From positions 6,591,416 through 6,655,415 of the forward strand of contig NC_037596.1 of the NCBI RefSeq assembly GCF_003073045.1: a stretch of DNA of 64,000 nucleotides. Reading direction: 5' to 3'. The notes beneath the pieces were generated by a model that was not told the origin of the DNA, did no database searches, and saw only the letters and a list, made by a program, of their open reading frames with translations. The stretch comes from Pomacea canaliculata (Eukaryota; Mollusca; Gastropoda; Architaenioglossa; Ampullariidae). A program made the position numbers and the translations under genes. Shown piece after piece: positions 1 through 64,000 of the stretch. Within the stretch, counting starts at the first letter, position 1. The number at the start of each line of letters is the position of its first letter.

Positions 1-31
1 TTCTTATATAGTAATGGTAGTAGGTCATAGG

Positions 32-238
32 TAAGGTGAGCAGACGTTTCGGGGGCGAAAGCGGGACACGTGCCGATGATGGTGTTGTCACCGTCAAAGA
101 ACGCCGAAAAAAGTGATTTTTAAAGACAACTGGGACATTTGATAAGACTTGCTAGAAAGCCAGAAAGCGGGACATTGGGCGTCCCGCCCGATGAGCAGGC
201 GGGACAAGAGGTCAAAAGCGGGACGTCTGGTCACCTTA
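32..238. mobile_element. MITE (non-autonomous DNA transposon), 207 bp
   Basis: The ends are inverted repeats of about 20 bp. The left end reads TAAGGTGAGCAGACG and the reverse complement of the right end reads TAAGGTGACCAGACG. The flanks carry a 7-bp direct repeat, TCATAGG, at 25-31 and 239-245. The interior is rich in short GGGAC/GTCCC inverted motifs and has no coding capacity. A 7-8 bp target duplication fits hAT-like elements, but the superfamily is not certain. Confidence 0.75.
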
Positions 239-622
239 TCATAGGTCGAGTCTACTAAACAGAGTGACGTGAGGTTTGCGTCCGATTCATTGCTCACAGG
301 TGTGTGTGTGTGAAATGGGGCACGAAGCTGTGTGCCATTTATCAACCTTTCAATGAACTAGATGATAATGTCATTTAGTTCTTTTGCGTTGGTTAAAAGG
401 AGTGTCTAGTGACTGGCACAGTGAGGTCACAGTTTATGCATGGTTCTACCAGCTGGTACGCCGATTGGTTGAACTGCCGTCGACTGCTACTCTATAAGAA
501 AGCTGAACATTATTTTTTATTTCTGCACGACACTGATACAAAATTTCAATAGTTTACAATATGTTGATTGCTAGTATTTACGTCACATAAATTGTATTTA
601 AACAAATGTTATTTTGATCAAG
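239..622. other. upstream region of gene A
   Basis: Non-coding sequence between the MITE and the first exon of gene A. It contains a short GT run near 300 and AT-rich stretches. It presumably holds the promoter of gene A, but I see no convincing TATA box or other named site. Confidence 0.4.
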
Positions 623-734
623 ATGTGTGAATCACCTCCCTTTACCGGAAGCCGTGCTCGCATCGTGTTGAGGAAGATGACCTCGTTATTTAATCAGATT
701 GCATATTTAGCAGTCTTATTAATGCTGTACACAG
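623..734 (+). CDS. gene A exon 1, signal peptide
   Basis: 37 codons plus one base, then the donor GTTAGC. The second half is strongly hydrophobic (IAYLAVLLMLYT), as in a secretory signal. The phase-1 end matches the phase-1 start of the ectodomain exon. Confidence 0.75.
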
Positions 735-3700
735 GTTAGCCGACTATAAATAAGAGTTGTATGACTTGGTTTATCCTAATTATCGTTGTATTGGCAGTTT
801 GAAACTGCAGTGACGGTCGCCTTGTTGCCATGATATGAACCCTCGCATGTGTTGTTTGAATGGCGGAGACAGACAAAATAACATTTAAGATCCTTTTCTA
901 AAGAATATCACCTTTTTTATCTGAATACTTCACATAGCATGGACGCAGTTTTAATACTTTGCTGCTCAACATATATTGTTAATATGTAATTATCTATTTA
1001 ATATTGCTTCCTTTCTGGCTTATTAGACCCCGGAGTTGCTGTCAAGTATTTCTGGTTGATTCTTGTTTTTCGTGTGTCGTTTGTATGGTCAGTAAATCAA
1101 CAGTTAGTTTAGCCTATTCCTCCTATCTCCCTGTAGCTCCTCATCATAATAGTTCACAGACAGGCAGGTATCATCCCGCCTTTGCAGTTCTTGTGGTAAA
1201 GGTTTCTAGTCCAGAATAATAATGGTCTTTATCGGTTGTATTCACACGGAAAATGTAGTTTTCCCAAACAGAGCGACATATATAAATAAATTTGAGCACT
1301 CTTTATAAAATTGAAAAAGTAGTTTATTTTTGTAAAGTATCCTGTAGATATAATAGATACACATTTTTATTATATCATGAGATGTAGCATGTAAAGAAGT
1401 AATTATAAAGATGGTTCTCCTTTGATTATATTTATTCTTGCAGGTTTATAGCAATTGCAAATGAGTCTGCATCACTGTATTTACTAAAGGTTACCAGCCC
1501 TTCATTTTTACTGTTTGAGTTAGACGCTCGAGAATAACATCCTTCCAAAGACTAATTTATTCTTGTTTAGTATTTATTATTTACAAGCTGAACAGTCGAC
1601 TCCTTATGTCATCAATGTTTATGTATCTTATGCAAGTTATTTATAATCAGCATTGAGGTTACAGGATATGATTAGTTATTCAGTTTGTCTTCCTGCCACT
1701 AATGTTATTTTATCAGAAGAATATGAAGCACAGAATACATTCTCAAAGTAAACAATTTGTTTGTCACAGTCTCGGCTACTGGCGCGGACCATTGCTTTCA
1801 GCATGACCAGGAAGACGTGATGGTCCATGTGACGTGCACCTACCACAGAAACGTCACCAGTAACGCACTCTGTCCGATGGTCCGCCAGCATCCTCTATTC
1901 GACATGGATGTCAAGTCTGGAACAGTATCCGTTGTTTGTTTCTCACGCCCAACGGAATTTGGTATTTGCACGTGTGAAGAGTCACATTCTGAGAATTCCA
2001 CATGCACACTGTTGTTGAATACAACTCATCTGGAAAGAAGACGAATTGTGTGGAAGGCCTGCAATCAACAAGACATATATCTTAGTGTCGAAAATAATAA
2101 TAACACCAGCAATCTTTCTCGTGAGTATATACAAAGTTAATGTTTAAGAAAGTGTTAAAAAGTTTCTCGGAAAATATTCCCCCCTAACCGAAAGAAAAGC
2201 CTAATCATTATTCTTTATTTATGAGATAGACCATCGCTAGAGCGCGCTGCAATAAAAGCAGTAAATACAGTGCAGGTAGACACTGGGAAAACAATTCACA
2301 GTTAAAGCATTTGGACTTCTCAGTCTCGAAGAATGGCCTTATTCTTTCCCCAGGTACCTACTGTCTTGATAAGCTTGTAAGAACAAATAAACAAACAAGT
2401 AACCCACTAACTAACCAAAACAACCTAATTAAAGAAACAACTATCCCCCATTCAAACAAAAACACAATAGATTAATTTCCCAGAGCGTAAAAAGTACGAA
2501 AACCTTTTCACAACATTAGCAAGAGTTTTCCTGCATAAATCTTGTGCACGTTTACTGTATACTATTCAACAGTTTTTAAACTGAGAAACTGTAAATGAAA
2601 GGATATTTCTTCCCTCATCACCATCATCATCATCATCATCATCATCATCGTCGTCGTCGTCGTCGTCGTCATCATCATTATCATCATCATCATTATCATC
2701 GTCATCAGCAGCAGTATTTACATTCCTTTTATACTGCTTGGTTGTTTGGGGCATTGGACAACATTACTTCCAACTTGTGTCAGCTTTCTCGGTTGTCTTC
2801 CCTTCTTTGGGATGCACCAGGTCAGCCAGTGTAGTCCTAGGTGTTGTCTGTCCATTTCATTTTTAGTTTTACTTTACTACTGTGTCTGTGCAGTGCTTCA
2901 TGCCAATCTTGATGATCTTGAGAGGTGCTCATACTTGCTTGCCTATTGTCTCAAGGGACGGAGGGTCTTCATAGGGACAAATTGTCTCCCTTTTGATCTT
3001 TCGTGATTTCTTTTTGGTAGTTAAATCTTTGATGGAGATACAATGTGAGGGAGAGTATGTAGCCTTGCTAATCAACAAATGTTGCTCTGTACAACTTAAC
3101 AATAATGATGTGAAGAAGACTTTAGCGGTTGTCTTATCATGTGTGTGTTCTATGTTAGGGTGCCACTGGTGTTGCACTTCTTTGTGCTTGTCCATCTGCA
3201 TCCCATGCTCTCTCAATGGTCTCCTCAAAGCTTATAAATTATGCTTAATGGTTGTCATTATGTTGGTGTTCTGGGGAGTTCTCGTGAATTATTCCGTTAT
3301 ATATCCGTTCGGTTCTGCTGTAGCCTGCACAAAAGCCTGCTTGTTCGTTTTCATTTTTTTTTTTTAGATTGTGGTTCTGTTTATTGTCTCTAGTATGTCT
3401 GTAATCAGCTTCGCGTTTATCAAAGGATGTTCTCGGTTCACTTCTATATACTCCCAAGTTGCTTGAAATTCAAACACACAAAGCACACGGGTGTATTCAT
3501 TCAAGAATGGTTAACTTTGTCTTGTTATCTGTTTTCTGTCAATTCACAAATGTAGACTTACATGCCAGAGTCGATTTCTTCTTTAAATAAGCAACACATT
3601 CTTGTAAAAATTGTAGTCCTGCATTTTTGTTTAGAGACAAAAATGAAAGCACGACACATACAAGAGCTCCTCTTCAACATTCTTCACGATTGTTGATTCT

Positions 3701-5360
3701 AATACTAGAAAAACGATCACTGAAACAGTATACTCTGAGAAGTCTGAAGTGTTAGCTGTTTCTAAGAGTTTCTTTAACAAATACGCATGATACCAGCTCA
3801 TTATTATAAATTTATGTAGCAATATTTAAAAGACCTATTCTCTAGTTTCTCCTTAGGTAATACTGAGTAGAACGATTCAACAATAAAATTCAATGAATTT
3901 TCAATAGCTTAACTCATTCTTGCTCGAGATGGTTTATTCAAAAGGGTTAGCAGACAGCTATGTATCACACAAATATTGCTTTTAGCAGGAAAAAGGAATG
4001 GTATTGTGTGGTGTTGCCTTAAAATTTCATCAAGCGACTAAAATGTCTTTCTAAGAAAACACAAGTTTGATTAGTCAAAAGTGTACTACTGTCTGTCTGT
4101 GAGCTACAAATGTGTCTGCAGCTTCTGTGCGTTTTAAATGTGGATTTATGTGTGCTTACAAAGTTCTGTTTTGTTTCCAGCAATCACCGTTGATGAGAGT
4201 TTTAATTATCCAGTAGCAGTTGGTGTAGCTACAGGTTTTGTTACTATAGTAACCACAATACTTCTCGCAGTATTTCTGTGGATGAGACGAAAACGGTTGT
4301 GAGTATATCAGTGTTTTTCATTCTCTTTTTAGTTGTTAGTCTACGTATTTTACATATTTGCTGATTTCCACTACTATTCAATGATACCTTCAGTGTATTT
4401 ACATTCCTACAAATTTCACCTGTAAAGGAGCCTTATGTAGAAGCAAAGGTGGTAAGTATAGACAGGGTTTCATTAACCTAACATTATGCTTTATTTATTA
4501 AAATATATAAGTACATGGGATATCTATCCGTAAATATATCCTATATCATAAGATAATAATATGGATAAGACTATTTATATGCCTCATACCTATGTTTCAA
4601 AAGAATACATGCCGTACAGTCCTTTTCTTTAAAGAAAAATAATATATTTTCGATAAGGTTATTTGTACATTAAAAGCTTGGGGTTTGTCAATTTGTGAAG
4701 AATTTTTTATATTCTTTTAGCTGTAAATACCACATTTGGCCTTTCTTCTGCCAATAATAAGAAAAATCAGTAGCACGGGCTTGGATATTTTTCAGGTCTT
4801 TTGGTAATTTTTTACCGTTTATTTTTTTTCCTTGATTGATTTTTATATCTGTGTCTCATTGTTTTCTTTTTCTGAAACCTTTTATTTTTACTGCCACATC
4901 TGCGCCATCTTGTTGTAACTAAAATTCTAGATCGGTGCATCAGTCTTGTCTAGTTGAGAGAATGATTTTTTCTGCAATTTCTCCAGAAAGTTTTGATGTT
5001 TCGTTGTCATAGCAAGCGTTGTGCGAGTAAATACTATGATCTTACATTGAATGTGATGCTCTAACAATATTTCTGCTGGAGAAATTATGCTTCTTTTCTG
5101 TAACATGAAACATGAAAAATTAACACATTTTTGTTCGCTGGTGAGTTAGTTGGTTGGCTGGCTGGCTGCTCGGTTGGTTCTATGATTGTGGGTTTATTTA
5201 AAAAAGATGGTCATGAGAATTTTCTTGTTTGCAGAAGGACAAATCAAATGGGCTCACAAGAGGAACAGGACAAGCTGAACGCAACGACAATCAATCAGTC
5301 AGGCGCCCTTTGACCAGCCTCTGTGGTTGGGAGGATCACGGTGATAGACGCGGCACCTGA
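623..5360 (+). CDS. gene A: small single-pass receptor with a cysteine-rich ectodomain
   Basis: Five exons join in frame: 623-734 (signal peptide, phase 1 out), 1770-2120 (ectodomain, phase 1-1), 4181-4298 (membrane helix, phase 1-2), 4394-4451 (phase 2-0) and 5235-5360 (ends in TGA). All introns are GT-AG and the product is 254 aa. The first ATG is at 623. A second in-frame ATG at 677 begins a more typical signal peptide (MTSLFNQIAYLAVLLM) and may be the true start. The ectodomain has eight cysteines in the order C-x13-C-x11-C, then a C-x-C pair and further cysteines, with several N-x-S/T sites. The helix (PVAVGVATGFVTIVTTILLA) is followed by the basic stop-transfer RRKR and a tail of about 60 residues with no clear ITIM. 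I recognise no named family. Gene D shares the cysteine spacing, so A and D are probably the same receptor type. Extra exons in the 1-kb intron 1 cannot be excluded. Confidence 0.8.
1770..2120 (+). CDS. gene A exon 2, cysteine-rich ectodomain
   Basis: A 351-nt phase 1-1 exon between acceptor TTTGTCACAG and donor GTGAGTATA. It encodes 117 residues with eight cysteines, including the pair in GICTCEES, and N-glycosylation sites such as NVT, NST and NTT. One phase-symmetric exon for one domain is the usual build of shuffled extracellular modules. Confidence 0.85.
2615..2710. repeat. CAT/CGT trinucleotide microsatellite
   Basis: A run of CAT units shifting into CGT units and back, inside intron 2 of gene A. 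Long His/Arg or Asp frames across it are artefacts of the repeat. Confidence 0.95.
4181..4298 (+). CDS. gene A exon 3, membrane helix
   Basis: A phase 1-2 exon of 118 nt. It has a short juxtamembrane stretch (TVDESFNYP), about 24 hydrophobic residues without charge, then WMRRKRL. The acceptor is TTGTTTCCAG and the donor GTGAGTAT. Confidence 0.85.
4394..4451 (+). CDS. gene A exon 4, cytoplasmic
   Basis: A 58-nt exon between acceptor ATACCTTCAG and donor GTAAGTATA, phase 2-0. It encodes a short stretch ending in KEPYVEAKV. It was chosen because it keeps the frame open into the last exon; a nearer acceptor would run into a stop. Confidence 0.6.
5235..5360 (+). CDS. gene A exon 5, C-terminus and stop
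   Basis: It follows acceptor CTTGTTTGCAG in phase 0 and encodes 41 residues ending in GDRRGT, then TGA. The composition is polar and basic, with no tyrosine motif. An AATAAA at about 6053 could be the polyadenylation signal of a long 3' UTR. Confidence 0.65.
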   Translation, partial: KDKSNGLTRGTGQAERNDNQSVRRPLTSLCGWEDHGDRRGT

Positions 5361-7254
5361 CAGGGTCCCTCCCTCTCTTGTCTATTGTGGGCGATGGTCA
5401 GGAGGTCCTGCACGGGACGACCTGTCAAGTCTTTGATGCTCTGTGCGTGTCGTGCGTGCGTGGTCACGTGTGTGAGTGGGGGGGTGGGGTGAGGGGTAGG
5501 GTGTGTTTGTTTCCTGGGTACATGTCTTCAACCATTCTAATAGTTACAAGCATTGAAGGCAAATTGTCTCGTTTTTATTTTTGGCTGGAACAAAGATGAA
5601 TGCACACGAAGGGCAATATGTGAGTCACAACCTATGCTTGAAAGTTCGGCATCCTTCTGTCAGGGGAGATGACACTAGCCCTCGTCATTTGTCTTCGTAA
5701 ACGGATGACCTTCAGTATGTGATAAACTATGCTTATTGTTTTATTTAAATGACACTAAACACGAGTGTTTTGATAGCAAAAATACTTCCTCACTTCAGTT
5801 GCATTAAAATACAGTTGTCTTCCAATGTTGAACTTCTAGCCACCAATCCTCCTGTGATGTTTTGGCAACATCTGCTGCTGAAGCAAGAAAGTGACTCATC
5901 CCCTAAACACTTGTTAATTTATACTTATAATTTAGAATTTTTCATTAATCTATATTGATGAAAAAGCTTGTTTAGGATGATAAGAATTAATTGTCTATGT
6001 GATAACTAAGACCTCAAGTTTACTCCCCTTTACAAAGAGAACACTGCGCTACAAATAAAATTTGTTTGTTAGTTGCCCTGCTTCATTACTGTCAACAGTT
6101 TTCTACGTGAGTTATTTGAGTAGAATCTTATATTTTCAAACGAGAGAAATCACTAATTGTTGTTAAATCGGTTAGTGCATGTGATGCCGAGTGGCATGGT
6201 AGACCTATTTTTCTAACAGTATTATTAAAGTTTATTTACTATTACAAACCAGGATAAATAGGTATCGTATTTATTTATCTTTTTATTGGAAATAGGAGTT
6301 GAATTTAAAAAATCTTATATTTTTTGAGTGCATGGCAAATATTGCCGCTTCAAAAAATGTCTCTCTGACTTGATAATTTCATTTCCTCTTCTTTTCTTTT
6401 TTTTTCTCTTCTTTCTTTTTAATTTTGTACGTACTGGGGTGTGTGAGTGTGTGTGTGTGTGAAAACGGGTGATCGATCCCTTCTCGTTATTTTATCCATA
6501 ATGCATCATGTTAACCGCGTCTTCCGTGTGATATCACAATGGCTGAAATGAAGCTTTTGCTAAATTTTTATCTCAGCTGTGGCCAAAGTCAAAAATAAAA
6601 AAGTATTATATTATTCTGTTTTGTATTTTGGATGAGTGCGTTCTAATTAGGAAAAAGGAACAACTTTGAAATATTTCATGAAATTCTTTGAGAAAAACAC
6701 AAAAAGCTTCCAGTTCTCAGTTCTCAGTAAGATATAAATGAACACATAAATAGAGAAAAGCAATAGCTATCTGATTTCTCTTTTAACTACATCTATTTCA
6801 ATTCTATTGTTCATTCTATCTTTAAAAAGAGTAATCATGTCATTTTATGCATGTTGTAGTTTTAAGTTTCGCACAGGCTTTTGTGTAAACACGGCAACCA
6901 ACTTTTATAATCATGGTACGTTGACCAGAACACGCAGGGGGACAAAACTCAAATCTCTCCGCTTAGAAACTGGTCAGTGACCTCCGTGAACTGCACTGAT
7001 TTCAATAGAGCAGTGTAGAGCTCAGTTGATGAGTGAATGTTTGTGTGTGGTCAAACAGAAAGTGTCTGAGGTGACATCGAAAGACCTCGAATCTCATACT
7101 AAATCGAAGTGACAATAGTCCATGATTACAACTTGCATAGGCAAATAGGCAAACACAAGAATTCAACATCTAAACTCAGTCCAAGAGACTTTCAATATCA
7201 GAGATTCCCCTAAACAGACGACATTCAAAATAAACCAGACAGGAATCTCCTAGA
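5361..7254. other. 3' UTR and intergenic sequence after gene A
   Basis: AT-rich sequence with a GT run near 6440 and an AATAAA at about 6053. I see no coding exon. The first part is likely the 3' UTR of gene A. Confidence 0.4.
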
Positions 7255-7770
7255 GCGCTGTCGATTAAACTTTACCCTGCACAGTTAAAATAAACACATA
7301 AATGGTATTTTACAATCTGATGTCTGTAAGCTCTGAATATCTAATGACAGAATGACCAAACTGTCTAACAAACACGATTCACAAACATCAAGGTTTATTG
7401 TAGGTATCTTAATGCAGATACATAATTAATATCATAATTAATAGAGGAACAGATTAAAAGCTAGATAGTGGCTAAAACTTTCATCACCTGCTAGAATCTG
7501 GGGCCTTTCTAAGGCGGAAATCGAACCTGACCTTGTTGATTGAAGGCAGGTTAACACGATTATTTGAACCTGCACGTGCGAGTTGAGCTAAAAGTGGAAT
7601 TTAACGGACAACGGCTTACTTCTGGTATTAGGCTTTACAATATAGACGAGACCAGAAACGATGAAACAAAAGCGATTTTTGTCAATCCTTTTCGACCTCT
7701 TTGCTGGACCCTAGTCTTGATGTTCACCTCTAAGAATGCCTCATGTTCACATATACTGACTTAACAACCT
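7255..7770 (-). repeat. diverged repeat unit, copy 1, with tRNA-like head
   Basis: This stretch aligns with 7925-8480. Shared landmarks include CATACATAATTAA, GGAACAGATTAAA, AGGCGGAAATCGAAC, GAACCTGCACGTG and GATGTTCACCTCTAA. On the minus strand the middle reads like a tRNA 3' half with a box B (AGGTTCGATTTCC), preceded by a box-A-like TAGCTCAACTCG. This suggests a tRNA-derived SINE inside a larger repeated unit. Confidence 0.65.
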
Positions 7771-7924
7771 ACACACCCTTTTTGATATATTACATAAGCA
7801 AGTGAATTGCAACAAAGAAGCTCATTCAATTCGTCTAACCTGAAACTCTAGTTTCGATTTTGCTGTCAAAGAATTTCCTAATTAGGTGACATTTAAATTA
7901 AGAGAATATATGGTTCTTCAAGAT

Positions 7925-8480
7925 CAGTGTTGGTGCAATTTTATGGTCAAAGTATAATCTTCACATATAAATGGTTTTATTAATTTGATTATCTTCAAGT
8001 TCTGAATATTAGAAAGTTCAGTATCAGGGTCATCTAGGGTTCTGATAGACAAGGTTGACATCACATACAGATTAAAACTTGTTGAGAAATATTTATGGGG
8101 ATACATAATTAAAATCTCACTTTTAATGGAACAGATTAAATTATAGATAGCAGCTGCAGGGTTCGTCACCTTTTCGTAATCTAGGGATTTTTTCAGGCGG
8201 AAATCGAACTCCGACCTTCTCAATTCAAGGTAGGCTAATAGGTTTATACGAACCTGCACGTGTGAGGCGACTTGAAAGTGTGATTTAACGGATAAAGTCT
8301 AATCAGTGGTTTTATATTCTAACATACAGTCGCTAACACTATTGATGAAACAGATTTTCTTGGCAAGTTTTATGATCGACGACAACAGCGCCCTCTGTAA
8401 ACCCTGGTCAACATTTCAGTTTATCCCGATAGTGATGTTCACCTCTAAACTTGATTAATGTTCACACCTACCTACCTACC
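7925..8480 (-). repeat. diverged repeat unit, copy 2, with tRNA-like head
   Basis: Second copy of the unit at 7255-7770, in the same orientation and considerably diverged. It lies just beyond the 3' end of gene B. No coding frame is shared between the copies. Confidence 0.65.
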
Positions 8481-8820
8481 TGCTTATTCACCAAGACATT
8501 CCTGAATATCTATACTACAATACAAACCCATCATACGTACACAAGCACAAGCAAGTTCATTTAGTATAAAAGAACTCGGTTAAAACTCCTGTCCACTGAT
8601 TCCTGAATGAAGAATATATATATATTAAATAGCAGTATTTTTGGCAGGACGGCGATCTCACTTGCTGAACAAAAGAATAATTTTACAAACTGTACACAGG
8701 AAGGTTTCATAAATATCTCTGAGTTATCCTTCTTTTTTAAAAACTTCAGTGTCCCCTTCGAAGGAACCCAATAACACAAACATTGATATTCTTGAGCCTA
8801 AATCTCGTACAAACATGGTC

Positions 8821-9119
8821 TCAATGGTCTGAGTCTTCATCAGAGGCAGACATCTTGGTTTGAATCATGCGAAGTGTGCAGTAGTCTGCTTCCTCCTTCC
8901 TCGGATGTAGAGGTCGCCTCACCTGACCGCCGACATCAAAGAAAGGTGTGACGTAAATCAAACCGTCATCGTTCTCCCATCTACCGTTATCAACCGTCTG
9001 GGAACTTGAGGAAGGGCTGGGTAAGTTCTTTGTCCCTGCGGCATTAATTGGTGCTGTGGCAAGGTGCTCCTTCTTCTTGAATTTAATATTAGTAGTGTTA
9101 GTGTAGACGGGGTCTTCTT
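8821..9119 (-). CDS. gene B exon 14, C-terminal tail
   Basis: It encodes EEDPVYTNTTN, GRWENDDGLIYVTPFF and EEADYCTLRMI, and ends DEDSDH then TGA. The middle block is nearly identical to the end of gene C. The acceptor at 9119 keeps phase 1; the alternative at 9132 would need an unseen exon before it. Confidence 0.8.
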
Positions 9120-12100
9120 CTGTCCTTTGATCCTGTACACAAATAAAGTTGTATAGGTATTTTATAAAATTTACTTTTACAGCTTGCCATAATCGTGATA
9201 AATATTTTGTTAAATGGGTACGATTTTTACAAAATGGGCGTTTAAACGCACAAAACACAAAGCTATTATGAAAGATCAGACACATCAAAAAGAGGAAAGC
9301 GTTTACTGAAACCAGAGCTTTTTATTTCTTAAATTTTTCTGTTACATTAAAGGCATTCCTTTACGCTGGTTTGTTCTAGAATATGTAAGTATGAATACGA
9401 ACACTACAGCATATATTGCAATATATTCACATTTACATATTGAAATTAGGACCACTGTCTTTACTAGGATAAATTTAACTCTGTGAACTTCATTTAGGCA
9501 TTAAAAGGGTAAAATAAAAGGGTGCAGAAGGAGAGCAATTTCGGTTTCAAGTGTACTTAGGAAGTGTTCAAATGAGCTGGTGAGTATCAGTATAATGATC
9601 AGTCTGTAACACTAGTGCGATTCAACTATGTCCTGGGTACCGCAATACGTGTGCCCATCATGGTTGAGAGGACTCTTGCAATACATGTAAGAGATATATA
9701 TATACAGTATGCATACTGCTCATACATAATCTACCTTTGTGTAAAGATAATAATTATATATTTATGACTGCCCACAAATGACGATGCATTTTCAAGATTC
9801 AAGACTTTGTTTAAAGTTTAAACTTTAACAAAATGAAGAATTGAAGAATGTTGTGACTCATTGCTGTTTTCTCAATGTCATCGTATCTCATTTTTCTTAG
9901 TGTGTACGTGGTGGGGTGGTGCCCAGTGAGGGTAACCGTTTATGGGGAAAGGAATAGTATAACAACGATCAGATAAGAATTGTTCCACTTTTTCGATTCT
10001 AAGGAATTAAACCTTGCTTTTGTGGTATCAGCAGCTCGACACATTAAACACGGATTGATACTTTGTGGACTGTCGACAAGCTTCTTCTTCAAGAGCTTCT
10101 TTCCAGAGTTAAAGAGATCGACGCTGGTAAGTCATGAGCACCAATAGAACATTACTTCCCTTCCGAAAAAGCTTCTTAGGAAACTCTACCCCTCTCCTCA
10201 TCCCTCTATCCTCAGGAAGAGGCTGGGACAGTGAGTGGTGTGTCGTGAGGGAAGACAGAGGAAGGATTCCGCCTCGTCAGACAAGTTCGTGCGATCACAA
10301 ACTAGAGATTACTGAACTGTAAAAGCTTTACAGACTGACCTAATGAAGTTCAGTCAACTTTGAAGAGCATGTGTTACTGGTGTAATATCAGTGGAAGGAA
10401 AGTATTACAGATGGGAAATGAGCTTTTCGGTGTATCTCGTCGTCCATTGGCCCGTGCTCGTGAAAATGAGTGCGTGCGACATGTACACATCGGTAAATAA
10501 AAAAATATCAAATACACACATACACAACGGACACAAATGTGCACAATATTAAAACTGACCTTCTCGTAATAATCTGCACACAGACAAATAATGATAGCCA
10601 TTAGGTTTATGATGCAATCACTTTTAGCGTGTGCGCACACACACACACACAAACACACATGTGCTCGTTAAGATACAGATTCTTTCTCACTTTTGTCTTC
10701 TACACAAGTGGAAAGTTTCTCACATGAACTGTAACTGCGATAAATGCAAATACATAGTGAAAATAAAGTCTCTGTATTATGTATATCTTTCTGGATCCAT
10801 AGGTATACAGACTCCTCTGTGTTAAACATATGAACTGCTTTAATCAGGAAACTTGTTTCATTAGCTTCGTAAGTTTATCATTAGTCAGTGTTTACCGTTC
10901 ATTGTTTGCCGGCCTCGAGGTGTGTCTGTTGTTTGGCCTTGTCCACGACTTGATTTAGTTTTATCTTTGACTTTATCCACAACTGCATATACTACTTCCA
11001 TGTCTCTTGGATATTCAGACTCTACAACAACTGAAACAGAACGGTAAAGAATACATCAGACCAAGAGATTGAGATGGAAAATATTCGTCATTTAATATCA
11101 ATTTGAATGTGAACTTTTATATATAAGTTCCTATCTATCAATCAGTTAGAAAAGTCCTTACCTAAAGTTTGCTTCCAAATGAAAAGCGAAAGTGCCACTG
11201 ACCGGACTACCAGCATTAGCAATGTCCTGAGGCCGTAGAAGAAACATTGTTCATGATGCTTAAATCCAGAGAAAACTGATTTACCTTTTGAATGTGGCAG
11301 TTTCTTCCCTGAAACTGTAAACAGCTCGAGCAGACGTGTTTGCACATGAGGAAATCGCAAATGGGTGTTGGACTCTTGACGAAGACTATCTTGAGCTCTT
11401 GATGAGGGCTTAGGAGAGCGAGGTGTGGCAAGACAGCCATTCACATCCGTACTAAGTGTAAACCCTCTTAATTAAAACACTTGGTTTTGAAAGCTCAGCT
11501 CACCTTGAGTGTCTTTGTTTATGTTCCTTTTCCTGCTGCCCTGTTCATGGGTTACATGCACAGGACGAGTGTTGGTCTTTCTTTTCTTGTCCACTACGGC
11601 GTACAATGGCGTCTCACAGGGCTTTGGTTGCGAAGTGCCTGGAGTTGTCATACGACTTTGGGGTCGCATCGTAAGTGGTACTGGAATTACATTTCTTCAG
11701 CTAATTAGGTTGCAGATCTTAAAAACTTAATATAGGAGGCATTGGGAAGTGTTCATTATAGTTATATGTTGTTAGCGCTAAAGCCAAATTCAGATTTAGT
11801 CTCTCTCAATCTGTCATGTTTCTGGGTCCATATTATATCACTGACTTGATGTAAAGCACTAATAATTCATTGGTTCCTTGGTGCTGGTTGGTGTTTCTGT
11901 GCAGTTTAAGCAAAGAGAGTGAGATGATATAAACTTTTTATCAGAAAAAAAGTATCATAGAATAACGAAGGTATGTACCACTGTCGCATGGAATCTCATA
12001 AATGATTTCAGCTGTTAGTCTTGGTGACTCGTGATCTGCACAAGAAACAAACATAAGAAAGACATGAGGAAAAAATAACGATAGTACAAATAAATAGTGT

Positions 12101-15100
12101 CAGTTTTCAAAGATTAGAGACGGAAGCTGTGTCTGCCACCATCTTTATCTACCCTGAGAAATCAAATGCTCATTTCTGCAGAGTGGTTGCCGGGTAACTA
12201 GGAGAACAAACCTCAGATAGAGACCTTCTAATATGCGGCTAACCACACTAACTACTAGGCCAACATTGCCAACGATGTCGCAGTACTTTGTTACTATGAA
12301 ACATAAAGAAATCAGCATAAGCGTGGGACTGGAGGAAAAGCAGTCCCTGGCTCAAGTCCAGCTCACGGATGTAGACCTCAGATCAGCACATAGCACAATA
12401 AACAACTGTTCCTAGAGAGAACTACAATATTCTTTGCACGAGGAGCATATCAATGATGGCCGACACATGGTACATGAAAGTTTTAGAAATAATGCATGTT
12501 GGATTTATTTTTACATCGCGGAATAATAAACAGAGAGCAAGTGATGTCAATCTGTACGTGGGCTCAAAAACACCCGGTGTTCATACAAAATTAGTATAGA
12601 TAACTGAAAGATCTTACCTTCTTCACTTCTGCTGTTATAAGATGAAGGATCTGTTGAAGACCTGCGAAGAAATAATCATCATCATCATCGTCACCGCCGC
12701 CGCCGTCGGTAAATGTAGATGTTTGTAGGTAAATGGCATTAAGAGCTGCATACCACACTAATCATTATATATTATATGCATTTATATTATTAAGTTTCTA
12801 GAATGAGCTTGTGAACACCTGAGTTAATCAGTGAATGAAGGATTTCGGTCGGTTGGTTGGTCCAAATCTCCTCGGGTCAATTAATTTAAACAGAACAATC
12901 ATTTAATTCTTTTTATATATAAACTGCGACAGAAAATCAGCTTAATAATTGAAGAAATTGATTTTGGAACTTACATTAGTCGAAGTCTTGAAAACTCTGC
13001 AGACAGACCCACACCAAGGTGAAAGTATTTGTGAGTGTAACCGATCCTGTAACTACTCATAAATGATATCCACGCTTGCATGTAGAGATATATGTTGACT
13101 ACACTTCCGCCCGTGGTACCGAACCAACCCACGACTTAAATCATTAACAACAGTCAGGACGATGGAAAGATCAACAAAATGATATAAAAATGATAGGGAA
13201 AACAATTAGTGGGTGTGTTTCTTTCAGATGTGTGAAGTTGTTTCTTATAACAGAGCAAAACACCTTCTCCATGAAACATAATTTTAGCCACATTAAGATG
13301 TAATTTCCCAACCAATTTTATGAAAGCCTCTACCTCCTAATCCTTATAACAGAGTATAGTAATACTCTTCACCACCTTTAGTGTCTCAGGCTACTCGTTG
13401 TCTGTTGGGTGGACAGAAGCATTTTTCTTGTAAAGATTTAGCTTCGAACATGCAATTTTCTGTTCATCGCACGACTCTCGCGTCTGCGGTGCTTCAAGTC
13501 ACAAGCTTTCTCGTGAAAACGCGTAAAACGTGACTTGGTTAGAAAATATCATACTACCCTACATCTACAAGCCTTTTTAATTGAATAATTAGATCAGGCA
13601 GTTTACTAACTGAAGCAACATTGATGATGTAACATTTACGATTTCGTATTAAAGCAGCTTCACAAATGAATACTGGGCTTTTTTAATGCCTTGGCGCTTT
13701 ATCTCTTTACCAGCCTTTGGGAAATAATAATGACAAAAAGAATAAAGTTGATTTGTAAAGCGCTTATCCCACCATCAAAGGCAACCTCAAATCGCTTTAC
13801 AAGAAAGAAAATCACACAGACATAATAATAATGGATGTTGATCTCAAAACAATTAGTTTAAGTGTCCTTGTCAATATTAACCAAATGAGATATTAAAACA
13901 GAGATCTTTATATGATATCTTAAGTGATAATAAATTAATGATATTGTTTACCTTTAATCCTTTTCCAAGTTACAAAAATGAATACAGCGAACACTGAGAG
14001 CAAAAGAACTCCACCAACCGCAAGCCACAGAGCAAAGAGATGGTTTTGTTGTGGAATGTTGTTTTCTTCATCTGTGTAAAAACAACATGTCTGGGTTTAT
14101 CTTACTTGCACTGTAAATTTTGAGTACGCATTATGAAATTCAAACATTCGCACATATTATTACATTATGTTAAAATGTAGAGTTTAAAAGCATTGCTTGG
14201 AAGAATGATTTGCCAGAGTAAGTCAAGTGGTTCAACCTTTCGCACATTTCAACAATAATTTGGGAAGGTAGGATGAGTGCTCACATCTGCTTTTTCGTAC
14301 TTTAAGGGAACTATAAACCTCGCAAGAAACTCTTTTTTACAGAAAGAGTCTCGAGTGCACTTTTTCAAGCCCCAAGACTCATACGAGAAATGAAAATGCT
14401 TCCTTCTACCCACCCACACGTGGTGGTGATGTATGTATACATACATGCATGTATGTGATGGAACAAACTACTGATATTACTCCATAGCTGTGCAGTATTT
14501 CAGCACCTACCGAAAATGATCTCAAATGTGAAGTTCTCAGCCCCCTGTTCATTGGTGAGCTGTACTGTGTACATGCCAGTCTTTGAAGACGAGGCATTGG
14601 TGAGAACTGCTAGAGTGCACCTGGAGAGGTAGCGGTACTTTGTGTCAGCTTCACAGGAAACTCTTGTATCTGAACTTGGAATGTAAGAGGGTTCCCTGCT
14701 GTTGACCGTTGATTCTGTGAACCACATTCCAGACTCAGCCGGTACCGGGAAAGCGATGACATCAAATTCCATCTCTCTTTTATCTTTAACCTTCAACTTT
14801 TGGCCGTTTGTGGACGACACATTTCGAGGCTTGCCTGATACGTTAAGAAACAGTTATTTTCATGTTAGATGCTAACTGCTTTGATTAACATCTAGTTAAT
14901 GATCGGAATTAAATGAAATATCTAATAAACATATGTTTAGGAAATGTTCATGAATTTATAATTGCTAAATGAATTGTTAATTGATGAGCGAGCAAGGAGA
15001 TTTAAACAACTTGTCGCTGTGACATTAATTTGGACTGTCGTGTGTACAGAACAGGCACAACTTTTGTTTAAAATGCGACTGGTAAAATGTTCAACTTACA

Positions 15101-18100
15101 CAGCACATCAAGACTGAGCGAGGTGTTTAATTTATCTGAAAACTCATTCCACGCGCAGCACGTGTACATGGCCGTGTATTCACAACGAGCTGTGAACGTG
15201 CAGTTAGAAACACATATGACTTTAGAATTCTCATTGTCATTGTCGTTATAAATGGTTTTGTTTGGTGTGGGTCGGCCGTCTGATACACAATTTAAATGCA
15301 GCTGGTGACCTTCAATGACTGTGGCGTTTCTCTCACGATCGTTTGCCAAAAGTCGTGGTGTTTCGGCAGCATCTGTGAAGGTATACACACATGTAAAGGA
15401 AATACAGCAACTAAGATCTGGTACGGAGATTTATCTCCTTTTTATTAAAATTTTCTAGTAATTTGCTAACAGTTAACTTGTATGATCGTTGGAAAACTTT
15501 GAAACAAAGTGTGACTTCCTCTTTAAACAAATCTATTGATATCGGTACGTTGAAGGAGGGACTCCAACCATCTTTATTGCGACAGAATCAGCTAATTATA
15601 CTGGTTTGAATCCATTTCTAGTTTAATTTTTGTGACGAGTATTTTGCATTGCTTAAAATTAATTATATCATCGTTTATTTTTAATGTTGTGGGATCATTG
15701 TAACACTAAAATTATGCTTACGCCGTCGTTTAGTTTCTATAAGACATCATTTTCTTGAACATCTTCAAGAAGAAAGCATGTCGACATTAAAATTTTATCT
15801 TGGTGAATACTCTTTTCCGTTCGAAAGTCACGTGACACATATATCGGAGCACAGTAAACATATCTTCCGGTCTCAGTCTTTGCTTGCGGTTAAACCTTCA
15901 TGTTAACTGTGAACAGCCTACATGCAATTTTTGTGTTCTTGACGTATTCTGACGACAAGTGCTTGCAAGCTATTGAAAATTTATCTCACTGAAGTCAAAA
16001 GTATATTTACTTACATCCCACACTAGCAGTGTAGGTCTGTCCTCGTATGGTGTCTGCCTTCCAGATGATGTCACATCTGAAGCTCTTACCATGATCCAGA
16101 CGAGTGAGAGTCTGAGTATAGTGTAGTCCTTGTGACGAGGGAACACTTTGCCCTTCTGTGACTGCCGACTCCTTGTTTGTCTCATTACCTGTGATCCACC
16201 TCAGATACCCTGCAGGTTCTCCCAGACTAGTGGTATTACAGGTACAGGTAACATCATAGTTCTCTAGTACGTATGGATGTGGACTACAGGACACGGTTGG
16301 TGACCTAGGTCGTTCTAAAGAAAATATAACAGCTCTTCAGTGTTTATGCGTATGTTTGAATATATCTATACATGGCTGCAGACAAAAACAGCATAAGAAG
16401 AAATTTAAAATGTGTTTAAGACCTACCCGACAATCTCGCGCTGTTTTGTAGTTAATCCATACATGTATAAATTCATATACGCATATATTGACAAACAACG
16501 TTTTACGCGAAACCGACGGCAAAACACTGCCATGCATACCTATAGTATTTAAACAAGGACGTTAAACTAAATTTGTAAAATATTTGATCTTTCAATGTGT
16601 ATCATGGAAATATCCCCTGCACGTTATAAACAACTGCCTTTCCTCTAAGTGTACGACGTTGATATCTACCTTGTGTGTGATAACATGAAGTATCTGACTT
16701 TTCCGTAAACAGAAGGTGTTAACTAGCTGTGAAGACAAAAGCGTTCAGTTACCGACTGCAAACCACTTGTTCTGAACAATTAATGGTGGTCCACCATGTG
16801 AGAGTAAGACAACATAGCCATAGCGACCTTCTTGCTGTGGGAGAGTGGTAATGAACTGACAGGAACCTGACATCTTGACTTCACTCCAGGTGATCCTCTC
16901 GTTAGTCGGGGATGTCACCATGGTAACTGTTTCCAGGGTCTGGTTTTCTGACTAGAAATAAATATAATAAACAAAGTTAATAAAAATATAATACTTTAAT
17001 TGCCCGAGTGTAAGCTTAGTGTAAATGCGGGATTTATATAGCACATACTCACGCTCGTAAGGACAGAGAAGGCACAATATACAAAGGACTAGCATTGTGT
17101 GAACTGTTGTTATGAGTAATGCACAAGGAAGAGGTGTGTTTTTGTTGCTACAATAGAGTGTAAACAGAAGTTAAGAAAATCAGTAAATGAAAGCATCATT
17201 CAAAAGGTGAAAATAAAGCAAGGATGATACACATTTTCAGTAATTATTAAATAATGTTGTTCTCGTTTCATTCGTCTTTACAATTCATCGTATTTATCTT
17301 TAACATGTTTGTAACTGATATATCCCTCTTACGCAGAAAGACTATAACATCTGTCATGAGGTTGGGGTAGTATTTATGTATTTTTCTATGATCATTTGGA
17401 TCTTGACACCAGGCTATTTTGAAAATAACCTAGACTCCAATGGTGCTATTAATAAAAAAAGTACACCAAATTAAAAGAAATCGCAAATCTCCGTAATTTT
17501 CAGTAGACATTTTTTTCTTCATTCAGTGCACAACACATCAATATAATGTTTGTATTTCCTACTTTATGTATTTGCTAGGCATTAGAAGCAAAATGCAATC
17601 ACCAAACAGGCAGCACACAGGTGCCACGACTACCACTATTATAACTGCTCACTGTAAAGACCAGTGCTAAGAGAAATATTTATTATCCATTTTATTTTTT
17701 CATAACAAATGTCCATGCTGTTGCGTTCACATAGTACATAAATAATCTTGCGCATAGAACAAACACAATACCAAACTTTGAGAAAAAAAATGAAAGAGTA
17801 TTAGTAATAAAGAGATGTCTAATCGTGATAATACACTCTACTGCCAAATTAAAACTGCCTATATGAAATGCAAAGGATTGAATACTGATTACGGTTGTAA
17901 AATACATTATGTTTATGTCGAAGTAGCTGACACGTGTACATGGCCCGAGAAGAGTAGATACTGGCGATGACACATGACACATTTATACTCCAAGAAATGT
18001 TCTCCGCTGTGCATGACACGCCCTCTGGTGGATCTGTTTAAAAAGTATATGATCATATCTGAAATCATCAATCACATTTCATTAAAAGTCCATTTTAAAA

Positions 18101-19868
18101 ATATTCAGTTAAGGAGGAAATGTGAAGGCATTTGAATGTGAATTGGAGCTTCACTTTTTTGCGTTAAGGCATCATATCAAGTAAAACTATACACATGTAA
18201 TAGAGAGAGAAGGTGACAGAGAAGGAAAAGGGAGATAAAATTAAACAAAGCCAATCTCTAGATTAAGTGCAACACTGACAATTTTCACTTAATTGTTCAA
18301 AACATAAGGTGACTTATCAAAATAAGCATTTACAATCATTAAGTGGTCTCTACCAAATGGTAAACAATAAGTTATTCAAATATCAAATATATTATATTAT
18401 AAAAAGTTATTCAAATATCGGTCTACTGGGAGCTGATTTTTTTACCTACATTGTAAAAAGTATACATATAATCAATTTCTATGTCACTAAGTGTAAAGAA
18501 CGATGGCAGAGAGCATTATCACATTTAATTGTATACATCTTGTGTGTACATATGTGTGTGTGTGCGTGCGCGTGCACTTACACACATAGTGTAGCCCACA
18601 GCTAGATGACATGTTATCTACATCACGTGTACAACTCAGTGTACCATTCACAAGCTGGACGTTTTGATGTAACTTGGTGTTGTTGACAGGGTTAATGACC
18701 AAGGTTGTCACACGATTGTTTATGACACTAGCGGTAAACAGCCCGTCAAATGTGTTCATCACAACACACTTTATGTTGCACGTTGCTAGTGTGACTCCCG
18801 TCATTCTCTTCTCTCCTTCCATCATTCGCTTGTCCTCAAAATGTAGTCGCCATTGTACAGGTCCCTCAGCTGTGCAGTTGAAACGAGTTTGGCGGTCAGC
18901 AGGTACATCCTGTACACCGTCACTACCACAGGGCGAGAGGCTGACTCCTGTCACATGTCAACAGTAGGAATATTATGCCATTTATTTCTGATTTTCTCAT
19001 TACTAAAGGTGCACATTATAAAAATACTATAATCAGTCCGCTCTATATTTACTTTTTTATTCAATAGAATCATATAGACGTACGTCGGCCCGGATAGACA
19101 GCAGTCTTTCAGTTTATGATTGTGGACTGAAGTTTGTATTTTATTATGAGATAAACTGTATATTTATATTTCCCTATAAAAATTATGTAATGTTGTTTAA
19201 CGATATAAAAATCTTTTTGATGAAAAATATTAAGGAAAACGAACTACCCACCTATTTTGGCACAATTAACTTTTTACATTCTATCTCACTCAAACTATAC
19301 TTTATGGGCTTTTATGCGTTATTTATTCAAATAACATTTACAAGTGACGACTTTCGAATGCGGCTGTGCGAATGAATGAGACACGACTTATGTAGAAACC
19401 TGTTTTGTGCATACAATTGTGTACGAATTTTAATCGAGCTGCAACTGAATTGCCCTCTGGGATAAATAAAGTATTATCTTATCTCCACGCTCATCGGAGA
19501 ACTTCACAAGTATTGAGTCGCTGAAAATTTAATTCTTTCCCCTTTTGCTTCTTTTTCAATGGTTACATAAGTGTTCTAAGCGAGAAAATATGAAGTATTA
19601 TTTTCACACCCTTATCTTTTGTACAACATAGTGCATAGTCTTTAATTATCCTTGCTAAAATTTTTGTGTCTCTCTATTGTAAGTCTCCCGACAAGTAATT
19701 CATTACTCAACGTGGTGCATGTTATCCACAGTGTACATAATATATCTGAATCTTAAAACTGTGACAAGTGATGAAGACTTCACCTCTGCTGAACGTAAGA
19801 TCAGGAAGACTGAGAAGAGTCCCCACGAAGATCACTATCCTCCTGTCAATGGTCCAGATGTGCAGCAT
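8821..19868 (-). CDS. gene B: five-Ig-unit receptor with ITIM-type tail
   Basis: Fourteen exons on the minus strand, from 5' to 3': 19868-19784, 18947-18582, 18033-17906, 16951-16753, 16314-16015, 15372-15100, 14834-14511, 14071-13952, 12996-12975, 12661-12618, 12035-11979, 11680-11504, 11030-10896, 9119-8821. All are GT-AG, phases are compatible, and the product is about 842 aa. Residues 1-28 are the signal peptide; about 29-150, 151-259, 260-359, 360-450 and 451-558 are Ig-like units; the membrane helix lies in 559-598 and the tail in 599-842. Tail tyrosines sit in IIYEIP, PLYAVV, VVYAVV (fits the ITIM V-x-Y-x-x-V), PVYTNT, LIYVTP and ADYCTL. ITIM receptors recruit SH2 phosphatases in vertebrates; that role here is inference. 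Exon order, phases and several exon lengths match gene C. The last junction is the least certain: an acceptor 13 nt upstream (9132) exists but gives another phase, and exon 13 read through ends almost at once in TGA. Confidence 0.9.
9133..10895. other. gene B intron 13
   Basis: Non-coding sequence with a CA run near 10635. A GTAAGT donor-like site on the plus strand near 10126 follows a purine-rich stretch, but I could not build an exon on it. Confidence 0.4.
10896..11030 (-). CDS. gene B exon 13, tail with ITIM
   Basis: A 135-nt phase 1-1 exon with ESEYPRDMEVVYAVVDKV. V-V-Y-A-V-V fits the ITIM consensus. The YAVVDK core repeats that of exon 12, so the two exons may be an old internal duplication. 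Confidence 0.85.
11504..11680 (-). CDS. gene B exon 12, tail with YAVV motif
   Basis: A 177-nt phase 1-1 exon starting VPLTMRP and containing ETPLYAVVDKKRK. Position Y-2 is P, so it is a Y-x-x-V motif rather than a strict ITIM. It aligns with gene C exon 12. Confidence 0.88.
11979..12035 (-). CDS. gene B exon 11, tail with YxxP motif
   Basis: A 57-nt phase 1-1 exon ending TAEIIYEIPCDS. The IIYEIP core is identical in gene C. Y-x-x-P is the known preference of Crk-type SH2 domains; binding here is inference. Confidence 0.85.
12080..12277 (-). mobile_element. tRNA-derived SINE in intron 10 of gene B
   Basis: On the minus strand the head reads TGGCCTAGTAGTTAGTGTG (box A pattern), followed about 30 nt later by GAGGTTTGTTCTCC (a decayed box B). 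About 120 nt of tail follow. No clear target duplication was found, so the ends are approximate. Confidence 0.6.
12618..12661 (-). CDS. gene B exon 10, tail
   Basis: A 44-nt phase 2-1 exon encoding SSTDPSSYNSRSEE between acceptor CTTCGCAG and donor GTAAGATC. Gene C exon 10 ends similarly in YRSRRDEE. Confidence 0.8.
12975..12996 (-). CDS. gene B exon 9, 22-nt microexon
   Basis: Acceptor TCTGTCTGCAG and donor GTAAGTTCC bracket 22 nt (phase 1-2) encoding FSRLRL. Gene C has a microexon of the same length, phase and donor at 54266-54287, which supports it strongly. Confidence 0.8.
13750..13803. repeat. short hairpin repeat (GCGCTTTACAA family)
   Basis: TTGTAAAGCG and CGCTTTACAA form inverted arms around a loop of about 28 nt. 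A related stretch occurs at 37618-37690. Short repeats of this kind are common in marine invertebrate DNA. Confidence 0.45.
13952..14071 (-). CDS. gene B exon 8, membrane helix
   Basis: A 120-nt phase 1-1 exon. It has a short acidic linker (DEENNIP), the helix ALWLAVGGVLLLSVFAVFIF and the basic stop-transfer WKRIK. The helix carries no charged residue. Confidence 0.92.
14511..14834 (-). CDS. gene B exon 7, Ig-like unit 5
   Basis: A 324-nt phase 1-1 exon starting CKPRNVSSTNG. It has VPAESGMWF, RVSCEAD, CTLAVL and a final strand pattern GMYTVQLTNEQGAENFTFEI. It matches gene C exon 7 throughout. Confidence 0.9.
15100..15372 (-). CDS. gene B exon 6, Ig-like unit 4 (I/C2 type)
   Basis: A 273-nt phase 1-1 exon. 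LHLNCVSDGRPTPN supplies the first cysteine and CEYTAMYTCCAWN supplies the Y-x-C of the F strand, the clearest Ig signature in the gene. Confidence 0.92.
16015..16314 (-). CDS. gene B exon 5, Ig-like unit 3
   Basis: A 300-nt phase 1-1 exon. Landmarks: PTVSCSPHPYVLENY, VTCTCNTTSLG, PAGYLRW and SFRCDIIW. The paired cysteines and central W fit an Ig fold. Confidence 0.9.
16753..16951 (-). CDS. gene B exon 4, second half of Ig-like unit 2
   Basis: A 199-nt phase 0-1 exon with TMVTSPTNERITWSEVK, SGSCQF and EGRYGYVVLLSHGG. The length is identical to gene C exon 4, which also has the MVTSPTxE and SGSC landmarks. Confidence 0.88.
17906..18033 (-). CDS. gene B exon 3, first half of Ig-like unit 2
   Basis: A 128-nt phase 1-0 exon beginning PPEGVSCTAENISW and containing MYTCQLL. 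It has exactly the length and phases of exon 3 in gene C. The donor is AAT/GTATTT, which is weaker than the others. Confidence 0.8.
18545..18581. repeat. GT-rich run at the exon 2 donor of gene B
   Basis: A TGTGTG/TGCGTG run lies directly against the donor of gene B exon 2, only a few bases into the intron. Length changes here could affect splicing. Confidence 0.7.
18582..18947 (-). CDS. gene B exon 2, Ig-like unit 1
   Basis: A 366-nt phase 1-1 exon. It begins GVSLSPCG and contains FNC, a W in VQWRLHF, several cysteines and a closing CGLHYVC. It matches exon 2 of gene C, including the LSPCG start and the HYVC/NYVC end. It is probably a V-like Ig fold, on the C...W...C pattern only. Confidence 0.85.
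19784..19868 (-). CDS. gene B exon 1, signal peptide
   Basis: The ATG at 19868 opens 28 codons with the hydrophobic core IVIFVGTLLSLP, then SRG across a phase-1 donor (CAGAG, GTGAAG). Gene C has the same ending and donor at 63203. Confidence 0.85.
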
Positions 19869-21104
19869 TTTTGTTTTTGTGAAAGTGACATTGATGTCAT
19901 GTTATTCTATATTCATTTCAGGTCTGCTTGGTACAGATAACATGTAACCACGCATCACTATGAAGCACATTATGTGGCAGGAAGAAAGAAAGACCTTGTT
20001 ACTTCGGTGCCTCTTGTCGTCTGGTCCGCGAACGTGCGGAGTCCTTATATATATATATGTGTGTGGCTTAACACCAAACCACAGAAACTGCGAGTAACTG
20101 CATGACGTCAAAGCCGTTGAAATCAGAAACAGTCCGTTGTCAGGTTGCCATCTATACTAACGGTGGCGGTTTTTTGTTGTTTGTTTTTGATACACTAAAG
20201 ACAAAAATATATATTATTTTTGGAAAGATGCAGACTAACTTAGACCTTAATTCCACGTGTCAAACACTTGATCAGCTCCTCTGGTCGTAATGTTGTCTTA
20301 GAGCGACATATTACAGTGTACCAAATGTACCTACGTTTATTGTTTCTATATATATATAAAGTCCTCTTTTCACTAGTCAAAATGTTATATGTAAGCGCTC
20401 AACTGGATATTGCTAGCACACGAGCACCTGTAGATCTTGTCTGTAAAAAAAAAAAATAATAATAACAAAAACAACAAATGCAAAATTTTAAAAGCGCATA
20501 TAAAAGACTTTTCGGATTAATAAAGTTCCGTTGTTATTGAAGGTACGTCTCAACATCACCAGGACTTTCAAAGAAATAGCAGCAGAGAATAGTACATTGA
20601 GTTCGAAGTGATATTTAAATGCTAAATTAATTAGTATCAAGACCTTAATTCAGACTGCAATGACGTTTGAGATTAATTGCCCTTCGTCTTCCTCGAGACA
20701 TCGAGGATTCGTACAGCTCACATCTAGAGTGTAGCAGACAGGAGGTCAGCTGGACTGTATAACTCAGTATTTGAGTAAACTGTACTGATGTTAGTTAACC
20801 TTAAAGTGACGTGTGTTCTTCTCGTTACAGCCACTAGCGTATGATGAACTTTAACTGCCACTTCTTTATCTTCGAGGGTTCCTTAAGGTTTTTAAATATT
20901 TTGTCGTACACATGCATGAGTCGGTATGTATATGACACTAGCTTTTCTGACTTTACTGATGCACCAGTGATAGATTATGTGCCGGTAACTGTGCACCATG
21001 TCAGAGACATGGCAAAGTGGCCAAAGTGCACTGGATCCTACTCTGATTAAATCTTTTTTTTGAGTGAATCCTGACAACTCTTATTAATTACCTACTCTCG
21101 ACCT
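19869..21104. other. upstream region of gene B
   Basis: Non-coding sequence upstream of the gene B start codon, with short TA and A-rich runs at 20050, 20345 and 20445. It presumably contains the promoter and 5' UTR, but no core element can be assigned. Confidence 0.4.
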
Positions 21105-21835
21105 ACTGTGTACTTACAGTCGTGTACTTATTCACATGCATGCCACATCAATAATAAGCCATGGGTCCTCAGCAACTTGAAGAAATGTCAAAATGAGAAA
21201 AAAATTGATTAAAAATTGAGTTAGAGTAGGAATTAAAATGGACAGCAAGGGTGGCTAAAATGAGGTATGAAAAAATAAAGCTGAGATAACACTTTTTTGG
21301 GGGATGTTAAAAATGCATGGAAAGGGCTAAGATTATGCTAGGAAAAACATCAACAGAGGATCATTTAGCTATCTCATTCCACTTTGCCAATGATATCAAA
21401 ACCTTTTATGTCAATGAGGTTAATCAATTTTGCAATGGTTAGTGTGTTGCACATATGTCCATGACATGCAATATAAGTGTTGGATCCATGGCTGCTCGGT
21501 CCTGTTCTGACCACATTAACCCAGAAATGCTCTAGGCTATTGAAAGGGTAGTCATCTCAACTAGGTCATGCTTTTACTCGGGTTTTTCACCTATTCTTAG
21601 ACACTCATTTTATGCCACATCTGGCAGTCATCCACAATTAATCCTGTGGTAAACAAAGCCAGTGAATGTGACTTGAATGATTTGTGCCAAATGGCCTTGA
21701 CCTCTACACTTTCAAAGACACAGAAAAGGCTCTTTGTAACCTGCTGACCTTCTCTGGCTGATCTGATGGACCTTTTATGATTTGCATATTGGCATGTAAG
21801 GGAAAGAGGAGGATGAAATAATATTTAAACCTAAT
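21105..21835 (+). mobile_element. dead LINE fragment, CR1/L2-like reverse transcriptase
   Basis: Translation on the plus strand, across several stops and shifts, gives blocks typical of CR1/L2 LINE ORF2: INNKPWVLSNLKK near 21150, KNAWKGLRLCLGKTST near 21310, then WQSSTINPVVNKASECDLND near 21625 and LCQMALTSTLSKTQKR after it, close to the known family pattern W-x-x-S-x-I-x-P-V...LNDYRPVALTS. At least two stop codons follow (TGA near 21740 and 21776). It is truncated at both ends and the right end stops just before the Harbinger-like element. Confidence 0.75.
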
Positions 21836-21900
21836 CTCTTAGACATTCATAATATTATAACCTTCGCACAAGTGTTTTGTTTATTTCTCAACTACAGTGG

Positions 21901-21939
21901 CGTGTTGCATAGCACGTAGCGAATCGAGCGAAGCTAGCC
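21901..21939 (+). repeat. left terminal inverted repeat of the Harbinger-like element
   Basis: Begins CGTGTTGCATAG and pairs with 25254-25291 read on the other strand. Confidence 0.85.
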
Positions 21940-22589
21940 TAGCGAATCTAGCGGTTAGCGAAAGCTAGCGGTCCCTGTGCAACGCAGTGTAGCCGGAAGC
22001 CAGAGTTTCAAGATGGCCGACATAAGGCGAGGTTTGAGTGAAGTCTTTGTTTTACAAGCTACACCCCGTCGTGCTGTAGCCAAACCGTCACAAATAAATA
22101 TCAAGCTTGCGGCCCACCTGTCCACTGAAAGTAAATCAGGACAGTAATGAAAATTCCAATGCCCACATGATCGGTTTCGTCGAAGTCATCGTTCCAGGAT
22201 ACTCGACGTTCCAGTTCAAATCTCACTTCGAATGTTCCCGGACGCCTTTGATGTAAGTTAACGTAATAAAATAAAGTAAAATGTAATAAACTTAATAAAA
22301 TATATAATAAAAATGCAAATCAATTTAAGGAATGTGAACCGTCCAAGATATATATATATGCATAAATGTATCCACTAAACATATCTACAATAATGCTCAC
22401 ACACACACACACATAAACACAAGCTTTCATAGAGATCTTTTGTGAAATTTTTCAGGTTCTCAAGGCTTGGATGAGCCTCATCTGCCACAGCAACGTGGTT
22501 CAACAATAGAAAAATCTGCTTGCCACCTTGTGGTTGCTGGCACCAAAAATCACCATCAGATGTATTCACCTATATTTGCCATACCACGT

Positions 22590-23110
22590 CTATAGCAAAG
22601 CATCCATCATCAGTGTCTGCTTTTTCTCTTCCACCAACATTTATTATTTCATTATATAATTTGAATATTTTGCATAAATATCTCTTGCATTTGTATCAAC
22701 ATGCATAATTTCTTTCCCCATGCAAATTGAGATGTACATGTCTTTGTGTCACCATCATTAATAAGTTGTCCACCATGTGCATATATTATATGATATGTGC
22801 ATTTATATTTATGGTTGGTGTGATTTAGCAGTTGTGCTTATATGTTGTCTACATACTGAAGTGACACAGCAGCAGCAAGTATTGTCATACACCATATGGC
22901 TGTGTATTTTTTCATCAGTGTACAGTTCTCTCCCAGCACCTTTATTATTTCCATTGCATAATTTGAATTTTTATATCATATCTCTTGCATTTGTATCACC
23001 ACTATGATTTGTTTTTATTCGTGTAAATTGAGGAGTGTGCGTGTCTTTAATTCCTGTCACCATCCTTAATAATTTTCTTTGTCACCAGATGCATGTCATG
23101 TTCTGTGCTT
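22590..23110 (+). repeat. two diverged direct repeats inside the Harbinger-like element
   Basis: 22590-22800 and about 22885-23110 share TTTATTATTTC, ATAATTTGAAT, TCTCTTGCATTTGTATCA and TCACCATC.TTAATAA in the same order. The unit is about 290 bp in period. It has no coding meaning that I can see. Confidence 0.7.
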
Positions 23111-23829
23111 TTCAATGAACTAGAGTGTCACTTTTTGTGTTTAGCTTTGATGCAACACTTTTCCAGTTATAATTTCTCATTTGATTATCATGTAATGTGT
23201 TTTATCATATAATAAATTTTCATTTGATTTTACTTATCCATGGTAGAAACAAGTGTGCTTTATTGTGTACATGATTATCAGGTAAATCAGGAGTTTTTGG
23301 TTTTTAACGGTCACAGTGAAAAAAAAAAGACATTTGTAAGGGCGTGTAAGTTTTTTTATTTAGTACTAAAATCAAGACAGTGACAATATCCTTTATTCAG
23401 TAGGGTTGTACTAATAACCGATACTGGGAGAGGTGAGGAGTCTCCTGAGACATTCCTTGCTGTTCTTGCTTCTTTGTAGGGGTGGCACATCGCTGGGTAT
23501 TGGAGATCTCAGAGAGAGTGTTAACTGAAAAATAAATATTAATGAATTATGACCAATATATGAGTATGGAAAACCCAAATATGTCTAGCCTGTATGCCCA
23601 TGGTAACTGCTCTTGCTGGAACAGTGCATGAATAAAAAAAGTTCCTATACTGAACTTTTTACATATCTAGACTCATCTCTTTGTGGCAGAACAGACTTTG
23701 TCACTACCCTCCCCAAATACCTGTAGGAAAAGAAGCATTAAACAATTAATACTTGAACTGTCAAATGTTTTACTAAATATGGCTATACTAAAATTATGCT
23801 TTACTTGCTTATTTTGTTATAAATGGTTC

Positions 23830-25148
23830 ACTCACCTTTTACACCCCCAGTGATGATGATGTCAGTGGTGGATGAATGAAGGGTCTCCTTCCAGATTTTC
23901 AGCCATTCTGGAATAGAAATTCCATCGTGATCTTCCTGGCCCGTTTTCTTGTTGAAATCTACTATAGCTTTGTACCTGTTGGGATACAAGTACCAAACAT
24001 GCTTACATATCATTATGTATCCAGACTAAATTCACACGGCTACCAAAAAATCTCTACTAAAGCTTGGTTGATACTGGTGGGGTCTTGTTTACAGGTTAAA
24101 TGAATGAATTGTAGTAACAAATAAATAAGAACTTGCACAACCTTAAAAACCTGTGATGTTTTGTTTCTCAGATCTATGGAAAAATGTTGCACTCTAAGAC
24201 AGAAAGCCCAATGATTTTGTAGGAATCAACATATTTTCATATTGCTCCATTTTTTTCTCAAGTGACTGCTGCAGCAAAGTGGCATCCTGAGGCTGCCATT
24301 TCCAAAGCAATCCTCTTCCATACCTCTATTTTCAAGTTGGAATTGCAAATTGTTCCTTATGTTCGGCATAAGTGTCCATGAGAAGTACTGCCCCCTCGGT
24401 CCATTGATTCCCATATTCATTTCTGTTAAAATATGAAATCAATTAATCAGGAATAAAAACAGGAAATAAAAACCAGAATAACATAGTGATATGTTTAGTA
24501 AATGCAACAGTATCAGATTAAAAACTTAAAGCTTCTGATTCTAAACATCAAAGAATAGGGTAGTTGGACTATTTTATTCTGTTGGAAGGATAGTTCAACA
24601 ATGTGCACAATATTTTTCATAGCTGGGTTATTTGTGAAAATCATTAAAGCCTTCCATTATAACGCTCTTCATGGCATTATAACACTGAAATTACTTTATC
24701 ACCACCTTCAGCAGTTTTCATAACTGAATAATAAATTTTGGAACTAGAAAAGCAGAAAATTAAAACACGCACACAAGAGGCCGGTACACTGCAGATTGGA
24801 GGATACTGTCGGGGCTACAAGTTGTTATAAAATTACTCTCGCTAAACATGTGAATATTTTGTCAACCTTGATAATAGGGTATTTTAAATAGCAATCGTTA
24901 AAAGACACTACTTTGTACACGGCCTTAATCGTAAAGCTCGTACTCGGCAAACTCCAATCCGACTACACATTGCCTAAAATTGCTCCCGCTACACAAATAA
25001 ATATGTTTCCACATAAATAATAGAGTATTTTTATTACTTATCATTAAAAGATACTTACCACTTTGTATCCGGTCCAATACTCCTTTTTAACGGGAGCATC
25101 AAAGAAACTCTCATCTGCAAACTTGAAACCGACAACAATGTCGGCCAT
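23830..25148 (-). pseudogene. decayed Myb/SANT-like accessory gene of the Harbinger-like element
   Basis: Three exon-like blocks. 25148-25059 has an ATG and encodes ADIVVGFKFADESFFDAP, ending in TGYKV before GTAAGT. About 24420-24228 encodes QWTEGAVLLMDTYAEHKEQF and, after a stop and shift, VWKRIALEMAASG and KKWSNMKI. About 23976-23837 encodes YKAIVDFNKKTGQ then GISIPEWLKIWKETL. The W-T-E, W-K-R-I-A and K-x-K-W-x-N-x-K-x-R-Y-K pattern is that of Myb/SANT-like DNA-binding domains. The middle block has stops and the first junction is out of frame, so it is not functional as it stands. Confidence 0.65.
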
Positions 25149-25253
25149 TTTGAATAGCAAGCGTAGGACCTCCACAGGCCGCTAGCTTTGCTACGCTAGG
25201 GGTCTAGGTTCGCTAGCTTGTAGGGGCGCTCTCTTCACACTTCCGGCTAGGTT

Positions 25254-25291
25254 GGCTAGCTTCGCTCGATTCGCTACGCCTATGCAACACG
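25254..25291 (-). repeat. right terminal inverted repeat of the Harbinger-like element
   Basis: Mirror of 21901-21939, ending in GCAACACG. Confidence 0.85.
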
Positions 25292-28059
25292 TCTCAGGAC
25301 CTTCTAGTCAATCTGAAAATTGTTTGTTGGGTTAGGACTTTTCTGCGCAAACATCTTTAGTTGGTCAGTTCTGGAGGAAATGTTTTTCAAAGGAGGTGTT
25401 TATGAATAAAATGTACCCCAGGGATATGTGCTGATCTGCTGTGTTTTCTCTCTCTGTCATGCTTATTTTATTTATTTTTTCTTTTGCAAACCACGTTGAG
25501 CTTGCCTCTGCAAAATACACGACATAAATCAAATAATTTTTACAATAACAAAATGTGGCATATTTTTTCAGTAATAAAACTTTTCCAAGTTTAAAAAAAA
25601 TTATAATCCTTTTTAATCGGCATTCAATTCTACTGGAACTTTCGAAAAAGTAACATTATGATAAATACAAGTGCAATTGTTATAAATAAATAAACACATT
25701 ACTTCAAAATATATTATAGTTCTGCATTTAAATATACATATATGTATATACTGTGCAAATATTAATTGTCTGACAGTGTACAGTAAAAGATATCCAGGGG
25801 AAACAATTGAGTGTGTAGTTGATATGAATGAATGCACTTGGTTCTATTACAGTTTATAAGAATAAGATCTGATAGTCCACACATTATTTACATTATGAAC
25901 TGTTCTTTAGTTTTAGAAATCTTATACAAAATGAAATGTTACATAAGTTACATTTAAAGAACAACTTTTAGATTGGAATCAACTTTTAAACAACCAATAA
26001 ATCTTGCCTGAAACTGCTTTAGCAAATAATAAAATTTTATTGTAAACATGTTGCATTTAAATGGGGGACAGGATCTTGGATAAGATCGATATATGGAAAA
26101 ATAAAATAATAATTCTTACAAAGCAGGCAAGAATATGTTCTACAAGTTCAACATCAGTCACTTACCCTAGCAAAATTTTAATGAGTAGAAATTGTGTAGA
26201 TATATTTGCAATTGCTGATAATACCATAATAACAGTTATATACTGTGCTGCTCTCTGAAAACACCTGATAAAATGTCAGCATGATTCTTAGATGTCAAAC
26301 ACAAACATTCCTTTCCACAAGGGAGGGGGAAGAGAGAGGAACAGATTTACATAACAAATTCTCATTGAGACTAATGTCTTTATTAATCTGTTTCTGACAA
26401 TACGTGCATATATGTACACCTATACATATAGCACACACAAAGGAATCCTGTCCAAGAGACTAATACAGTTTGTAGAAGTTTTCTTAGCCGAGAAAAGGCA
26501 TTCAGTGTACATACAAGGATAAAGCACTCAAGGCATTGCAAAAATAAAACTCCAAATTCATGTCCAATATAAATGTTTGTCCAAATAATGCTCTTTTTTA
26601 AGATTTCTTAATGCTGTAAGCAAGCCAATAAGAAATAATATATGGAAAAGAGATCACTGGTACCACCCTTGCTTTGACTCGAAGACAATCATGGGGAAAC
26701 GCTTAATTCCATTTTACTGCGCACAGCATTACATTAAAAACAATAAAATTCCTTTAATTTTAAAGCTGCCACATGTATCTGTGTGACTGTGTATGTGATC
26801 ATGTATATATGAGAGCCAATATATATATATATGTATACATATATATTTTTGCAAGTGCCAGATGAATGTTTTCAGGACTGCATGCGCATAATTATAAAAA
26901 CATTTAAGGCAAAACACCTTGTTAAAATCTATAAAAAATATTACAATCAAATAAGTGTGATATACTTGCAAAATCCAGCAGCTACTGCTGACACACGCAA
27001 TTCCAGTTATATATTTTGACTAGTCTACTTGATTTTAATGGTAAGTTGATTGGCATCTATTTTAATCTAACACAAATGAGCAAAAATGTTGAAAACAAGA
27101 AGATGACCATCAGAAGCTTTTAGTTTGGAGAATTCCTGTAACCTGTGCAAATTGTAAAGTTAGTTATGTCCAATTGTACTAATTTGTATTTGACAGCATG
27201 GCAATTGAGAAAAGAGAGCAGGTATTATATCACAATATAATTACATTAACATTATAAAGTCAAAGCATCATAAAACAAAAAGAAAGAAAAGCATACACAC
27301 AGGCACAATCTCTCCCAAAGATGCATCAGATCTATACAAACATGATAAGTATGAAAACTGAAGGTAGCACTTAACAACAAAAATTGTATATGCAGTGTGT
27401 AGAATCATTTGCTATGTAACCAGTGTTAAGAGTGATGATAAGTTTCACTCCCCTAATCTTCTTATTCTACTTCATTGAACCTATCTACCGTACTAACAGT
27501 GAGAGTTCTAAACAATGCTTGGAAGGAAAAAAATAACTGGCAGCTCAAGAGACTGCTTAATTCTTAGAAATTGTGATATCCTACAAAAGCAAGGAACAAA
27601 TCTACTAGACTGCATTCTTCTTAAGACTTTCTTGAGATGAACTGCATTGTCTCTGCAAGAAACAAAGTGCACCAGTCTAGGATTTAGCATCACATCAGAG
27701 GCTTTAGGGTAAAATTGAGCAGCTGCATCAGATTTCAGTCTGGTGTTGTGGACGAAGCATTGAATCTTCCCCACTGTCTGTGGAATGACAAAATATCAAA
27801 GGGATTGGTAAAAAGTTGCCGATAGATGCAAGCTTCCGAGCTTACCCCTCATGCCATCAGGTAATTCGAGTGGGCATTTGTGTTCTCCATTTCCTTGACA
27901 GCACAGAGCTAAGTAGTTTGTAAGTACTCTGCTTCCAGCCTTGGCAATTATTGGATGTTAATAAACAGCTTAGGAAATTTATTACCCATGTCTCAAAGAC
28001 AGTTTGGCACAACTAATTTGTAAATTCCCACACAACAATACATGTTATAGATCTTGTTC
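25292..28059. other. AT-rich stretch without a recognisable gene
   Basis: Mostly A+T with TA runs near 26820 and a GGGGGAAGAGAG patch near 26325. An 88-codon open frame on the minus strand at 27508-27774 has no recognisable domain or splice context and is not called. Confidence 0.4.
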
Positions 28060-28167
28060 CTAATCACCCCCAGTGGAGCATAGGGCCGCAACTACACCAC
28101 GCCATTGGATCCGATTCTGGGCGTCCCTTTCCAGTTGGGACCATGTCATGTCAGCTGCCTCTGCCTC
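28060..28167 (-). mobile_element. LINE ORF2 C-terminal fragment
   Basis: On the minus strand it reads MTWSQLERDAQNRIQWR then GVVAALCSTGGD and a stop at 28060. W-x-Q-L-x-x-x-A-Q-x-R-x-x-W-R-x-x-V-x-x-L-C-S/P-T is the familiar C-terminus of many endonuclease/reverse-transcriptase LINEs. Only about 35 codons remain; the element is 5'-truncated to almost nothing. Confidence 0.7.
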
Positions 28168-29000
28168 ACATACATGTTACTGATGGCATCCCACATTTAA
28201 CACCATAATGTCATGTGTGTGTGTGTCAGTTGGTGTGTCCTTAGAGAAAAGAGACTTCCTACAGAGTGGTTAGATTATTAATACATTGTTAATATGAACT
28301 TAATACAATAAATGATTGACAATACTGATTCTGAGCAAAAACTCATAATAAAAGCTGCCTGCTTTCACCGGTAGAATATGAACTGCCTAAATGTTTCAGA
28401 CCGAGAACAAAACATTGCAAAATTCACCAAGTAAAAACAGGAATATATAATTTTATACATGATGTAAAATAAATGCAACAAGTACAACCAAAGAAAACAT
28501 GATAAATGCGGTAAAATTTCTCAGCCAGCAAGAAAATCTGCTTGCTTCTGAATTTGTAAAAAAAAAAAAATTTTAATTCTGTATCATATGTGCCAGAATC
28601 CTTACAATTGATCACACAAACAAGTCTCTCCAAACAAACTACAACAACAGTTGGATTACGTAAACAAAATTTGCTATTTTCTACAATTCATTTACCTATC
28701 TTACCGATACTATTTCTTTAATCTGAGTGGTTATACCTCTTCTTTTCCAGAAAAACAAACATCACCATGCACAAAAAAAGGTTAACAATACAAATGTCAG
28801 GTGACTGCATGGACACATTTAACTTGTAAGGGCCTCACCCAATGGAGCAGCTGGGAACATATGTTAAGTAGGCATATCACCATGCCTGGATTTAGACCTC
28901 TTTTAAGTGTATGGTGATGTTTGTTGATGTGTACCTGAAATCAAAAAAGGAGTATTTGCTTACTTTTGGTAAATCCTATATTGTGCTGACCTTTACCCAA

Positions 29001-29088
29001 TTATAAAAAATTATGCACTTCATCAAAGTCATACTCAGCTTTCTTCCCTTTCTTTCGGAATGACACTTTATTTTGACTCTGCTGAAGG
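29001..29088 (-). CDS. possible alternative last exon of gene D
   Basis: After acceptor TGGTTTCCAG this phase-2 stretch encodes VSFRKKGKKAEYDFDEVHNF, then one residue and TAA. It would join in frame if the preceding exon used the weak donor AGGAA/GTACC inside 30062-29962. The acidic tyrosine context (EYDFDE) resembles a receptor tail. Splicing is not proven. Confidence 0.35.
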
Positions 29089-29961
29089 CTGGAAACCAGA
29101 CACCCTTGTAAAAATGTTTGCCATGTTTATCTCCTTTTCCAGGAGCAAAACTACCACTAGGACATGATAACATTAAGATATATTTATGTTTAACTCAAGT
29201 ACGTATGTACGCTTCCATGTGCATGTAACGTGTGCTCTAGGAACCTATAAAAGGATCAGAACAATTTTTAGGTTTAGGTAAAAATTTTGGTATTTAGCTG
29301 TTATTTATTATTTAACTTCTGCTTCTTAAACTTTTAAGTGCATGCCAAGATTAATTATTCCCTTTTCACTGATGCTTTACTGTTTGGTTACAACATTAAT
29401 GAGTAGGTATTTTACCTGTAATTTCATAGGCTAAAACTAAGTATTACCAATGGAGATAGGGAAGAACAGTATGATAGTCTACATTACCAAGAGTGCAGTT
29501 TATGTGATAAATATACTCTTAAGACTTCAAGTGATCTTGAAATGTTGCTTAAAAGATGATAGAAATTAATCTGTAACTAGTCAAGCATGCAACAGAAAGA
29601 GATGATGAGAAATTATACATATATGCTAATTTCTTAAGAGTGATTAATATATTTGCTGTTTGATATACTCATAGACCAAATATAAATATCACTTTTGTCA
29701 CCATACTGCAAGATTTAAAAAAAACCCACCATATTTATAATGTATTTGTTAATTCAGCTAGCCCCACAAATGCATCTTCTCAAAATAGTAGAATATAATC
29801 AAAAGTACGTTTGATACGCGCGCACACACACACACTGGCACCAGATACTTGGTGCCAAATAACCTTTCCATAAAATTTTAGGTCTATATTTTCAGAGACA
29901 GGAGAAAAGTGCTTCATTCGGCATTCAAGCTAAAAAATGCCGCCCGCACAGGCATGTCATC

Positions 29962-30062
29962 TCATTTCCCATGGAGATCGCGTATTCCATTTCCTTCAAG
30001 CTTTAAAAGCTTTAAATGGTACTTCCTCGGTACAATGGCCATTTGAGGAACCTTTGACATTC
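29962..30062 (-). CDS. gene D tail exon and stop
   Basis: Acceptor TCTGTTTATAG, phase 1 in. It encodes MSKVPQMAIVPRKYHLKLLK and 12 more residues before TGA at 29962. Confidence 0.65.
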
Positions 30063-32634
30063 CTATAAACAGAAAAATACCCAGATATTTTTATCAGCAA
30101 AAAATTTATACACCAGAATGATGGTTTAAAATCTCTTTTGCCAAATCAAAAAAGTCATGAAATCAGGTATACATTGGCAGCTTTATATCTTTAATGACTG
30201 AGAGACAAAATAAACATGCATGTGTGTGTATTTGTGTGTGTGATGAAAGAAACAGAGCATTACAGTATCTAAGTAACACTGAGACCAATGTAAACTGTGA
30301 CTTACTGTTCTCTTTGTTCTGCAAAAGACCAAGACAAAACAAAAGATATAAAAGTATATCAAAAGAACAAGACATTAAGTATGAGGACAAGATGAATTAA
30401 CAAAATAATATTATTGAGATTTGTAATTGTGTAAAAAAGCGCTATAAATTATTATTCATATTTGCTTTTTGATGATTACCCTAACAAAGTGGAACAATTT
30501 TTTCCCCATGGAGTCAGGTCACATTGCAAACTTGTTGCTACTAGAAAGGCATAATATAAATGATTATGTGATAATGAATTTAATCAGAAGAAATTATGCA
30601 TGTATAGTCTCATGCTCCTCCCTGCATTTAAACATTTATATTCATTATAAAACTACAGCTACACCTTTGAGATAACACACTTATAAGTTGAAGCTAAGTT
30701 AAAGTTTAATAATAGAGACATCAACTTACTCTTCTTAAAACATTTCTTGTGTTTATGACAGACCAAAGTAACGATGATAGCAGCAATAATGATGATGATG
30801 ATGATGATGACAACAGAAACAATAACTGCTACCAAATTTCTAGGATTTGAGGTCACATCTGAATTTTGGCTTGGTTTTTCTGTTGGAAAAAAAATACAAT
30901 AATGTAACAGTTGCGATAACACATACCAGAACATGATACTTTTTTGAAGAGGCAAATAGACACATGCATGTTACCAACACACCCACAAACAAAAATGATA
31001 ATTAAGTCATCTGCAACTTAAAACTTCCATGAACTGATAAAAATATTCAAACTCTTTAACGCTTGTACTAACTGCTCTGAGTATAACATCTTATCTCTGC
31101 AAATTTGTGCACTGTACAATATATAGCCCTTAAAATAAAACATTGTCATCTCCATCCCTAAAAGAAACGACAGCTTAGCAAATATTTGTGCTATGATAGA
31201 ATAATTAACATGAGACTTAAATATTATGAATTCTCCTTCACAAGAAGAGACTATGTTTTGAATATTTATTTAACTTTATGACACTTCCAGAAACCAAAGA
31301 AAACTTGATGGAAGCAGTCTAGGAAATATTTATGGTCATTATGTTGAGATGGTTGCCTTATCATAAAAATAAATATGTATTACACCTATCCATATCATTT
31401 GTTACCTTATCTCTGTACACTGTATCTATATATCCTACAGTTAAATATATTTAATGTTTTGCTAGTAAAATGAACAGGTACAACTCTTAATCTGTTTATA
31501 TATTTTCCTGAATTCCCAATAACGTCAGTTTTTTTCCCAGTAAAGGGTAAGATAATAAAGAATGTGACTGCCCAGCCTATCAGTAAATTTTTCAGAATCC
31601 ATTAAAAAATTGGCATTGTCAAAACAGGAAATTATAATTGCCTTTTCTTTGTTGAGATACATAGAACTTTTAGATGAGTTAAATCCTTTTCTGAGAGACC
31701 TGTTAGTTGATAAAACCCTTACTTTGAATATTTAATTGATAATTCACTGCTGCTCTAAGGCACTCATTGAAAAAAATTTTATATGTATTTTCATTCAATC
31801 ACGAATATTTATATACATGTGCAATTCAATGTTAGCATTCCACCTGGCAAACTATGCTGGCAAATTTGTTCCTCCTATTGAGAAGTATATTACCCTTGCA
31901 AATCATCTTCCATATCTTGTGCTCTTTTCCAGCAGCTAACTATAAAGATCATACTATGCTTACAAAGTACAATGATGATACCTATGTCTTCGTGCTCTCT
32001 TATCAGATACACTGCATAGCCTCAGTAACTTTCTGTAAAATAGAGCAATAATTTTTGTAGGTGGTCCATAGATAGGAGGGTTTCTGGATTTTTGTACCTT
32101 CTTACATTCACCTATTTCCAAACTGTATTTGAGATTTTAACAAAAGCACCTCTTGAAATGGCTGTAAAACTTTGTTGGGCAGAAAACATTACTGTCTTCT
32201 CTTTCTAAGTAGTTTGAATGACTATGTTTTCAGGTATTACTAACCAAATGTTAAATTTTTGCAGCTGCCACTGGTTTTGACATCCAAAGGATTGCTTGGT
32301 GATGTACAAAGTTTGCATTCCAGCTGTGCCCCTAGATCTCGGTTGTGACTTGCACTGTAAACAAATACATAGTCAAAAATCTCTCCATCTGACTTGTTAC
32401 ACCAGCAGCCATTTGCAACTGGATTATATACGGGAACACAGGCCGAAGAATTGAAGCTTGGAGTAAGGCACTGCATTGCTCCTGGGGGATTTACTGTTCG
32501 GTCAAATGACACATACTCCTGAAGCGATAAGCAGTCTGCATTGTTGATAGCTGTGACATTGATCTGGCAGCTGATGACATTTATTCCTTCCTTGAACTCC
32601 TCTGGACAAGTAAACTTTATTCCCAAAGGCCACA
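29962..32634 (-). CDS. gene D: small single-pass receptor with a cysteine-rich ectodomain (5' end not found)
   Basis: Three exons join in phase: 32634-32245 (ectodomain, phase 1-1), 30879-30730 (membrane helix, phase 1-1) and 30062-29962 (tail, ends in TGA). The ectodomain has ten cysteines, starting C-x12-C-x11-C, against C-x13-C-x11-C in gene A, and both have a later C-x-C pair (GCWC; GICTC). It carries N-glycosylation sites (NVT, NSS, NKS, NLT). The helix is almost pure V/I and is followed by HKHKKCFKKR, then a basic tail ending IRDLHGK. The signal-peptide exon was not found; an 18-nt candidate exon at 34137-34120 has good splice signals and the right phase but is unproven. A second possible last exon lies at 29088-29001. 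I recognise no named family. Confidence 0.75.
30730..30879 (-). CDS. gene D membrane-helix exon
   Basis: A 150-nt phase 1-1 exon between TTTTTCCAACAG and GTAAGTTG. The helix VVIIIIIIIIAAIIVTLV is encoded largely by an ATC repeat, so a microsatellite supplies the membrane core. KHKKCFKK follows as stop-transfer. Confidence 0.85.
32245..32634 (-). CDS. gene D ectodomain exon
   Basis: A 390-nt phase 1-1 exon between TATTGTTGCAG and GTTAGTAA. Landmarks: IKFTCPEEF, NVISCQINVT, GCWCNKSDGE and QLECKLC. Confidence 0.85.
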
Positions 32635-32729
32635 CTGCAACAATAAAAGTACAAACTGTAACACTGTTAAAGTAACTGTAACACTATGGAAGATTTTACT
32701 GTTTTCCCCGTACTTTTAAGATCCTAAAA

Positions 32730-32935
32730 CAGGGGTGGGCAATTAATTTTCCCAAGGGGCCACATGAGAAATTGGGATGGTTTTAGAGGGCCAGACTAAT
32801 ATAGTTAACTCAGTTTTACCCAATACTGTATATATATATATAGTATATATACTGACGGGCGGGCCAGCAGGCGGGCCGGTCAGAGACAGGAGGCGGGCCG
32901 GATGCGGCCCGAAGGCCGCCCCTTGCCCAGGTCTG
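32730..32935. mobile_element. small non-autonomous hAT element, 206 bp
   Basis: The left end is CAGGGGTGGGCAA; the right end read on the other strand is CAGACCTGGGCAA. The 8-bp target duplication TCCTAAAA (32722-32729 and 32936-32943) is exact. The interior has a TA run and GGCGGGCCGG words and no coding capacity. Ends and duplication length fit hAT. Confidence 0.9.
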
Positions 32936-33095
32936 TCCTAAAATATACCCAGCAACACCAGAATCCACATTTTATTATTTTTTGAAACTAAACATTACTC
33001 TTACATAATAATGTGCCCACCGAGAGTATGATGAAAAAAAAAAAAAAAGAGCACTGGACAGTGAGCTGTTAATAAAATTGCAATATGCTATTTCT

Positions 33096-33404
33096 TTTTT
33101 TTTTTTTTAGGCCCTTCGCCCCTCCTGGGGCATAGGCCATCGACGACAGTCTTAACTGTTGTCAATGCTTTGGTAGCAAGGATTTGTTTTTACGGGGTGG
33201 GGGTGCTGGCCCCACGCCCAACCCTCCTCCTTTTTCAGCCAGGCTTGGGACCGTCCTTGGCGGAGGGCAGCCAGCCCTGTAAACAAATGCCACGTGCAGA
33301 GAAAGAACAGTATGCCCGAGACGAGAAATGAACTCAGGGCAGCCAACCTTCACTGTATTGGTGACAGGCGCTAACAGCGCTAACCGTTGCGCCACCAGGC
33401 TGCT
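33096..33404 (-). mobile_element. tRNA-derived SINE, about 309 bp, with target duplication
   Basis: On the minus strand it begins CAGCCTGGTGGCGCAACGG then TTAGCGC (box A region). About 45 nt later comes CCCTGAGTTCATTTCTCG (a decayed box B). A GC-rich body follows and it ends in poly(A), seen as T's on the plus strand. A 13-bp duplication ATATGCTATTTCT flanks it at 33083-33095 and 33405-33417. The body appears as minus-strand open frames that are not genes. Confidence 0.85.
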
Positions 33405-33417
33405 ATATGCTATTTCT

Positions 33418-35845
33418 CTTCACTAAAAACAGATAAAACAGATAAAAAGACAGATAAAGAATATTACATAGCTGTAAATATTTCCAGCATTTTCTCAAAT
33501 TTTCCCTAAGTAAAGCTAACATTTAATGATTCCAGAAACACTTGACAATACAACAATCAGTTGAGAGTCAAGCTGACGCAATTTAGAAGTCTTTTGCCCT
33601 AAACTATCTGAAAAGAAAAACTACATCATTCATAGATTATTACAGTCATAGCAATGCCCAAAATATAAATTGCATAATCATAAACATGTGAACATCCTTG
33701 CAGAGTTCCATATCTTGCTTTTTTTTTCTTTTTTAGTGTAATGTGAGAAGAAACCCTGTTATGTTTGGCAATGATGTCAGTTATAATATGCAGTGTAGAT
33801 ACTGGGGATGAAGAAGACCATCTGCCAGGGAACCAAAATTACAATTTATAATTATTATAGATATTACAGGATTTAGTATTTTGTCTTTCCAGACTGCTTT
33901 TGAAAAAGAAATGTTGACAATGCCATTCTTCCTTCTGTTTGCTCAAACATAGATTTTGACTAGTCTAATAAATAAGCATTTTTTAAGTAACATTAAAGAA
34001 AACTATGACTAAAGACAACTAATATATGCCTACATCCAAGAGTGGACGACTGCATGCACTACAGATTCAAGGAAATGATAAAAGCTAGAGGCACAGCAAA
34101 AATTGTCACTGATACTCACATGACAAAGGAGTTTTATCTGTGAGGGGGGAGGGTCAGGGTTTACACATGTAGCATGAGTAGTAAGTAACAATGCAGTAAT
34201 ATTAGAAAAAGTATTGTTAAAGATATTTGATTTGCTTTTTCTATAGTCTGTAAACATATCTCATATGTATCATTTTCATTATATTCTATCATTACATAGA
34301 TTAACAGAAAAACTATTTTTTCCGATATTCAAAATGAATGTCCATGTTTGAATGCTAAGATTAATATTAGAATGCTTAATTTTTAAAGTATGGGTATTAC
34401 ACAGACAGAGAGAAAGTGGATGTGTGCATATAATTACATACTTTACAAGTATGCATGCACACAGGTGAGCACTTGCACACACACCATCTATTTCAAGTAT
34501 ACAAATGCGTAGGAGATAAGGGGGGAAATATCATATAATAACTATACAGATTTAATCATTATTTACAGCTCACCACAGTATTTGATACAGCACAAATATA
34601 TTGAGACGTTTTGTGATAACACTGAGTGTCTTAACTGGCACTACCTCATTATAACACAAAAAAGGCAGAGAGCTCTCTTAAGCCAGTAAGATGTACACAA
34701 CTCCTAATAGTTTCCTTTCTGGCCGATTAGGTAGTAAGGGACACTGATTGCTGTTTCTCTACAGTCCTTCCCCTTTCCAATAAATAATGTTTCTGACTTT
34801 CTAAAGTTCCCCTATCACAATTCTGTGCATCAAGCAAGTATTCATGTACATGGTGAAAGGAATGCTATTTGGTATTTGCCCCTTTATGATGAACCACCTC
34901 CTTTTGATTGCAAACAAGAAAAAGAAAATCTTTTTATTCTTAATGTGTTTGCTTGTGCAAGACTGCAATGTAATCATTATGATAGAAGTGATTTGATGTC
35001 AATTTACAGTCATCTGAGAAAGGAAACATGAACTCAGTCTTACAAACTTTTTTTCCCATCATTTTGTCTAATGTACACATGTAAACATGTTTATCTAATG
35101 CACACATGTAAGCCTATTTGAACAGGAGAAGGAAAGGAAAGTAAAGAAATTTCAAGAAGGGGGTGACATCATGTTCAACAAATCCCAGAGAGTGACAAGA
35201 AACAAGACAGAGTTACTCTCATTGATGATTATGGGGAAAACAAAGATACATGTCTCTGTCTGTGTGCATGCATGTGCAATGTGTTATTTTAAATTTTTAT
35301 TTGATGTCAGTATATCATTGCTAGTGAGGCTGTCTTGTCAGAATCAACCAAGTGTACATAGCAAATTTTGACTCTTTAGTTATGGAGATTTCTTGCTGTC
35401 TACTAAAGCTACAAAACCTCTTTTTTTTTTTTTTTCTTCTTCTTGTTTTCATCAGAAATTATATCAAGAGAGTTTTTAAATCTCTTTTGCCTTTGTTTGA
35501 CTGGTTCCACTTGTCTTACTTGTCTGCAGCCGAAAAATGCCTCAATAATATATATATAACAAAGCTCTGTTTACAAGTTGTAATAAGATTTTCCCAAGTT
35601 AGAATACCTGCTGTAGCCTTTTAGCAAAGAGAAAACCCAATTTTTGTAAGCCTTTTTGGCTAATTATCAGGTGAGAGACTTCTATTATCTGTGGCTAAAG
35701 ACACAAACTTACACGTCCGTCATTAAAGCTACTTGTCCAACGGTTAATCGAAGACGCGTATCAATGCCCGTACCGTACGCCTGCGTCAAATCCAGTGCAA
35801 GATCATTCTGCGTCTGCTGCTGTTTGGTAACCGTCACTGGGGTAA
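33418..35845. other. non-coding stretch upstream of gene D
   Basis: AT-rich sequence that may contain the missing 5' exon of gene D. The best candidate is an 18-nt stretch at 34120-34137 (minus strand) behind a CTCCCCCCTCACAG acceptor and before GTGAGTAT. Confidence 0.35.
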
Positions 35846-35849
35846 ACTT

Positions 35850-36005
35850 CTGATGACGTGTTGTATAAAACCGTTTTCTATTTCTTTCTCTGTGTGTGTG
35901 TGTCGGGGGCACGCGTGTCGAAACACCGAACACTGGTGAAGTTGTGTCTGAACAGAGCTGGAAGAATACGAATACAGTACGAATCTCAATATGGCGGCTT
36001 TTCGG
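35850..36005 (+). promoter_or_regulatory. possible promoter with TATA box and ATGGCGGC element
   Basis: TGACGTGTTGTATAAAACCG near 35857-35876 holds a CRE-like half site and a TATA box. About 120 bp downstream is AATATGGCGGCTTTTCGG, which matches the AANATGGCGNC promoter/start element known for YY1-type genes. The short frame after that ATG closes within 11 codons, at the point where the hAT copy inserted. No downstream gene was found, so the call is tentative. Confidence 0.3.
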
Positions 36006-36025
36006 CCTCAAACAAAGGTCTAGAC

Positions 36026-37322
36026 CAGCGGTTCTCAACCTGTGGGGCGCGACCCCCTGGGGGGTCGCGACGTGCCTACAAGGGGGTCGCGAAGGTGGTC
36101 ATTTTTTAAAAAAGTTTCTTATACTGGTATTAGTGAAATTAGTTTACATTGTGTAACCGAGTGGTGAGGGCGATCAAACTCCAAATCTCTTCTCCCTATT
36201 CAAGTACACTGTCTCGGCAATGCAGTGACTTCTCACTTCCAAAACTCAAAACACAATCCCTCTCTCAACAATTAAGCCTCCAATCTCCCTCCTCTCACCT
36301 TTTGCCCTCTCTCTTCCCCAATCTCTCATCGCTGACTCCCCTCTCCCTTTCCAGTCACACCTCTCTTTTTTTTTTTAAACATCTAAAAGGCAGGCATCAC
36401 GTGCTCAGTCCTAGTACTCTATAGGTCCCTGACAGAAGGCCATGACCAGACAAGGGAAGGACACCACCATATTACAAACAACTGACAAGATGAATGCTTT
36501 CGTCCGAAACATTTCGTTGTGGACGCAGAAGATACGCCAAGAAAATATTTTTGATATGTTTCCGTGCTTGTGTAAGTGCAAGGCTGACGTTAACTTGAAT
36601 CTTGATCAGGTGAAGAATGTAATTATTGCCCATCTAAGCGGACTGCAAGAAAGGTTTCAGCATTATTTCGCTGAAATTGATGTGACTAAATACGATTGGA
36701 TTCGTAATCCATTTCTGGCTGATCCTAGCACAAGCGGGTTGTCCACGCAAGAAGAAGAGCAGCTCATCGACCTTTCGAGTGACCAATCCCTGAAAATGGT
36801 CTTCCAAACACCACCAGTGCCAACATTCTGGATTATCATCAACGGTGAATATCCTCTCCTTTCTGAGAAAGCAATGAAAGTTCTTCTGCCATTTTCAACT
36901 TCATATATGTGTGAGCAAGGATTTTCAGCATTGGCAGCACTGAAGTCGAAATACAGAAATCGTGTGGATGCAGAGGCTGAGCTGCGAATAGCAGTGGGTA
37001 CGAACATCGCACCCAGGTTCGCTTCTCTAGGCAACAGCAAGCAGGCTCAACCTTCTCATTAATCAAAGTGAGTGTCCAATAAAATAATATTTATTAGCAC
37101 CACAGAATTTGCTTTAGTAAAATTTCATTAACAGTTATACTTCTTGCAGATACGAACTTTGTTCTTCCGTTGTTGATTTCCTCGACGCGGCGTTCGAGGT
37201 TAGCTAAGGCTCCCCCCCCCACCCCCCCCCTGCTCTTCCACCGACCTAGCTGGCTAAGGGGGTCGCGGACGTACCGGTGTTCGTCAGGGGGGTCGCCACA
37301 TGTAAAAGGTTGAGAACCGCTG
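36026..37322 (+). mobile_element. internally deleted hAT element, 1297 bp
   Basis: Both ends read CAGCGGTTCTCAACCT inward, and an exact 8-bp duplication GTCTAGAC flanks it (36018-36025 and 37323-37330). It is nearly identical to 57930-60717 but lacks about 1.47 kb of the transposase gene. The junction lies at a CAA microhomology (36451-36453). A second small deletion lies near 36390. It is therefore a recent derivative of the same family. Confidence 0.95.
36442..37062 (+). pseudogene. truncated hAT transposase, C-terminal 200 residues
   Basis: The deletion happens to leave an open frame: MTRQ fused to the last third of the transposase. The BED finger and both catalytic aspartates are gone. 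The C-terminal dimerisation block with CEQGFSALAALKSKYRNR remains. In other hAT families such pieces can interfere with the full enzyme; here that is speculation. Confidence 0.85.
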
Positions 37323-37330
37323 GTCTAGAC

Positions 37331-38460
37331 ATTAGTTCCAGGTTTTAACTGTAATTTATGAGTAAATTGAACAGTCGATTTGTGTACAACTGTTGCAGAA
37401 TGTTACGGTACCATGCTCTTGATATAAGTCTTTAAAAAAGTCAAGTGACTGGACATATTTGTCACATCTCGCTCGTGTTGTCACTTGCTCACGAGTAGAG
37501 ATTCAGCAACCTAGATGCAGGAACATTTCTGCGACGGTCTATGGATCACGTGATGCTTTTTTGTTTTGTTCTGATTTTGGCTTGTAAACGCTATGCTTGA
37601 TTAGCCGAACGACTAAATTATTATTATTAAAGCAGATTTATATAGTGCTATTTTCAAACGCAGAGTCGACTCGATGCGCTTTCCAAAACAAAAATAAAAC
37701 AAACTTCATAACAGATTCGACATTGAAATTGTAGCGCTAAAGAAACGTAATTGTCCTTCAGTTTAAATTATCTGCAAACATATATGTTAAAAACTTAATG
37801 TGTGCTCAACTAACATTTTATGTCTCTAATTGGACATGAAAGAGGTCAACGACGCAGGAGTGTGAATGGATATATTTACATAGAGATCTGGGAACATGTA
37901 AATTAATCATCATGATTTGGATCTCTTGCTGTGCTGCTCAAAATATATTTTGCACTCCTATACTGTATAATTTTTATAGTCCTTGTAGACTCGGTGGCGA
38001 AGGAGGACGCTCGGCATGGTGGTGGTGGTGGTATTAGTGGGAGACTCATGCTGACAGCTAGTGAACGACCTTCACATTCTTGTCCCCTCCATATTATTTT
38101 TAACGGCGACCCCCCCCCCCCACCTTCTCCCTCGTGGTTCCTACGCCACTGTGACTGTGGAGGGACAATGATCCATCTATAACCATCCGTGCTCCAAGGA
38201 GTAGGTGGCTTTTTAACTGTATATGTTTGGTTATGTTGAAACATTTCAATGGATAAAACTGTACACCATAGTTTGAAAAAGAAAGTTTAACGAGAAGTAT
38301 GATATCATTATTTGTTTCCTTTCGAAGTGCTAGAGAATATTTCTCTTTGCACTGAATTATCGGGAGGTTTTTTGGTTGTTGTTTTTTTTAAGAACATGAA
38401 AAGTAAGGACCACATTTATATTTTCGACCTTTTCTTAAGGCATGAAGGTCATGCATGAAT
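37331..38460. other. non-coding stretch with short repeats
   Basis: A GCGCTTT-type repeat lies at 37618-37690. A C-rich/G-rich block at 37990-38150 has loosely matching ends (TCGGTGGCGAAGGAGG; GTTCCTACGCCACTG) and may be an old MITE. No gene was seen. Confidence 0.35.
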
Positions 38461-38464
38461 TTTC

Positions 38465-38535
38465 GGCTAACTAGATTATTTAACTGGATCTCATGCCAAA
38501 AGGTCACCCAGACTTGATTCCCTACCTCTTTTCAT
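38465..38535 (+). mobile_element. possible tRNA-derived SINE head
   Basis: CTAACTAGATTATTTAACTGG and, 30 nt on, GGTCACCCAGACTTGATTCC look like decayed box A and box B. The tail and target duplication were not found. Confidence 0.3.
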
Positions 38536-39810
38536 GACTTGTGGACTTTAATGATTATCTTAGCCTTTGTCCTTTGGAAAGTCATACACAGCGTCTCTTT
38601 TGAACGCAGTGCAATTGGCATATCCTGACAGTTTATTGCAAAACATACAAAATTCACACTCTAACCATCTGCTGCACATGATCATTCTCAGGGAAATGTT
38701 GATTAAACCGAAATTGGCGGTAAAATTATTCTGTCGGTCTTACCTTTAGAGTAAGAGTAACATTTTTATGTAAGGTCAAAGCATTCAAACATTAAAATAT
38801 GCCGCCAATAGGTGCATCGAAAAAATGTTAACGCAGTTAAAATTATACCGTGCTGTCAGTCACCATATCTTGCAGATTTCATGTTACTTACAAACAAAGC
38901 TTCATCAGTATTTTAAGGGGAAAATTATATTATCCTGCTGTTTTATGAGAAAAGGATATCAACAAAATAAAATAACGATACAAATTTACAAACTGTAGAA
39001 TGCAGCAGAACACTTATATGTTAGCTTGCAATACTCCAATCTTGAGTAATACTGTTGATCTGTTCTGTCTATGTTTGCCATTGATACAAGATCCATATTA
39101 TTAAGTATAATATTGATAATAACATCGCACCTGATGGCAATAAATACCAGATGAGAAGCCCAAGGTAACTTTCAAGCATTGCGAAGGCGGAAATGTTTAA
39201 TTTTACAGATGGCGTCTGTCACATTCTCGAATAGTATATCTTAAATTGTCTTCGAAATCACAATATATATTAGATTGTTTTGGTCTTATTAATATTGTGA
39301 TAATATTGAAATAATATCTTTGTTACAGTTTGTATACAAAAATATTCTCGTATAAATACATAACTTTATCGTAACCATGGCGCCCGAATTGAATTGTCAC
39401 ATGCCATGACATACTCTCCACACATATTGTATCTAGGATTATCAACAGCAACAATTTAAACTTTGCACATAAAATTTTGTCAAGTCCTTTATATTATAAT
39501 TTGGGGGAATAGATGGGGAAAGAAAAATTTTTAATGGAAAAGACGAAGTATCGTCGAAAAATAAGTGGCTGAACTTCAGGCAAAGATTTCCACAATGCGA
39601 GTGCAGTAACTCTCGTGCTAGACCGACTTCAGATTTCAGGTATTAAAAGTAACTGTGAGCGTAAAAAGAAAAATTAACTCTTTGAAATCCTTAGCAATCG
39701 TCTTTTAATTGTATACTTTATACAGTAAGTGTTTATTACTGTGAAAATGTGAGCTGAAGCAGACGACACTGGAATTAAACACCACAGAGTAGTGTGCAAG
39801 AATACACCGA

Positions 39811-40088
39811 ATGGCAGACGATGGATTTCGTCTGCTATGTAAACAACGTGTTAGCGAGAACTATATTGGAACTGGTGATATTTTGTTGCGAGATTCTCTG
39901 CAAAACTTAATGAATTCTAAAGTGTTTGGCTTTGGCTTTCTTAATTCTCTTCACTTAACCTTGAATCCCTTTGCACAGCCATGCTACCCTTTGAGTAGCT
40001 ACACATCTTGGAAAATGAAGGATATGGCTTACCTTCCTACTACTGAACGCAATGTCGTCTGTCAACTCCTTTATCTATTGTGGATCCG
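39811..40088 (+). CDS. possible exon, unassigned; faint FANCD2-like match
   Basis: It starts ATGGCAGACGATGG and stays open to a good donor GTAAGTATC at 40089. The end reads MAYLPTTERNVVCQLLYLLW. From memory, FANCD2 has a similar stretch after an F-R-L-L block (L-E-x-M-S-A-K-E-R-S-F-M-C-S-L), and the start here has DDGFRLLCKQR. The likeness is weak, no neighbouring FANCD2 exon was seen, and this may be a fragment or chance. Confidence 0.25.
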
Positions 40089-40447
40089 TAAGTATCGCAA
40101 ACAACGGTTATTTGCTACTTTCTGTCGGGTATTTTTTGTCCATCCCTCTACTTTACATAACACAACATATAGCATATTATACGAACATATTTTCCACGCG
40201 GACGTAGCTTGTGTGCTAAGTTACATCATCTAGTGCTGCCCGTTATTCATCGAGAAAATCAGTTATTGTGTACAGCACTGAAGCAGCTTAAACACGGGAA
40301 CAGCTTATATTATTTGTACAGGTGATACCAGGCTCAGCGAACACAAGAACCTTTTTTAACTAACCTCTATAATTTTTAGACATAATACATTACGCCAATG
40401 CCGCAGCAAATGCAGTTTTCCATTGGCTAGATTTAGTCACGCGGAAC

Positions 40448-40759
40448 ATGCCAGCTGCCACTAAGTCATCTTTTCAGGTCAAATCCATGTCAGCAGGTCA
40501 GAGGGCGTTTAGCAGACGAAAGGAAGTAAGCGCTTCAAAAGTAAAGCTACCGACGAGCAAGGCTGTAAAGTGGAATGCACAATCTTTTCTTTTCCAATTA
40601 ACGCAATTAAAAGGGAACTATTATCGGAAAACGTTCCAACGATTGTACGTCTTTTATTTTCCTTGTGTGAGAGCCGCCCTAGGTTTTGAGAGCTTAAAAT
40701 ATAATATAGGAAACCCTCGTTTAACGAAAGAAGCCGAGAAATACACTACTGACTACTGA
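40448..40759 (+). CDS. 103-codon open frame, unknown
   Basis: A basic frame starting MPAATKSSFQVKSMSAGQ, with no domain I recognise and no clear splice partner. It could belong with 39811-40088 or be a chance frame. Confidence 0.15.
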   Translation: MPAATKSSFQVKSMSAGQRAFSRRKEVSASKVKLPTSKAVKWNAQSFLFQLTQLKGNYYRKTFQRLYVFYFPCVRAALGFESLKYNIGNPRLTKEAEKYTTDY

Positions 40760-42593
40760 AAAGATACATCGCTCCGCTTCAGTTGCCAAGGGTAACACGC
40801 GAGACATTCGCACCGACCTGATAATTTTTTGTGTTGTCTATCGACCCTCATGTAGGCAATATGTAGGACTCACCAAACGAGTCAAAAAACGTGTTAATCT
40901 ATCGTTTCCTTGAGCTCAGGTACTTTTCATTCTGGGATCATCTTTTTGAACCCAGTGTAAATGTAGCCAACCACATGAGCGTGCAGTCTGTGAACCCTTC
41001 ATTCAGGTGGTGCAGCAGAGATCCAGGTCATACGGAAGGCAGTATTGTGCTGAAAGTGCAAAAAATATCAAGAAAGAAAAATGGTTTTAAAACTCATATA
41101 AAAAAGTTTTCTAGTTATATTTACTTGTAATAAAAATAATCTTTCACTAATTGTTGTTTATGCTCTTTGGCAAACGATCGACACTCAAGAAAAGAGATTG
41201 TGTGAGAGAGACGGAAAAATGAAAAACCGACGTAAAAACCTTAATATTGCCACCTGTTAAGCCTTCATGCATCGCTAGAGTGTGCGCATACCTCTGATAG
41301 CTGCTTACTAGATGTGATGTAAGAAAGAACGAGCACCCCCCACACATACACACATCCACACATGCACACACAAATTTGAAGCACTGTTACTTGTGAATAT
41401 ATATATAATGCATAGTTAGAGCTTACTCATGACTGATTTTTGCTTCTGTGTATGCGTGTCTTAAAACAGAGACAAAGGCGAAAATCAACATAGATAAAAC
41501 GCTAAATATCAGGTGTATTTAATGTATACTATAAGTATGGGTACAATATAACCGATGCATATTATGCAACACACACACACATGTAACGATTCGAACCTTC
41601 AGAGAAAGATACATTAATCTAATCTCTATTGTGACGTTTGTAGTCTGTACTTCACAGCTAAGCTGTTATAGAACTAGCTGATCACTAGTAGAATGTGAAG
41701 AATTCATGTGAAGAATGTCTCCCTGTTTTTCTTTTTGAAAACCATAGCAGACCTTACGCCTGTCCTTACAGTTGAACAGAAGGGGTAAATGTTGACAGCA
41801 CCGAAAGATACAGCTGTCTACAAGCGTGCTGCACCCGTCTGTTGTTTCCAAACCTCTCTTGCTGTTTAGCCCCAGGCGTCAAAATAGTATCAAACAAATC
41901 TGAAAAAAAAAATCACATACATTCAACAACTGGGCCTTGTAATTTCGTAGGTTTTTTTTATGGATATCTGCCTTTGGCAAATTTTCCAGCCAGAATTATT
42001 ATTCTCCGCTCTAGAAATATTTGTTAACATTTTCTCTATTTCGAAACATCACGCATGGGATTGTACTCACCTTTTACTTACCCCTCTACTGTGTTCGCGT
42101 GCTTGCACTTCGTTGGCAGCTAAATGCAACACCCCGCAACAACTATCTAGTCATAAAACAAAATACAGTCTTGTCTACAATAGACGGTTACCTGTATACA
42201 GGTATACCTGTGACTGTCAGGAAGCTCTCCTTATTAATGATATCACGCATGACGATAGCACGCGGTGTCAACATACTCACCTCCAGTGTGAGGACAGCTG
42301 CTCACTCGCACAGCTCATCTGTAACATTTAAAGGCACATTGGAGTGCTTAGCTTTTTGTCTCTGAGCTCAGCGCAAAATACTATCTTCCAAAGTTTGAGT
42401 GAATAATGCACTTGTGTTCTCGAGGTACAAGCTTACAAACATCGATATTCCCACACTGTGCGCACAAAAATGCAATGTTTGTGTTTTGATCAAGCAGTCG
42501 ACACACTCCCGCACACGCGAACAAACTCACACGCACACGTGTGCACCTAGATTTCAATGTGCCTAATGCGGTATGGGGAAAGCCAATTTAATA

Positions 42594-42663
42594 CGACGAC
42601 GACGACGATGATGATGATGACGACGACGATGATGATGACGACGACGACGACGATGATGATGAT
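42594..42663. repeat. GAC/GAT trinucleotide microsatellite
   Basis: A run of GAC and GAT units of about 70 bp. Confidence 0.95.
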
Positions 42664-44552
42664 GGCTCGCACTCTCTGCGCAGACCAATAATGATAAATA
42701 AAAGATAACAGCCAGTGGACAGGGCGCCACGTATAGGCACTGATCGAACAACACAAAGATTAGGTACAAGAGTAAAGTGTAAAGCAATTGATGAAGGTAT
42801 GAAGGGATGTAGGTACTTTAAACTGTGTAATATGGACTCGTTACATGATGGTTAGCATGCCAGGGAGTTAAGAATAGTAGTTTATGGACATTACTTAGTG
42901 AACAGATATGGTTTTAGAGCGCGTGTCTCAGTAAGCCCACCTGACAAGTCTTTAAACACATCGAAACAGGATTCCATGACACTAAATCACATGTTAAACA
43001 AGTGAAAGTCATGTCATTATTATACAAAATAAGTGATTCCTGAAAGACATTTAGAAAAAGTTGATTGTAAATTATACTCATGTTATTGTCGTCGCCTGGT
43101 CCTGGTGTTCTCCGACGACAGCTTGGCTCTCTTTTAAGTATCGTAACCTTCAAGCCAGTGACATAGGCACCTGAATACAGGTAAGTAAAGGTTCACGCCT
43201 CTGACACTCAAAAGTATATGTGTCTGCTATTTCCCTTCTTCATTGAATTCAAGTTGTTTTTTAAGCACATCATTATTCCTCGTTCTTTGCCGAGGTCTAT
43301 CAAAGCTCTCGTGAACTGAAGTCCTCTTTCCCCATTCCCTCCACACCTCCACCAAATTAAATGACGACACAGGCTCTACCTTATTTATCTGTTTGACTGA
43401 CATATTTTTTACAGCCTACTTGGCTGTGCAGTATACAATTACTTTTTTAAAAAGCGACACGAACTTTATGTATATGAGCGCGGAACGTGACAGAATTTAT
43501 GAGCTGCTCTCAGGCTGTTCATGTCTTATCTTCAAGTGCACTTACACCTGTGCTCCTGTACAAATATACAGCCACCTGTTTTAAAATTGATGTCTTCACT
43601 AGTGAAAAAAAATTCTGCGAGGGTGTATACCTACACATATAGATTCCCATATTTGTAACTCATGATTTATTGTAATATCGTGACAAGAAGTGATAATTAT
43701 TAAGTCCAACTCGGCCACCACAGAGTTTCATTGACTGGTTGATTTGCTCTTGAGAGAACACAACATGAAAATATCATAATCACCTACATTATTTCAGTCT
43801 CGAGGCTGTTGCAAATTTGCCTCAGATATTAAACAATGAAGCGTCGCTGTGAAGGACTAATAATGTGATATGTATTACTGAGCAACAAATGTGTTAGGCA
43901 TTACTGAATGATAAAATTACGAAAGGAGTATGACTTAGCATTTTGCAAGCTCTTTAGTTGACATCTAGAGATGATTTCGCCATATCAAACACAAAGATAA
44001 ATGAAACCAATGCACCCGGTTACTAAAATAATAACCCACGATGTTTTGTGAACAGGTGTTGAAGGTAAAGAACATGCTGTGAGAGGTGATCTTAACAGGT
44101 AACCTTATAAACTTTATTGAAGTTGTAGGAGGTAAATGTTTTACCTAGCTACTGGGAATCCTCTACAAGTCTGTCAAATGACTATAACAAGTTTCTTTAA
44201 AGGAGGGCAGGCATAAGTACACATGATGCTAACGACCTTCTGGCATCCGACATGAAAAAGAATACTTGCCAAACGAGCGAGTCGCTAGTAAGTATACCTT
44301 CATTGCTGTCTCAGGTGTCAAAGGTGCGTCTCGATACCAGCTACGTACAGGAGTGCACACAATCCTCTAATCGGCTGATTGAGTGACCCTTTCATTACTT
44401 GTAAAGACTTGTCCGAAAACGTTGCCACTTACTCAGCAATTCTGTCCTAAATATAGGGACGACATAAGCTATCGCTATTTACTTTGGGTGAGCTGGAGAA
44501 ATGGGGAGACTACACAAATTTATTCTGCTGAACACAACACACTGTCACAAAA

Positions 44553-44671
44553 GGTGGTGGTGGTGGTGGTGGTGGTGGTGGTGGTGGTGGTGGTGGTGGT
44601 TGGTGGGTGGTAGGTGGTGGTGGTGGTGGTGGTGGTGGTGGTGGTGGTGGGTTGTGGTGGTGGTGGTGGTG
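44553..44671. repeat. GGT trinucleotide microsatellite
   Basis: About 120 bp of GGT units with a few interruptions. Long Val, Gly, Trp or Pro frames over it are artefacts. Confidence 0.97.
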
Positions 44672-45687
44672 TAAATCAATAGTGCGTGGGGGGACCATCA
44701 GGTACCACTCATATTTCAGAGACTTGGTCCAGCAAGACCCCCTCTGTCAGGTGAAAGATCAGGAGCGACTGACTTTTGTTGGGAAATACTGTCTGAGATC
44801 TTTACTCTGATACTACCTGTTGAAGCGAGAAATGAGCAAGACATGTTTTAGTAACAATTGCAGTCTTCTCCTTTTTTTTCTTTTTTTTTAAGCTCCTATC
44901 AGGTTGTTGTAAATTATAACAAGATCATAACCATGACAAATCAAAAGTAATGTGACTGCAGCTTGTTCAGACCCTTCCCCAGGAGTATTTAGCATATCAT
45001 AACCATATATCTAACTGCATGTGATGCATGACACGCAGCTTTTAGAAATCTGTTGTAAAGAAGTAATACAGAAAAGGTGTATCTAGCGTGGGTAACCATG
45101 CATGCCTCGCGACTTATAAACTTCGTTTAACGACACACAGTAGGTGTCACGGCGTGCACAACTTATTCTTTCTTACCTGAAACGTCTGCCTGAGAATTTC
45201 TAAAGAATGCAAATCTCCTGTACTCACTGTACTTTCATTTTAGTTTCCTTGTTTTAAAAGGCATGGGCGTGATGCCAACACGTAGCTAGGAGCTAGTCGG
45301 ACGCTTGACGTAAAGAAGACGTCTACGTTCTTCATGATATATTAGTGTTTCAACTGTTTTGCTGTTTTAACTACCCAGCAACTGCTGACTACCGACTGAT
45401 GTGTCGTCTAACAATTCACATTATCTATAGTCCACCTGACACCTGGTTTTACGGCAATGCATTTGTGTGCTGTCTCCTCCACAGTTCGCTCAATACACAT
45501 TCAATTTATCTGACGAAAATTTTCTGGTATTTTGATTTGTAAATAATTATTTCGCCAACCCTGTCTCTTGCTATAAGTGCCAAAACAGGTAGCTCATACG
45601 TACAGTTACCCCTTGTGTTAGACTGTACCTTTATCCAACATTTGTGTCGGACAGATGGTTAAAGATAATAAGTTAAGAATGTGTATG

Positions 45688-45753
45688 AGTGTGTGTGTGT
45701 GTGTCATTCTTTCTCTTTTTTTCTGTCTGTATGTGTTTCTCATTTTTATATAT

Positions 45754-45787
<34 letters not shown>
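45688..45787. repeat. interrupted GT microsatellite
   Basis: Two GT runs separated by a T-rich spacer, followed by GAATGTCT repeats. Confidence 0.9.
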
Positions 45788-48700
45788 CTGAATGTCTGAA
45801 TGTCTGAGCGTGTGTAAAATGTAGTTTACTTACACGGTCACTGTCCTTTAGGCAGACAGTGAACCATGTGTCTCAGTTTTCTCATAAACAGATTTGATGT
45901 CGCAAATTGGCGGCCATCAAAAATGTATCCGGAGCTAAAGAAACGACGATTTGTTGTATTAGACATCTTTTGTTTTCTGTGTCATTTCTTAAGATAAAAA
46001 AGTCATCAAATTTTGCTTTTTTATTTTTGTTTTGAGTAGCTGTGTGCTCTTTTAATTTTTAATTTTTATTTAATTGTTGTTTTCTTTCTCTCTCTCTCTA
46101 CACACGCACACACACAAGCACAGTGAGAAAGTGACAAAGAGAGGGAAGAAAAGGTATGAACGATTTGGTGTGTGAAAATTGTAGGAGCTTCTCTAGACTA
46201 AGTCATCCACAGTGCCTTCCCTTCAGCGATCAGTTGATAAAATGAAAGAAAGACATTCGCGTGACTGCAGCCTCTGGACTTTGACTGGACTGCCAGACCC
46301 CGTCTACTGCATGTCACCTGTATTATGTCATATGTCATGTGTGTCAGGTCACACAGATAGAGAGCGCATATATCAACATGTGTGGCTACTCGCAGCGACT
46401 GGCGAGAAGCCTGTCATCGATGAATTCTAATGGCACTGATAACTGTGGTGGACAGTTAGGGTCTACAACTCTTCCACACCTCGACGTTATTAAATACAGT
46501 TGCGTCCCCTGACTTTATCAGTCGTTTATCACGACTTGTATTATATTTATGCCCAGGAAATCTTCCTAACAGGCCTGACGAGAGGGGGGAACAGGGATGT
46601 CTGGTGTACCCGTGCCCGCGGCTGTGAATGGTGCCCGGCATTGGTAGGAGACTTTTTTTCCTTCTTTTCCTTTTATTTAAAAGAAAAGTTGACATAACAT
46701 AACCTCCTCTTGTTTTATTTTAATGAAGCGGGGTATACAGGTCCTTTAATGTCACTTTTCATCATTTACTAACCAGTCACGTGTAAACAACTCTATGTTC
46801 AAGTAGTGATGTAGATCCTAGTGCACTTATCCTAATGTTTTGCAGTCTATATTACGTTACTGAATGAAATGTAGATATCGACAATCAATTTTAAACATAT
46901 TATTATATACTTGGAACATAATTTACTATTACAATTACAAGGTACCTGAAGAGATCGTCTACCCCGAGGCCTGTGCTGGCTCTCGGCGGCCCTGCTTCTC
47001 AGCAAAAAAGAAATTTGTTTGTACCAATAACCAAACACACGTGTTTCATGCTGGGTGGCTGAAGTATTTGGCGGTAAATGCTGTGAGAAGAAGTCGAAGG
47101 AGAACTGGCATGCCTCACTTTACAACATACTCTTAATTTGTCTGCAAGGTGATTTCAGTTTGCTTTGTTAAAACTTTTAGTCATATAAAATGTAGAACAC
47201 GAGACCCCACTTTCAGACGGATGTCCATGTAGGGTGACCGGAATACAGAGCAGGGAAGAACGAAGCTCAGCTTTCCGCCTGCAGCACGTGTATAGGGCGT
47301 AAGCCGCTCAGCATCATCCTATAGACGGATCTCTCTCTCTTAATCGTTTTCTTTATCTTCCTCTCTTTCTCGCTCGCCTTTTCGTGTTTGTCTCTTCGTG
47401 CTCGTGTACGTACTTAGGGAGATGTAATCTTAACATTCGCATGTATCATATCAGGCTTTGGATTATTCGAGAGTTTGCCACGAATAGTTTAATGCAAATT
47501 TTTATTTACTTTCGGAGTTTTGCAGCCTGTGGTAGTCACAGACGACTCGCATAGACTAGAAAGAAAAGTAAAAATGAGTATAGTATGTCATAAACTCATA
47601 CAAATTTTTATATATAATTATTTTCATTATTTACATTCTATATATATATATAATGTATTATTATGAGAGGTTAAATTACATGAAAAGTTACATTAAAACT
47701 ACGGATTTCGCACTCTGGAGACTATTAATTGTTTTCAACATTTCACAATGTCCTGTGTTTGTGTTCCTCGACTGTAAGATAGATAGACATGGGTGCTTGT
47801 TTGGTGAGAACTGCTTCTACTGAGACTTGTATTTGAAAGACGATGCCGTGTCTACACTCGTGCGCGCGTGTGTGTGCATTTGTAAGCATAAGCCAGGAAA
47901 TTCAAAATTTTATTGATGAGGGTTGATCATCTAGCATGCATCTCTGGTAACAATAAATAATTATGTACAGCACTGTAGACTTCCTTCCGGATTTCCTTCG
48001 CCATAATGATGGAGGAGACAACTTCCGCGGCACACCCTCTGTAGACAAGAGAGAAACAACTGTTTTCGTTTCATCCTCCTACTTTCCACCTCCCCCTTAT
48101 TCCCCCACTGAGTAAACTTGTGTTTCAGCATTGTTTGAATGACCTGTTGGCTACATTGTATTCCCCACACATGTGAGTCCGATAAAGAACATTGTCCAGT
48201 AACAGTGTATATTGAGAGACTACACTCACTGTAATGTCACTATTGCTGCTTTCATGGATGTCAAACACAGTAATCAGTCGTCAACGCAGTCACTGTTTTC
48301 AAACTCAGTGATGTGTCCTTTGATACAACTATCAAAGCTTTCAGATGCAATGAAGTTTCCTTTAATGTAGCTATTGATGTTTTCAAATACCATAATATAT
48401 CCTTTGTATAGCGGTCACACCTACTGAGTGTGTATCAACTTTATCTGACGCTTGTGTCAACTGGCAAACTAGCAGATTACTCAAAACACCTGAAGTACTT
48501 TCCTCAGCAAATAATAAATTAAAAATTCCTTCGACCACGGCAGTATACAAAAGGATTAATCTAGGGTATAGAGTAAGCTGAGTACCCTCCATACTGAGTC
48601 TTGTGTATCATCTGTTTACATTGTCAATTTCTTCCTGCATCATCATTCGAGATGAAGGATGGCCTACAAGTCACAGACAGCAGATGAACGGTTCCGAAGC

Positions 48701-48902
48701 CCTCTTATTCTCTGAAAAGGCCATTCTGAAGTGAAAGTCGAACACAGGTCATGTGGATTACAGAAAATCCTAAATCAGTATGTTCTGATTGAAAGCACCT
48801 GTTTTCAAGCACCGATTAAAGCTAATGTTTGTAAAGAACCACTGGCTACTCCTGGCATTATCCTGCTTGAGCTCTGGCAGTAACAGATTTAGTAAAACTG
48901 CT

Positions 48903-49050
48903 TTCATCGGGACGAGAGGCTTATCGACGGTCAAGAGCATCTGTTGGGGAATGTCTGGAGCAACAGGTCGCTAGTTTGAACCCCACTCAAGTCACTGGAA
49001 CACTCTGTCTACATTATTTATCGGATAAAGGGCAGCGAAAATAGGTTTTG
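48903..49050 (+). mobile_element. tRNA-derived SINE
   Basis: CGACGGTCAAGAGCATCTG (box A pattern) and CGCTAGTTTGAACCCCAC (box B pattern) are about 45 nt apart, as in a tRNA. A tail of about 70 nt follows. The ends are approximate and no target duplication was fixed. Confidence 0.55.
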
Positions 49051-50900
49051 CTCCTCTTTAACATGCAGTGGCCTACTCAGGGTGAACCACTTACTAGTGC
49101 CTGCCTCTGTTACCATTTACCTCTTAATTACTTTTCTTCAGCAGTGTACGAGCGCAAAGTAAATCAGTATAGACGAACACGCTCACAGCCACTTCTTCCC
49201 ATGCTTAAACTCATAAATAAATATATAATATGTTAGATAACAATGTGTGATATGCTATAATACATCTGAAATCTCAGGTTGTGCTCCAGTCTAGTTCACG
49301 GATGTATTGTCCATGTCTGTTTACTATTCAGATCTCTGTCTCATCAGTTTCTTTAAGTGCAAATAATCTTAAAGACACAAGTCTTCTTCGATGAAATCAT
49401 TTTATTAACGCCACTTGCTGTGTCACAAAGTCAAGTAAAGAAGGTCAATGTTATACATGGCCTGAACTATTTTACTGAGCTTTTGATGATTCCACGCGAC
49501 CGTCGCACTCATGTCCTGATATTCACATTTCTGAAAGAGTGTTTGTGTAAAATGTGATACTTTGTCTAATAAATATTATTTGATAATAACATAATGCATT
49601 ATATATAAATTTTCTAGATAAAATATATTTCTGGACATAATGTAAAGGTAACAGCATCTCCTTTTAAAATAAAGGTTAAATTTTTAATCGTAAGCATTAA
49701 TTGCTTTGTAAGAATGTACAGACATAAAAATATTTTTAAAGACTTTCCATTCATGTGAATATTGCTTAATTTTGAAATATTTAGATAATCTCTCTCTCTA
49801 ATACACAATATACACGCGCGCATATACATATATGTATGTGTGTGTATGTATATATATTAATGCATTAACATATGTGTTTAATTTTTCATACAAACAACTC
49901 AGAAACATCATTGAACAGTTAGATTACTACCAAAAGAATAAGATTATTCATTATTAAATTTATTATTTTTAATGTTATAGGTTGTCATAAACTTCCCTAG
50001 CTTTGATTTAAAAAAAAATTAAACCATTTAATAAAATCCTTTTTAAAGTCCACGTGTGATCTAGGACGCCACTTTGAATAGAGTAACTATTTCAGCAACC
50101 AACTTTAAAAAACAATCTTTTACAATGTATCATTGAAGATTAAGGAAATATTTCAAATACTGCAAAAGGAAGAAAGAAAAGTATCAAACATGTAACAGGA
50201 AGCAGATATTGTTTCCTTCGTTAACTTGAAAAGCTAAATCAAAATCATAACAAACTTTTTCAGAAGTCATTAACGAAAATTCCTATAAAAAACAGTTTAA
50301 AGCAAGGGAGTTTTTTAGTGGTAGGTAAATTAAAGCAAAAATAAAATGTCCAATTTTAATAAGACAGCAACATTATTTCTACAAATATAAAAAATATATA
50401 AATTTCCTGAGATATTTATATATAGAGATTTCCTAAGCAAAGCAATTCTTAGCAAACAATTTGAAAGTAAGCATGACTTGAAAATAAGTGGTATGAAAAA
50501 GTAGTGAATATCATAGACAGTGAAATCACTGGTTATAGAAAATAAGGTTGATATGAGTGGGTATGCACCACCCTCTCCATTAGATCACTTTGACAAACAT
50601 TTCACATGTTACATGCATATAATGTTCATTTTATGGCACTTTAAAAACGCAGAAATACAAGTTCAGTTAATAAATAATTCCATTAGTTTAAGGCACGGCG
50701 TTCTTGCTTTTTTATAGAAAAGTTTTTTCTTGTACATAATGTGGTGAGGTTTCAGGTAGAATCGGGACCTGAACCTAAACCTGAATCGGGTTTTTGGGGT
50801 CAGATATTTCATAGTATCCTCATCTAGAAAACTTTCATTCTCCCGCAAAAACATGCGAGCAAGATCTCGTGTGTTAAAAATGGCCACACGGCTCACAATC
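49051..50900. other. region beyond the 3' end of gene C
   Basis: AT-rich sequence that probably includes the 3' UTR of gene C. A TA/GT run lies near 49825. No coding exon was seen. Confidence 0.4.
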
Positions 50901-51172
50901 TTAATTCCCCTTGAGAGAACTTGTTTGAATTGTGGAGTACTCTGTCTCCTCTTGGCTCGGAGGTGGACGACGCTTTACGCCAGCAGCGACTTTGAAGAAT
51001 GGAGTCACATAGATAAGACCATCATCGTTAACCCATCTCCCGTCATCCTCTGAATGGGGGTTTGAAGCACAAGCAGATGCCTCCCGCCTCGCAGAAACAT
51101 CCTGTCGTGCTGGTAGCTGCTGCATGACCAGATGGTCATAGTCATCGCTATCATCTTCATCATCCACGAAAC
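50901..51172 (-). CDS. gene C exon 14, C-terminal tail with ITSM
   Basis: It starts FVDDEDDSDDYDHLV, carries GRWVNDDGLIYVTPFF and EETEYSTIQTS, and ends LKGN then TAA. T-E-Y-S-T-I fits the ITSM consensus. Confidence 0.9.
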
Positions 51173-53981
51173 CTGCCAAATAAATAATAGACAAGATTGA
51201 TATTGGAACTTTAAAGTCTTATTGACAGAGAAATAAAAAGATATGAAAAGCATAACTAAAATTAGGTATTTTCTTTTATTGAAATAGTTGCTTGGTTTGG
51301 GAGTATCTGAAGAGATATCGAAAGAAAAGTCACAGCAAAACGATTTGTAAATAAACTTCAAGACGCTGAAACTCAGAAGAGTATTTGAAATAGAATGAAT
51401 TTTGAGCAAAGGTGGATGCCAATGAATAAGGCACATCCCATGGTGGCCGAATGAGCCAGCCTGAAACCTTTCCTTCATCTTCCTTATGGCCGCCCACACC
51501 GCCTGGGAGGTGGCACGGGAGGATAATAACAACACAAACCTTGTCAAATATTTCGTACAAAAATCTTTAAATTATGTGTCAGGTATTGTTTCGTTTAAAT
51601 CATCTAAATCCGTTAGATCTAAGCAGGGTTTCCACATCAGACAACATATTTACCTTTTTCTGTGTCTGGACGGGGTTTGTGTTTCTTGTTATTGTCACGT
51701 CTAGCTGGAGTTTTACCTCTGATCGTATCCAAAACAACGTACTCGGAGTCTGTGTCTGTGTCTGTGCCTCGCCAGACTCCCGAGCTTGAAGGTTTTGAAC
51801 CTGAGAGAGAACACACACACCAAAAAAGCCCCAAAATAAAAATGGATAGAACTGATAGATTGAGCAGTCTTGTAAGCATTCGTGATTAATTGGACATATT
51901 TACAATCAATTCAAATTTCTAAAATAACATTAGGGATCTTGCACACATGACATTTTCTGTCAAATTTCAGATGAATGACAAAGTAACATCGAGAGAATGT
52001 CACCGTTAGTCAACACGAGAGTCGCTAAACTGGACATCTAATATTTACAACAAAAAGTTAGTCTAAGTCATACTGGGCAGTAATTGTGACAATCATTAAA
52101 GTGGACACATCGCTGTCCATACATAGTCCAGCAATTTAAAAAAAATTCTCGTTTGTGTGACGATCGTTATCATTGTCACCTTTTAGGTCGTCTTTTCTTG
52201 TTTTTTCCCTATCGTCTGCTCTCTCAGCGATGTGAGCAGGTTGAGTGTTCACTTTCTTTCTTGTCTTGTCCACTACAGCGTAGACAGGTGTCTGACAGCG
52301 CACTGGCTTTGATGTACCGACTCTGGTGTGTGTCCTCGGAGGTTGCATCGTTAGTGGAACTGAAATACAACTTCTCTTCGAGTAGTCTTAAAAATGAGAC
52401 ATTTGACCTGTGGTTTGCTCTATAGTGTTTTCAAAAAGAGGAACCACGTTCGTGTTATAAATACCATGTATAAGGGTTTTACTGTTTTGTTTCTGCTTTA
52501 TTGCTTAATCAACAATGAAACTAGGGATTAGATCAGTTTTTGGATGCCTTTAGCAAGCATAGTGATCAAAGAACTAAATCAAAAAAATTATTTTAGCTAA
52601 AGTACTTGCTTAAAGTAGAGTCAGTTATTTGAACAATACGACCAGATTCATCTGACAGATATATTCACACACTTGCTTGCCGACGCAAGCACACACACAC
52701 AGACATTACATTCTTTGAAATCAGCAAAGCAAAGTAGCAGCCCTATTGCTCATCAAAACAAAAAAGTTTTAAAACAGTGATTACCCCCGCAATCGGTCGG
52801 TGTTTTATTACACAGCATACTGCTAGATGCAACCAAGTTTGAGTACATTTGCCTCCAAGACAGGAAGGTTACCTCGGCGAGGTAGATGCTGCGCTACCCA
52901 GCATACGGACGTGTCGCAGCCCCGGAATAAATGCATCATTACCGGTTTCTGTTTAAAGAGTTTGGATGAACTCTCCTGTTCTTTTGGTCATGTTGTGTTC
53001 CCTGGCAAAGCTTGGAAAATGATGTGTTTTCTGTGCCTAATTTTGTTGGTTTTTCTTGCTGGTTGGATTAGTATGGTTTGATTTTTGTTTGAACTAAGTA
53101 TTAAATGATGTTATGGTAAAATGATTTTTTGTGCAATTATTTTTAATAATAAATTAAAGGAAAAATGTGAAATTTAATACCACATGAAATCTAACACTGT
53201 ATAACATCAGAGTGACAAGATATTGCTAGATATCTTGCTTTATAATCAACAATAACCAGTAGGTAGTACGCACCACTGTCCCATGGAATTTCATAGATGA
53301 TTTCTGGTGTCGGGCTCGGCTGGTCAGCTGAACGATCCAAAAACAACACATGATTAGCTGTGTTACGGGTGTTTTGTTAGTTGAATACTTTTCTTCACAT
53401 TTAAAAAGTTTTCTACATTTTTTTTTTCTTATGGAATCGTTTGCTTCGCTTAGTTTAAATCTTGCCGTTTTAACACATTTTCTTCCATGGTGACTGTGGG
53501 ATTAAGATGATTCACTCGTTAACGAACTGTCCTAAACAAAAGACATCTATCAGAGGACAGATATGTCGACCAAAGCTTTTACTCGCTTGTAATCAAACGG
53601 AAATAAAAAAAAATCTGCTATCATTTGTGATTTTCAAGTTTCCCGATCCGATTAAGATTAAGAGTATTCTACGTTTTTTCTACGTGGCTGTGAAAATGTA
53701 CGAGTGTGATTCACAAAATATGAATGCGAGTTATATTACTTTACGCACACTAAGTACAACACGAAAACATGTGTTCTTGTGTTTGTTGTGAAGTACACAA
53801 AATAAAAGTCATTAAATTAATATGAACGCTGACATCTTACTTTCTTCATCTCTTCTGCTCCTGTAAGGAAGTCGTGAAGCAGCTGCCAACCTGAAATGAG
53901 GATGGTTGATGATGATAATAATGAATGATGATGGTGGATGATGAAGAATAATGGATGGTCAATATTGGATCATCCTCCTCC

Positions 53982-54016
<35 letters not shown>

Positions 54017-57000
54017 GAATGAACAAAACGTGAACTTGCTATGCTTTGTATGCATTTGTACGAAAGACGCTGGAACTAGGTGAAATAAATCGAGCATTCA
54101 ATCCGTGTAGACTTTGGGGAACAAGAGAATCAGTCATAAATAAGCCATAGATTAATCATTCAACATTTTCAATTAATTAATTAATGTTTTTCATATTAAG
54201 ACAGGCAAGTAAATCGTTTTTCTTTTGATTTAAAGGGATAGAATTAGTAAAATCTTGGAACTTACACTGGAAATACCGAAGACGATTCTGCAACATAGGA
54301 AACATATATATATATGCTAAGTGCACTGCTGTGCTCACAATTAACAGATCATCGCTTGCTCCATTATAACCTACGCAGGTCTTATCAAACAGAATCATGT
54401 ATCTACTTATCAGAAATCTTTCTTTTTGACCAAGCCAATACGGATTTAGTTACTCATTTCAAAGATGGGTCAACTAGGGGGAAATGCTCTTTGTCAAAAG
54501 AGTTTCGAAGCCTTCTGCTTTAACCTCTCGACAGTCCGGCTTTCTTGAGATAATCGTATTGATGCAATATCTAGCTACATGTATCTTTTCTTAACTCTTC
54601 AAGAAAGGCTAAAAACATACCTTTGCTAGTCTTCTTTTTCCAGATTATGACGGTGAGTACAACAACCGTTACGACGAAAACAAAAACTGCAGCAACTCCA
54701 GATAAAATGGCGATATGATGTTGTGCTGTTTCGTCCTCGTTGATATTTCCTGTAGAAAATTTGAGCAATTTTGGAAAAATTTAGGTCTGCTCTTTTGGTA
54801 ACTTATGTTTTATGTGTAATTTTATGCTACTTAAAACAGTATCAGTGCAATTCTGCTTCACTCACAGAACTAATAAATTTCGAAAAAGAAGTATATTTCC
54901 TCATCGTGAGTGAAAAATATAGAAACTAATAGACAGTCCAACAGACTGATAGACAAATTTATCTACTTACAAAACAATCAGTAAAAACTGTTTATTGGAT
55001 CTGAAGGGACAGGAAGCGAAAGTGAGGAGATAGAACTAATGTACTCGGCCACTTTATGAACTGATTGTAAAATACTTGCACCCATGAAAGATTAATAAAA
55101 CTTCAACCTACTGTAAATGATCTCAACAGTGAAATTTTCATCTCCATGTTTGTTAATGACCTGCACCTTGAAGAAACCAGAACTTGATAGGATGTTGAAG
55201 ACTGTGAGAGTACATTTCACCAAGTATGTTCTGTCTGTGTAAGATGTACAGGTAATGTTCACTGCCGAATCTTCCTTTAGTTCACAGTAGCCGCTAGAAC
55301 TATTGGGCATGGCTCCTAAAAACCACACGTTGCTCTGATGGGGCACTGGGTTAGAGATTATGTCAAAGGCTATGGTCTCTGTTTGATTTCTAAACATGAT
55401 TTTTCCAATGTGTCTCGTTGAAATAATCCGAGGTTTACCTGACAAAATGCAGGAAGAAAATAAAATTTTATTTTAAAAAAGTTCGATGTAGTATTGATAA
55501 GAAAACCAGGTGTCCGCAGACTGTGCGCACCAATATAAAGTTGTTTACATCCTGTGTTATATAAAAGATATTTAAACTCTTTGAACAATTAAAGACACAT
55601 CTATGATTTTTTCAGAAATTATTCAATAATGAATTTAAAGAAATTTCTGTAAAGGAAAAATGTCGATAACTAAAGAAAAATTAATAAACCTTGTGCGTAG
55701 TAAAATATGATTTACTGGATTATTGACTGAAATGTAGAGAATTATTGATTGGAGATTAAGCTGTTTACATGTTTATGCACTTGCTTAGTTTTTCCATAAA
55801 CACTTCTCAGAGGATTTTTGGCGACAACGAATACAGACACAAATAAGAAGTGAATGGAGAGGAAAAGAACTGGCTTAAGCGATGACTTCTTATAATTTAC
55901 TAGTAGTATTGTTAACTTACATAGAACATCAAGGTTGAAAGAGGTTGTTGCTGCTGACTGAGGTGAAAATACATTGCACGCAGAGCACGTGTATGTTGCT
56001 GTGTCTTCACAGCGAGCGATGAAAGTGTAGTTTGCAGGAGACGAGGCTCTGACGAGAACGGTGTGGTTGTCGTTGTTAGAGATGGAGATGTTGGGTGTGG
56101 GTCGGCCGTCTGATTGACACCTTAGTTGTACTCGGTGATTCTCCATAACTGTTGCATTTCCATCACTATCGCTAAAAGATAGCTTTGGTGTTTTGGGGGC
56201 ATCTGTAAATACGTGTTGAAAACTACCTCAAAATGCCAAAAAGTTTACTTCTGATACATTTTAAGACGCTGTCATCGTCCACAAATACAGAGACAGACAA
56301 ATGCACTCTGATACATGGAGATATAGAGACCGTCATAAGGATAGACACACAGGCATACAACCATTCTAGTCACAGATCCTAAGCTTTCAGTGGCTGAGAA
56401 CGGTTATCACGAGGTACAGTACTAGTAAGACAAGCAGCAGGAGTGGCAAACTTTCCACAGAAATACACAGGGTGGCCACTCACAACTTTAGTATACGCGA
56501 TGGTCAGGTATTTTAAACCTACACACTATTCTCTGTAGAACACCGTGGCAAATAAGAAAATAATGTTATTTTTATAACGGGGAAACATTTTAATGATTGT
56601 AATTCATTAACCGTATTAAATACGTGAATAAAACAGCAACATCTCCCTGAGACAGCTGATTGCTCGTGAGGAGGAACAAGTTGCGTCTTTACAGATATTC
56701 GCAATATCGGCTCGTACATACCACCCGTTTTCGACAATATCTTTGAAAGTACCTTTCCTTTGTGCGTAACATCCCCAATATTCCATATCAAGTTATCCTA
56801 TAATCTTCTATCTTTTTATGTTTTCATCCGCCACATTCGAGTTACTCTTTAAATAAAGAACTTTTCTTCAAATGTTGCAGATAGTTTCAAATCCTGACTC
56901 GCACCTCGTTAATGTTATTATTGCTTGTAATACTACTTGTTGATACTTGTCTATGACACGTGGAGGTTTTGGCATCCAGTGATGCTCTTATGTTCTGAAC

Positions 57001-60000
57001 TTTAACTACATTTTAAAGCAGCAGTGTACATAATTGAAAGTTTAAAACTAAAAACAAAAAAATTGGTTCTAAACACCATTTATATTTCATTGTTTATTTT
57101 TATCACTTTTATATTTTTTTAAATGCTGCAGGACTCTTCCGTTGAAACAAGAAACCAAACGGTCCACATTAAAATCTCCCTACAGCTGTTGTTTTCTTTT
57201 CAGTTAAGACATGCTATTCAGTGTTCACGTTGATGTAAATTGTCCACGCACACTTTCTTTTTTAATTAAGCATGACCTACTCTAAAACATAAAACAAAAC
57301 ATTCAAACAATTCTTCACTTACATCCCACATTAGCCGTGTAGTTCTCTCCCAAAATCTCCTTGGTTCCCCACAAGACATCACATCTGAACCAGGTCTTAC
57401 TGTGGTCTGACTGAGTCAGGAGCTGAGTATGGCTCAGTGCTTGTGGTGTGGAAACTTCTTTGACTAACGTCTCCTTGTTAGTCTGATTACCTCTGGTCCA
57501 TCGCAGGTACCCTGCAGGATGTCCCAGACTAGTGATTCTACAGGTACATGTGATGTTAGTGTTTTCTAGTACGTAGGGCTGTGGTTCACAGGATGTGGTT
57601 GGTGACTTGGCTGGTTCTAGAAAAACAAAAATCACTTTCTTTTCAAAATGTGTATATAAAGTTAACTTTTATTAGTCCAGTTAAGTATTCACAGCAGCAG
57701 TATTACACTATAGTCATCTGAAAAGAAAAGGCATTCGAAGTAACAAAATGCCTTTCTCAAAAGTTACGGTTGCAAAACAATTGTTTACTTACAATAGTCT
57801 ATAAATTGCAGATAAATAAATCACTAATCTGAACGTATAGGAGGCCGCCACACTTTGTTGCTGATTGATGGCATCGAGACAATCTGGCGCCGTAATTGCT
57901 TTCAGTTTCCTAAGTTCTATCATCTAAATCAGCGGTTCTCAACCTGTGGGGCGCGACCCCCTGGGGGGTCGCGACGTGCCTACAAGGGGGTCGCGAAGGT
58001 GGTCATTTTTTCAAAAAGTTTCTTATACTGGTATTAGTGAAATTAGTTTACATTGTGTAACCGAGTGGTGCGGGGGCTCAAACTCCAAATCTCTTCTCCC
58101 TATTCAAGTACACTGTCTCGGCAATGCAGTGACTTCTCACTTCCAAAACTCAAAACACAATCCCCCTCTCAACAATTAAGCCTCCAATCTCCCTCCTCTC
58201 ACCTTTTGCCCTTTCTCTTCCCCAATCTCTCATCGCTGACTCCCCTCTCCCTCTCCAGTCACACCTCTCTTTTTTTTTTTAAACATCTAAAAGGCACGCA
58301 TTCAGGAAACGTCCATCATTCACACCCTTTCATTCGCACGTGCTCAGTCCTAGTACTCTATAGGTCCCTGACAGAAGGCCATGACCAGACAATGCGCTGC
58401 GACTGGATAAAGACAGCAGTTTTAATCCAAATTTTGGATGCAAGTACACGTGTTTGTCCTGAAGAAGATAGCCATGGATAAATTTGTGCTGCGAAAAGGA
58501 ACTGATTGCGGTGGTTTTTTGAAAAGAAAAAGTGAAGAAACGAGCGATGTGCAAGTTTTGGTTGCTGGAGCCGATGAAAAACCAGAAAGGCCTGCTACGA
58601 AAGTAAGAAAGTATGACAATGAATACTTGAAAACTGGTTTTACAAACATTATTGTTGATGGTAAAGAACGGCCACAGTGTGTTGTTTGCCTCGCAATATT
58701 AGCTCCAGAGAGTATGAAGCCAAACAAACTACGGCGCCATTTGGAAACTCGGCATGCGGAGTTAGCTTGCAAACCTCTCGAATTTTTTGAACGAAAATTG
58801 CAAGAATACAAAAGAGACAAAAAAACATTTGTCTCACATACATCAATTCATAAGAAAGCTTTGATGGCTTCGTATCAAGTTTCCTATCGCATTGCTCAAA
58901 ACAAAAAAGCACATACGATCGGAGAGTCATTAATACTGCCTGCAGCAATGGACATTGTACGGACCATGATGGGAGAAGATGCTTCCTATCGCATTGCTCA
59001 AAACAAAAAAGCACATACGATCTTAGAGTCATTAATACTGCCTGCAGCAATGGACATTGTACGGACCATGATAGGAGAAGATGCTGCTACGCAGCTGCAA
59101 GCCATTCCTTTGTCAAATGACACAGTTCGCCGAAGAATAACTGAGATATCTGAAGACGTGTCTGACCAGTTGATCAGTCGTATAAAAAGCCAAAATTTTG
59201 CTTTGCAGTTAGATGAAGCTACTGACACTGCAGGTGACTCACATTTGATTGCTTACATTCGTTACGTGTGGGAAAATAATCTTCTGGAAGACTTTTTATT
59301 TTGCAAGAAAATTGAACGCAGAGCAACAGCCCAAGATTTTTTTGGGATTGTCGATGACTTCCTTAAGGACGAAGGCATTTCCTGGAGTTCCTGCGTCGGC
59401 TTGTGCACAGATGGCGCCCCTGCAATGGCTGGAAAGAAACAAGGGTTGCAATCTCTTATTAAAAAGGTTGCTCCAGACGTAGTTTGGACTCACTGCATGA
59501 TCCACCGTGAAGTTCTAGCTTCCAAAGATTTGAGTGTTGAGTTGAACACAGTGCTAACAGATGTCATAAAAATGGTGAACTTTGTAAAGAACAGTTCTGC
59601 CAGGTCTCGCCTGTTTGCTCTGATATGTCAGGACATGGGAGCCGACTATGACACCTTGCTCTATTACTGCGAATCAAGGTGGTTGTCGCGTGGAAAAGCT
59701 CTCGCAAGAGTCTTTGAATTGCGGGAAGAATTGTGGGTGTTTCTGAAGGAGAACTCTTTCAACAAGGCTAACCTGCTTAAGAACGACCGATGGCTGCTGC
59801 TAATGGCATATTTATCGGACATTTTTGAGAAGCTGAACGTTGTGAATACTTCTATGCAAGGGAAGGACACCACCATATTACAAACAACTGACAAGATGAA
59901 TGCTTTCGTCCGAAACATTTCGTTGTGGACGCAGAAGATACTCCAAGAAAATATTTTTGATATGTTTCCGTGCTTGTGTAAGTGCAAGGCTGACGTTAAC

Positions 60001-63000
60001 TTGAATCTTGATCAGGTGAAGAATGTAATTATTGCCCATCTAAACGGACTGCAAGAAAGGTTTCAGCATTACTTCGCTGAAATTGATGTGACTAAATACG
60101 ATTGGATTCGTAATCCATTTCTGGCTGATCCTAGCACAAGCGGGTTGTCCACGCAAGAAGAAGAGCAGCTCATCGACCTTTCGAGTGACCAATCCCTGAA
60201 AATGGTCTTCCAAACAACACCAGTGACAACATTCTGGATTAGCATCAACGGTGAATATCCTCTCCTTTCTGAGAAAGCAATGAAAGTTCTGCTGCCATTT
60301 TCAACTTCATATATGTGTGAGCAAGGATTTTCAGCATTGGCAGCACTGAAGTCGAAATACAGAAATCGTGTGGACGCAGAGGCTGAGCTGCGAATAGCAG
60401 TGGGTACGAACAGCGCACACAGGTTCGCTTCTCTATGCAACAGCAAGCAGGCTCAACCTTCTCATTAATCAAAGTGAGTGTCCAATAAAATAATATTTAT
60501 TAGCTTTAGTAAAATTTCATTAACAGTTATACTTCTTGCAGATACGAACTTTGTTCTTCAGTTGTTGAATTGCATTGATTTCCTCGACGCGGCGTTCGAG
60601 GTTAGCTAACGCTCCCCCCCCCCCCCGCTCTTCCACCGACCTAGCTGGCTAAGGGGGTCGCGGACGTACCGGTGTTCGTCAGGGGGGTCGCCACATGTAA
60701 AAGGTTGAGAACCGCTGATCTAAATGATTTCATGCTTTGTAAATGCTTGGATCCGGATATCTTGCCGTAAAATCATTGAGAGACGCAGAAAGAAAGAAAG
60801 AGAATGAAAAGATTAATTAAAAGCTATGGAGAAATCCATTATAATTGTCATATTTCCCAGCTATGCCGTTGCCCTCTCCGGAGAGGTGAGAGATTTAAAA
60901 GATAATGTCATCGTAAAATTAAAGGGATTTTAAATAGAAGAAAGTTTCCTAACATTTCTGTGTGCATTAAAGTGTGTGTGTGTTTGCGTGTATCTATATG
61001 TACACGAGAGCGAGAGTGAGCAGGTACGAGAATCCCCAAATGAAAACAGATGTTGACCGAAGATAACGTACGCTTTAAAAAAAAAAAAAACAACAACAAC
61101 TAGAAAATAGAAAACAATTATATAGTTACCAGCTGTGAACAGCATGTCACTGGTTCCAAAATGACGTCCGCCTGGTGAGACAGACACAAAAAATTCATAG
61201 GTTCCTTCCTCTGGTGGGAGGGTTGTGCTGAACACACAGGAGCCTGAGACCTTCACTTCACTCTTAGTGAACTTCTCGCTGGTTGGGGATGTCACCATTG
61301 AGACACTTTCCAAGGTTTCATTCTTTAACTGAAAGAAAACATCACAACTGCGAAATGACTACATCTAGTGCAAATTAGCTACCGTTGCTAAATGAGTGAA
61401 TCTGTTTTGGATCGAAAATATAATTTACCTTATCTTTCAAGAGGATCAGCTGACATGTATAGTTTTTCCGCGAAGAATATACAGACTTGATGAAACAGGA
61501 CACACTGACTGACCACAAGGAATTTACTGCTGTGCACGACACGTCTTGTGGTGGATCTGTTGAGTGAAAAGTAACGAAGATTCACCAAGATTACGAATAA
61601 TGTTCAAACGAAAGGTGGAAGGAAAGACAGAAAAGATACATAAAATTATGCAATAAAGTGGAGAAATAAAAGTGCTGATTTCAAAGACATATTTTCATGT
61701 AATGGAAAGTAATTTCGTTATATGATTCTAGATTACCATAAATGCGTGAAAATCCGGAAATAAACATTGTTCCCCAGTTCCAGTCTGGTATCAGGATGGG
61801 AAGCATTACTATAAACTTAAGCTAATTATAATTAATTTATAATATATTACTAATCAAAATAACTTGATATTACTAATTATAATTACCAGCTCTCCAGGAA
61901 AGAGCGCTTAGCAATGTCAGTGTGTTACGAAATTCTTATGTGATTAAGCGAAGCTTCATCTGAAATAGGCCTTCGTTCCTGTTGCTGAAAAACCTCCCCA
62001 CTATTTATCCGACAAAAAAATTGGATACCTAATTATTTAGGAAGCGTTTGTGGGAGGAGAGGGCTGAGCTCTGTCGTCCACATGTCGTGCGATATACACG
62101 AAAAGCAACTTAACAGTTTTACTGTCCTTTAGGCCACTAGGCTATGCAAAACTTTACTTTTTATATATTATATTGCACTGTATATATTCACCCAATTAAG
62201 CATTTGAAATAAATTTGAGAATCATCGAATGCCATGACAGTAATATATATATATGATAATGTGTTAAATGCTGCTGTTCTTTACGCAAATTATGAATGGA
62301 GAAAACAAAGACTACTTACAGACATAGTTGAGACCACAGCTGGCTGACTGGTTGTCTTCACCTGTAAGACTACACTCCAGACTGCCGTTCAGAAGCTTGA
62401 TATTATCGTATACCCTTGCGTTGTTCACAGGCTTGATGGTCATACTTGATCTGTGAGCATCAATAATCCTCCCAACGAAAAGTTCGTTAAATGTTTCCAA
62501 CTGTTCGAGTTCCTTGTCATATTGTGCTAAAATGATTTGTTCGCGTGTATGTAGTTTCCATTGAGCTGCCTTCTCACTTGTGCAAATGAAGTGAGTTTCT
62601 TGGTCAGACAGTATTTCCTGAACTCCGTCAGCACCACACGGCGAGAGACTGATACCTGTAAAATATACAAAATTGACATTGATATAATCTATTTTGAGAT
62701 ACATAAAATGTAGATATGAAGGCACAATTAGGGTTTTTCTCCGGGTACACGAACCTCTGTATGTGTGTGTCACAGAATAAGTAAGAGAGAAGACTGAAGG
62801 CTTCACAGTCTTTTGTTTCTCATACAGATTAGATATTTATGTTAGATATTCGAATACTTGGTTACAACAGTTGAGAATACTAGTTGCGGAAAGTAACAGT
62901 GTTAGTGAGACAACTCCACCAACACGTATATGGAAGGTCTGTTATGTCTGAGCATGCTTGAATACTACCAAGTTATATTAAAACAAGTTTTAAGCCAGTG

Positions 63001-63281
63001 CATTATAGTTAAATTATAGTCATATGCAATGTACGTTTCTTAGGTCTCGTTTTCAAAGATGCTATTAATGCCTGCTTACTGCTGTACATACAGCCTGATT
63101 TTAACAGCTGCACAATATTTCTCATAAACCGAGTTTGGTTCAAAAAAAAAAAAATTAAAGATCTTGACACTCATTAGTGAAGTTTTAATTTTTTGTCTTC
63201 ACCTCTGACGAGTGGCGGACAAAGAAGAAGCAGGAGAACGCCCGTTTTCCATAAGGTCCTCGCGAATATGCATTTCCACAT
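50901..63281 (-). CDS. gene C: five-Ig-unit receptor with ITIM/ITSM-type tail
   Basis: Fourteen exons on the minus strand: 63281-63203, 62655-62320, 61556-61429, 61328-61130, 57616-57323, 56202-55921, 55438-55112, 54749-54621, 54287-54266, 53890-53841, 53327-53274, 52359-52180, 51800-51654, 51172-50901. All are GT-AG and in phase, giving 832 aa. Residues 1-26 are the signal peptide; Ig-like units lie at about 27-138, 139-247, 248-345, 346-439 and 440-548; the helix is in 549-591 and the tail in 592-832. Tail tyrosines sit in IIYEIP, PVYAVV, SEYVVL (fits ITIM S-x-Y-x-x-L), DYDHLV, LIYVTP and TEYSTI (fits ITSM T-x-Y-x-x-I). This is the paralogue of gene B with the same exon phases throughout. 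A complete hAT transposon sits in intron 4, in the opposite direction. Ligand and cell type are unknown. Confidence 0.92.
51654..51800 (-). CDS. gene C exon 13, tail with ITIM
   Basis: A 147-nt phase 1-1 exon. The repeated TDTDTD leads into DSEYVVLDTIRGKT; S-E-Y-V-V-L fits the ITIM consensus. Confidence 0.9.
52180..52359 (-). CDS. gene C exon 12, tail with YAVV motif
   Basis: A 180-nt phase 1-1 exon starting VPLTMQPPR and containing QTPVYAVVDKTRKK. Confidence 0.9.
53274..53327 (-). CDS. gene C exon 11, tail with YxxP motif
   Basis: A 54-nt phase 1-1 exon ending TPEIIYEIPWDS, with the same IIYEIP core as gene B. Confidence 0.85.
53841..53890 (-). CDS. gene C exon 10, tail
   Basis: A 50-nt phase 2-1 exon encoding LAAASRLPYRSRRDEE between CTCATTTCAG and GTAAGATG. 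Confidence 0.8.
53971..54016. repeat. CAT trinucleotide microsatellite
   Basis: A CAT run in intron 9 of gene C; the Asp-rich frame over it is an artefact. Confidence 0.95.
54266..54287 (-). CDS. gene C exon 9, 22-nt microexon
   Basis: Acceptor CTATGTTGCAG, donor GTAAGTTCC, phase 1-2, encoding SSSVFP. Same size and phase as gene B exon 9. Confidence 0.78.
54621..54749 (-). CDS. gene C exon 8, membrane helix
   Basis: A 129-nt phase 1-1 exon: NINEDETAQHH linker, helix SGVAAVFVFVVTVVVLTVII and stop-transfer WKKKTSK. No charge in the helix. Confidence 0.93.
55112..55438 (-). CDS. gene C exon 7, Ig-like unit 5
   Basis: A 327-nt phase 1-1 exon: CKPRIISTRHIG, NVWFLG, NITCTSY, VKCTLTVF and the closing strand GFFKVQVINKHGDENFTVEI. 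Confidence 0.92.
55921..56202 (-). CDS. gene C exon 6, Ig-like unit 4 (I/C2 type)
   Basis: A 282-nt phase 1-1 exon: VQLRCQSDGRPTPN and CEDTATYTCSACN, a textbook D-x-A-x-Y-x-C F strand. Confidence 0.95.
57323..57616 (-). CDS. gene C exon 5, Ig-like unit 3
   Basis: A 294-nt phase 1-1 exon: TTSCEPQPYVLEN, ITCTCRITSLG, PAGYLRWTRG and WFRCDVLW. Confidence 0.92.
58438..60468 (+). CDS. hAT transposase (BED finger, ZBED/Buster-Charlie type), 676 codons
   Basis: It cuts and moves the element by the hAT DDE mechanism. A BED zinc finger lies at C81-x2-C84-x16-H101-x4-H106. The probable catalytic residues are D259 (LQLDEATD), D325 (CTDGAPAM) and E628 (CEQGFSALAALKSKYRNR), with the hAT C-H motif in CMIHRE between them. 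The C-terminal block is the dimerisation region. The downstream ATG at 58474 (MDKFVLRKG) fits the usual transposase start better than the one at 58438. A perfect-frame tandem duplication of 34 codons (58882-58983 and 58984-59085, SYRIAQNKKAHTI...) lies just before the catalytic core; relatives I remember have one copy. The frame is whole, but whether the enzyme tolerates the duplication is unknown. Confidence 0.95.
   Translation: MQVHVFVLKKIAMDKFVLRKGTDCGGFLKRKSEETSDVQVLVAGADEKPERPATKVRKYDNEYLKTGFTNIIVDGKERPQCVVCLAILAPESMKPNKLRRHLETRHAELACKPLEFFERKLQEYKRDKKTFVSHTSIHKKALMASYQVSYRIAQNKKAHTIGESLILPAAMDIVRTMMGEDASYRIAQNKKAHTILESLILPAAMDIVRTMIGEDAATQLQAIPLSNDTVRRRITEISEDVSDQLISRIKSQNFALQLDEATDTAGDSHLIAYIRYVWENNLLEDFLFCKKIERRATAQDFFGIVDDFLKDEGISWSSCVGLCTDGAPAMAGKKQGLQSLIKKVAPDVVWTHCMIHREVLASKDLSVELNTVLTDVIKMVNFVKNSSARSRLFALICQDMGADYDTLLYYCESRWLSRGKALARVFELREELWVFLKENSFNKANLLKNDRWLLLMAYLSDIFEKLNVVNTSMQGKDTTILQTTDKMNAFVRNISLWTQKILQENIFDMFPCLCKCKADVNLNLDQVKNVIIAHLNGLQERFQHYFAEIDVTKYDWIRNPFLADPSTSGLSTQEEEQLIDLSSDQSLKMVFQTTPVTTFWISINGEYPLLSEKAMKVLLPFSTSYMCEQGFSALAALKSKYRNRVDAEAELRIAVGTNSAHRFASLCNSKQAQPSH
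58882..59085 (+). repeat. 102-bp in-frame tandem duplication in the transposase
   Basis: Two abutting 102-bp units starting TCCTATCGCATTGC, differing at three positions (GG to TT and one G to A). Confidence 0.95.
61130..61328 (-). CDS. gene C exon 4, second half of Ig-like unit 2
   Basis: A 199-nt phase 0-1 exon: SMVTSPTSEKFTKSEVK, SGSCVF and EGTYEFFVSVSPGG. Confidence 0.9.
61429..61556 (-). CDS. gene C exon 3, first half of Ig-like unit 2
   Basis: A 128-nt phase 1-0 exon: PPQDVSCTAVNSLW, VSCFIKS and YTCQLILL. Same length as gene B exon 3. Confidence 0.88.
62320..62655 (-). CDS. gene C exon 2, Ig-like unit 1
   Basis: A 336-nt phase 1-1 exon: ISLSPCGADG, HFICTSEKAAQWKLH, GSLECSLTG and CGLNYVC. 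Confidence 0.88.
63203..63281 (-). CDS. gene C exon 1, signal peptide
   Basis: ATG at 63281; the core GVLLLLLCPPLV is a strong signal sequence. The exon ends AGAG before GTGAAG, as in gene B. Confidence 0.88.
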
Positions 63282-64000
63282 TTTTATAAATTTGTTGCAT
63301 GGGTCTACCTTCTCATCACTGTGTTATGTTACACTACAATTCAGAACAGAGAGAAAAGGACACAGAAGAGACACAAATTATCACGCAGAGACTGGCAAAT
63401 ATTTCCTTGGTATTTATATCAGCTCGGTACGCTTTGAGACTATTTATACTTGCGAGTGAATCCGAAACTACCAGAAGTGGCACACTGAGAAACATTCACA
63501 CAAATATAGCATAAGGTAACTTGAGAATGGGACATTGTTTTAAGCTCTTTGAAACCCTACCACAGTTTTACAATATTAATCAGACCAGCAACAAGTCAAA
63601 ATACTCATTTTACATTTTATTTTCTGATTTTTTTAGAACATATGTTATCTCTCACAGATACATAACACAGAAAAAGCAATATTTTACAATAAAAAACAAA
63701 CAAACATATGCACATAGATTAATAGTCATTTTAAGAAAACATCCATCTGCCGAAGAAGTCAGCAGTGTACAATTTTACACAACAGAGACACAGTATGCGT
63801 TCTTTTCACATCTCACACAAATCAAGCAATCATCATAGAAGGCACCTTGGATCCCATGTGTCATAGGCTTTCAGCACAACAGTATTAATGTATATAATAT
63901 GAAGACATTTGTGGTTTCAGGTAATTATAAAGTATTTATATGTGTGTATATATTTATAAAGTCAGTATTTAGTCTAGTTAACAAGTTGCTTATATGGTAG
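63282..64000. other. upstream region of gene C
   Basis: Non-coding sequence before the gene C start codon; it presumably holds the 5' UTR and promoter. No TATA box in a convincing place was seen. Confidence 0.4.

Follow-up and report, generated by a model that had tools for sequence, protein, structure and literature searches.

The window analyzed here, a stretch of 64,000 nucleotides, was located by a search of its own assembly (440,159,624 bases in 24 contigs) at C7:6591416-6655415, on a contig (C7) of 30.9 Mb that accounts for 7% of the assembly. Four receptor genes, A to D, were modeled in this interval, each with a single transmembrane (TM) segment, and further genes may have been missed. 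All four had been proposed in the initial annotation and were recovered at the same coordinates with consistent splice sites and phases. The orientation it gave, three genes of four in the same direction, was also correct, with B, C, and D on the minus strand and A on the plus strand.

Genes A and D encode short receptors in which a single cysteine-rich exon is followed by a TM exon and a tail of well under 50 residues that lacks tyrosine. Gene A (623 to 5313, plus strand) is complete, with a signal exon (623 to 734), the cysteine-rich ectodomain (1770 to 2120), the TM exon (4181 to 4298), and a tail exon (5235 to 5313), and is supported by splice sites, phases, codon usage, and own-genome matches. 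Gene D (29996 to 32634, minus strand) consists of the cysteine-rich ectodomain (32245 to 32634), the TM exon (30730 to 30879), and a short tail (30306 to 30318 and about 29996 to 30062), based on splice sites and own-genome matches; a signal-exon scan returned no convincing candidate. Codon usage in the ectodomain exon of A scored above all 2,000 intron samples, and that of D fell just below the 99th percentile of 2,000 such samples. Among 52 other open frames of at least 80 codons, one scored above A and five above D. Support for the D model therefore comes mainly from its genomic relatives.

Genes B and C share a longer plan of a signal exon, five domain units with unit 2 split across two exons, a TM exon, and five tail exons. 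Gene B (50901 to 63281, minus strand, 13 exons) is supported by splice sites, paralogy with C, and Pfam immunoglobulin (Ig) matches. It begins with the signal exon (63203 to 63281), continues through the domain units (62320 to 62655, 61429 to 61556 with 61130 to 61328, 57323 to 57616, 55921 to 56202, and 55112 to 55438) and the TM exon (54621 to 54749), and ends in the tail exons (53841 to 53882, 53274 to 53327, 52180 to 52359, 51654 to 51800, and 50901 to 51172). Gene C (minus strand) spans 8821 to 19868 with a probable signal exon, or 18947 to 8821 without it, and is supported by splice sites, paralogy with B, and the signal-exon scan. The probable signal exon (19784 to 19868) was the better of two candidates within 11 kb and has a donor hexamer identical to that of B. 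The domain units of C (18582 to 18947, 17906 to 18033 with 16753 to 16951, 16015 to 16314, 15100 to 15372, and 14511 to 14834) are followed by the TM exon (13952 to 14071) and the tail exons (12618 to 12650, 11979 to 12035, 11504 to 11680, 10896 to 11030, and 8821 to 9119). Internal junctions in both genes are AG/GT and phase 1, the one exception being the phase-0 intron that splits unit 2 in each, and both tails are 237 residues long.

Mobile elements were also present in the window. A hAT-type transposon with a long open frame (57923 to 60722; dimerization domain by Pfam) lies in the intron between units 2 and 3 of B, and a 103-base tandem duplication occurs within this frame (58881 to 59085; copies 97% identical). 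A shorter hAT copy between D and B (36019 to 37327) is 90 to 95% identical over two blocks. A transposon fragment had no NCBIfam match. By eye, a tract upstream of D (33165 to 33419) resembles a short interspersed element. The window contained no tRNA and no Rfam match at gathering score.

The sequence evidence identifies B and C as paralogues, based on similarity limited to exons, shared splice phases, and the dN/dS of the ectodomain. At the DNA level, similarity was confined to exons and their immediate edges. Protein identity was 39 to 60% per ectodomain exon, and weaker in the TM exon (9 of 39 residues) and fourth tail exon (10 of 38). Pooled dN was below dS in both the ectodomain (0.40 versus 1.00) and the tail (0.53 versus 1.18), indicating that both regions are under protein-level selection.

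Both proteins belong to the immunoglobulin superfamily through units 3 and 4. In B, Ig_3 scored 31.1 bits (cutoff, 30), with Ig_2, I-set, and C2-set_2 also above cutoff, and in C, C2-set_2 scored 22.5 bits (cutoff, 21). The best PDB sequence match of the long receptor was ROBO2 (E = 4.9e-5), spanning units 4 and 5. The description of B and C as complete, splice-consistent receptors with five Ig units thus holds for the gene models and for two or three of the units, but units 1 and 2 matched no Ig family. For unit 1, Pfam found no Ig match in any of seven members, the predicted structure was poor (pLDDT 50.7), and Foldseek of that model returned mixed beta folds with no match at E ≤ 0.001. Pfam searches of B and C at E ≤ 1 returned no sushi family. 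Relatives of unit 3 were absent from the prokaryote and viral contigs scanned.

By Pfam and PDB sequence matching, the ectodomains of A and D appear to lie outside the Ig superfamily. None of 12 D-type members had a Pfam Ig match (one matched an unrelated family at E = 0.036), nor did the ectodomain of A, and the best PDB match of the short domain was not Ig (E = 0.24). Structure prediction for the D ectodomain was too poor to use (pLDDT 34.5). Judged by these searches, the short receptors carry an undescribed family of extracellular cysteine-rich domains with 47 genomic matches.

The relatedness of A to D is weakly indicated. Their similarity was matched in 3 of 300 shuffles, and in 1 of 300 when the cysteine positions were kept; a profile gave an iE of 1.6e-3, and A matched two D-type loci at E values of about 0.0026. 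Among 66 pairs, other cross-family comparisons did as well or better, such as A against B unit 5 (2 of 300 shuffles) and C unit 2 against B unit 5 (none of 300). Homology of the A/D domain to unit 2 of the long receptors was considered and rejected, as D against unit 2 of C gave a z score of 3.5 but an inconsistent register. Profile-profile comparison of two-row domain alignments was uninformative and failed even for units 3 and 4, both of which are Ig by Pfam.

Of special interest in the long receptors are the tyrosines of the cytoplasmic tail. The last tail exon contains LIYVTP and TEYSTI in B, and LIYVTP and ADYCTL in C, with the two tyrosines 24 residues apart in each. All seven tail tyrosines of B align with tyrosines of C, which has eight, within tails identical at 84 of 214 positions; the stretches EIIYEIP and DDGLIYVTPFF are the same in both. 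Motifs were scored as strict ITIM ([SIVL]xYxx[ILV]), strict ITSM (TxYxx[VI]), and relaxed ITSM (TxYxx[LIV]). Each tail has one strict ITIM (SEYVVL in B and VVYAVV in C), a count reached by 18% and 23% of shuffles, respectively. The ITSM is present once in B (TEYSTI) and absent from C (ADYCTL), and the two relaxed ITIM/ITSM sites of B were reached by 3% of shuffles. No ITAM pattern or spacing was found in either tail, and the TM segments of A to D have no charged residue of the sort that pairs with ITAM adaptors.

Support for the tail motif comes from the wider family rather than from B or C singly. Tails were aligned for B, C, and 15 of the other genomic tail matches (the match at 30.9 Mb was left out). 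In this 17-row alignment, three columns were invariant among those with letters in at least 14 rows, namely both tyrosines and a leucine at position -2 from the first of them. In 14 of 17 tails, the second tyrosine lies within TxYxx[LIV], compared to a mean of 0.67 and a maximum of 4 in 1,000 shuffles. Three tails lacked the site: C, one that has histidine at +3, and one cut short by a stop. The strict ITSM was found in only 7 of 17 tails, which counts against the signaling interpretation favored below, and a strict ITIM was found in 6 of 17 last tail exons. Gene by gene, the tail motifs are weaker than the "ITIM/ITSM" label of the initial annotation suggests, with one strict ITIM each and no ITSM in C, but the TxYxx[LIV] site is a property of most family tails. 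The order and spacing of these tyrosines recall vertebrate ITIM-ITSM receptors, a resemblance of possible mechanism rather than of membership.

To estimate family size, the assembly was searched with the D ectodomain (E ≤ 0.1), B unit 3 (E ≤ 0.01), and the B last tail exon (E ≤ 0.1); counts include the query itself and may be lower bounds. The D ectodomain had at least 47 matches, all on C7 and free of internal stops, with 13 at 6.62 to 6.84 Mb, 24 at 9.66 to 10.52 Mb, and 10 at 27.0 to 28.3 Mb. Unit 3 of B had at least 55, none with a stop (52 on C7, 3 on C1, and 36 within the first two intervals), and at least 39 long-type exons on C7 had E ≤ 2e-10. The last tail exon had at least 18 matches, all on C7 (17 within the first two intervals, one with a stop), and the A ectodomain had at least 8, all on C7 (7 in the two intervals, one with a stop), of which 2 were D-type loci. 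Both families are concentrated in the same two parts of C7, 6.59 to 6.92 Mb and 9.66 to 10.52 Mb. The family expansion that the initial annotation named as one sign of an immune receptor locus is present within this genome, at 47 short-type and 39 long-type exons (E ≤ 2e-10) on one contig, and the cluster of long tyrosine-tailed receptors and short receptors without tail tyrosine is much larger than the window. V-set matches were also frequent on C7, accounting for 13 of 28 listed (150 of 262 candidates scored), at 8.93 to 9.52, 15.8, 20.0 to 20.1, and 22.34 Mb.

Uncollapsed haplotypes in the assembly could account for part of this copy number, but we consider this very unlikely. The three unit 3 matches outside C7 (C1:31.71-31.73 Mb) have an order and scores similar to those of a three-locus block at C7:10.37-10.38 Mb, and may be either a segmental copy or a haplotype duplicate; tandem blocks 84 to 96% identical are also what uncollapsed alleles might produce. 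However, matches other than the query were 24 to 57% (D ectodomain) and 30 to 66% (B unit 3) identical to it, too divergent to be its alleles, and recent copies are arranged in tandem within a single contig.

Profile scans at E ≤ 0.01 covered 200 kb of flanking sequence on the right and 50 kb on the left. The left 50 kb contained no family member, and members continued rightward to window position 262.7 kb, close to the end of the flank at 264 kb, placing the window at the left edge of the first group. The right flank held long loci E, F, G, H, and I, unit 2 fragments, an A-like exon at 198.1 kb, and 13 short-type exons besides D, one of them split by a frame change. A short locus at 206.6 kb was found by profile and was absent from the genome search with the D ectodomain. 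Loci F, G, and H had units 1 to 3 only, with no convincing TM or tail, and gene E has lost the tyrosine from one tail exon, its last tail exon not being found. At about 224 to 239 kb (loci L029 to L031), a 5.2-kb block containing a short exon and a unit 2 fragment is duplicated at 91.5% identity, with one short copy frame-changed.

A second feature of the expansion was the order of the two families. Neighbor tests used the 37 of 47 short matches and 36 of 55 long matches inside the two groups, the others lying elsewhere. In the second group (24 short and 23 long loci), a short exon was the immediate 5' neighbor, on the same strand and within 20 kb, of 17 of 23 long loci. In 10,000 label shuffles, this number averaged 6.4 and never exceeded 15. 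On the 3' side, a short exon was the immediate neighbor of a long locus only three times, and 27 of 28 short/long adjacencies were same-strand. Several results count against a general pairing of this kind. The 5' test and its 20-kb limit were devised after the pattern was already visible, and the second group did not alternate significantly more than expected by chance (29 runs against a mean of 24.5; P = 0.11). In the first group, a short exon lay 5' of a long locus in 3 of 13 cases (D-C, S069-B, and S103-E), below the random mean of 4.4; same-strand adjacency was 5 of 8, and short and long loci were less intermixed than in random order (9 runs against a mean of 14.0; P = 0.03).

From the second group, two units were examined in sequence, and both had the order short exon, unit 1, unit 2, and unit 3, with a signal-like exon before unit 1 in one. 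The short-type exon 5' of a long receptor could instead belong to that receptor as an optional exon for an N-terminal domain, a possibility that would be compatible with an immune role and that we regard as unlikely, at roughly one chance in four. Its phases (1-1) would permit in-frame splicing onto unit 1, and no TM exon followed the short exon in either of the two units, nor between S103 and gene E, which also counts against separate short receptors. A TM exon was confidently found in only 4 of the 14 short loci scanned, a further point against them, but those four (A, D, S069, and S092) are supported as stand-alone receptors by TM exons of their own. Signal-like exons just 5' of unit 1 in B, C, E, H, I, and unit U1 likewise argue against splicing from upstream; at F and G the candidate exons have weaker donors, and unit U2 yielded none.

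Among the 18 short-family pairs with the lowest dS, dN/dS was 0.94 to 1.22 in four recent pairs and 0.35 to 0.58 in the other 14. Values near 1 are compatible with either diversification or relaxed constraint. They also bear on the prospect, improbable in our view, that these genes form an adhesion or recognition family used in neural wiring, sperm-egg interaction, or mating and not in immunity. In that case, the tail tyrosines would dock adaptors of the cytoskeleton, for instance Crk-type SH2 proteins, which bind YxxP. The ROBO2 match and the conservation of EIIYEIP and DDGLIYVTPFF between B and C fit such a role. A large single-contig expansion with recent duplicates near a dN/dS of 1 is not typical of conserved wiring receptors, however, and the last tyrosine lies in TxYxx[LIV] in most tails.

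We favor, with a probability of roughly 0.55, the reading that the window marks the left end of a receptor complex of chromosome scale, built from two co-expanded families that signal through phosphotyrosine and probably serve immunity or self-recognition. This is based on the gene models, the constraint on B and C, the single-contig matches, the intervals shared by both families, the 5' order in the second group, the invariant tyrosines, and the dN/dS of short-family pairs. The long family would consist of type I receptors that combine five Ig-like units with a tail whose last motifs are LxY and then TxYxx(L/I/V), 24 residues on in B and C. The short family would also be type I, with a single cysteine-rich domain of undescribed kind and a tail free of tyrosine. 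From these features we infer phosphorylation, SH2 recruitment, the sign of the signal, protein-level pairing, cell type, and immune role as follows. Ligand binding would lead a Src-type kinase to phosphorylate the paired tyrosines of the long receptor, which could then recruit SH2 proteins, either an SHP-type phosphatase or an outcome-switching SH2 adaptor, and so set an activation threshold. The short receptor might share the ligand of its long neighbor or recognize a linked one, serving that neighbor as partner or decoy, and the likeliest use would be hemocyte defense or self/non-self recognition.

The initial annotation knew of no described invertebrate locus with this make-up, a statement that proved too strong, since the Botryllus fester/FcoR pairs, the Hydractinia Alr complex, and the Biomphalaria GRC and PTC2 clusters are analogues when compared by description. 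A literature search, with most subscription papers outside its scope, found no description of this particular complex, an absence that is weak evidence. In the fuhc locus of Botryllus schlosseri, each FF receptor is encoded beside an FcoR in an expanded, clustered family; fester and uncle fester encode no known signaling domain, and FcoR has a V-type Ig domain, sushi, and two C2 Ig domains, with a tail that may bear an ITIM or hemITAM (PMC12065747). The snail families likewise form a clustered expansion, and may be similar in having a short receptor encoded beside a tyrosine-tailed Ig receptor. Pairing of this FF/FcoR type, scored as a short receptor without tail tyrosine beside a tyrosine-tailed Ig receptor, applied to 17 of 23 long loci in the second group and 3 of 13 in the first. 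Compared with that account, the snail differs in that its long receptors have five Ig-like units and no sushi, and its short receptors carry an undescribed cysteine-rich domain (PMC12065747).

Other invertebrate systems share single features. The Biomphalaria glabrata GRC and PTC2 are clusters of single-pass transmembrane genes with few recognizable domains, two paralogue groups covering most genes of the PTC2 region and four GRC genes encoding FN3 domains (PMC4361660, PMC7494358, PMC11426442). The window is likewise a gastropod concentration of single-pass TM genes (all four models); the FN3 domains set GRC apart by description, not by sequence, and the main text of PMC7494358 mentions ITIM nowhere and immunoglobulin once. 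CgIgIT2 of the Pacific oyster has five extracellular Ig domains, a TM segment, and an ITAM tail and is expressed mainly in hemolymph (PMC11999971). Genes B and C resemble it in five extracellular Ig-like units, TM segment, and tyrosine-based tail, but without an ITAM in either tail they do not belong to that type. Hydractinia Alr is also an invertebrate IgSF receptor complex, with 41 genes and ITAM/ITIM motifs on candidate genes, and differs in its V-set and I-set domains and its role in cnidarian allorecognition (PMC11999971, PMC12065747). CgSiglec-1 is a further oyster receptor among the described analogues.

If the favored reading is true, a mollusc would possess an inhibitory or switch-type paired receptor complex comparable in scale to the immune receptor clusters of vertebrates. 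The finding would also add an extracellular domain family not described before, represented by 47 genomic matches, and the long-standing problem of how snails tell parasites and self apart would become testable in an apple snail. A bolder proposal, which we offer tentatively and at less than even odds, is an independently evolved, megabase-scale paired-receptor complex in one caenogastropod. Its repeated head-to-tail cassettes, each joining a short receptor of new domain type to a long Ig receptor whose tail bears an ITIM-like site and an ITSM, would provide germline self/non-self or pathogen discrimination, comparable to the leukocyte receptor complex of vertebrates and the fuhc locus of Botryllus. 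The layout recalls vertebrate immune receptor clusters as well as the self-recognition loci of a few invertebrates. Vertebrate Siglec, CEACAM, and PD-1 receptors carry an ITIM and then an ITSM in the tail. In the snail tails, the two C-terminal tyrosines follow a similar order at roughly similar spacing, and the second sits in a site of the TxYxx(V/I) kind; this likeness most likely reflects convergent use of the same tail arrangement.
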